Program-made: the position numbers and the translations under genes
From: Rugalucina vietnamica
Lineage: Eukaryota; Mollusca; Bivalvia; Lucinida; Lucinidae
DNA length: 64,000 bases
Direction: 5' to 3'
Assembly: GCA_964017185.1 (NCBI GenBank)
Contig: OZ024871.1
Coordinates: 9,478,214-9,542,213 of the forward strand
The notes under the pieces: generated by a model
Told to the model about the DNA's origin: nothing
Databases searched by the model: none
What the model saw: the letters and a program-made list of their open reading frames with translations, nothing else
Part shown: positions 1-64,000 of the stretch, piece by piece
Numbering within the stretch: position 1 is the first letter of the stretch
How the letters are laid out: every line of letters begins with the position of its first letter

Positions 1-208
1 TCAAAATCGCAAATTCAAGCCACTTGGTAAAAATGAGGTGGGTGGGCATGCTTAATTGGCCATAATCGGAAAACCAGTTAACCGATCTCACTCAAACTTT
101 GCATAAATGCTACACGTATAGTAAGTTTGCACAAAATACGTTCCTTTGATAGAATACAGCAAATTAAGGAATCAATTTAGGGTACACACTACTAAATATT
201 CATGAGTA

Positions 209-233
209 CTCGCCCCGCCTTTTTCGGGGAGAG
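209..233. repeat. GC-rich imperfect inverted repeat
   Basis: CTCGCCCCG (209-217) faces CGGGGAGAG (225-233) across a 7 bp pyrimidine loop. Eight of nine positions pair. It is the most GC-rich hairpin in an otherwise AT-rich unit and is absent from short units. Confidence 0.7.
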
Positions 234-259
234 CATTTACTTTGTATTAGAGACAAAAA

Positions 260-267
260 TGACGTCA
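260..267. promoter_or_regulatory. Perfect CRE palindrome TGACGTCA
   Basis: This is the full 8 bp site preferred by CREB/ATF-family bZIP proteins in eukaryotes. It occurs once per full unit, 34 times in the window at 1,782 bp spacing, with a wider gap (3,102 bp) across each short unit. Binding is not shown; the central CpG could be methylated in heterochromatin. Confidence 0.4.
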
Positions 268-361
268 CCTGTCAATAATCGTTGATTGATTTCCGCTGTG
301 AAGTGTTTGTTTTAAAACTTGAAACATGCGCCGTTTCGAATGCCATGTTTTAGTCGATAAA

Positions 362-466
362 TCCCGGTATCGGATGGGAACGGGACGGACTTTTCTGCAT
401 GAAGCCCTCTGAAGACCCACCCGCATTACGAAACATGGTTTCTGAGGGTGCTTCCGTTTAACGGGA
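362..466. other. GC-rich foldable block, possible structured RNA
   Basis: TCCCG (362-366) can pair with CGGGA (462-466), enclosing an imperfect hairpin. In that hairpin GAAG (401-404) pairs with CTTC (451-454), CCCTC (405-409) with GAGGG (444-448), GAA (411-413) with TTC (440-442), and ACC (415-417) with GGT (437-439). There is one T-T mismatch, a one-base bulge at 414, a two-base bulge at 449-450 and a 19-base loop. This gives 15 pairs in the inner hairpin. It matches no RNA family I recognise, and pairing alone does not prove transcription. The C to T change at 23158 hits the outermost pair, where an RNA would still allow G-U. Confidence 0.3.
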
Positions 467-497
467 CATAGCTTTGAATTGAGTAGGTAAACATGCT

Positions 498-519
498 ATT
501 AATTTTCATTTAAATTAAT
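498..519. repeat. AT-only inverted repeat, 8 bp arms
   Basis: ATTAATTT (498-505) and AAATTAAT (512-519) are perfect reverse complements around a 6 bp loop. Such AT-only palindromes can extrude as cruciforms. It is missing from short units. Confidence 0.75.
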
Positions 520-582
520 GGGCTATGATGAACGTTTAAAATGAGACCAGTCTTGTGAATTTTGTATGTCTAGTTTTCGAGC

Positions 583-612
583 TAGGTGACAAAACGTTAA
601 CATTGTCACCTA
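583..612. repeat. Perfect inverted repeat, 10 bp arms
   Basis: TAGGTGACAA (583-592) and TTGTCACCTA (603-612) are exact reverse complements around a 10 bp loop that itself contains the palindrome GTTAAC. This is the longest perfect inverted repeat I found in the unit. It sits about 30 bp before the right end of the segment lost in short units. Confidence 0.85.
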
Positions 613-861
613 TGGAAAACCTAATGGTGAAATGCAACCTAAAGGGAGATTGACGAGACAAGACTATTGCTTGGCTTTTCCTCTCTCTTGCGAAAATTAC
701 TGACTACAGCCGGTATGTGTCTCTTCTTTTCTGGAAAACACTCTCTTCTGAATGAAATCCATACACAGAGTCCATGAGAAAGCGAAAAATTCATTGATTT
801 TAGTGTCATTTTTGTAATGGGGTCCAAGCACTCGTTTTGTGGTCCTACAGTCTTTCACGTT

Positions 862-877
862 GGGGTAGGGGGTGGGG
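862..877 (+). other. G-rich tract with quadruplex potential
   Basis: Three runs of 4, 5 and 4 G on the plus strand are separated by TA and T. A fourth GGGG lies 39 bp upstream (819-822). A stable four-run quadruplex would need that long loop, pairing between neighbouring units, or a two-layer form. It is present in all 37 units. Confidence 0.4.
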
Positions 878-1080
878 ATAAAGAAATGGCAAAGTGGCTC
901 TTGTTGTTAATACTATGTAACAGCCAACTTTTCCTGGAACGAAAGCAGTGTCATGTGGCTGTAACAAAATGCGACTTGGTAACATAGAAACTAATTTGAT
1001 GTCGAAACTCGGCTTCAAGCAGAATCAAGCATCTACTGAGAACAGGCTTATTCGTGGCCTACTTATACATAAAATGTCAT

Positions 1081-1459
1081 ATTGCCAGTAAATCATTTGT
1101 CTCGTAAAGCTTGGGTTCGCTGTTTTACTATGATCCATGTGAGTTTTACGCATTTTCACAGTCACATGGCTCATTTACCCCTTATAATGCATGGTTGCTA
1201 TGGAAAATTCGTTGTTTTACAATTTTCCACAATAAAATGGGGGTATACAGGTCTAGAAAAAGTATGTCTGTAATACCAAAAAATACGTGGCTGGAACATT
1301 TCATCTGACATTTTGCATTGTCTAAATATTCGTGTAACATTCTGAAGAATAAAATGATACATTAATAAAATACAATGCAAATTAGGTTAGATTTACTCAG
1401 CATTATTTCTCAAAATCGCAAATTAGAACAAATACGCTAAAATGAGGTGGGTGAGCATG
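1081..1459. repeat. Internal subrepeat copy 1 (379 bp)
   Basis: Aligns along its whole length with 1460-1832. Shared blocks include AGTAAAT (1087, 1466), CTGTTTTAC (1120, 1499), TTTTACGCATTT, CATGGTTGCTATGGAAAATT (1190, 1570), GGGGGTATAC, and CTCAAAATCGCAAATT (1409, 1782). By eye roughly three quarters of bases agree, with a few small indels. It ends in GAGGTGGGTGAGCATG. The two copies are far more diverged from each other than any two 1,782 bp units are. Confidence 0.88.
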
Positions 1460-1832
1460 TTTGCGAGTAAATGATTTGTATTGTAAGGAGTGTATGTGCT
1501 GTTTTACAAGGAATCATGTGTGTTTTACGCATTTAGACAGTTATGTGGATCGTTTTACCTGTCATAACGCATGGTTGCTATGGAAAATTCGTATTTCCAA
1601 TTTTCTTCAATAAATTGGGGGTATACCTAGAAAATGTATGCTAATTATTGTGCACATGCGTTTTTTGAACATTTTATCTGATGTTTTGTGTTGTACACAT
1701 ATTTATGCAACATGTTGAAGAATAACATGATGCATAAATGGAATACAATACAAATTAGGGTCGATTTTCTTATCAGTATTTCTCAAAATCGCAAATTCAA
1801 GCCACTTGGTAAAAATGAGGTGGGTGGGCATG
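1460..1832. repeat. Internal subrepeat copy 2 (373 bp, enters next unit)
   Basis: The second copy of the subrepeat runs across the arbitrary unit boundary and ends in GAGGTGGGTGGGCATG at 1832. Against copy 1 it has lost the fourth GTTTTAC motif and a few bases near GTATAC. No unit in the window has one or three subrepeats, so exchange between the two copies has not occurred or has not persisted here. Confidence 0.88.
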
Positions 1833-4800
1833 CTTAATTGGCCATAATCGGAAAACCAGTTAACCGATCTCACTCAAACTTTGCATAAATGCTACACGTA
1901 TAGTAAGTTTGCACAAAATACGTTCCTTTGATAGAATACAGCAAATTAAGGAATCAATTTAGGGTACACACTACTAAATATTCATGAGTACTCGCCCCGC
2001 CTTTTTCGGGGAGAGCATTTACTTTGTATTAGAGACAAAAATGACGTCACCTGTCAATAATCGTTGATTGATTTCCGCTGTGAAGTGTTTGTTTTAAAAC
2101 TTGAAACATGCGCCGTTTCGAATGCCATGTTTTAGTCGATAAATCCCGGTATCGGATGGGAACGGGACGGACTTTTCTGCATGAAGCCCTCTGAAGACCC
2201 ACCCGCATTACGAAACATGGTTTCTGAGGGTGCTTCCGTTTAACGGGACATAGCTTTGAATTGAGTAGGTAAACATGCTATTAATTTTCATTTAAATTAA
2301 TGGGCTATGATGAACGTTTAAAATGAGACCAGTCTTGTGAATTTTGTATGTCTAGTTTTCGAGCTAGGTGACAAAACGTTAACATTGTCACCTATGGAAA
2401 ACCTAATGGTGAAATGCAACCTAAAGGGAGATTGACGAGACAAGACTATTGCTTGGCTTTTCCTCTCTCTTGCGAAAATTACTGACTACAGCCGGTATGT
2501 GTCTCTTCTTTTCTGGAAAACACTCTCTTCTGAATGAAATCCATACACAGAGTCCATGAGAAAGCGAAAAATTCATTGATTTTAGTGTCATTTTTGTAAT
2601 GGGGTCCAAGCACTCGTTTTGTGGTCCTACAGTCTTTCACGTTGGGGTAGGGGGTGGGGATAAAGAAATGGCAAAGTGGCTCTTGTTGTTAATACTATGT
2701 AACAGCCAACTTTTCCTGGAACGAAAGCAGTGTCATGTGGCTGTAACAAAATGCGACTTGGTAACATAGAAACTAATTTGATGTCGAAACTCGGCTTCAA
2801 GCAGAATCAAGCATCTACTGAGAACAGGCTTATTCGTGGCCTACTTATACATAAAATGTCATATTGCCAGTAAATCATTTGTCTCGTAAAGCTTGGGTTC
2901 GCTGTTTTACTATGATCCATGTGAGTTTTACGCATTTTCACAGTCACATGGCTCATTTACCCCTTATAATGCATGGTTGCTATGGAAAATTCGTTGTTTT
3001 ACAATTTTCCACAATAAAATGGGGGTATACAGGTCTAGAAAAAGTATGTCTGTAATACCAAAAAATACGTGGCTGGAACATTTCATCTGACATTTTGCAT
3101 TGTCTAAATATTCGTGTAACATTCTGAAGAATAAAATGATACATTAATAAAATACAATGCAAATTAGGTTAGATTTACTCAGCATTATTTCTCAAAATCG
3201 CAAATTAGAACAAATACGCTAAAATGAGGTGGGTGAGCATGTTTGCGAGTAAATGATTTGTATTGTAAGGAGTGTATGTGCTGTTTTACAAGGAATCATG
3301 TGTGTTTTACGCATTTAGACAGTTATGTGGATCGTTTTACCTGTCATAACGCATGGTTGCTATGGAAAATTCGTATTTCCAATTTTCTTCAATAAATTGG
3401 GGGTATACCTAGAAAATGTATGCTAATTATTGTGCACATGCGTTTTTTGAACATTTTATCTGATGTTTTGTGTTGTACACATATTTATGCAACATGTTGA
3501 AGAATAACATGATGCATAAATGGAATACAATACAAATTAGGGTCGATTTTCTTATCAGTATTTCTCAAAATCGCAAATTCAAGCCACTTGGTAAAAATGA
3601 GGTGGGTGGGCATGCTTAATTGGCCATAATCGGAAAACCAGTTAACCGATCTCACTCAAACTTTGCATAAATGCTACACGTATAGTAAGTTTGCACAAAA
3701 TACGTTCCTTTGATAGAATACAGCAAATTAAGGAATCAATTTAGGGTACACACTACTAAATATTCATGAGTACTCGCCCCGCCTTTTTCGGGGAGAGCAT
3801 TTACTTTGTATTAGAGACAAAAATGACGTCACCTGTCAATAATCGTTGATTGATTTCCGCTGTGAAGTGTTTGTTTTAAAACTTGAAACATGCGCCGTTT
3901 CGAATGCCATGTTTTAGTCGATAAATCCCGGTATCGGATGGGAACGGGACGGACTTTTCTGCATGAAGCCCTCTGAAGACCCACCCGCATTACGAAACAT
4001 GGTTTCTGAGGGTGCTTCCGTTTAACGGGACATAGCTTTGAATTGAGTAGGTAAACATGCTATTAATTTTCATTTAAATTAATGGGCTATGATGAACGTT
4101 TAAAATGAGACCAGTCTTGTGAATTTTGTATGTCTAGTTTTCGAGCTAGGTGACAAAACGTTAACATTGTCACCTATGGAAAACCTAATGGTGAAATGCA
4201 ACCTAAAGGGAGATTGACGAGACAAGACTATTGCTTGGCTTTTCCTCTCTCTTGCGAAAATTACTGACTACAGCCGGTATGTGTCTCTTCTTTTCTGGAA
4301 AACACTCTCTTCTGAATGAAATCCATACACAGAGTCCATGAGAAAGCGAAAAATTCATTGATTTTAGTGTCATTTTTGTAATGGGGTCCAAGCACTCGTT
4401 TTGTGGTCCTACAGTCTTTCACGTTGGGGTAGGGGGTGGGGATAAAGAAATGGCAAAGTGGCTCTTGTTGTTAATACTATGTAACAGCCAACTTTTCCTG
4501 GAACGAAAGCAGTGTCATGTGGCTGTAACAAAATGCGACTTGGTAACATAGAAACTAATTTGATGTCGAAACTCGGCTTCAAGCAGAATCAAGCATCTAC
4601 TGAGAACAGGCTTATTCGTGGCCTACTTATACATAAAATGTCATATTGCCAGTAAATCATTTGTCTCGTAAAGCTTGGGTTCGCTGTTTTACTATGATCC
4701 ATGTGAGTTTTACGCATTTTCACAGTCACATGGCTCATTTACCCCTTATAATGCATGGTTGCTATGGAAAATTCGTTGTTTTACAATTTTCCACAATAAA

Positions 4801-7800
4801 ATGGGGGTATACAGGTCTAGAAAAAGTATGTCTGTAATACCAAAAAATACGTGGCTGGAACATTTCATCTGACATTTTGCATTGTCTAAATATTCGTGTA
4901 ACATTCTGAAGAATAAAATGATACATTAATAAAATACAATGCAAATTAGGTTAGATTTACTCAGCATTATTTCTCAAAATCGCAAATTAGAACAAATACG
5001 CTAAAATGAGGTGGGTGAGCATGTTTGCGAGTAAATGGTTTGTATTGTAAGGAGTGTATGTGCTGTTTTACAAGGAATCATGTGTGTTTTACGCATTTAG
5101 ACAGTTATGTGGATCGTTTTACCTGTCATAACGCATGGTTGCTATGGAAAATTCGTATTTCCAATTTTCTTCAATAAATTGGGGGTATACCTAGAAAATG
5201 TATGCTAATTATTGTGCACATGCGTTTTTTGAACATTTTATCTGATGTTTTGTGTTGTACACATATTTATGCAACATGTTGAAGAATAACATGATGCATA
5301 AATGGAATACAATACAAATTAGGGTCGATTTTCTTATCAGTATTTCTCAAAATCGCAAATTCAAGCCACTTGGTAAAAATGAGGTGGGTGGGCATGCTTA
5401 ATTGGCCATAATCGGAAAACCAGTTAACCGATCTCACTCAAACTTTGCATAAATGCTACACGTATAGTATGTTTGCACAAAATACGTTCCTTTGATAGAA
5501 TACAGCAAATTAAGGAATCAATTTAGGGTACACACTACTAAATATTCATGAGTACTCGCCCCGCCTTTTTCGGGGAGAGCATTTACTTTGTATTAGAGAC
5601 AAAAATGACGTCACCTGTCAATAATCGTTGATTGATTTCCGCTGTGAAGTGTTTGTTTTAAAACTTGAAACATGCGCCGTTTCGAATGCCATGTTTTAGT
5701 CGATAAATCCCGGTATCGGATGGGAACGGGACGGACTTTTCTGCATGAAGCCCTCTGAAGACCCACCCGCATTACGAAACATGGTTTCTGAGGGTGCTTC
5801 CGTTTAACGGGACATAGCTTTGAATTGAGTAGGTAAACATGCTATTAATTTTCATTTAAATTAATGGGCTATGATGAACGTTTAAAATGAGACCAGTCTT
5901 GTGAATTTTGTATGTCTAGTTTTCGAGCTAGGTGACAAAACGTTAACATTGTCACCTATGGAAAACCTAATGGTGAAATGCAACCTAAAGGGAGATTGAC
6001 GAGACAAGACTATTGCTTGGCTTTTCCTCTCTCTTGCGAAAATTACTGACTACAGCCGGTATGTGTCTCTTCTTTTCTGGAAAACACTCTCTTCTGAATG
6101 AAATCCATACACAGAGTCCATGAGAAAGCGAAAAATTCATTGATTTTAGTGTCATTTTTGTAATGGGGTCCAAGCACTCGTTTTGTGGTCCTACAGTCTT
6201 TCACGTTGGGGTAGGGGGTGGGGATAAAGAAATGGCAAAGTGGCTCTTGTTGTTAATACTATGTAACAGCCAACTTTTCCTGGAACGAAAGCAGTGTCAT
6301 GTGGCTGTAACAAAATGCGACTTGGTAACATAGAAACTAATTTGATGTCGAAACTCGGCTTCAAGCAGAATCAAGCATCTACTGAGAACAGGCTTATTCG
6401 TGGCCTACTTATACATAAAATGTCATATTGCCAGTAAATCATTTGTCTCGTAAAGCTTGGGTTCGCTGTTTTACTATGATCCATGTGAGTTTTACGCATT
6501 TTCACAGTCACATGGCTCATTTACCCCTTATAATGCATGGTTGCTATGGAAAATTCGTTGTTTTACAATTTTCCACAATAAAATGGGGGTATACAGGTCT
6601 AGAAAAAGTATGTCTGTAATACCAAAAAATACGTGGCTGGAACATTTCATCTGACATTTTGCATTGTCTAAATATTCGTGTAACATTCTGAAGAATAAAA
6701 TGATACATTAATAAAATACAATGCAAATTAGGTTAGATTTACTCAGCATTATTTCTCAAAATCGCAAATTAGAACAAATACGCTAAAATGAGGTGGGTGA
6801 GCATGTTTGCGAGTAAATGATTTGTATTGTAAGGAGTGTATGTGCTGTTTTACAAGGAATCATGTGTGTTTTACGCATTTAGACAGTTATGTGGATCGTT
6901 TTACCTGTCATAACGCATGGTTGCTATGGAAAATTCGTATTTCCAATTTTCTTCAATAAATTGGGGGTATACCTAGAAAATGTATGCTAATTATTGTGCA
7001 CATGCGTTTTTTGAACATTTTATCTGATGTTTTGTGTTGTACACATATTTATGCAACATGTTGAAGAATAACATGATGCATAAATGGAATACAATACAAA
7101 TTAGGGTCGATTTTCTTATCAGTATTTCTCAAAATCGCAAATTCAAGCCACTTGGTAAAAATGAGGTGGGTGGGCATGCTTAATTGGCCATAATCGGAAA
7201 ACCAGTTAACCGATCTCACTCAAACTTTGCATAAATGCTACACGTATAGTAAGTTTGCACAAAATACGTTCCTTTGATAGAATACAGCAAATTAAGGAAT
7301 CAATTTAGGGTACACACTACTAAATATTCATGAGTACTCGCCCCGCCTTTTTCGGGGAGAGCATTTACTTTGTATTAGAGACAAAAATGACGTCACCTGT
7401 CAATAATCGTTGATTGATTTCCGCTGTGAAGTGTTTGTTTTAAAACTTGAAACATGCGCCGTTTCGAATGCCATGTTTTAGTCGATAAATCCCGGTATCG
7501 GATGGGAACGGGACGGACTTTTCTGCATGAAGCCCTCTGAAGACCCACCCGCATTACGAAACATGGTTTCTGAGGGTGCTTCCGTTTAACGGGACATAGC
7601 TTTGAATTGAGTAGGTAAACATGCTATTAATTTTCATTTAAATTAATGGGCTATGATGAACGTTTAAAATGAGACCAGTCTTGTGAATTTTGTATGTCTA
7701 GTTTTCGAGCTAGGTGACAAAACGTTAACATTGTCACCTATGGAAAACCTAATGGTGAAATGCAACCTAAAGGGAGATTGACGAGACAAGACTATTGCTT

Positions 7801-10800
7801 GGCTTTTCCTCTCTCTTGCGAAAATTACTGACTACAGCCGGTATGTGTCTCTTCTTTTCTGGAAAACACTCTCTTCTGAATGAAATCCATACACAGAGTC
7901 CATGAGAAAGCGAAAAATTCATTGATTTTAGTGTCATTTTTGTAATGGGGTCCAAGCACTCGTTTTGTGGTCCTACAGTCTTTCACGTTGGGGTAGGGGG
8001 TGGGGATAAAGAAATGGCAAAGTGGCTCTTGTTGTTAATACTATGTAACAGCCAACTTTTCCTGGAACGAAAGCAGTGTCATGTGGCTGTAACAAAATGC
8101 GACTTGGTAACATAGAAACTAATTTGATGTCGAAACTCGGCTTCAAGCAGAATCAAGCATCTACTGAGAACAGGCTTATTCGTGGCCTACTTATACATAA
8201 AATGTCATATTGCCAGTAAATCATTTGTCTCGTAAAGCTTGGGTTCGCTGTTTTACTATGATCCATGTGAGTTTTACGCATTTTCACAGTCACATGGCTC
8301 ATTTACCCCTTATAATGCATGGTTGCTATGGAAAATTCGTTGTTTTACAATTTTCCACAATAAAATGGGGGTATACAGGTCTAGAAAAAGTATGTCTGTA
8401 ATACCAAAAAATACGTGGCTGGAACATTTCATCTGACATTTTGCATTGTCTAAATATTCGTGTAACATTCTGAAGAATAAAATGATACATTAATAAAATA
8501 CAATGCAAATTAGGTTAGATTTACTCAGCATTATTTCTCAAAATCGCAAATTAGAACAAATACGCTAAAATGAGGTGGGTGAGCATGTTTGCGAGTAAAT
8601 GATTTGTATTGTAAGGAGTGTATGTGCTGTTTTACAAGGAATCATGTGTGTTTTACGCATTTAGACAGTTATGTGGATCGTTTTACCTGTCATAACGCAT
8701 GGTTGCTATGGAAAATTCGTATTTCCAATTTTCTTCAATAAATTGGGGGTATACCTAGAAAATGTATGCTAATTATTGTGCACATGCGTTTTTTGAACAT
8801 TTTATCTGATGTTTTGTGTTGTACACATATTTATGCAACATGTTGAAGAATAACATGATGCATAAATGGAATACAATACAAATTAGGGTCGATTTTCTTA
8901 TCAGTATTTCTCAAAATCGCAAATTCAAGCCACTTGGTAAAAATGAGGTGGGTGGGCATGCTTAATTGGCCATAATCGGAAAACCAGTTAACCGATCTCA
9001 CTCAAACTTTGCATAAATGCTACACGTATAGTAAGTTTGCACAAAATACGTTCCTTTGATAGAATACAGCAAATTAAGGAATCAATTTAGGGTACACACT
9101 ACTAAATATTCATGAGTACTCGCCCCGCCTTTTTCGGGGAGAGCATTTACTTTGTATTAGAGACAAAAATGACGTCACCTGTCAATAATCGTTGATTGAT
9201 TTCCGCTGTGAAGTGTTTGTTTTAAAACTTGAAACATGCGCCGTTTCGAATGTCATGTTTTAGTCGATAAATCCCGGTATCGGATGGGAACGGGACGGAC
9301 TTTTCTGCATGAAGCCCTCTGAAGACCCACCCGCATTACGAAACATGGTTTCTGAGGGTGCTTCCGTTTAACGGGACATAGCTTTGAATTGAGTAGGTAA
9401 ACATGCTATTAATTTTCATTTAAATTAATGGGCTATGATGAACGTTTAAAATGAGACCAGTCTTGTGAATTTTGTATGTCTAGTTTTCGAGCTAGGTGAC
9501 AAAACGTTAACATTGTCACCTATGGAAAACCTAATGGTGAAATGCAACCTAAAGGGAGATTGACGAGACAAGACTATTGCTTGGCTTTTCCTCTCTCTTG
9601 CGAAAATTACTGACTACAGCCGGTATGTGTCTCTTCTTTTCTGGAAAACACTCTCTTCTGAATGAAATCCATACACAGAGTCCATGAGAAAGCGAAAAAT
9701 TCATTGATTTTAGTGTCATTTTTGTAATGGGGTCCAAGCACTCGTTTTGTGGTCCTACAGTCTTTCACGTTGGGGTAGGGGGTGGGGATAAAGAAATGGC
9801 AAAGTGGCTCTTGTTGTTAATACTATGTAACAGCCAACTTTTCCTGGAACGAAAGCAGTGTCATGTGGCTGTAACAAAATGCGACTTGGTAACATAGAAA
9901 CTAATTTGATGTCGAAACTCGGCTTCAAGCAGAATCAAGCATCTACTGAGAACAGGCTTATTCGTGGCCTACTTATACATAAAATGTCATATTGCCAGTA
10001 AATCATTTGTCTCGTAAAGCTTGGGTTCGCTGTTTTACTATGATCCATGTGAGTTTTACGCATTTTCACAGTCACATGGCTCATTTACCCCTTATAATGC
10101 ATGGTTGCTATGGAAAATTCGTTGTTTTACAATTTTCCACAATAAAATGGGGGTATACAGGTCTAGAAAAAGTATGTCTGTAATACCAAAAAATACGTGG
10201 CTGGAACATTTCATCTGACATTTTGCATTGTCTAAATATTCGTGTAACATTCTGAAGAATAAAATGATACATTAATAAAATACAATGCAAATTAGGTTAG
10301 ATTTACTCAGCATTATTTCTCAAAATCGCAAATTAGAACAAATACGCTAAAATGAGGTGGGTGAGCATGTTTGCGAGTAAATGATTTGTATTGTAAGGAG
10401 TGTATGTGCTGTTTTACAAGGAATCATGTGTGTTTTACGCATTTAGACAGTTATGTGGATCGTTTTACCTGTCATAACGCATGGTTGCTATGGAAAATTC
10501 GTATTTCCAATTTTCTTCAATAAATTGGGGGTATACCTAGAAAATGTATGCTAATTATTGTGCACATGCGTTTTTTGAACATTTTATCTGATGTTTTGTG
10601 TTGTACACATATTTATGCAACATGTTGAAGAATAACATGATGCATAAATGGAATACAATACAAATTAGGGTCGATTTTCTTATCAGTATTTCTCAAAATC
10701 GCAAATTCAAGCCACTTGGTAAAAATGAGGTGGGTGGGCATGCTTAATTGGCCATAATCGGAAAACCAGTTAACCGATCTCACTCAAACTTTGCATAAAT

Positions 10801-13800
10801 GCTACACGTATAGTAAGTTTGCACAAAATACGTTCCTTTGATAGAATACAGCAAATTAAGGAATCAATTTAGGGTACACACTACTAAATATTCATGAGTA
10901 CTCGCCCCGCCTTTTTCGGGGAGAGCATTTACTTTGTATTAGAGACAAAAATGACGTCACCTGTCAATAATCGTTGATTGATTTCCGCTGTGAAGTGTTT
11001 GTTTTAAAACTTGAAACATGCGCCGTTTCGAATGCCATGTTTTAGTCGATAAATCCCGGTATCGGATGGGAACGGGACGGACTTTTCTGCATGAAGCCCT
11101 CTGAAGACCCACCCGCATTACGAAACATGGTTTCTGAGGGTGCTTCCGTTTAACGGGACATAGCTTTGAATTGAGTAGGTAAACATGCTATTAATTTTCA
11201 TTTAAATTAATGGGCTATGATGAACGTTTAAAATGAGACCAGTCTTGTGAATTTTGTATGTCTAGTTTTCGAGCTAGGTGACAAAACGTTAACATTGTCA
11301 CCTATGGAAAACCTAATGGTGAAATGCAACCTAAAGGGAGATTGACGAGACAAGACTATTGCTTGGCTTTTCCTCTCTCTTGCGAAAATTACTGACTACA
11401 GCCGGTATGTGTCTCTTCTTTTCTGGAAAACACTCTCTTCTGAATGAAATCCATACACAGAGTCCATGAGAAAGCGAAAAATTCATTGATTTTAGTGTCA
11501 TTTTTGTAATGGGGTCCAAGCACTCGTTTTGTGGTCCTACAGTCTTTCACGTTGGGGTAGGGGGTGGGGATAAAGAAATGGCAAAGTGGCTCTTGTTGTT
11601 AATACTATGTAACAGCCAACTTTTCCTGGAACGAAAGCAGTGTCATGTGGCTGTAACAAAATGCGACTTGGTAACATAGAAACTAATTTGATGTCGAAAC
11701 TCGGCTTCAAGCAGAATCAAGCATCTACTGAGAACAGGCTTATTCGTGGCCTACTTATACATAAAATGTCATATTGCCAGTAAATCATTTGTCTCGTAAA
11801 GCTTGGGTTCGCTGTTTTACTATGATCCATGTGAGTTTTACGCATTTTCACAGTCACATGGCTCATTTACCCCTTATAATGCATGGTTGCTATGGAAAAT
11901 TCGTTGTTTTACAATTTTCCACAATAAAATGGGGGTATACAGGTCTAGAAAAAGTATGTCTGTAATACCAAAAAATACGTGGCTGGAACATTTCATCTGA
12001 CATTTTGCATTGTCTAAATATTCGTGTAACATTCTGAAGAATAAAATGATACATTAATAAAATACAATGCAAATTAGGTTAGATTTACTCAGCATTATTT
12101 CTCAAAATCGCAAATTAGAACAAATACGCTAAAATGAGGTGGGTGAGCATGTTTGCGAGTAAATGATTTGTATTGTAAGGAGTGTATGTGCTGTTTTACA
12201 AGGAATCATGTGTGTTTTACGCATTTAGACAGTTATGTGGATCGTTTTACCTGTCATAACGCATGGTTGCTATGGAAAATTCGTATTTCCAATTTTCTTC
12301 AATAAATTGGGGGTATACCTAGAAAATGTATGCTAATTATTGTGCACATGCGTTTTTTGAACATTTTATCTGATGTTTTGTGTTGTACACATATTTATGC
12401 AACATGTTGAAGAATAACATGATGCATAAATGGAATACAATACAAATTAGGGTCGATTTTCTTATCAGTATTTCTCAAAATCGCAAATTCAAGCCACTTG
12501 GTAAAAATGAGGTGGGTGGGCATGCTTAATTGGCCATAATCGGAAAACCAGTTAACCGATCTCACTCAAACTTTGCATAAATGCTACACGTATAGTAAGT
12601 TTGCACAAAATACGTTCCTTTGATAGAATACAGCAAATTAAGGAATCAATTTAGGGTACACACTACTAAATATTCATGAGTACTCGCCCCGCCTTTTTCG
12701 GGGAGAGCATTTACTTTGTATTAGAGACAAAAATGACGTCACCTGTCAATAATCGTTGATTGATTTCCGCTGTGAAGTGTTTGTTTTAAAACTTGAAACA
12801 TGCGCCGTTTCGAATGCCATGTTTTAGTCGATAAATCCCGGTATCGGATGGGAACGGGACGGACTTTTCTGCATGAAGCCCTCTGAAGACCCACCCGCAT
12901 TACGAAACATGGTTTCTGAGGGTGCTTCCGTTTAACGGGACATAGCTTTGAATTGAGTAGGTAAACATGCTATTAATTTTCATTTAAATTAATGGGCTAT
13001 GATGAACGTTTAAAATGAGACCAGTCTTGTGAATTTTGTATGTCTAGTTTTCGAGCTAGGTGACAAAACGTTAACATTGTCACCTATGGAAAACCTAATG
13101 GTGAAATGCAACCTAAAGGGAGATTGACGAGACAAGACTATTGCTTGGCTTTTCCTCTCTCTTGCGAAAATTACTGACTACAGCCGGTATGTGTCTCTTC
13201 TTTTCTGGAAAACACTCTCTTCTGAATGAAATCCATACACAGAGTCCATGAGAAAGCGAAAAATTCATTGATTTTAGTGTCATTTTTGTAATGGGGTCCA
13301 AGCACTCGTTTTGTGGTCCTACAGTCTTTCACGTTGGGGTAGGGGGTGGGGATAAAGAAATGGCAAAGTGGCTCTTGTTGTTAATACTATGTAACAGCCA
13401 ACTTTTCCTGGAACGAAAGCAGTGTCATGTGGCTGTAACAAAATGCGACTTGGTAACATAGAAACTAATTTGATGTCGAAACTCGGCTTCAAGCAGAATC
13501 AAGCATCTACTGAGAACAGGCTTATTCGTGGCCTACTTATACATAAAATGTCATATTGCCAGTAAATCATTTGTCTCGTAAAGCTTGGGTTCGCTGTTTT
13601 ACTATGATCCATGTGAGTTTTACGCATTTTCACAGTCACATGGCTCATTTACCCCTTATAATGCATGGTTGCTATGGAAAATTCGTTGTTTTACAATTTT
13701 CCACAATAAAATGGGGGTATACAGGTCTAGAAAAAGTATGTCTGTAATACCAAAAAATACGTGGCTGGAACATTTCATCTGACATTTTGCATTGTCTAAA

Positions 13801-16038
13801 TATTCGTGTAACATTCTGAAGAATAAAATGATACATTAATAAAATACAATGCAAATTAGGTTAGATTTACTCAGCATTATTTCTCAAAATCGCAAATTAG
13901 AACAAATACGCTAAAATGAGGTGGGTGAGCATGTTTGCGAGTAAATGATTTGTATTGTAAGGAGTGTATGTGCTGTTTTACAAGGAATCATGTGTGTTTT
14001 ACGCATTTAGACAGTTATGTGGATCGTTTTACCTGTCATAACGCATGGTTGCTATGGAAAATTCGTATTTCCAATTTTCTTCAATAAATTGGGGGTATAC
14101 CTAGAAAATGTATGCTAATTATTGTGCACATGCGTTTTTTGAACATTTTATCTGATGTTTTGTGTTGTACACATATTTATGCAACATGTTGAAGAATAAC
14201 ATGATGCATAAATGGAATACAATACAAATTAGGGTCGATTTTCTTATCAGTATTTCTCAAAATCGCAAATTCAAGCCACTTGGTAAAAATGAGGTGGGTG
14301 GGCATGCTTAATTGGCCATAATCGGAAAACCAGTTAACCGATCTCACTCAAACTTTGCATAAATGCTACACGTATAGTAAGTTTGCACAAAATACGTTCC
14401 TTTGATAGAATACAGCAAATTAAGGAATCAATTTAGGGTACACACTACTAAATATTCATGAGTACTCGCCCCGCCTTTTTCGGGGAGAGCATTTACTTTG
14501 TATTAGAGACAAAAATGACGTCACCTGTCAATAATCGTTGATTGATTTCCGCTGTGAAGTGTTTGTTTTAAAACTTGAAACATGCGCCGTTTCGAATGCC
14601 ATGTTTTAGTCGATAAATCCCGGTATCGGATGGGAACGGGACGGACTTTTCTGCATGAAGCCCTCTGAAGACCCACCCGCATTACGAAACATGGTTTCTG
14701 AGGGTGCTTCCGTTTAACGGGACATAGCTTTGAATTGAGTAGGTAAACATGCTATTAATTTTCATTTAAATTAATGGGCTATGATGAACGTTTAAAATGA
14801 GACCAGTCTTGTGAATTTTGTATGTCTAGTTTTCGAGCTAGGTGACAAAACGTTAACATTGTCACCTATGGAAAACCTAATGGTGAAATGCAACCTAAAG
14901 GGAGATTGACGAGACAAGACTATTGCTTGGCTTTTCCTCTCTCTTGCGAAAATTACTGACTACAGCCGGTATGTGTCTCTTCTTTTCTGGAAAACACTCT
15001 CTTCTGAATGAAATCCATACACAGAGTCCATGAGAAAGCGAAAAATTCATTGATTTTAGTGTCATTTTTGTAATGGGGTCCAAGCACTCGTTTTGTGGTC
15101 CTACAGTCTTTCACGTTGGGGTAGGGGGTGGGGATAAAGAAATGGCAAAGTGGCTCTTGTTGTTAATACTATGTAACAGCCAACTTTTCCTGGAACGAAA
15201 GCAGTGTCATGTGGCTGTAACAAAATGCGACTTGGTAACATAGAAACTAATTTGATGTCGAAACTCGGCTTCAAGCAGAATCAAGCATCTACTGAGAACA
15301 GGCTTATTCGTGGCCTACTTATACATAAAATGTCATATTGCCAGTAAATCATTTGTCTCGTAAAGCTTGGGTTCGCTGTTTTACTATGATCCATGTGAGT
15401 TTTACGCATTTTCACAGTCACATGGCTCATTTACCCCTTATAATGCATGGTTGCTATGGAAAATTCGTTGTTTTACAATTTTCCACAATAAAATGGGGGT
15501 ATACAGGTCTAGAAAAAGTATGTCTGTAATACCAAAAAATACGTGGCTGGAACATTTCATCTGACATTTTGCATTGTCTAAATATTCGTGTAACATTCTG
15601 AAGAATAAAATGATACATTAATAAAATACAATGCAAATTAGGTTAGATTTACTCAGCATTATTTCTCAAAATCGCAAATTAGAACAAATACGCTAAAATG
15701 AGGTGGGTGAGCATGTTTGCGAGTAAATGATTTGTATTGTAAGGAGTGTATGTGCTGTTTTACAAGGAATCATGTGTGTTTTACGCATTTAGACAGTTAT
15801 GTGGATCGTTTTACCTGTCATAACGCATGGTTGCTATGGAAAATTCGTATTTCCAATTTTCTTCAATAAATTGGGGGTATACCTAGAAAATGTATGCTAA
15901 TTATTGTGCACATGCGTTTTTTGAACATTTTATCTGATGTTTTGTGTTGTACACATATTTATGCAACATGTTGAAGAATAACATGATGCATAAATGGAAT
16001 ACAATACAAATTAGGGTCGATTTTCTTATCAGTATTTC

Positions 16039-17358
16039 TCAAAATCGCAAATTCAAGCCACTTGGTAAAAATGAGGTGGGTGGGCATGCTTAATTGGCCA
16101 TAATCGGAAAACCAGTTAACCGATTTCACTCAAACTTTGCATAAATGCTACACGTATAGTAAGTTTGCACAAAATACGTTCCTTTGATAGAATACAGCAA
16201 ATTAAGGAATCAATTTAAAGGGAGATTGACGAGACAAGACTATTGCTTGGCTTTTCCTCTCTCTTGCGAAAATTACTGACTACAGCCGGTATGTGTCTCT
16301 TCTTTTCTGGAAAACACTCTCTTCTGAATGAAATCCATACACAGAGTCCATGAGAAAGCGAAAAATTCATTGATTTTAGTGTCATTTTTGTAATGGGGTC
16401 CAAGCACTCGTTTTGTGGTCCTACAGTCTTTCACGTTGGGGTAGGGGGTGGGGATAAAGAAATGGCAAAGTGGCTCTTGTTGTTAATACTATGTAACAGC
16501 CAACTTTTCCTGGAACGAAAGCAGTGTCATGTGGCTGTAACAAAATGCGACTTGGTAACATAGAAACTAATTTGATGTCGAAACTCGGCTTCAAGCAGAA
16601 TCAAGCATCTACTGAGAACAGGCTTATTCGTGGCCTACTTATACATAAAATGTCATATTGCCAGTAAATCATTTGTCTCGTAAAGCTTGGGTTCGCTGTT
16701 TTACTATGATCCATGTGAGTTTTACGCATTTTCACAGTCACATGGCTCATTTACCCCTTATAATGCATGGTTGCTATGGAAAATTCGTTGTTTTACAATT
16801 TTCCACAATAAAATGGGGGTATACAGGTCTAGAAAAAGTATGTCTGTAATACCAAAAAATACGTGGCTGGAACATTTCATCTGACATTTTGCATTGTCTA
16901 AATATTCGTGTAACATTCTGAAGAATAAAATGATACATTAATAAAATACAATGCAAATTAGGTTAGATTTACTCAGCATTATTTCTCAAAATCGCAAATT
17001 AGAACAAATACGCTAAAATGAGGTGGGTGAGCATGTTTGCGAGTAAATGATTTGTATTGTAAGGAGTGTATGTGCTGTTTTACAAGGAATCATGTGTGTT
17101 TTACGCATTTAGACAGTTATGTGGATCGTTTTACCTGTCATAACGCATGGTTGCTATGGAAAATTCGTATTTCCAATTTTCTTCAATAAATTGGGGGTAT
17201 ACCTAGAAAATGTATGCTAATTATTGTGCACATGCGTTTTTTGAACATTTTATCTGATGTTTTGTGTTGTACACATATTTATGCAACATGTTGAAGAATA
17301 ACATGATGCATAAATGGAATACAATACAAATTAGGGTCGATTTTCTTATCAGTATTTC
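16039..17358. repeat. Short satellite unit 1 (462 bp deletion)
   Basis: This unit joins unit position 179 directly to 642 at 16217/16218, where CAATTTA runs into AAGGGAG. The last two bases before the gap (TA) are also the last two of the missing segment, so the break has 2 bp of microhomology and cannot be placed more exactly. It also carries the private change C to T at 16125. It lacks the CRE, the CpG-dense stretch, the hairpin and both perfect inverted repeats of full units, but keeps both subrepeats and the G-rich tract. Confidence 0.96.
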
Positions 17359-20300
17359 TCAAAATCGCAAATTCAAGCCACTTGGTAAAAATGAGGTGGG
17401 TGGGCATGCTTAATTGGCCATAATCGGAAAACCAGTTAACCGATCTCACTCAAACTTTGCATAAATGCTACACGTATAGTAAGTTTGCACAAAATACGTT
17501 CCTTTGATAGAATACAGCAAATTAAGGAATCAATTTAGGGTACACACTACTAAATATTCATGAGTACTCGCCCCGCCTTTTTCGGGGAGAGCATTTACTT
17601 TGTATTAGAGACAAAAATGACGTCACCTGTCAATAATCGTTGATTGATTTCCGCTGTGAAGTGTTTGTTTTAAAACTTGAAACATGCGCCGTTTCGAATG
17701 CCATGTTTTAGTCGATAAATCCCGGTATCGGATGGGAACGGGACGGACTTTTCTGCATGAAGCCCTCTGAAGACCCACCCGCATTACGAAACATGGTTTC
17801 TGAGGGTGCTTCCGTTTAACGGGACATAGCTTTGAATTGAGTAGGTAAACATGCTATTAATTTTCATTTAAATTAATGGGCTATGATGAACGTTTAAAAT
17901 GAGACCAGTCTTGTGAATTTTGTATGTCTAGTTTTCGAGCTAGGTGACAAAACGTTAACATTGTCACCTATGGAAAACCTAATGGTGAAATGCAACCTAA
18001 AGGGAGATTGACGAGACAAGACTATTGCTTGGCTTTTCCTCTCTCTTGCGAAAATTACTGACTACAGCCGGTATGTGTCTCTTCTTTTCTGGAAAACACT
18101 CTCTTCTGAATGAAATCCATACACAGAGTCCATGAGAAAGCGAAAAATTCATTGATTTTAGTGTCATTTTTGTAATGGGGTCCAAGCACTCGTTTTGTGG
18201 TCCTACAGTCTTTCACGTTGGGGTAGGGGGTGGGGATAAAGAAATGGCAAAGTGGCTCTTGTTGTTAATACTATGTAACAGCCAACTTTTCCTGGAACGA
18301 AAGCAGTGTCATGTGGCTGTAACAAAATGCGACTTGGTAACATAGAAACTAATTTGATGTCGAAACTCGGCTTCAAGCAGAATCAAGCATCTACTGAGAA
18401 CAGGCTTATTCGTGGCCTACTTATACATAAAATGTCATATTGCCAGTAAATCATTTGTCTCGTAAAGCTTGGGTTCGCTGTTTTACTATGATCCATGTGA
18501 GTTTTACGCATTTTCACAGTCACATGGCTCATTTACCCCTTATAATGCATGGTTGCTATGGAAAATTCGTTGTTTTACAATTTTCCACAATAAAATGGGG
18601 GTATACAGGTCTAGAAAAAGTATGTCTGTAATACCAAAAAATACGTGGCTGGAACATTTCATCTGACATTTTGCATTGTCTAAATATTCGTGTAACATTC
18701 TGAAGAATAAAATGATACATTAATAAAATACAATGCAAATTAGGTTAGATTTACTCAGCATTATTTCTCAAAATCGCAAATTAGAACAAATACGCTAAAA
18801 TGAGGTGGGTGAGCATGTTTGCGAGTAAATGATTTGTATTGTAAGGAGTGTATGTGCTGTTTTACAAGGAATCATGTGTGTTTTACGCATTTAGACAGTT
18901 ATGTGGATCGTTTTACCTGTCATAACGCATGGTTGCTATGGAAAATTCGTATTTCCAATTTTCTTCAATAAATTGGGGGTATACCTAGAAAATGTATGCT
19001 AATTATTGTGCACATGCGTTTTTTGAACATTTTATCTGATGTTTTGTGTTGTACACATATTTATGCAACATGTTGAAGAATAACATGATGCATAAATGGA
19101 ATACAATACAAATTAGGGTCGATTTTCTTATCAGTATTTCTCAAAATCGCAAATTCAAGCCACTTGGTAAAAATGAGGTGGGTGGGCATGCTTAATTGGC
19201 CATAATCGGAAAACCAGTTAACCGATCTCACTCAAACTTTGCATAAATGCTACACGTATAGTAAGTTTGCACAAAATACGTTCCTTTGATAGAATACAGC
19301 AAATTAAGGAATCAATTTAGGGTACACACTACTAAATATTCATGAGTACTCGCCCCGCCTTTTTCGGGGAGAGCATTTACTTTGTATTAGAGACAAAAAT
19401 GACGTCACCTGTCAATAATCGTTGATTGATTTCCGCTGTGAAGTGTTTGTTTTAAAACTTGAAACATGCGCCGTTTCGAATGCCATGTTTTAGTCGATAA
19501 ATCCCGGTATCGGATGGGAACGGGACGGACTTTTCTGCATGAAGCCCTCTGAAGACCCACCCGCATTACGAAACATGGTTTCTGAGGGTGCTTCCGTTTA
19601 ACGGGACATAGCTTTGAATTGAGTAGGTAAACATGCTATTAATTTTCATTTAAATTAATGGGCTATGATGAACGTTTAAAATGAGACCAGTCTTGTGAAT
19701 TTTGTATGTCTAGTTTTCGAGCTAGGTGACAAAACGTTAACATTGTCACCTATGGAAAACCTAATGGTGAAATGCAACCTAAAGGGAGATTGACGAGACA
19801 AGACTATTGCTTGGCTTTTCCTCTCTCTTGCGAAAATTACTGACTACAGCCGGTATGTGTCTCTTCTTTTCTGGAAAACACTCTCTTCTGAATGAAATCC
19901 ATACACAGAGTCCATGAGAAAGCGAAAAATTCATTGATTTTAGTGTCATTTTTGTAATGGGGTCCAAGCACTCGTTTTGTGGTCCTACAGTCTTTCACGT
20001 TGGGGTAGGGGGTGGGGATAAAGAAATGGCAAAGTGGCTCTTGTTGTTAATACTATGTAACAGCCAACTTTTCCTGGAACGAAAGCAGTGTCATGTGGCT
20101 GTAACAAAATGCGACTTGGTAACATAGAAACTAATTTGATGTCGAAACTCGGCTTCAAGCAGAATCAAGCATCTACTGAGAACAGGCTTATTCGTGGCCT
20201 ACTTATACATAAAATGTCATATTGCCAGTAAATCATTTGTCTCGTAAAGCTTGGGTTCGCTGTTTTACTATGATCCATGTGAGTTTTACGCATTTTCACA

Positions 20301-23300
20301 GTCACATGGCTCATTTACCCCTTATAATGCATGGTTGCTATGGAAAATTCGTTGTTTTACAATTTTCCACAATAAAATGGGGGTATACAGGTCTAGAAAA
20401 AGTATGTCTGTAATACCAAAAAATACGTGGCTGGAACATTTCATCTGACATTTTGCATTGTCTAAATATTCGTGTAACATTCTGAAGAATAAAATGATAC
20501 ATTAATAAAATACAATGCAAATTAGGTTAGATTTACTCAGCATTATTTCTCAAAATCGCAAATTAGAACAAATACGCTAAAATGAGGTGGGTGAGCATGT
20601 TTGCGAGTAAATGATTTGTATTGTAAGGAGTGTATGTGCTGTTTTACAAGGAATCATGTGTGTTTTACGCATTTAGACAGTTATGTGGATCGTTTTACCT
20701 GTCATAACGCATGGTTGCTATGGAAAATTCGTATTTCCAATTTTCTTCAATAAATTGGGGGTATACCTAGAAAATGTATGCTAATTATTGTGCACATGCG
20801 TTTTTTGAACATTTTATCTGATGTTTTGTGTTGTACACATATTTATGCAACATGTTGAAGAATAACATGATGCATAAATGGAATACAATACAAATTAGGG
20901 TCGATTTTCTTATCAGTATTTCTCAAAATCGCAAATTCAAGCCACTTGGTAAAAATGAGGTGGGTGGGCATGCTTAATTGGCCATAATCGGAAAACCAGT
21001 TAACCGATCTCACTCAAACTTTGCATAAATGCTACACGTATAGTAAGTTTGCACAAAATACGTTCCTTTGATAGAATACAGCAAATTAAGGAATCAATTT
21101 AGGGTACACACTACTAAATATTCATGAGTACTCGCCCCGCCTTTTTCGGGGAGAGCATTTACTTTGTATTAGAGACAAAAATGACGTCACCTGTCAATAA
21201 TCGTTGATTGATTTCCGCTGTGAAGTGTTTGTTTTAAAACTTGAAACATGCGCCGTTTCGAATGCCATGTTTTAGTCGATAAATCCCGGTATCGGATGGG
21301 AACGGGACGGACTTTTCTGCATGAAGCCCTCTGAAGACCCACCCGCATTACGAAACATGGTTTCTGAGGGTGCTTCCGTTTAACGGGACATAGCTTTGAA
21401 TTGAGTAGGTAAACATGCTATTAATTTTCATTTAAATTAATGGGCTATGATGAACGTTTAAAATGAGACCAGTCTTGTGAATTTTGTATGTCTAGTTTTC
21501 GAGCTAGGTGACAAAACGTTAACATTGTCACCTATGGAAAACCTAATGGTGAAATGCAACCTAAAGGGAGATTGACGAGACAAGACTATTGCTTGGCTTT
21601 TCCTCTCTCTTGCGAAAATTACTGACTACAGCCGGTATGTGTCTCTTCTTTTCTGGAAAACACTCTCTTCTGAATGAAATCCATACACAGAGTCCATGAG
21701 AAAGCGAAAAATTCATTGATTTTAGTGTCATTTTTGTAATGGGGTCCAAGCACTCGTTTTGTGGTCCTACAGTCTTTCACGTTGGGGTAGGGGGTGGGGA
21801 TAAAGAAATGGCAAAGTGGCTCTTGTTGTTAATACTATGTAACAGCCAACTTTTCCTGGAACGAAAGCAGTGTCATGTGGCTGTAACAAAATGCGACTTG
21901 GTAACATAGAAACTAATTTGATGTCGAAACTCGGCTTCAAGCAGAATCAAGCATCTACTGAGAACAGGCTTATTCGTGGCCTACTTATACATAAAATGTC
22001 ATATTGCCAGTAAATCATTTGTCTCGTAAAGCTTGGGTTCGCTGTTTTACTATGATCCATGTGAGTTTTACGCATTTTCACAGTCACATGGCTCATTTAC
22101 CCCTTATAATGCATGGTTGCTATGGAAAATTCGTTGTTTTACAATTTTCCACAATAAAATGGGGGTATACAGGTCTAGAAAAAGTATGTCTGTAATACCA
22201 AAAAATACGTGGCTGGAACATTTCATCTGACATTTTGCATTGTCTAAATATTCGTGTAACATTCTGAAGAATAAAATGATACATTAATAAAATACAATGC
22301 AAATTAGGTTAGATTTACTCAGCATTATTTCTCAAAATCGCAAATTAGAACAAATACGCTAAAATGAGGTGGGTGAGCATGTTTGCGAGTAAATGATTTG
22401 TATTGTAAGGAGTGTATGTGCTGTTTTACAAGGAATCATGTGTGTTTTACGCATTTAGACAGTTATGTGGATCGTTTTACCTGTCATAACGCATGGTTGC
22501 TATGGAAAATTCGTATTTCCAATTTTCTTCAATAAATTGGGGGTATACCTAGAAAATGTATGCTAATTATTGTGCACATGCGTTTTTTGAACATTTTATC
22601 TGATGTTTTGTGTTGTACACATATTTATGCAACATGTTGAAGAATAACATGATGCATAAATGGAATACAATACAAATTAGGGTCGATTTTCTTATCAGTA
22701 TTTCTCAAAATCGCAAATTCAAGCCACTTGGTAAAAATGAGGTGGGTGGGCATGCTTAATTGGCCATAATCGGAAAACCAGTTAACCGATCTCACTCAAA
22801 CTTTGCATAAATGCTACACGTATAGTAAGTTTGCACAAAATACGTTCCTTTGATAGAATACAGCAAATTAAGGAATCAATTTAGGGTACACACTACTAAA
22901 TATTCATGAGTACTCGCCCCGCCTTTTTCGGGGAGAGCATTTACTTTGTATTAGAGACAAAAATGACGTCACCTGTCAATAATCGTTGATTGATTTCCGC
23001 TGTGAAGTGTTTGTTTTAAAACTTGAAACATGCGCCGTTTCGAATGCCATGTTTTAGTCGATAAATCCCGGTATCGGATGGGAACGGGACGGACTTTTCT
23101 GCATGAAGCCCTCTGAAGACCCACCCGCATTACGAAACATGGTTTCTGAGGGTGCTTTCGTTTAACGGGACATAGCTTTGAATTGAGTAGGTAAACATGC
23201 TATTAATTTTCATTTAAATTAATGGGCTATGATGAACGTTTAAAATGAGACCAGTCTTGTGAATTTTGTATGTCTAGTTTTCGAGCTAGGTGACAAAACG

Positions 23301-26300
23301 TTAACATTGTCACCTATGGAAAACCTAATGGTGAAATGCAACCTAAAGGGAGATTGACGAGACAAGACTATTGCTTGGCTTTTCCTCTCTCTTGCGAAAA
23401 TTACTGACTACAGCCGGTATGTGTCTCTTCTTTTCTGGAAAACACTCTCTTCTGAATGAAATCCATACACAGAGTCCATGAGAAAGCGAAAAATTCATTG
23501 ATTTTAGTGTCATTTTTGTAATGGGGTCCAAGCACTCGTTTTGTGGTCCTACAGTCTTTCACGTTGGGGTAGGGGGTGGGGATAAAGAAATGGCAAAGTG
23601 GCTCTTGTTGTTAATACTATGTAACAGCCAACTTTTCCTGGAACGAAAGCAGTGTCATGTGGCTGTAACAAAATGCGACTTGGTAACATAGAAACTAATT
23701 TGATGTCGAAACTCGGCTTCAAGCAGAATCAAGCATCTACTGAGAACAGGCTTATTCGTGGCCTACTTATACATAAAATGTCATATTGCCAGTAAATCAT
23801 TTGTCTCGTAAAGCTTGGGTTCGCTGTTTTACTATGATCCATGTGAGTTTTACGCATTTTCACAGTCACATGGCTCATTTACCCCTTATAATGCATGGTT
23901 GCTATGGAAAATTCGTTGTTTTACAATTTTCCACAATAAAATGGGGGTATACAGGTCTAGAAAAAGTATGTCTGTAATACCAAAAAATACGTGGCTGGAA
24001 CATTTCATCTGACATTTTGCATTGTCTAAATATTCGTGTAACATTCTGAAGAATAAAATGATACATTAATAAAATACAATGCAAATTAGGTTAGATTTAC
24101 TCAGCATTATTTCTCAAAATCGCAAATTAGAACAAATACGCTAAAATGAGGTGGGTGAGCATGTTTGCGAGTAAATGATTTGTATTGTAAGGAGTGTATG
24201 TGCTGTTTTACAAGGAATCATGTGTGTTTTACGCATTTAGACAGTTATGTGGATCGTTTTACCTGTCATAACGCATGGTTGCTATGGAAAATTCGTATTT
24301 CCAATTTTCTTCAATAAATTGGGGGTATACCTAGAAAATGTATGCTAATTATTGTGCACATGCGTTTTTTGAACATTTTATCTGATGTTTTGTGTTGTAC
24401 ACATATTTATGCAACATGTTGAAGAATAACATGATGCATAAATGGAATACAATACAAATTAGGGTCGATTTTCTTATCAGTATTTCTCAAAATCGCAAAT
24501 TCAAGCCACTTGGTAAAAATGAGGTGGGTGGGCATGCTTAATTGGCCATAATCGGAAAACCAGTTAACCGATCTCACTCAAACTTTGCATAAATGCTACA
24601 CGTATAGTAAGTTTGCACAAAATACGTTCCTTTGATAGAATACAGCAAATTAAGGAATCAATTTAGGGTACACACTACTAAATATTCATGAGTACTCGCC
24701 CCGCCTTTTTCGGGGAGAGCATTTACTTTGTATTAGAGACAAAAATGACGTCACCTGTCAATAATCGTTGATTGATTTCCGCTGTGAAGTGTTTGTTTTA
24801 AAACTTGAAACATGCGCCGTTTCGAATGCCATGTTTTAGTCGATAAATCCCGGTATCGGATGGGAACGGGACGGACTTTTCTGCATGAAGCCCTCTGAAG
24901 ACCCACCCGCATTACGAAACATGGTTTCTGAGGGTGCTTCCGTTTAACGGGACATAGCTTTGAATTGAGTAGGTAAACATGCTATTAATTTTCATTTAAA
25001 TTAATGGGCTATGATGAACGTTTAAAATGAGACCAGTCTTGTGAATTTTGTATGTCTAGTTTTCGAGCTAGGTGACAAAACGTTAACATTGTCACCTATG
25101 GAAAACCTAATGGTGAAATGCAACCTAAAGGGAGATTGACGAGACAAGACTATTGCTTGGCTTTTCCTCTCTCTTGCGAAAATTACTGACTACAGCCGGT
25201 ATGTGTCTCTTCTTTTCTGGAAAACACTCTCTTCTGAATGAAATCCATACACAGAGTCCATGAGAAAGCGAAAAATTCATTGATTTTAGTGTCATTTTTG
25301 TAATGGGGTCCAAGCACTCGTTTTGTGGTCCTACAGTCTTTCACGTTGGGGTAGGGGGTGGGGATAAAGAAATGGCAAAGTGGCTCTTGTTGTTAATACT
25401 ATGTAACAGCCAACTTTTCCTGGAACGAAAGCAGTGTCATGTGGCTGTAACAAAATGCGACTTGGTAACATAGAAACTAATTTGATGTCGAAACTCGGCT
25501 TCAAGCAGAATCAAGCATCTACTGAGAACAGGCTTATTCGTGGCCTACTTATACATAAAATGTCATATTGCCAGTAAATCATTTGTCTCGTAAAGCTTGG
25601 GTTCGCTGTTTTACTATGATCCATGTGAGTTTTACGCATTTTCACAGTCACATGGCTCATTTACCCCTTATAATGCATGGTTGCTATGGAAAATTCGTTG
25701 TTTTACAATTTTCCACAATAAAATGGGGGTATACAGGTCTAGAAAAAGTATGTCTGTAATACCAAAAAATACGTGGCTGGAACATTTCATCTGACATTTT
25801 GCATTGTCTAAATATTCGTGTAACATTCTGAAGAATAAAATGATACATTAATAAAATACAATGCAAATTAGGTTAGATTTACTCAGCATTATTTCTCAAA
25901 ATCGCAAATTAGAACAAATACGCTAAAATGAGGTGGGTGAGCATGTTTGCGAGTAAATGATTTGTATTGTAAGGAGTGTATGTGCTGTTTTACAAGGAAT
26001 CATGTGTGTTTTACGCATTTAGACAGTTATGTGGATCGTTTTACCTGTCATAACGCATGGTTGCTATGGAAAATTCGTATTTCCAATTTTCTTCAATAAA
26101 TTGGGGGTATACCTAGAAAATGTATGCTAATTATTGTGCACATGCGTTTTTTGAACATTTTATCTGATGTTTTGTGTTGTACACATATTTATGCAACATG
26201 TTGAAGAATAACATGATGCATAAATGGAATACAATACAAATTAGGGTCGATTTTCTTATCAGTATTTCTCAAAATCGCAAATTCAAGCCACTTGGTAAAA

Positions 26301-29300
26301 ATGAGGTGGGTGGGCATGCTTAATTGGCCATAATCGGAAAACCAGTTAACCGATCTCACTCAAACTTTGCATAAATGCTACACGTATAGTAAGTTTGCAC
26401 AAAATACGTTCCTTTGATAGAATACAGCAAATTAAGGAATCAATTTAGGGTACACACTACTAAATATTCATGAGTACTCGCCCCGCCTTTTTCGGGGAGA
26501 GCATTTACTTTGTATTAGAGACAAAAATGACGTCACCTGTCAATAATCGTTGATTGATTTCCGCTGTGAAGTGTTTGTTTTAAAACTTGAAACATGCGCC
26601 GTTTCGAATGCCATGTTTTAGTCGATAAATCCCGGTATCGGATGGGAACGGGACGGACTTTTCTGCATGAAGCCCTCTGAAGACCCACCCGCATTACGAA
26701 ACATGGTTTCTGAGGGTGCTTCCGTTTAACGGGACATAGCTTTGAATTGAGTAGGTAAACATGCTATTAATTTTCATTTAAATTAATGGGCTATGATGAA
26801 CGTTTAAAATGAGACCAGTCTTGTGAATTTTGTATGTCTAGTTTTCGAGCTAGGTGACAAAACGTTAACATTGTCACCTATGGAAAACCTAATGGTGAAA
26901 TGCAACCTAAAGGGAGATTGACGAGACAAGACTATTGCTTGGCTTTTCCTCTCTCTTGCGAAAATTACTGACTACAGCCGGTATGTGTCTCTTCTTTTCT
27001 GGAAAACACTCTCTTCTGAATGAAATCCATACACAGAGTCCATGAGAAAGCGAAAAATTCATTGATTTTAGTGTCATTTTTGTAATGGGGTCCAAGCACT
27101 CGTTTTGTGGTCCTACAGTCTTTCACGTTGGGGTAGGGGGTGGGGATAAAGAAATGGCAAAGTGGCTCTTGTTGTTAATACTATGTAACAGCCAACTTTT
27201 CCTGGAACGAAAGCAGTGTCATGTGGCTGTAACAAAATGCGACTTGGTAACATAGAAACTAATTTGATGTCGAAACTCGGCTTCAAGCAGAATCAAGCAT
27301 CTACTGAGAACAGGCTTATTCGTGGCCTACTTATACATAAAATGTCATATTGCCAGTAAATCATTTGTCTCGTAAAGCTTGGGTTCGCTGTTTTACTATG
27401 ATCCATGTGAGTTTTACGCATTTTCACAGTCACATGGCTCATTTACCCCTTATAATGCATGGTTGCTATGGAAAATTCGTTGTTTTACAATTTTCCACAA
27501 TAAAATGGGGGTATACAGGTCTAGAAAAAGTATGTCTGTAATACCAAAAAATACGTGGCTGGAACATTTCATCTGACATTTTGCATTGTCTAAATATTCG
27601 TGTAACATTCTGAAGAATAAAATGATACATTAATAAAATACAATGCAAATTAGGTTAGATTTACTCAGCATTATTTCTCAAAATCGCAAATTAGAACAAA
27701 TACGCTAAAATGAGGTGGGTGAGCATGTTTGCGAGTAAATGATTTGTATTGTAAGGAGTGTATGTGCTGTTTTACAAGGAATCATGTGTGTTTTACGCAT
27801 TTAGACAGTTATGTGGATCGTTTTACCTGTCATAACGCATGGTTGCTATGGAAAATTCGTATTTCCAATTTTCTTCAATAAATTGGGGGTATACCTAGAA
27901 AATGTATGCTAATTATTGTGCACATGCGTTTTTTGAACATTTTATCTGATGTTTTGTGTTGTACACATATTTATGCAACATGTTGAAGAATAACATGATG
28001 CATAAATGGAATACAATACAAATTAGGGTCGATTTTCTTATCAGTATTTCTCAAAATCGCAAATTCAAGCCACTTGGTAAAAATGAGGTGGGTGGGCATG
28101 CTTAATTGGCCATAATCGGAAAACCAGTTAACCGATCTCACTCAAACTTTGCATAAATGCTACACGTATAGTAAGTTTGCACAAAATACGTCCCTTTGAT
28201 AGAATACAGCAAATTAAGGAATCAATTTAGGGTACACACTACTAAATATTCATGAGTACTCGCCCCGCCTTTTTCGGGGAGAGCATTTACTTTGTATTAG
28301 AGACAAAAATGACGTCACCTGTCAATAATCGTTGATTGATTTCCGCTGTGAAGTGTTTGTTTTAAAACTTGAAACATGCGCCGTTTCGAATGCCATGTTT
28401 TAGTCGATAAATCCCGGTATCGGATGGGAACGGGACGGACTTTTCTGCATGAAGCCCTCTGAAGACCCACCCGCATTACGAAACATGGTTTCTGAGGGTG
28501 CTTCCGTTTAACGGGACATAGCTTTGAATTGAGTAGGTAAACATGCTATTAATTTTCATTTAAATTAATGGGCTATGATGAACGTTTAAAATGAGACCAG
28601 TCTTGTGAATTTTGTATGTCTAGTTTTCGAGCTAGGTGACAAAACGTTAACATTGTCACCTATGGAAAACCTAATGGTGAAATGCAACCTAAAGGGAGAT
28701 TGACGAGACAAGACTATTGCTTGGCTTTTCCTCTCTCTTGCGAAAATTACTGACTACAGCCGGTATGTGTCTCTTCTTTTCTGGAAAACACTCTCTTCTG
28801 AATGAAATCCATACACAGAGTCCATGAGAAAGCGAAAAATTCATTGATTTTAGTGTCATTTTTGTAATGGGGTCCAAGCACTCGTTTTGTGGTCCTACAG
28901 TCTTTCACGTTGGGGTAGGGGGTGGGGATAAAGAAATGGCAAAGTGGCTCTTGTTGTTAATACTATGTAACAGCCAACTTTTCCTGGAACGAAAGCAGTG
29001 TCATGTGGCTGTAACAAAATGCGACTTGGTAACATAGAAACTAATTTGATGTCGAAACTCGGCTTCAAGCAGAATCAAGCATCTACTGAGAACAGGCTTA
29101 TTCGTGGCCTACTTATACATAAAATGTCATATTGCCAGTAAATCATTTGTCTCGTAAAGCTTGGGTTCGCTGTTTTACTATGATCCATGTGAGTTTTACG
29201 CATTTTCACAGTCACATGGCTCATTTACCCCTTATAATGCATGGTTGCTATGGAAAATTCGTTGTTTTACAATTTTCCACAATAAAATGGGGGTATACAG

Positions 29301-32300
29301 GTCTAGAAAAAGTATGTCTGTAATACCAAAAAATACGTGGCTGGAACATTTCATCTGACATTTTGCATTGTCTAAATATTCGTGTAACATTCTGAAGAAT
29401 AAAATGATACATTAATAAAATACAATGCAAATTAGGTTAGATTTACTCAGCATTATTTCTCAAAATCGCAAATTAGAACAAATACGCTAAAATGAGGTGG
29501 GTGAGCATGTTTGCGAGTAAATGATTTGTATTGTAAGGAGTGTATGTGCTGTTTTACAAGGAATCATGTGTGTTTTACGCATTTAGACAGTTATGTGGAT
29601 CGTTTTACCTGTCATAACGCATGGTTGCTATGGAAAATTCGTATTTCCAATTTTCTTCAATAAATTGGGGGTATACCTAGAAAATGTATGCTAATTATTG
29701 TGCACATGCGTTTTTTGAACATTTTATCTGATGTTTTGTGTTGTACACATATTTATGCAACATGTTGAAGAATAACATGATGCATAAATGGAATACAATA
29801 CAAATTAGGGTCGATTTTCTTATCAGTATTTCTCAAAATCGCAAATTCAAGCCACTTGGTAAAAATAAGGTGGGTGGGCATGCTTAATTGGCCATAATCG
29901 GAAAACCAGTTAACCGATCTCACTCAAACTTTGCATAAATGCTACACGTATAGTAAGTTTGCACAAAATACGTTCCTTTGATAGAATACAGCAAATTAAG
30001 GAATCAATTTAGGGTACACACTACTAAATATTCATGAGTACTCGCCCCGCCTTTTTCGGGGAGAGCATTTACTTTGTATTAGAGACAAAAATGACGTCAC
30101 CTGTCAATAATCGTTGATTGATTTCCGCTGTGAAGTGTTTGTTTTAAAACTTGAAACATGCGCCGTTTCGAATGCCATGTTTTAGTCGATAAATCCCGGT
30201 ATCGGATGGGAACGGGACGGACTTTTCTGCATGAAGCCCTCTGAAGACCCACCCGCATTACGAAACATGGTTTCTGAGGGTGCTTCCGTTTAACGGGACA
30301 TAGCTTTGAATTGAGTAGGTAAACATGCTATTAATTTTCATTTAAATTAATGGGCTATGATGAACGTTTAAAATGAGACCAGTCTTGTGAATTTTGTATG
30401 TCTAGTTTTCGAGCTAGGTGACAAAACGTTAACATTGTCACCTATGGAAAACCTAATGGTGAAATGCAACCTAAAGGGAGATTGACGAGACAAGACTATT
30501 GCTTGGCTTTTCCTCTCTCTTGCGAAAATTACTGACTACAGCCGGTATGTGTCTCTTCTTTTCTGGAAAACACTCTCTTCTGAATGAAATCCATACACAG
30601 AGTCCATGAGAAAGCGAAAAATTCATTGATTTTAGTGTCATTTTTGTAATGGGGTCCAAGCACTCGTTTTGTGGTCCTACAGTCTTTCACGTTGGGGTAG
30701 GGGGTGGGGATAAAGAAATGGCAAAGTGGCTCTTGTTGTTAATACTATGTAACAGCCAACTTTTCCTGGAACGAAAGCAGTGTCATGTGGCTGTAACAAA
30801 ATGCGACTTGGTAACATAGAAACTAATTTGATGTCGAAACTCGGCTTCAAGCAGAATCAAGCATCTACTGAGAACAGGCTTATTCGTGGCCTACTTATAC
30901 ATAAAATGTCATATTGCCAGTAAATCATTTGTCTCGTAAAGCTTGGGTTCGCTGTTTTACTATGATCCATGTGAGTTTTACGCATTTTCACAGTCACATG
31001 GCTCATTTACCCCTTATAATGCATGGTTGCTATGGAAAATTCGTTGTTTTACAATTTTCCACAATAAAATGGGGGTATACAGGTCTAGAAAAAGTATGTC
31101 TGTAATACCAAAAAATACGTGGCTGGAACATTTCATCTGACATTTTGCATTGTCTAAATATTCGTGTAACATTCTGAAGAATAAAATGATACATTAATAA
31201 AATACAATGCAAATTAGGTTAGATTTACTCAGCATTATTTCTCAAAATCGCAAATTAGAACAAATACGCTAAAATGAGGTGGGTGAGCATGTTTGCGAGT
31301 AAATGATTTGTATTGTAAGGAGTGTATGTGCTGTTTTACAAGGAATCATGTGTGTTTTACGCATTTAGACAGTTATGTGGATCGTTTTACCTGTCATAAC
31401 GCATGGTTGCTATGGAAAATTCGTATTTCCAATTTTCTTCAATAAATTGGGGGTATACCTAGAAAATGTATGCTAATTATTGTGCACATGCGTTTTTTGA
31501 ACATTTTATCTGATGTTTTGTGTTGTACACATATTTATGCAACATGTTGAAGAATAACATGATGCATAAATGGAATACAATACAAATTAGGGTCGATTTT
31601 CTTATCAGTATTTCTCAAAATCGCAAATTCAAGCCACTTGGTAAAAATGAGGTGGGTGGGCATGCTTAATTGGCCATAATCGGAAAACCAGTTAACCGAT
31701 CTCACTCAAACTTTGCATAAATGCTACACGTATAGTAAGTTTGCACAAAATACGTTCCTTTGATAGAATACAGCAAATTAAGGAATCAATTTAGGGTACA
31801 CACTACTAAATATTCATGAGTACTCGCCCCGCCTTTTTCGGGGAGAGCATTTACTTTGTATTAGAGACAAAAATGACGTCACCTGTCAATAATCGTTGAT
31901 TGATTTCCGCTGTGAAGTGTTTGTTTTAAAACTTGAAACATGCGCCGTTTCGAATGCCATGTTTTAGTCGATAAATCCCGGTATCGGATGGGAACGGGAC
32001 GGACTTTTCTGCATGAAGCCCTCTGAAGACCCACCCGCATTACGAAACATGGTTTCTGAGGGTGCTTCCGTTTAACGGGACATAGCTTTGAATTGAGTAG
32101 GTAAACATGCTATTAATTTTCATTTAAATTAATGGGCTATGATGAACGTTTAAAATGAGACCAGTCTTGTGAATTTTGTATGTCTAGTTTTCGAGCTAGG
32201 TGACAAAACGTTAACATTGTCACCTATGGAAAACCTAATGGTGAAATGCAACCTAAAGGGAGATTGACGAGACAAGACTATTGCTTGGCTTTTCCTCTCT

Positions 32301-34716
32301 CTTGCGAAAATTACTGACTACAGCCGGTATGTGTCTCTTCTTTTCTGGAAAACACTCTCTTCTGAATGAAATCCATACACAGAGTCCATGAGAAAGCGAA
32401 AAATTCATTGATTTTAGTGTCATTTTTGTAATGGGGTCCAAGCACTCGTTTTGTGGTCCTACAGTCTTTCACGTTGGGGTAGGGGGTGGGGATAAAGAAA
32501 TGGCAAAGTGGCTCTTGTTGTTAATACTATGTAACAGCCAACTTTTCCTGGAACGAAAGCAGTGTCATGTGGCTGTAACAAAATGCGACTTGGTAACATA
32601 GAAACTAATTTGATGTCGAAACTCGGCTTCAAGCAGAATCAAGCATCTACTGAGAACAGGCTTATTCGTGGCCTACTTATACATAAAATGTCATATTGCC
32701 AGTAAATCATTTGTCTCGTAAAGCTTGGGTTCGCTGTTTTACTATGATCCATGTGAGTTTTACGCATTTTCACAGTCACATGGCTCATTTACCCCTTATA
32801 ATGCATGGTTGCTATGGAAAATTCGTTGTTTTACAATTTTCCACAATAAAATGGGGGTATACAGGTCTAGAAAAAGTATGTCTGTAATACCAAAAAATAC
32901 GTGGCTGGAACATTTCATCTGACATTTTGCATTGTCTAAATATTCGTGTAACATTCTGAAGAATAAAATGATACATTAATAAAATACAATGCAAATTAGG
33001 TTAGATTTACTCAGCATTATTTCTCAAAATCGCAAATTAGAACAAATACGCTAAAATGAGGTGGGTGAGCATGTTTGCGAGTAAATGATTTGTATTGTAA
33101 GGAGTGTATGTGCTGTTTTACAAGGAATCATGTGTGTTTTACGCATTTAGACAGTTATGTGGATCGTTTTACCTGTCATAACGCATGGTTGCTATGGAAA
33201 ATTCGTATTTCCAATTTTCTTCAATAAATTGGGGGTATACCTAGAAAATGTATGCTAATTATTGTGCACATGCGTTTTTTGAACATTTTATCTGATGTTT
33301 TGTGTTGTACACATATTTATGCAACATGTTGAAGAATAACATGATGCATAAATGGAATACAATACAAATTAGGGTCGATTTTCTTATCAGTATTTCTCAA
33401 AATCGCAAATTCAAGCCACTTGGTAAAAATGAGGTGGGTGGGCATGCTTAATTGGCCATAATCGGAAAACCAGTTAACCGATCTCACTCAAACTTTGCAT
33501 AAATGCTACACGTATAGTAAGTTTGCACAAAATACGTTCCTTTGATAGAATACAGCAAATTAAGGAATCAATTTAAAGGGAGATTGACGAGACAAGACTA
33601 TTGCTTGGCTTTTCCTCTCTCTTGCGAAAATTACTGACTACAGCCGGTATGTGTCTCTTCTTTTCTGGAAAACACTCTCTTCTGAATGAAATCCATACAC
33701 AGAGTCCATGAGAAAGCGAAAAATTCATTGATTTTAGTGTCATTTTTGTAATGGGGTCCAAGCACTCGTTTTGTGGTCCTACAGTCTTTCACGTTGGGGT
33801 AGGGGGTGGGGATAAAGAAATGGCAAAGTGGCTCTTGTTGTTAATACTATGTAACAGCCAACTTTTCCTGGAACGAAAGCAGTGTCATGTGGCTGTAACA
33901 AAATGCGACTTGGTAACATAGAAACTAATTTGATGTCGAAACTCGGCTTCAAGCAGAATCAAGCATCTACTGAGAACAGGCTTATTCGTGGCCTACTTAT
34001 ACATAAAATGTCATATTGCCAGTAAATCATTTGTCTCGTAAAGCTTGGGTTCGCTGTTTTACTATGATCCATGTGAGTTTTACGCATTTTCACAGTCACA
34101 TGGCTCATTTACCCCTTATAATGCATGGTTGCTATGGAAAATTCGTTGTTTTACAATTTTCCACAATAAAATGGGGGTATACAGGTCTAGAAAAAGTATG
34201 TCTGTAATACCAAAAAATACGTGGCTGGAACATTTCATCTGACATTTTGCATTGTCTAAATATTCGTGTAACATTCTGAAGAATAAAATGATACATTAAT
34301 AAAATACAATGCAAATTAGGTTAGATTTACTCAGCATTATTTCTCAAAATCGCAAATTAGAACAAATACGCTAAAATGAGGTGGGTGAGCATGTTTGCGA
34401 GTAAATGATTTGTATTGTAAGGAGTGTATGTGCTGTTTTACAAGGAATCATGTGTGTTTTACGCATTTAGACAGTTATGTGGATCGTTTTACCTGTCATA
34501 ACGCATGGTTGCTATGGAAAATTCGTATTTCCAATTTTCTTCAATAAATTGGGGGTATACCTAGAAAATGTATGCTAATTATTGTGCACATGCGTTTTTT
34601 GAACATTTTATCTGATGTTTTGTGTTGTACACATATTTATGCAACATGTTGAAGAATAACATGATGCATAAATGGAATACAATACAAATTAGGGTCGATT
34701 TTCTTATCAGTATTTC
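17359..34716. repeat. Higher-order repeat copy 2 (9 full + 1 short unit)
   Basis: Full units start at 17359, 19141, 20923, 22705, 24487, 26269, 28051, 29833 and 31615; the short unit starts at 33397. Private differences are C to T at 23158 (unit position 454), T to C at 28192 (142) and G to A at 29867 (35). The order and length of all ten units match copy 1 exactly. Confidence 0.93.
33397..34716. repeat. Short satellite unit 2 (same deletion)
   Basis: The join falls at 33575/33576 and has the same flanking bases as the other short units, 17,358 bp after the first. No private base change was seen. The identity of the break argues for one original deletion copied with the whole ten-unit block. 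Confidence 0.96.
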
Positions 34717-37700
34717 TCAAAATCGCAAATTCAAGCCACTTGGTAAAAATGAGGTGGGTGGGCATGCTTAATTGGCCATAATCGGAAAACCAGTTAACCG
34801 ATCTCACTCAAACTTTGCATAAATGCTACACGTATAGTAAGTTTGCACAAAATACGTTCCTTTGATAGAATACAGCAAATTAAGGAATCAATTTAGGGTA
34901 CACACTACTAAATATTCATGAGTACTCGCCCCGCCTTTTTCGGGGAGAGCATTTACTTTGTATTAGAGACAAAAATGACGTCACCTGTCAATAATCGTTG
35001 ATTGATTTCCGCTGTGAAGTGTTTGTTTTAAAACTTGAAACATGCGCCGTTTCGAATGCCATGTTTTAGTCGATAAATCCCGGTATCGGATGGGAACGGG
35101 ACGGACTTTTCTGCATGAAGCCCTCTGAAGACCCACCCGCATTACGAAACATGGTTTCTGAGGGTGCTTCCGTTTAACGGGACATAGCTTTGAATTGAGT
35201 AGGTAAACATGCTATTAATTTTCATTTAAATTAATGGGCTATGATGAACGTTTAAAATGAGACCAGTCTTGTGAATTTTGTATGTCTAGTTTTCGAGCTA
35301 GGTGACAAAACGTTAACATTGTCACCTATGGAAAACCTAATGGTGAAATGCAACCTAAAGGGAGATTGACGAGACAAGACTATTGCTTGGCTTTTCCTCT
35401 CTCTTGCGAAAATTACTGACTACAGCCGGTATGTGTCTCTTCTTTTCTGGAAAACACTCTCTTCTGAATGAAATCCATACACAGAGTCCATGAGAAAGCG
35501 AAAAATTCATTGATTTTAGTGTCATTTTTGTAATGGGGTCCAAGCACTCGTTTTGTGGTCCTACAGTCTTTCACGTTGGGGTAGGGGGTGGGGATAAAGA
35601 AATGGCAAAGTGGCTCTTGTTGTTAATACTATGTAACAGCCAACTTTTCCTGGAACGAAAGCAGTGTCATGTGGCTGTAACAAAATGCGACTTGGTAACA
35701 TAGAAACTAATTTGATGTCGAAACTCGGCTTCAAGCAGAATCAAGCATCTACTGAGAACAGGCTTATTCGTGGCCTACTTATACATAAAATGTCATATTG
35801 CCAGTAAATCATTTGTCTCGTAAAGCTTGGGTTCGCTGTTTTACTATGATCCATGTGAGTTTTACGCATTTTCACAGTCACATGGCTCATTTACCCCTTA
35901 TAATGCATGGTTGCTATGGAAAATTCGTTGTTTTACAATTTTCCACAATAAAATGGGGGTATACAGGTCTAGAAAAAGTATGTCTGTAATACCAAAAAAT
36001 ACGTGGCTGGAACATTTCATCTGACATTTTGCATTGTCTAAATATTCGTGTAACATTCTGAAGAATAAAATGATACATTAATAAAATACAATGCAAATTA
36101 GGTTAGATTTACTCAGCATTATTTCTCAAAATCGCAAATTAGAACAAATACGCTAAAATGAGGTGGGTGAGCATGTTTGCGAGTAAATGATTTGTATTGT
36201 AAGGAGTGTATGTGCTGTTTTACAAGGAATCATGTGTGTTTTACGCATTTAGACAGTTATGTGGATCGTTTTACCTGTCATAACGCATGGTTGCTATGGA
36301 AAATTCGTATTTCCAATTTTCTTCAATAAATTGGGGGTATACCTAGAAAATGTATGCTAATTATTGTGCACATGCGTTTTTTGAACATTTTATCTGATGT
36401 TTTGTGTTGTACACATATTTATGCAACATGTTGAAGAATAACATGATGCATAAATGGAATACAATACAAATTAGGGTCGATTTTCTTATCAGTATTTCTC
36501 AAAATCGCAAATTCAAGCCACTTGGTAAAAATGAGGTGGGTGGGCATGCTTAATTGGCCATAATCGGAAAACCAGTTAACCGATCTCACTCAAACTTTGC
36601 ATAAATGCTACACGTATAGTAAGTTTGCACAAAATACGTTCCTTTGATAGAATACAGCAAATTAAGGAATCAATTTAGGGTACACACTACTAAATATTCA
36701 TGAGTACTCGCCCCGCCTTTTTCGGGGAGAGCATTTACTTTGTATTAGAGACAAAAATGACGTCACCTGTCAATAATCGTTGATTGATTTCCGCTGTGAA
36801 GTGTTTGTTTTAAAACTTGAAACATGCGCCGTTTCGAATGCCATGTTTTAGTCGATAAATCCCGGTATCGGATGGGAACGGGACGGACTTTTCTGCATGA
36901 AGCCCTCTGAAGACCCACCCGCATTACGAAACATGGTTTCTGAGGGTGCTTCCGTTTAACGGGACATAGCTTTGAATTGAGTAGGTAAACATGCTATTAA
37001 TTTTCATTTAAATTAATGGGCTATGATGAACGTTTAAAATGAGACCAGTCTTGTGAATTTTGTATGTCTAGTTTTCGAGCTAGGTGACAAAACGTTAACA
37101 TTGTCACCTATGGAAAACCTAATGGTGAAATGCAACCTAAAGGGAGATTGACGAGACAAGACTATTGCTTGGCTTTTCCTCTCTCTTGCGAAAATTACTG
37201 ACTACAGCCGGTATGTGTCTCTTCTTTTCTGGAAAACACTCTCTTCTGAATGAAATCCATACACAGAGTCCATGAGAAAGCGAAAAATTCATTGATTTTA
37301 GTGTCATTTTTGTAATGGGGTCCAAGCACTCGTTTTGTGGTCCTACAGTCTTTCACGTTGGGGTAGGGGGTGGGGATAAAGAAATGGCAAAGTGGCTCTT
37401 GTTGTTAATACTATGTAACAGCCAACTTTTCCTGGAACGAAAGCAGTGTCATGTGGCTGTAACAAAATGCGACTTGGTAACATAGAAACTAATTTGATGT
37501 CGAAACTCGGCTTCAAGCAGAATCAAGCATCTACTGAGAACAGGCTTATTCGTGGCCTACTTATACATAAAATGTCATATTGCCAGTAAATCATTTGTCT
37601 CGTAAAGCTTGGGTTCGCTGTTTTACTATGATCCATGTGAGTTTTACGCATTTTCACAGTCACATGGCTCATTTACCCCTTATAATGCATGGTTGCTATG

Positions 37701-40700
37701 GAAAATTCGTTGTTTTACAATTTTCCACAATAAAATGGGGGTATACAGGTCTAGAAAAAGTATGTCTGTAATACCAAAAAATACGTGGCTGGAACATTTC
37801 ATCTGACATTTTGCATTGTCTAAATATTCGTGTAACATTCTGAAGAATAAAATGATACATTAATAAAATACAATGCAAATTAGGTTAGATTTACTCAGCA
37901 TTATTTCTCAAAATCGCAAATTAGAACAAATACGCTAAAATGAGGTGGGTGAGCATGTTTGCGAGTAAATGATTTGTATTGTAAGGAGTGTATGTGCTGT
38001 TTTACAAGGAATCATGTGTGTTTTACGCATTTAGACAGTTATGTGGATCGTTTTACCTGTCATAACGCATGGTTGCTATGGAAAATTCGTATTTCCAATT
38101 TTCTTCAATAAATTGGGGGTATACCTAGAAAATGTATGCTAATTATTGTGCACATGCGTTTTTTGAACATTTTATCTGATGTTTTGTGTTGTACACATAT
38201 TTATGCAACATGTTGAAGAATAACATGATGCATAAATGGAATACAATACAAATTAGGGTCGATTTTCTTATCAGTATTTCTCAAAATCGCAAATTCAAGC
38301 CACTTGGTAAAAATGAGGTGGGTGGGCATGCTTAATTGGCCATAATCGGAAAACCAGTTAACCGATCTCACTCAAACTTTGCATAAATGCTACACGTATA
38401 GTAAGTTTGCACAAAATACGTTCCTTTGATAGAATACAGCAAATTAAGGAATCAATTTAGGGTACACACTACTAAATATTCATGAGTACTCGCCCCGCCT
38501 TTTTCGGGGAGAGCATTTACTTTGTATTAGAGACAAAAATGACGTCACCTGTCAATAATCGTTGATTGATTTCCGCTGTGAAGTGTTTGTTTTAAAACTT
38601 GAAACATGCGCCGTTTCGAATGCCATGTTTTAGTCGATAAATCCCGGTATCGGATGGGAACGGGACGGACTTTTCTGCATGAAGCCCTCTGAAGACCCAC
38701 CCGCATTACGAAACATGGTTTCTGAGGGTGCTTCCGTTTAACGGGACATAGCTTTGAATTGAGTAGGTAAACATGCTATTAATTTTCATTTAAATTAATG
38801 GGCTATGATGAACGTTTAAAATGAGACCAGTCTTGTGAATTTTGTATGTCTAGTTTTCGAGCTAGGTGACAAAACGTTAACATTGTCACCTATGGAAAAC
38901 CTAATGGTGAAATGCAACCTAAAGGGAGATTGACGAGACAAGACTATTGCTTGGCTTTTCCTCTCTCTTGCGAAAATTACTGACTACAGCCGGTATGTGT
39001 CTCTTCTTTTCTGGAAAACACTCTCTTCTGAATGAAATCCATACACAGAGTCCATGAGAAAGCGAAAAATTCATTGATTTTAGTGTCATTTTTGTAATGG
39101 GGTCCAAGCACTCGTTTTGTGGTCCTACAGTCTTTCACGTTGGGGTAGGGGGTGGGGATAAAGAAATGGCAAAGTGGCTCTTGTTGTTAATACTATGTAA
39201 CAGCCAACTTTTCCTGGAACGAAAGCAGTGTCATGTGGCTGTAACAAAATGCGACTTGGTAACATAGAAACTAATTTGATGTCGAAACTCGGCTTCAAGC
39301 AGAATCAAGCATCTACTGAGAACAGGCTTATTCGTGGCCTACTTATACATAAAATGTCATATTGCCAGTAAATCATTTGTCTCGTAAAGCTTGGGTTCGC
39401 TGTTTTACTATGATCCATGTGAGTTTTACGCATTTTCACAGTCACATGGCTCATTTACCCCTTATAATGCATGGTTGCTATGGAAAATTCGTTGTTTTAC
39501 AATTTTCCACAATAAAATGGGGGTATACAGGTCTAGAAAAAGTATGTCTGTAATACCAAAAAATACGTGGCTGGAACATTTCATCTGACATTTTGCATTG
39601 TCTAAATATTCGTGTAACATTCTGAAGAATAAAATGATACATTAATAAAATACAATGCAAATTAGGTTAGATTTACTCAGCATTATTTCTCAAAATCGCA
39701 AATTAGAACAAATACGCTAAAATGAGGTGGGTGAGCATGTTTGCGAGTAAATGATTTGTATTGTAAGGAGTGTATGTGCTGTTTTACAAGGAATCATGTG
39801 TGTTTTACGCATTTAGACAGTTATGTGGATCGTTTTACCTGTCATAACGCATGGCTGCTATGGAAAATTCGTATTTCCAATTTTCTTCAATAAATTGGGG
39901 GTATACCTAGAAAATGTATGCTAATTATTGTGCACATGCGTTTTTTGAACATTTTATCTGATGTTTTGTGTTGTACACATATTTATGCAACATGTTGAAG
40001 AATAACATGATGCATAAATGGAATACAATACAAATTAGGGTCGATTTTCTTATCAGTATTTCTCAAAATCGCAAATTCAAGCCACTTGGTAAAAATGAGG
40101 TGGGTGGGCATGCTTAATTGGCCATAATCGGAAAACCAGTTAACCGATCTCACTCAAACTTTGCATAAATGCTACACGTATAGTAAGTTTGCACAAAATA
40201 CGTTCCTTTGATAGAATACAGCAAATTAAGGAATCAATTTAGGGTACACACTACTAAATATTCATGAGTACTCGCCCCGCCTTTTTCGGGGAGAGCATTT
40301 ACTTTGTATTAGAGACAAAAATGACGTCACCTGTCAATAATCGTTGATTGATTTCCGCTGTGAAGTGTTTGTTTTAAAACTTGAAACATGCGCCGTTTCG
40401 AATGCCATGTTTTAGTCGATAAATCCCGGTATCGGATGGGAACGGGACGGACTTTTCTGCATGAAGCCCTCTGAAGACCCACCCGCATTACGAAACATGG
40501 TTTCTGAGGGTGCTTCCGTTTAACGGGACATAGCTTTGAATTGAGTAGGTAAACATGCTATTAATTTTCATTTAAATTAATGGGCTATGATGAACGTTTA
40601 AAATGAGACCAGTCTTGTGAATTTTGTATGTCTAGTTTTCGAGCTAGGTGACAAAACGTTAACATTGTCACCTATGGAAAACCTAATGGTGAAATGCAAC

Positions 40701-43700
40701 CTAAAGGGAGATTGACGAGACAAGACTATTGCTTGGCTTTTCCTCTCTCTTGCGAAAATTACTGACTACAGCCGGTATGTGTCTCTTCTTTTCTGGAAAA
40801 CACTCTCTTCTGAATGAAATCCATACACAGAGTCCATGAGAAAGCGAAAAATTCATTGATTTTAGTGTCATTTTTGTAATGGGGTCCAAGCACTCGTTTT
40901 GTGGTCCTACAGTCTTTCACGTTGGGGTAGGGGGTGGGGATAAAGAAATGGCAAAGTGGCTCTTGTTGTTAATACTATGTAACAGCCAACTTTTCCTGGA
41001 ACGAAAGCAGTGTCATGTGGCTGTAACAAAATGCGACTTGGTAACATAGAAACTAATTTGATGTCGAAACTCGGCTTCAAGCAGAATCAAGCATCTACTG
41101 AGAACAGGCTTATTCGTGGCCTACTTATACATAAAATGTCATATTGCCAGTAAATCATTTGTCTCGTAAAGCTTGGGTTCGCTGTTTTACTATGATCCAT
41201 GTGAGTTTTACGCATTTTCACAGTCACATGGCTCATTTACCCCTTATAATGCATGGTTGCTATGGAAAATTCGTTGTTTTACAATTTTCCACAATAAAAT
41301 GGGGGTATACAGGTCTAGAAAAAGTATGTCTGTAATACCAAAAAATACGTGGCTGGAACATTTCATCTGACATTTTGCATTGTCTAAATATTCGTGTAAC
41401 ATTCTGAAGAATAAAATGATACATTAATAAAATACAATGCAAATTAGGTTAGATTTACTCAGCATTATTTCTCAAAATCGCAAATTAGAACAAATACGCT
41501 AAAATGAGGTGGGTGAGCATGTTTGCGAGTAAATGATTTGTATTGTAAGGAGTGTATGTGCTGTTTTACAAGGAATCATGTGTGTTTTACGCATTTAGAC
41601 AGTTATGTGGATCGTTTTACCTGTCATAACGCATGGTTGCTATGGAAAATTCGTATTTCCAATTTTCTTCAATAAATTGGGGGTATACCTAGAAAATGTA
41701 TGCTAATTATTGTGCACATGCGTTTTTTGAACATTTTATCTGATGTTTTGTGTTGTACACATATTTATGCAACATGTTGAAGAATAACATGATGCATAAA
41801 TGGAATACAATACAAATTAGGGTCGATTTTCTTATCAGTATTTCTCAAAATCGCAAATTCAAGCCACTTGGTAAAAATGAGGTGGGTGGGCATGCTTAAT
41901 TGGCCATAATCGGAAAACCAGTTAACCGATCTCACTCAAACTTTGCATAAATGCTACACGTATAGTAAGTTTGCACAAAATACGTTCCTTTGATAGAATA
42001 CAGCAAATTAAGGAATCAATTTAGGGTACACACTACTAAATATTCATGAGTACTCGCCCCGCCTTTTTCGGGGAGAGCATTTACTTTGTATTAGAGACAA
42101 AAATGACGTCACCTGTCAATAATCGTTGATTGATTTCCGCTGTGAAGTGTTTGTTTTAAAACTTGAAACATGCGCCGTTTCGAATGCCATGTTTTAGTCG
42201 ATAAATCCCGGTATCGGATGGGAACGGGACGGACTTTTCTGCATGAAGCCCTCTGAAGACCCACCCGCATTACGAAACATGGTTTCTGAGGGTGCTTCCG
42301 TTTAACGGGACATAGCTTTGAATTGAGTAGGTAAACATGCTATTAATTTTCATTTAAATTAATGGGCTATGATGAACGTTTAAAATGAGACCAGTCTTGT
42401 GAATTTTGTATGTCTAGTTTTCGAGCTAGGTGACAAAACGTTAACATTGTCACCTATGGAAAACCTAATGGTGAAATGCAACCTAAAGGGAGATTGACGA
42501 GACAAGACTATTGCTTGGCTTTTCCTCTCTCTTGCGAAAATTACTGACTACAGCCGGTATGTGTCTCTTCTTTTCTGGAAAACACTCTCTTCTGAATGAA
42601 ATCCATACACAGAGTCCATGAGAAAGCGAAAAATTCATTGATTTTAGTGTCATTTTTGTAATGGGGTCCAAGCACTCGTTTTGTGGTCCTACAGTCTTTC
42701 ACGTTGGGGTAGGGGGTGGGGATAAAGAAATGGCAAAGTGGCTCTTGTTGTTAATACTATGTAACAGCCAACTTTTCCTGGAACGAAAGCAGTGTCATGT
42801 GGCTGTAACAAAATGCGACTTGGTAACATAGAAACTAATTTGATGTCGAAACTCGGCTTCAAGCAGAATCAAGCATCTACTGAGAACAGGCTTATTCGTG
42901 GCCTACTTATACATAAAATGTCATATTGCCAGTAAATCATTTGTCTCGTAAAGCTTGGGTTCGCTGTTTTACTATGATCCATGTGAGTTTTACGCATTTT
43001 CACAGTCACATGGCTCATTTACCCCTTATAATGCATGGTTGCTATGGAAAATTCGTTGTTTTACAATTTTCCACAATAAAATGGGGGTATACAGGTCTAG
43101 AAAAAGTATGTCTGTAATACCAAAAAATACGTGGCTGGAACATTTCATCTGACATTTTGCATTGTCTAAATATTCGTGTAACATTCTGAAGAATAAAATG
43201 ATACATTAATAAAATACAATGCAAATTAGGTTAGATTTACTCAGCATTATTTCTCAAAATCGCAAATTAGAACAAATACGCTAAAATGAGGTGGGTGAGC
43301 ATGTTTGCGAGTAAATGATTTGTATTGTAAGGAGTGTATGTGCTGTTTTACAAGGAATCATGTGTGTTTTACGCATTTAGACAGTTATGTGGATCGTTTT
43401 ACCTGTCATAACGCATGGTTGCTATGGAAAATTCGTATTTCCAATTTTCTTCAATAAATTGGGGGTATACCTAGAAAATGTATGCTAATTATTGTGCACA
43501 TGCGTTTTTTGAACATTTTATCTGATGTTTTGTGTTGTACACATATTTATGCAACATGTTGAAGAATAACATGATGCATAAATGGAATACAATACAAATT
43601 AGGGTCGATTTTCTTATCAGTATTTCTCAAAATCGCAAATTCAAGCCACTTGGTAAAAATGAGGTGGGTGGGCATGCTTAATTGGCCATAATCGGAAAAC

Positions 43701-46700
43701 CAGTTAACCGATCTCACTCAAACTTTGCATAAATGCTACACGTATAGTAAGTTTGCACAAAATACGTTCCTTTGATAGAATACAGCAAATTAAGGAATCA
43801 ATTTAGGGTACACACTACTAAATATTCATGAGTACTCGCCCCGCCTTTTTCGGGGAGAGCATTTACTTTGTATTAGAGACAAAAATGACGTCACCTGTCA
43901 ATAATCGTTGATTGATTTCCGCTGTGAAGTGTTTGTTTTAAAACTTGAAACATGCGCCGTTTCGAATGCCATGTTTTAGTCGATAAATCCCGGTATCGGA
44001 TGGGAACGGGACGGACTTTTCTGCATGAAGCCCTCTGAAGACCCACCCGCATTACGAAACATGGTTTCTGAGGGTGCTTCCGTTTAACGGGACATAGCTT
44101 TGAATTGAGTAGGTAAACATGCTATTAATTTTCATTTAAATTAATGGGCTATGATGAACGTTTAAAATGAGACCAGTCTTGTGAATTTTGTATGTCTAGT
44201 TTTCGAGCTAGGTGACAAAACGTTAACATTGTCACCTATGGAAAACCTAATGGTGAAATGCAACCTAAAGGGAGATTGACGAGACAAGACTATTGCTTGG
44301 CTTTTCCTCTCTCTTGCGAAAATTACTGACTACAGCCGGTATGTGTCTCTTCTTTTCTGGAAAACACTCTCTTCTGAATGAAATCCATACACAGAGTCCA
44401 TGAGAAAGCGAAAAATTCATTGATTTTAGTGTCATTTTTGTAATGGGGTCCAAGCACTCGTTTTGTGGTCCTACAGTCTTTCACGTTGGGGTAGGGGGTG
44501 GGGATAAAGAAATGGCAAAGTGGCTCTTGTTGTTAATACTATGTAACAGCCAACTTTTCCTGGAACGAAAGCAGTGTCATGTGGCTGTAACAAAATGCGA
44601 CTTGGTAACATAGAAACTAATTTGATGTCGAAACTCGGCTTCAAGCAGAATCAAGCATCTACTGAGAACAGGCTTATTCGTGGCCTACTTATACATAAAA
44701 TGTCATATTGCCAGTAAATCATTTGTCTCGTAAAGCTTGGGTTCGCTGTTTTACTATGATCCATGTGAGTTTTACGCATTTTCACAGTCACATGGCTCAT
44801 TTACCCCTTATAATGCATGGTTGCTATGGAAAATTCGTTGTTTTACAATTTTCCACAATAAAATGGGGGTATACAGGTCTAGAAAAAGTATGTCTGTAAT
44901 ACCAAAAAATACGTGGCTGGAACATTTCATCTGACATTTTGCATTGTCTAAATATTCGTGTAACATTCTGAAGAATAAAATGATACATTAATAAAATACA
45001 ATGCAAATTAGGTTAGATTTACTCAGCATTATTTCTCAAAATCGCAAATTAGAACAAATACGCTAAAATGAGGTGGGTGAGCATGTTTGCGAGTAAATGA
45101 TTTGTATTGTAAGGAGTGTATGTGCTGTTTTACAAGGAATCATGTGTGTTTTACGCATTTAGACAGTTATGTGGATCGTTTTACCTGTCATAACGCATGG
45201 TTGCTATGGAAAATTCGTATTTCCAATTTTCTTCAATAAATTGGGGGTATACCTAGAAAATGTATGCTAATTATTGTGCACATGCGTTTTTTGAACATTT
45301 TATCTGATGTTTTGTGTTGTACACATATTTATGCAACATGTTGAAGAATAACATGATGCATAAATGGAATACAATACAAATTAGGGTCGATTTTCTTATC
45401 AGTATTTCTCAAAATCGCAAATTCAAGCCACTTGGTAAAAATGAGGTGGGTGGGCATGCTTAATTGGCCATAATCGGAAAACCAGTTAACCGATCTCACT
45501 CAAACTTTGCATAAATGCTACACGTATAGTAAGTTTGCACAAAATACGTTCCTTTGATAGAATACAGCAAATTAAGGAATCAATTTAGGGTACACACTAC
45601 TAAATATTCATGAGTACTCGCCCCGCCTTTTTCGGGGAGAGCATTTACTTTGTATTAGAGACAAAAATGACGTCACCTGTCAATAATCGTTGATTGATTT
45701 CCGCTGTGAAGTGTTTGTTTTAAAACTTGAAACATGCGCCGTTTCGAATGCCATGTTTTAGTCGATAAATCCCGGTATCGGATGGGAACGGGACGGACTT
45801 TTCTGCATGAAGCCCTCTGAAGACCCACCCGCATTACGAAACATGGTTTCTGAGGGTGCTTCCGTTTAACGGGACATAGCTTTGAATTGAGTAGGTAAAC
45901 ATGCTATTAATTTTCATTTAAATTAATGGGCTATGATGAACGTTTAAAATGAGACCAGTCTTGTGAATTTTGTATGTCTAGTTTTCGAGCTAGGTGACAA
46001 AACGTTAACATTGTCACCTATGGAAAACCTAATGGTGAAATGCAACCTAAAGGGAGATTGACGAGACAAGACTATTGCTTGGCTTTTCCTCTCTCTTGCG
46101 AAAATTACTGACTACAGCCGGTATGTGTCTCTTCTTTTCTGGAAAACACTCTCTTCTGAATGAAATCCATACACAGAGTCCATGAGAAAGCGAAAAATTC
46201 ATTGATTTTAGTGTCATTTTTGTAATGGGGTCCAAGCACTCGTTTTGTGGTCCTACAGTCTTTCACGTTGGGGTAGGGGGTGGGGATAAAGAAATGGCAA
46301 AGTGGCTCTTGTTGTTAATACTATGTAACAGCCAACTTTTCCTGGAACGAAAGCAGTGTCATGTGGCTGTAACAAAATGCGACTTGGTAACATAGAAACT
46401 AATTTGATGTCGAAACTCGGCTTCAAGCAGAATCAAGCATCTACTGAGAACAGGCTTATTCGTGGCCTACTTATACATAAAATGTCATATTGCCAGTAAA
46501 TCATTTGTCTCGTAAAGCTTGGGTTCGCTGTTTTACTATGATCCATGTGAGTTTTACGCATTTTCACAGTCACATGGCTCATTTACCCCTTATAATGCAT
46601 GGTTGCTATGGAAAATTCGTTGTTTTACAATTTTCCACAATAAAATGGGGGTATACAGGTCTAGAAAAAGTATGTCTGTAATACCAAAAAATACGTGGCT

Positions 46701-49700
46701 GGAACATTTCATCTGACATTTTGCATTGTCTAAATATTCGTGTAACATTCTGAAGAATAAAATGATACATTAATAAAATACAATGCAAATTAGGTTAGAT
46801 TTACTCAGCATTATTTCTCAAAATCGCAAATTAGAACAAATACGCTAAAATGAGGTGGGTGAGCATGTTTGCGAGTAAATGATTTGTATTGTAAGGAGTG
46901 TATGTGCTGTTTTACAAGGAATCATGTGTGTTTTACGCATTTAGACAGTTATGTGGATCGTTTTACCTGTCATAACGCATGGTTGCTATGGAAAATTCGT
47001 ATTTCCAATTTTCTTCAATAAATTGGGGGTATACCTAGAAAATGTATGCTAATTATTGTGCACATGCGTTTTTTGAACATTTTATCTGATGTTTTGTGTT
47101 GTACACATATTTATGCAACATGTTGAAGAATAACATGATGCATAAATGGAATACAATACAAATTAGGGTCGATTTTCTTATCAGTATTTCTCAAAATCGC
47201 AAATTCAAGCCACTTGGTAAAAATGAGGTGGGTGGGCATGCTTAATTGGCCATAATCGGAAAACCAGTTAACCGATCTCACTCAAACTTTGCATAAATGC
47301 TACACGTATAGTAAGTTTGCACAAAATACGTTCCTTTGATAGAATACAGCAAATTAAGGAATCAATTTAGGGTACACACTACTAAATATTCATGAGTACT
47401 CGCCCCGCCTTTTTCGGGGAGAGCATTTACTTTGTATTAGAGACAAAAATGACGTCACCTGTCAATAATCGTTGATTGATTTCCGCTGTGAAGTGTTTGT
47501 TTTAAAACTTGAAACATGCGCCGTTTCGAATGCCATGTTTTAGTCGATAAATCCCGGTATCGGATGGGAACGGGACGGACTTTTCTGCATGAAGCCCTCT
47601 GAAGACCCACCCGCATTACGAAACATGGTTTCTGAGGGTGCTTCCGTTTAACGGGACATAGCTTTGAATTGAGTAGGTAAACATGCTATTAATTTTCATT
47701 TAAATTAATGGGCTATGATGAACGTTTAAAATGAGACCAGTCTTGTGAATTTTGTATGTCTAGTTTTCGAGCTAGGTGACAAAACGTTAACATTGTCACC
47801 TATGGAAAACCTAATGGTGAAATGCAACCTAAAGGGAGATTGACGAGACAAGACTATTGCTTGGCTTTTCCTCTCTCTTGCGAAAATTACTGACTACAGC
47901 CGGTATGTGTCTCTTCTTTTCTGGAAAACACTCTCTTCTGAATGAAATCCATACACAGAGTCCATGAGAAAGCGAAAAATTCATTGATTTTAGTGTCATT
48001 TTTGTAATGGGGTCCAAGCACTCGTTTTGTGGTCCTACAGTCTTTCACGTTGGGGTAGGGGGTGGGGATAAAGAAATGGCAAAGTGGCTCTTGTTGTTAA
48101 TACTATGTAACAGCCAACTTTTCCTGGAACGAAAGCAGTGTCATGTGGCTGTAACAAAATGCGACTTGGTAACATAGAAACTAATTTGATGTCGAAACTC
48201 GGCTTCAAGCAGAATCAAGCATCTACTGAGAACAGGCTTATTCGTGGCCTACTTATACATAAAATGTCATATTGCCAGTAAATCATTTGTCTCGTAAAGC
48301 TTGGGTTCGCTGTTTTACTATGATCCATGTGAGTTTTACGCATTTTCACAGTCACATGGCTCATTTACCCCTTATAATGCATGGTTGCTATGGAAAATTC
48401 GTTGTTTTACAATTTTCCACAATAAAATGGGGGTATACAGGTCTAGAAAAAGTATGTCTGTAATACCAAAAAATACGTGGCTGGAACATTTCATCTGACA
48501 TTTTGCATTGTCTAAATATTCGTGTAACATTCTGAAGAATAAAATGATACATTAATAAAATACAATGCAAATTAGGTTAGATTTACTCAGCATTATTTCT
48601 CAAAATCGCAAATTAGAACAAATACGCTAAAATGAGGTGGGTGAGCATGTTTGCGAGTAAATGATTTGTATTGTAAGGAGTGTATGTGCTGTTTTACAAG
48701 GAATCATGTGTGTTTTACGCATTTAGACAGTTATGTGGATCGTTTTACCTGTCATAACGCATGGTTGCTATGGAAAATTCGTATTTCCAATTTTCTTCAA
48801 TAAATTGGGGGTATACCTAGAAAATGTATGCTAATTATTGTGCACATGCGTTTTTTGAACATTTTATCTGATGTTTTGTGTTGTACACATATTTATGCAA
48901 CATGTTGAAGAATAACATGATGCATAAATGGAATACAATACAAATTAGGGTCGATTTTCTTATCAGTATTTCTCAAAATCGCAAATTCAAGCCACTTGGT
49001 AAAAATGAGGTGGGTGGGCATGCTTAATTGGCCATAATCGGAAAACCAGTTAACCGATCTCACTCAAACTTTGCATAAATGCTACACGTATAGTAAGTTT
49101 GCACAAAATACGTTCCTTTGATAGAATACAGCAAATTAAGGAATCAATTTAGGGTACACACTACTAAATATTCATGAGTACTCGCCCCGCCTTTTTCGGG
49201 GAGAGCATTTACTTTGTATTAGAGACAAAAATGACGTCACCTGTCAATAATCGTTGATTGATTTCCGCTGTGAAGTGTTTGTTTTAAAACTTGAAACATG
49301 CGCCGTTTCGAATGCCATGTTTTAGTCGATAAATCCCGGTATCGGATGGGAACGGGACGGACTTTTCTGCATGAAGCCCTCTGAAGACCCACCCGCATTA
49401 CGAAACATGGTTTCTGAGGGTGCTTCCGTTTAACGGGACATAGCTTTGAATTGAGTAGGTAAACATGCTATTAATTTTCATTTAAATTAATGGGCTATGA
49501 TGAACGTTTAAAATGAGACCAGTCTTGTGAATTTTGTATGTCTAGTTTTCGAGCTAGGTGACAAAACGTTAACATTGTCACCTATGGAAAACCTAATGGT
49601 GAAATGCAACCTAAAGGGAGATTGACGAGACAAGACTATTGCTTGGCTTTTCCTCTCTCTTGCGAAAATTACTGACTACAGCCGGTATGTGTCTCTTCTT

Positions 49701-52074
49701 TTCTGGAAAACACTCTCTTCTGAATGAAATCCATACACAGAGTCCATGAGAAAGCGAAAAATTCATTGATTTTAGTGTCATTTTTGTAATGGGGTCCAAG
49801 CACTCGTTTTGTGGTCCTACAGTCTTTCACGTTGGGGTAGGGGGTGGGGATAAAGAAATGGCAAAGTGGCTCTTGTTGTTAATACTATGTAACAGCCAAC
49901 TTTTCCTGGAACGAAAGCAGTGTCATGTGGCTGTAACAAAATGCGACTTGGTAACATAGAAACTAATTTGATGTCGAAACTCGGCTTCAAGCAGAATCAA
50001 GCATCTACTGAGAACAGGCTTATTCGTGGCCTACTTATACATAAAATGTCATATTGCCAGTAAATCATTTGTCTCGTAAAGCTTGGGTTCGCTGTTTTAC
50101 TATGATCCATGTGAGTTTTACGCATTTTCACAGTCACATGGCTCATTTACCCCTTATAATGCATGGTTGCTATGGAAAATTCGTTGTTTTACAATTTTCC
50201 ACAATAAAATGGGGGTATACAGGTCTAGAAAAAGTATGTCTGTAATACCAAAAAATACGTGGCTGGAACATTTCATCTGACATTTTGCATTGTCTAAATA
50301 TTCGTGTAACATTCTGAAGAATAAAATGATACATTAATAAAATACAATGCAAATTAGGTTAGATTTACTCAGCATTATTTCTCAAAATCGCAAATTAGAA
50401 CAAATACGCTAAAATGAGGTGGGTGAGCATGTTTGCGAGTAAATGATTTGTATTGTAAGGAGTGTATGTGCTGTTTTACAAGGAATCATGTGTGTTTTAC
50501 GCATTTAGACAGTTATGTGGATCGTTTTACCTGTCATAACGCATGGTTGCTATGGAAAATTCGTATTTCCAATTTTCTTCAATAAATTGGGGGTATACCT
50601 AGAAAATGTATGCTAATTATTGTGCACATGCGTTTTTTGAACATTTTATCTGATGTTTTGTGTTGTACACATATTTATGCAACATGTTGAAGAATAACAT
50701 GATGCATAAATGGAATACAATACAAATTAGGGTCGATTTTCTTATCAGTATTTCTCAAAATCGCAAATTCAAGCCACTTGGTAAAAATGAGGTGGGTGGG
50801 CATGCTTAATTGGCCATAATCGGAAAACCAGTTAACCGATCTCACTCAAACTTTGCATAAATGCTACACGTATAGTAAGTTTGCACAAAATACGTTCCTT
50901 TGATAGAATACAGCAAATTAAGGAATCAATTTAAAGGGAGATTGACGAGACAAGACTATTGCTTGGCTTTTCCTCTCTCTTGCGAAAATTACTGACTACA
51001 GCCGGTATGTGTCTCTTCTTTTCTGGAAAACACTCTCTTCTGAATGAAATCCATACACAGAGTCCATGAGAAAGCGAAAAATTCATTGATTTTAGTGTCA
51101 TTTTTGTAATGGGGTCCAAGCACTCGTTTTGTGGTCCTACAGTCTTTCACGTTGGGGTAGGGGGTGGGGATAAAGAAATGGCAAAGTGGCTCTTGTTGTT
51201 AATACTATGTAACAGCCAACTTTTCCTGGAACGAAAGCAGTGTCATGTGGCTGTAACAAAATGCGACTTGGTAACATAGAAACTAATTTGATGTCGAAAC
51301 TCGGCTTCAAGCAGAATCAAGCATCTACTGAGAACAGGCTTATTCGTGGCCTACTTATACATAAAATGTCATATTGCCAGTAAATCATTTGTCTCGTAAA
51401 GCTTGGGTTCGCTGTTTTACTATGATCCATGTGAGTTTTACGCATTTTCACAGTCACATGGCTCATTTACCCCTTATAATGCATGGTTGCTATGGAAAAT
51501 TCGTTGTTTTACAATTTTCCACAATAAAATGGGGGTATACAGGTCTAGAAAAAGTATGTCTGTAATACCAAAAAATACGTGGCTGGAACATTTCATCTGA
51601 CATTTTGCATTGTCTAAATATTCGTGTAACATTCTGAAGAATAAAATGATACATTAATAAAATACAATGCAAATTAGGTTAGATTTACTCAGCATTATTT
51701 CTCAAAATCGCAAATTAGAACAAATACGCTAAAATGAGGTGGGTGAGCATGTTTGCGAGTAAATGATTTGTATTGTAAGGAGTGTATGTGCTGTTTTACA
51801 AGGAATCATGTGTGTTTTACGCATTTAGACAGTTATGTGGATCGTTTTACCTGTCATAACGCATGGTTGCTATGGAAAATTCGTATTTCCAATTTTCTTC
51901 AATAAATTGGGGGTATACCTAGAAAATGTATGCTAATTATTGTGCACATGCGTTTTTTGAACATTTTATCTGATGTTTTGTGTTGTACACATATTTATGC
52001 AACATGTTGAAGAATAACATGATGCATAAATGGAATACAATACAAATTAGGGTCGATTTTCTTATCAGTATTTC
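34717..52074. repeat. Higher-order repeat copy 3 (9 full + 1 short unit)
   Basis: Full units start at 34717, 36499, 38281, 40063, 41845, 43627, 45409, 47191 and 48973; the short unit starts at 50755. The only private difference noticed is T to C at 39855 (unit position 1575), so this is the most uniform of the three complete copies. Confidence 0.93.
50755..52074. repeat. Short satellite unit 3 (same deletion)
   Basis: The join falls at 50933/50934, again with the same flanking bases and again 17,358 bp after the previous short unit. No private base change was seen. Confidence 0.96.
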
Positions 52075-55000
52075 TCAAAATCGCAAATTCAAGCCACTTG
52101 GTAAAAATGAGGTGGGTGGGCATGCTTAATTGGCCATAATCGGAAAACCAGTTAACCGATCTCACTCAAACTTTGCATAAATGCTACACGTATAGTAAGT
52201 TTGCACAAAATACGTTCCTTTGATAGAATACAGCAAATTAAGGAATCAATTTAGGGTACACACTACTAAATATTCATGAGTACTCGCCCCGCCTTTTTCG
52301 GGGAGAGCATTTACTTTGTATTAGAGACAAAAATGACGTCACCTGTCAATAATCGTTGATTGATTTCCGCTGTGAAGTGTTTGTTTTAAAACTTGAAACA
52401 TGCGCCGTTTCGAATGCCATGTTTTAGTCGATAAATCCCGGTATCGGATGGGAACGGGACGGACTTTTCTGCATGAAGCCCTCTGAAGACCCACCCGCAT
52501 TACGAAACATGGTTTCTGAGGGTGCTTCCGTTTAACGGGACATAGCTTTGAATTGAGTAGGTAAACATGCTATTAATTTTCATTTAAATTAATGGGCTAT
52601 GATGAACGTTTAAAACGAGACCAGTCTTGTGAATTTTGTATGTCTAGTTTTCGAGCTAGGTGACAAAACGTTAACATTGTCACCTATGGAAAACCTAATG
52701 GTGAAATGCAACCTAAAGGGAGATTGACGAGACAAGACTATTGCTTGGCTTTTCCTCTCTCTTGCGAAAATTACTGACTACAGCCGGTATGTGTCTCTTC
52801 TTTTCTGGAAAACACTCTCTTCTGAATGAAATCCATACACAGAGTCCATGAGAAAGCGAAAAATTCATTGATTTTAGTGTCATTTTTGTAATGGGGTCCA
52901 AGCACTCGTTTTGTGGTCCTACAGTCTTTCACGTTGGGGTAGGGGGTGGGGATAAAGAAATGGCAAAGTGGCTCTTGTTGTTAATACTATGTAACAGCCA
53001 ACTTTTCCTGGAACGAAAGCAGTGTCATGTGGCTGTAACAAAATGCGACTTGGTAACATAGAAACTAATTTGATGTCGAAACTCGGCTTCAAGCAGAATC
53101 AAGCATCTACTGAGAACAGGCTTATTCGTGGCCTACTTATACATAAAATGTCATATTGCCAGTAAATCATTTGTCTCGTAAAGCTTGGGTTCGCTGTTTT
53201 ACTATGATCCATGTGAGTTTTACGCATTTTCACAGTCACATGGCTCATTTACCCCTTATAATGCATGGTTGCTATGGAAAATTCGTTGTTTTACAATTTT
53301 CCACAATAAAATGGGGGTATACAGGTCTAGAAAAAGTATGTCTGTAATACCAAAAAATACGTGGCTGGAACATTTCATCTGACATTTTGCATTGTCTAAA
53401 TATTCGTGTAACATTCTGAAGAATAAAATGATACATTAATAAAATACAATGCAAATTAGGTTAGATTTACTCAGCATTATTTCTCAAAATCGCAAATTAG
53501 AACAAATACGCTAAAATGAGGTGGGTGAGCATGTTTGCGAGTAAATGATTTGTATTGTAAGGAGTGTATGTGCTGTTTTACAAGGAATCATGTGTGTTTT
53601 ACGCATTTAGACAGTTATGTGGATCGTTTTACCTGTCATAACGCATGGTTGCTATGGAAAATTCGTATTTCCAATTTTCTTCAATAAATTGGGGGTATAC
53701 CTAGAAAATGTATGCTAATTATTGTGCACATGCGTTTTTTGAACATTTTATCTGATGTTTTGTGTTGTACACATATTTATGCAACATGTTGAAGAATAAC
53801 ATGATGCATAAATGGAATACAATACAAATTAGGGTCGATTTTCTTATCAGTATTTCTCAAAATCGCAAATTCAAGCCACTTGGTAAAAATGAGGTGGGTG
53901 GGCATGCTTAATTGGCCATAATCGGAAAACCAGTTAACCGATCTCACTCAAACTTTGCATAAATGCTACACGTATAGTAAGTTTGCACAAAATACGTTCC
54001 TTTGATAGAATACAGCAAATTAAGGAATCAATTTAGGGTACACACTACTAAATATTCATGAGTACTCGCCCCGCCTTTTTCGGGGAGAGCATTTACTTTG
54101 TATTAGAGACAAAAATGACGTCACCTGTCAATAATCGTTGATTGATTTCCGCTGTGAAGTGTTTGTTTTAAAACTTGAAACATGCGCCGTTTCGAATGCC
54201 ATGTTTTAGTCGATAAATCCCGGTATCGGATGGGAACGGGACGGACTTTTCTGCATGAAGCCCTCTGAAGACCCACCCGCATTACGAAACATGGTTTCTG
54301 AGGGTGCTTCCGTTTAACGGGACATAGCTTTGAATTGAGTAGGTAAACATGCTATTAATTTTCATTTAAATTAATGGGCTATGATGAACGTTTAAAATGA
54401 GACCAGTCTTGTGAATTTTGTATGTCTAGTTTTCGAGCTAGGTGACAAAACGTTAACATTGTCACCTATGGAAAACCTAATGGTGAAATGCAACCTAAAG
54501 GGAGATTGACGAGACAAGACTATTGCTTGGCTTTTCCTCTCTCTTGCGAAAATTACTGACTACAGCCGGTATGTGTCTCTTCTTTTCTGGAAAACACTCT
54601 CTTCTGAATGAAATCCATACACAGAGTCCATGAGAAAGCGAAAAATTCATTGATTTTAGTGTCATTTTTGTAATGGGGTCCAAGCACTCGTTTTGTGGTC
54701 CTACAGTCTTTCACGTTGGGGTAGGGGGTGGGGATAAAGAAATGGCAAAGTGGCTCTTGTTGTTAATACTATGTAACAGCCAACTTTTCCTGGAACGAAA
54801 GCAGTGTCATGTGGCTGTAACAAAATGCGACTTGGTAACATAGAAACTAATTTGATGTCGAAACTCGGCTTCAAGCAGAATCAAGCATCTACTGAGAACA
54901 GGCTTATTCGTGGCCTACTTATACATAAAATGTCATATTGCCAGTAAATCATTTGTCTCGTAAAGCTTGGGTTCGCTGTTTTACTATGATCCATGTGAGT

Positions 55001-58000
55001 TTTACGCATTTTCACAGTCACATGGCTCATTTACCCCTTATAATGCATGGTTGCTATGGAAAATTCGTTGTTTTACAATTTTCCACAATAAAATGGGGGT
55101 ATACAGGTCTAGAAAAAGTATGTCTGTAATACCAAAAAATACGTGGCTGGAACATTTCATCTGACATTTTGCATTGTCTAAATATTCGTGTAACATTCTG
55201 AAGAATAAAATGATACATTAATAAAATACAATGCAAATTAGGTTAGATTTACTCAGCATTATTTCTCAAAATCGCAAATTAGAACAAATACGCTAAAATG
55301 AGGTGGGTGAGCATGTTTGCGAGTAAATGATTTGTATTGTAAGGAGTGTATGTGCTGTTTTACAAGGAATCATGTGTGTTTTACGCATTTAGACAGTTAT
55401 GTGGATCGTTTTACCTGTCATAACGCATGGTTGCTATGGAAAATTCGTATTTCCAATTTTCTTCAATAAATTGGGGGTATACCTAGAAAATGTATGCTAA
55501 TTATTGTGCACATGCGTTTTTTGAACATTTTATCTGATGTTTTGTGTTGTACACATATTTATGCAACATGTTGAAGAATAACATGATGCATAAATGGAAT
55601 ACAATACAAATTAGGGTCGATTTTCTTATCAGTATTTCTCAAAATCGCAAATTCAAGCCACTTGGTAAAAATGAGGTGGGTGGGCATGCTTAATTGGCCA
55701 TAATCGGAAAACCAGTTAACCGATCTCACTCAAACTTTGCATAAATGCTACACGTATAGTAAGTTTGCACAAAATACGTTCCTTTGATAGAATACAGCAA
55801 ATTAAGGAATCAATTTAGGGTACACACTACTAAATATTCATGAGTACTCGCCCCGCCTTTTTCGGGGAGAGCATTTACTTTGTATTAGAGACAAAAATGA
55901 CGTCACCTGTCAATAATCGTTGATTGATTTCCGCTGTGAAGTGTTTGTTTTAAAACTTGAAACATGCGCCGTTTCGAATGCCATGTTTTAGTCGATAAAT
56001 CCCGGTATCGGATGGGAACGGGACGGACTTTTCTGCATGAAGCCCTCTGAAGACCCACCCGCATTACGAAACATGGTTTCTGAGGGTGCTTCCGTTTAAC
56101 GGGACATAGCTTTGAATTGAGTAGGTAAACATGCTATTAATTTTCATTTAAATTAATGGGCTATGATGAACGTTTAAAATGAGACCAGTCTTGTGAATTT
56201 TGTATGTCTAGTTTTCGAGCTAGGTGACAAAACGTTAACATTGTCACCTATGGAAAACCTAATGGTGAAATGCAACCTAAAGGGAGATTGACGAGACAAG
56301 ACTATTGCTTGGCTTTTCCTCTCTCTTGCGAAAATTACTGACTACAGCCGGTATGTGTCTCTTCTTTTCTGGAAAACACTCTCTTCTGAATGAAATCCAT
56401 ACACAGAGTCCATGAGAAAGCGAAAAATTCATTGATTTTAGTGTCATTTTTGTAATGGGGTCCAAGCACTCGTTTTGTGGTCCTACAGTCTTTCACGTTG
56501 GGGTAGGGGGTGGGGATAAAGAAATGGCAAAGTGGCTCTTGTTGTTAATACTATGTAACAGCCAACTTTTCCTGGAACGAAAGCAGTGTCATGTGGCTGT
56601 AACAAAATGCGACTTGGTAACATAGAAACTAATTTGATGTCGAAACTCGGCTTCAAGCAGAATCAAGCATCTACTGAGAACAGGCTTATTCGTGGCCTAC
56701 TTATACATAAAATGTCATATTGCCAGTAAATCATTTGTCTCGTAAAGCTTGGGTTCGCTGTTTTACTATGATCCATGTGAGTTTTACGCATTTTCACAGT
56801 CACATGGCTCATTTACCCCTTATAATGCATGGTTGCTATGGAAAATTCGTTGTTTTACAATTTTCCACAATAAAATGGGGGTATACAGGTCTAGAAAAAG
56901 TATGTCTGTAATACCAAAAAATACGTGGCTGGAACATTTCATCTGACATTTTGCATTGTCTAAATATTCGTGTAACATTCTGAAGAATAAAATGATACAT
57001 TAATAAAATACAATGCAAATTAGGTGAGATTTACTCAGCATTATTTCTCAAAATCGCAAATTAGAACAAATACGCTAAAATGAGGTGGGTGAGCATGTTT
57101 GCGAGTAAATGATTTGTATTGTAAGGAGTGTATGTGCTGTTTTACAAGGAATCATGTGTGTTTTACGCATTTAGACAGTTATGTGGATCGTTTTACCTGT
57201 CATAACGCATGGTTGCTATGGAAAATTCGTATTTCCAATTTTCTTCAATAAATTGGGGGTATACCTAGAAAATGTATGCTAATTATTGTGCACATGCGTT
57301 TTTTGAACATTTTATCTGATGTTTTGTGTTGTACACATATTTATGCAACATGTTGAAGAATAACATGATGCATAAATGGAATACAATACAAATTAGGGTC
57401 GATTTTCTTATCAGTATTTCTCAAAATCGCAAATTCAAGCCACTTGGTAAAAATGAGGTGGGTGGGCATGCTTAATTGGCCATAATCGGAAAACCAGTTA
57501 ACCGATCTCACTCAAACTTTGCATAAATGCTACACGTATAGTAAGTTTGCACAAAATACGTTCCTTTGATAGAATACAGCAAATTAAGGAATCAATTTAG
57601 GGTACACACTACTAAATATTCATGAGTACTCGCCCCGCCTTTTTCGGGGAGAGCATTTACTTTGTATTAGAGACAAAAATGACGTCACCTGTCAATAATC
57701 GTTGATTGATTTCCGCTGTGAAGTGTTTGTTTTAAAACTTGAAACATGCGCCGTTTCGAATGCCATGTTTTAGTCGATAAATCCCGGTATCGGATGGGAA
57801 CGGGACGGACTTTTCTGCATGAAGCCCTCTGAAGACCCACCCGCATTACGAAACATGGTTTCTGAGGGTGCTTCCGTTTAACGGGACATAGCTTTGAATT
57901 GAGTAGGTAAACATGCTATTAATTTTCATTTAAATTAATGGGCTATGATGAACGTTTAAAATGAGACCAGTCTTGTGAATTTTGTATGTCTAGTTTTCGA

Positions 58001-61000
58001 GCTAGGTGACAAAACGTTAACATTGTCACCTATGGAAAACCTAATGGTGAAATGCAACCTAAAGGGAGATTGACGAGACAAGACTATTGCTTGGCTTTTC
58101 CTCTCTCTTGCGAAAATTACTGACTACAGCCGGTATGTGTCTCTTCTTTTCTGGAAAACACTCTCTTCTGAATGAAATCCATACACAGAGTCCATGAGAA
58201 AGCGAAAAATTCATTGATTTTAGTGTCATTTTTGTAATGGGGTCCAAGCACTCGTTTTGTGGTCCTACAGTCTTTCACGTTGGGGTAGGGGGTGGGGATA
58301 AAGAAATGGCAAAGTGGCTCTTGTTGTTAATACTATGTAACAGCCAACTTTTCCTGGAACGAAAGCAGTGTCATGTGGCTGTAACAAAATGCGACTTGGT
58401 AACATAGAAACTAATTTGATGTCGAAACTCGGCTTCAAGCAGAATCAAGCATCTACTGAGAACAGGCTTATTCGTGGCCTACTTATACATAAAATGTCAT
58501 ATTGCCAGTAAATCATTTGTCTCGTAAAGCTTGGGTTCGCTGTTTTACTATGATCCATGTGAGTTTTACGCATTTTCACAGTCACATGGCTCATTTACCC
58601 CTTATAATGCATGGTTGCTATGGAAAATTCGTTGTTTTACAATTTTCCACAATAAAATGGGGGTATACAGGTCTAGAAAAAGTATGTCTGTAATACCAAA
58701 AAATACGTGGCTGGAACATTTCATCTGACATTTTGCATTGTCTAAATATTCGTGTAACATTCTGAAGAATAAAATGATACATTAATAAAATACAATGCAA
58801 ATTAGGTTAGATTTACTCAGCATTATTTCTCAAAATCGCAAATTAGAACAAATACGCTAAAATGAGGTGGGTGAGCATGTTTGCGAGTAAATGATTTGTA
58901 TTGTAAGGAGTGTATGTGCTGTTTTACAAGGAATCATGTGTGTTTTACGCATTTAGACAGTTATGTGGATCGTTTTACCTGTCATAACGCATGGTTGCTA
59001 TGGAAAATTCGTATTTCCAATTTTCTTCAATAAATTGGGGGTATACCTAGAAAATGTATGCTAATTATTGTGCACATGCGTTTTTTGAACATTTTATCTG
59101 ATGTTTTGTGTTGTACACATATTTATGCAACATGTTGAAGAATAACATGATGCATAAATGGAATACAATACAAATTAGGGTCGATTTTCTTATCAGTATT
59201 TCTCAAAATCGCAAATTCAAGCCACTTGGTAAAAATGAGGTGGGTGGGCATGCTTAATTGGCCATAATCGGAAAACCAGTTAACCGATCTCACTCAAACT
59301 TTGCATAAATGCTACACGTATAGTAAGTTTGCACAAAATACGTTCCTTTGATAGAATACAGCAAATTAAGGAATCAATTTAGGGTACACACTACTAAATA
59401 TTCATGAGTACTCGCCCCGCCTTTTTCGGGGAGAGCATTTACTTTGTATTAGAGACAAAAATGACGTCACCTGTCAATAATCGTTGATTGATTTCCGCTG
59501 TGAAGTGTTTGTTTTAAAACTTGAAACATGCGCCGTTTCGAATGCCATGTTTTAGTCGATAAATCCCGGTATCGGATGGGAACGGGACGGACTTTTCTGC
59601 ATGAAGCCCTCTGAAGACCCACCCGCATTACGAAACATGGTTTCTGAGGGTGCTTCCGTTTAACGGGACATAGCTTTGAATTGAGTAGGTAAACATGCTA
59701 TTAATTTTCATTTAAATTAATGGGCTATGATGAACGTTTAAAATGAGACCAGTCTTGTGAATTTTGTATGTCTAGTTTTCGAGCTAGGTGACAAAACGTT
59801 AACATTGTCACCTATGGAAAACCTAATGGTGAAATGCAACCTAAAGGGAGATTGACGAGACAAGACTATTGCTTGGCTTTTCCTCTCTCTTGCGAAAATT
59901 ACTGACTACAGCCGGTATGTGTCTCTTCTTTTCTGGAAAACACTCTCTTCTGAATGAAATCCATACACAGAGTCCATGAGAAAGCGAAAAATTCATTGAT
60001 TTTAGTGTCATTTTTGTAATGGGGTCCAAGCACTCGTTTTGTGGTCCTACAGTCTTTCACGTTGGGGTAGGGGGTGGGGATAAAGAAATGGCAAAGTGGC
60101 TCTTGTTGTTAATACTATGTAACAGCCAACTTTTCCTGGAACGAAAGCAGTGTCATGTGGCTGTAACAAAATGCGACTTGGTAACATAGAAACTAATTTG
60201 ATGTCGAAACTCGGCTTCAAGCAGAATCAAGCATCTACTGAGAACAGGCTTATTCGTGGCCTACTTATACATAAAATGTCATATTGCCAGTAAATCATTT
60301 GTCTCGTAAAGCTTGGGTTCGCTGTTTTACTATGATCCATGTGAGTTTTACGCATTTTCACAGTCACATGGCTCATTTACCCCTTATAATGCATGGTTGC
60401 TATGGAAAATTCGTTGTTTTACAATTTTCCACAATAAAATGGGGGTATACAGGTCTAGAAAAAGTATGTCTGTAATACCAAAAAATACGTGGCTGGAACA
60501 TTTCATCTGACATTTTGCATTGTCTAAATATTCGTGTAACATTCTGAAGAATAAAATGATACATTAATAAAATACAATGCAAATTAGGTTAGATTTACTC
60601 AGCATTATTTCTCAAAATCGCAAATTAGAACAAATACGCTAAAATGAGGTGGGTGAGCATGTTTGCGAGTAAATGATTTGTATTGTAAGGAGTGTATGTG
60701 CTGTTTTACAAGGAATCATGTGTGTTTTACGCATTTAGACAGTTATGTGGATCGTTTTACCTGTCATAACGCATGGTTGCTATGGAAAATTCGTATTTCC
60801 AATTTTCTTCAATAAATTGGGGGTATACCTAGAAAATGTATGCTAATTATTGTGCACATGCGTTTTTTGAACATTTTATCTGATGTTTTGTGTTGTACAC
60901 ATATTTATGCAACATGTTGAAGAATAACATGATGCATAAATGGAATACAATACAAATTAGGGTCGATTTTCTTATCAGTATTTCTCAAAATCGCAAATTC

Positions 61001-64000
61001 AAGCCACTTGGTAAAAATGAGGTGGGTGGGCATGCTTAATTGGCCATAATCGGAAAACCAGTTAACCGATCTCACTCAAACTTTGCATAAATGCTACACG
61101 TATAGTAAGTTTGCACAAAATACGTTCCTTTGATAGAATACAGCAAATTAAGGAATCAATTTAGGGTACACACTACTAAATATTCATGAGTACTCGCCCC
61201 GCCTTTTTCGGGGAGAGCATTTACTTTGTATTAGAGACAAAAATGACGTCACCTGTCAATAATCGTTGATTGATTTCCGCTGTGAAGTGTTTGTTTTAAA
61301 ACTTGAAACATGCGCCGTTTCGAATGCCATGTTTTAGTCGATAAATCCCGGTATCGGATGGGAACGGGACGGACTTTTCTGCATGAAGCCCTCTGAAGAC
61401 CCACCCGCATTACGAAACATGGTTTCTGAGGGTGCTTCCGTTTAACGGGACATAGCTTTGAATCGAGTAGGTAAACATGCTATTAATTTTCATTTAAATT
61501 AATGGGCTATGATGAACGTTTAAAATGAGACCAGTCTTGTGAATTTTGTATGTCTAGTTTTCGAGCTAGGTGACAAAACGTTAACATTGTCACCTATGGA
61601 AAACCTAATGGTGAAATGCAACCTAAAGGGAGATTGACGAGACAAGACTATTGCTTGGCTTTTCCTCTCTCTTGCGAAAATTACTGACTACAGCCGGTAT
61701 GTGTCTCTTCTTTTCTGGAAAACACTCTCTTCTGAATGAAATCCATACACAGAGTCCATGAGAAAGCGAAAAATTCATTGATTTTAGTGTCATTTTTGTA
61801 ATGGGGTCCAAGCACTCGTTTTGTGGTCCTACAGTCTTTCACGTTGGGGTAGGGGGTGGGGATAAAGAAATGGCAAAGTGGCTCTTGTTGTTAATACTAT
61901 GTAACAGCCAACTTTTCCTGGAACGAAAGCAGTGTCATGTGGCTGTAACAAAATGCGACTTGGTAACATAGAAACTAATTTGATGTCGAAACTCGGCTTC
62001 AAGCAGAATCAAGCATCTACTGAGAACAGGCTTATTCGTGGCCTACTTATACATAAAATGTCATATTGCCAGTAAATCATTTGTCTCGTAAAGCTTGGGT
62101 TCGCTGTTTTACTATGATCCATGTGAGTTTTACGCATTTTCACAGTCACATGGCTCATTTACCCCTTATAATGCATGGTTGCTATGGAAAATTCGTTGTT
62201 TTACAATTTTCCACAATAAAATGGGGGTATACAGGTCTAGAAAAAGTATGTCTGTAATACCAAAAAATACGTGGCTGGAACATTTCATCTGACATTTTGC
62301 ATTGTCTAAATATTCGTGTAACATTCTGAAGAATAAAATGATACATTAATAAAATACAATGCAAATTAGGTTAGATTTACTCAGCATTATTTCTCAAAAT
62401 CGCAAATTAGAACAAATACGCTAAAATGAGGTGGGTGAGCATGTTTGCGAGTAAATGATTTGTATTGTAAGGAGTGTATGTGCTGTTTTACAAGGAATCA
62501 TGTGTGTTTTACGCATTTAGACAGTTATGTGGATCGTTTTACCTGTCATAACGCATGGTTGCTATGGAAAATTCGTATTTCCAATTTTCTTCAATAAATT
62601 GGGGGTATACCTAGAAAATGTATGCTAATTATTGTGCACATGCGTTTTTTGAACATTTTATCTGATGTTTTGTGTTGTACACATATTTATGCAACATGTT
62701 GAAGAATAACATGATGCATAAATGGAATACAATACAAATTAGGGTCGATTTTCTTATCAGTATTTCTCAAAATCGCAAATTCAAGCCACTTGGTAAAAAT
62801 GAGGTGGGTGGGCATGCTTAATTGGCCATAATCGGAAAACCAGTTAACCGATCTCACTCAAACTTTGCATAAATGCTACACGTATAGTAAGTTTGCACAA
62901 AATACGTTCCTTTGATAGAATACAGCAAATTAAGGAATCAATTTAGGGTACACACTACTAAATATTCATGAGTACTCGCCCCGCCTTTTTCGGGGAGAGC
63001 ATTTACTTTGTATTAGAGACAAAAATGACGTCACCTGTCAATAATCGTTGATTGATTTCCGCTGTGAAGTGTTTGTTTTAAAACTTGAAACATGCGCCGT
63101 TTCGAATGCCATGTTTTAGTCGATAAATCCCGGTATCGGATGGGAACGGGACGGACTTTTCTGCATGAAGCCCTCTGAAGACCCACCCGCATTACGAAAC
63201 ATGGTTTCTGAGGGTGCTTCCGTTTAACGGGACATAGCTTTGAATTGAGTAGGTAAACATGCTATTAATTTTCATTTAAATTAATGGGCTATGATGAACG
63301 TTTAAAATGAGACCAGTCTTGTGAATTTTGTATGTCTAGTTTTCGAGCTAGGTGACAAAACGTTAACATTGTCACCTATGGAAAACCTAATGGTGAAATG
63401 CAACCTAAAGGGAGATTGACGAGACAAGACTATTGCTTGGCTTTTCCTCTCTCTTGCGAAAATTACTGACTACAGCCGGTATGTGTCTCTTCTTTTCTGG
63501 AAAACACTCTCTTCTGAATGAAATCCATACACAGAGTCCATGAGAAAGCGAAAAATTCATTGATTTTAGTGTCATTTTTGTAATGGGGTCCAAGCACTCG
63601 TTTTGTGGTCCTACAGTCTTTCACGTTGGGGTAGGGGGTGGGGATAAAGAAATGGCAAAGTGGCTCTTGTTGTTAATACTATGTAACAGCCAACTTTTCC
63701 TGGAACGAAAGCAGTGTCATGTGGCTGTAACAAAATGCGACTTGGTAACATAGAAACTAATTTGATGTCGAAACTCGGCTTCAAGCAGAATCAAGCATCT
63801 ACTGAGAACAGGCTTATTCGTGGCCTACTTATACATAAAATGTCATATTGCCAGTAAATCATTTGTCTCGTAAAGCTTGGGTTCGCTGTTTTACTATGAT
63901 CCATGTGAGTTTTACGCATTTTCACAGTCACATGGCTCATTTACCCCTTATAATGCATGGTTGCTATGGAAAATTCGTTGTTTTACAATTTTCCACAATA
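52075..64000. repeat. Higher-order repeat copy 4, cut by window edge
   Basis: Six full units start at 52075, 53857, 55639, 57421, 59203 and 60985, then an incomplete one at 62767. Private differences are T to C at 52616 (unit position 542), T to G at 57026 (1388) and T to C at 61464 (480). If the 9+1 pattern holds, the next short unit would begin at 68113 in this numbering, outside the window, so membership in a fourth identical HOR is inferred from phase only. Confidence 0.8.
62767..64000. repeat. Satellite unit cut by the right window edge
   Basis: Unit positions 1-1234 are present. The 462 bp segment is intact, so this is a full-type unit. It ends within the first subrepeat. Confidence 0.95.

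Follow-up and report, generated by a model that had tools for sequence, protein, structure and literature searches.

A 17,358-bp period marked by a recurring short unit in a near-uniform satellite array of the bivalve Rugalucina vietnamica

Results

A single satellite array with a ten-unit period

The window, i.e., the whole stretch of 64,000 nucleotides analysed here, is a single head-to-tail satellite array without other sequence, and its base composition is even along its length (GC 0.352–0.378). Cut at the phase used by an earlier sequence-only reading, the array consists of 33 complete units of 1,782 bp and three of 1,320 bp, and ends at the right edge in a remnant of 1,234 bp (Table 1). 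When all lags from 1 to 39,999 were compared, the best was 17,358 (identity 0.99968, or 99.968%), followed by 34,716 (0.99966), whereas the single-unit lag of 1,782 reached only 0.936 because the register slips at every short unit. Tandem repetition itself is beyond chance, and the array would seem to resemble eukaryotic satellite DNA. Unit cutting and the lag scan recovered exactly the unit lengths, short-unit starts, and period claimed by the sequence-only reading. That reading had also called the 9+1 repeat "strict", which is too strong a word for a spacing of 17,358 bp that is exact in both of the two intervals seen.

Table 1 Features of the satellite array, in window coordinates.
Feature	Position	Strand	Description
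Satellite array	1..64000	.	33 full, 3 short, one partial unit
Ten-unit block 1	1..17358	.	Nine full units (1,782 bp) and one short (1,320 bp); 4 private substitutions
Ten-unit block 2	17359..34716	.	3 private substitutions
Ten-unit block 3	34717..52074	.	1 private substitution
Block 4, cut by the window edge	52075..64000	.	Six full units and 1,234 bp; 3 private substitutions
Short unit 1, 1,320 bp	16039..17358	.	Junction between 16217 and 16218
Short unit 2, 1,320 bp	33397..34716	.	Junction between 33575 and 33576
Short unit 3, 1,320 bp	50755..52074	.	Junction between 50933 and 50934
462-bp stretch of full units, absent from short units	180..641 (first full unit)	.	Junction comparison and sequence
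Internal direct duplication, copies 381 and 375 bp, 75.7% identical	1082..1835 (first shown; runs 53 bases into next unit)	+	Consensus self BLAST, rotated coordinates 443–823 and 822–1196; period 373
Imperfect palindrome; its hairpin core has 7 nt separating 16-nt arms of 94% complementarity	1685..1754 (first shown), once per unit	.	Consensus self BLAST, minus strand; pairs I4, I7, I9 in later units

Content of the repeat unit

No credible gene or RNA family was recognised in the stretches scanned. The longest stop-to-stop frame in positions 1–3600 encodes 76 amino acids, and the 28 listed frames correspond to 14 distinct ones, each present in two units. None of the 10 distinct frames scanned against Pfam (of these 14) matched a domain at the curated cut-off, the only two matches being weak ones to Ank_4 (E 0.041, 14.7 bits against a cut-off of 22.7) and DUF5496 (E 0.11, 13 bits against a cut-off of 27). 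No tRNA was found in 14000–20000, and an Rfam search at E up to 1 returned no credible RNA family in 14000–21000. The 10 matches that it did yield, all to mir-5014 and on both strands of one palindrome, were rejected at 27 bits against a gathering score of 101. It is the once-per-unit palindrome of Table 1 that attracts these sub-threshold matches, the units searched being later ones in the array. In the stretches scanned, the lack of tRNAs, credible RNA families, frames longer than 76 amino acids, and Pfam matches at cut-off led us to reject a functional gene array.

The unit also bears traces of an earlier organization, as its internal tandem duplication (about 373 bp) is older than the present unit and preserves in each 1,782-bp unit a former, shorter periodicity. 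The doubled consensus contained no exact match to the CENP-B box core on either strand; many centromeric satellites lack this box. A prokaryotic, plasmid, or phage origin was rejected as well, since one unit had no match to phages and plasmids at E up to 1e-5. Scans for exact matches, which are weak by nature, were likewise empty for a 26-base stretch in viral contigs and for a 24-base stretch in contigs of bacterial and archaeal genomes.

The short unit and its junction

The three short units share one identical junction (3/3), reading ...CAATTTA and then AAGGGAGATT..., over the 30 bases compared on each side, and the window holds no further short unit. The physical marks are the junctions, which lie after 16217, 33575, and 50933; the start coordinates of short units shift with the phase, itself an arbitrary choice. 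Having one junction common to all three makes a single origin likely. Microhomology at this junction amounts to only 2 bp, and 18% of the 462-bp deletions possible in the unit would show a match of at least that length, so that there is no sign of a hot spot, and several independent origins are unlikely. The short form, therefore, probably arose once. The 462-bp stretch that short units lack has a GC content of 40.7%, compared to 35.9% for the remainder of the unit. It includes, at 583–612, an inverted repeat (TAGGTGACA / TGTCACCTA, 12 bases between) which is consequently absent from short units.

Substitutions are few, private, and unrelated to phase

Compared to the consensus, the window contains 11 substitutions, and the three short units are its sole length changes. 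All 11 substitutions are private, each occurring once and at its own consensus position, with 10 of the 33 full units and one of the three short units carrying a single substitution. As the other 23 full units are identical, the description of the nine full units as "essentially identical" in the sequence-only reading was accurate. The density of substitutions is about 1.7 x 10^-4 per base, i.e., one per 5.8 kb or about three per block, and such an exclusively private set (11/11) is what is expected if all units stem from very few units within a short time. Nine of the 11 are transitions, and no length variants other than the short units were observed despite 11 homopolymers of five or more bases in the consensus, a combination that resembles genuine mutation more than errors of raw long reads. 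Among the 11 substitution sites (5038 to 61464), there are four C-to-T or G-to-A changes, none of them at a CpG (0/4). CpG is only mildly depleted in the unit (52 vs. 61 expected), a pattern that may faintly hint at little CpG methylation.

The 33 full units were compared in pairs (528 in all, short and partial units being left out). Within blocks (123 pairs), divergence was 0.000324; for units from different blocks, it was 0.000349 when they shared a phase (45 pairs) and 0.000344 when they did not (360 pairs). Since same-phase pairs are no closer than other-phase or within-block pairs, the short unit alone carries the period. The sequence-only reading had stated that "only a deletion marks the phase", and the 462-bp length difference is indeed the only phase-specific mark; its polarity as a deletion does not follow, as the stretch could also be an insertion.

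These results place the array only partly within the general definition of a higher-order repeat (HOR). A multi-unit block is itself tandemly repeated, with 17,358 ahead of every other lag between 1 and 39,999, over two complete intervals only, but across the 528 pairs of full units, block copies at the same phase show no greater likeness than units of one block. Monomers of different types diverging by 5% or more, as in a Willard-type HOR, are likewise absent, with 23 of 33 full units identical and 10 differing by one substitution. The array is hence an HOR in the periodic part of the definition and is not one in its relative-similarity part. As a satellite it is of a familiar kind, and its higher-order mark is unusually bare.

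Strength of the regularity

Three short units scattered at random over 36 slots come out evenly spaced in 306 of 7,140 placements (4.3%). In 54 of these placements (0.8% of 7,140), moreover, the window lacks none of the period-mates that it should hold, although this "complete period" criterion is post hoc, having been picked after the data were seen. A rough forward simulation of random-size duplication was also run, with a 120-unit array containing one short unit at the start, 5–59 events a run, and 4,000 runs per setting. Events were duplications and deletions at about equal rates with geometric block sizes, the model was not fitted to the data, and one window was tallied from each run in which at least one window held exactly three short units. 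For mean blocks of 3, 6, 10, and 15 units, spacing was equal in 36/230, 26/404, 23/363, and 14/307 windows, respectively, or 99 of 1,304 windows pooled (5–16% by setting). Equal spacing of eight units or more appeared in 1, 6, 13, and 6 windows, and a complete period in 0, 1, 7, and 2 (10 of 1,304 pooled). With odds of a few per cent, and in a window brought forward because of its regular look, the regularity is suggestive.

Discussion

Probable copying of a ten-unit block

The explanation we hold with moderate confidence is that, in a recently homogenised non-coding satellite, one unit became 462 bp shorter on a single occasion, and that a ten-unit block was copied in tandem shortly after homogenisation, when neighbouring units had yet to acquire differences in common. 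Under this model, the units of the array would first have been homogenised, one unit would then have changed in length, and the ten-unit block including this short unit would have been copied in tandem before new substitutions built up. Likely routes of copying would be rolling-circle replication of a roughly 17.4-kb circle followed by re-integration, or else break-induced replication or repeated out-of-register exchange over ten units. The standard models include all of these processes, namely unequal exchange, rolling-circle replication, and break-induced replication (PMC8122249, section 4.2). A rolling circle of ten units would yield several equal intervals in one step, while random-size exchange would have to use ten units twice. 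We prefer block copying as the general model, and make no choice within it between circle and exchange.

What the array displays in favour of block copying is one junction in three short units, two exactly equal spacings, and otherwise only private substitutions; the copying of whole blocks, a derived short form, and a correct assembly of the array are inferred. Counting against it are the lack of any substitution supporting the block and the presence of only two intervals. The sequence-only reading had arrived at a similar sequence of events, in which units were homogenised, one was shortened, and a ten-unit block was amplified as a whole. The junction shared by 3/3 short units, the near-complete homogeneity, and the 17,358-bp period support this reading, but amplification of the whole block finds no counterpart in the substitutions, none of which (0/11) is phase-specific.

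This absence of phase-specific substitutions bears on timing, since differences already present among the units of a block would recur in its copies. If the interval from homogenisation to block copying had equalled the time since, about three phase-shared substitutions would be expected, and observing zero would have a probability of 5%. Homogenisation and block copying were therefore probably close together in time, given the block model. The chance that, of 8 to 11 substitutions, none is shared by two of three blocks is 0.14 to 0.10 under random coalescence and 0.22 to 0.17 under a Yule tree. The data thus do not call for a burst, and stepwise block copying may fit too. A more specific scenario, which we consider possible yet doubtful, is that of an HOR caught at birth, in which a 17.4-kb ten-unit block, possibly a circle, would have been copied several times in one burst from a just-uniform array, with a single length change as the sole mark of phase.

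Alternative explanations

Two alternatives concern the spacing itself. The short unit might have spread by random-size duplication or gene conversion, with the three copies equally spaced by accident. Equal spacing does arise in both the random placements and the simulated windows, and the window was selected for looking regular; the complete period is rarer in both, with the four simulation settings pooled, albeit by the post hoc criterion noted above, and we judge this accident to be unlikely. Alternatively, the satellite and its short unit could be real and the spacing an assembly artefact, the assembler having repeatedly rounded one graph cycle, so that the count of nine full units would not be that of the chromosome. 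Exact spacing without phase-specific substitution is what such a cycle could give. Common accurate long reads, at 15–20 kb, are about as long as the 17.4-kb period, so that two short units would rarely fall within one read, and phasing has only about three substitutions per block to draw on. Against such an artefact, no block is free of private substitutions (4, 3, and 1 in the complete blocks and 3 in the partial fourth), and the blocks are therefore not plain copies of one path. Transitions also dominate, and homopolymer length differences are absent. We regard an artefact of this kind as improbable.

A further alternative concerns polarity only, and is compatible with block copying. Here, the 1,320-bp unit would be ancestral, and the 1,782-bp unit would carry a 462-bp insertion flanked by a TA duplication. 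Tc1/mariner-like elements leave such a TA target-site duplication. TA directly precedes the 462-bp stretch and is also its last dinucleotide, an arrangement that a 462-bp stretch would show at only 11 of the 1,782 places it could occupy in the unit, and the higher GC content of the stretch points in the same direction. So does its lack of detectable homology elsewhere in the unit, where comparison with the remainder on both strands gave scores of 21 and 23 against shuffle means of 22.0 and 21.9 (60 shuffles each). Conversely, a match of at least two bases of any kind is common (18% of positions), and the outer 80 bases of the stretch contain no terminal inverted repeats (local score 12, shuffle mean 13.4, with 429 of 500 shuffles at least as good). 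Viewed as a candidate Tc1/mariner-like MITE, the stretch thus offers TA on both sides, at this background of chance matches, and lacks the terminal inverted repeats. With neither such repeats nor, on either strand, any resemblance to other parts of the unit, a transposon insertion was set aside as an improbable source of the stretch, and we consider reversed polarity in general to be rather unlikely.

Comparison with known satellites

In Willard-type primate alpha-satellite HORs, as here, a block of several monomers is tandemly repeated (PMC8122249, PMC11050224, in the parts consulted). The divergence within such blocks is where the two systems part. According to the sections consulted, alpha-satellite monomers in one HOR differ by about 20–40%, against a typical difference of less than 5% among HOR copies (PMC11050224); identities of about 70% and up to 97–100%, respectively, are given in PMC8122249. 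In contrast, full units of the present array differ by 0.03% on average within a block, same-phase copies are no closer, and a length change is the sole mark of the block. The contrast with alpha satellite drawn in the sequence-only reading was thus correct, as judged from the consulted part of PMC11050224. The units also differ in length, at 1,782 bp here and 171 bp in alpha satellite. A further likeness is offered by the "cascading" alpha-satellite HORs described for human chromosome 15 in the part consulted of PMC11050224, given that nine of ten units are the same here; the cascading 15mer still has 9 monomer types, as opposed to two forms (full and short) of one type in this array.

Plant satellites provide other points of comparison. 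Extrachromosomal circles of plant satellites, with sizes at multiples of the monomer or HOR length, illustrate a possible source of block amplification (PMC2543021, part consulted). The circles in the consulted part of that study reached a little over 8 kb, smaller than the 17.4 kb needed here, and rolling-circle intermediates of satellites were not found in it. In the portion consulted of PMC7004042, HOR patterns of FabTR-2 vary between arrays, and FabTR-53 monomers seem to be built from shorter units, similar to the 373-bp duplication reported here, with no HOR detected for FabTR-53. The monomers of both are far shorter (49 bp for FabTR-2 and 368–660 bp for FabTR-53), and the text examined describes no HOR marked by a single deletion for FabTR satellites. 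Higher-order arrays are also described for the 5S rDNA of pikes (PMC5437419), which did not enter this comparison. Among the literature matches listed, none pointed to a known 1,782-bp satellite, the one containing "1782 bp" being, by its title and abstract, about MOF complexes.

Implications

Should the spacing fail in single long reads, the array would serve as a warning that near-identical satellites can give falsely regular assemblies. Should it hold, the array would represent a clean natural case for the start of higher-order satellite structure. Block copying would then be datable against the private substitutions (about 1.7 x 10^-4 per base), and 17.4-kb circles would tell circle-based from exchange-based copying. 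If the array is indeed an HOR at its birth stage, higher-order structure can precede the divergence of units, and would need no pre-existing monomer types.
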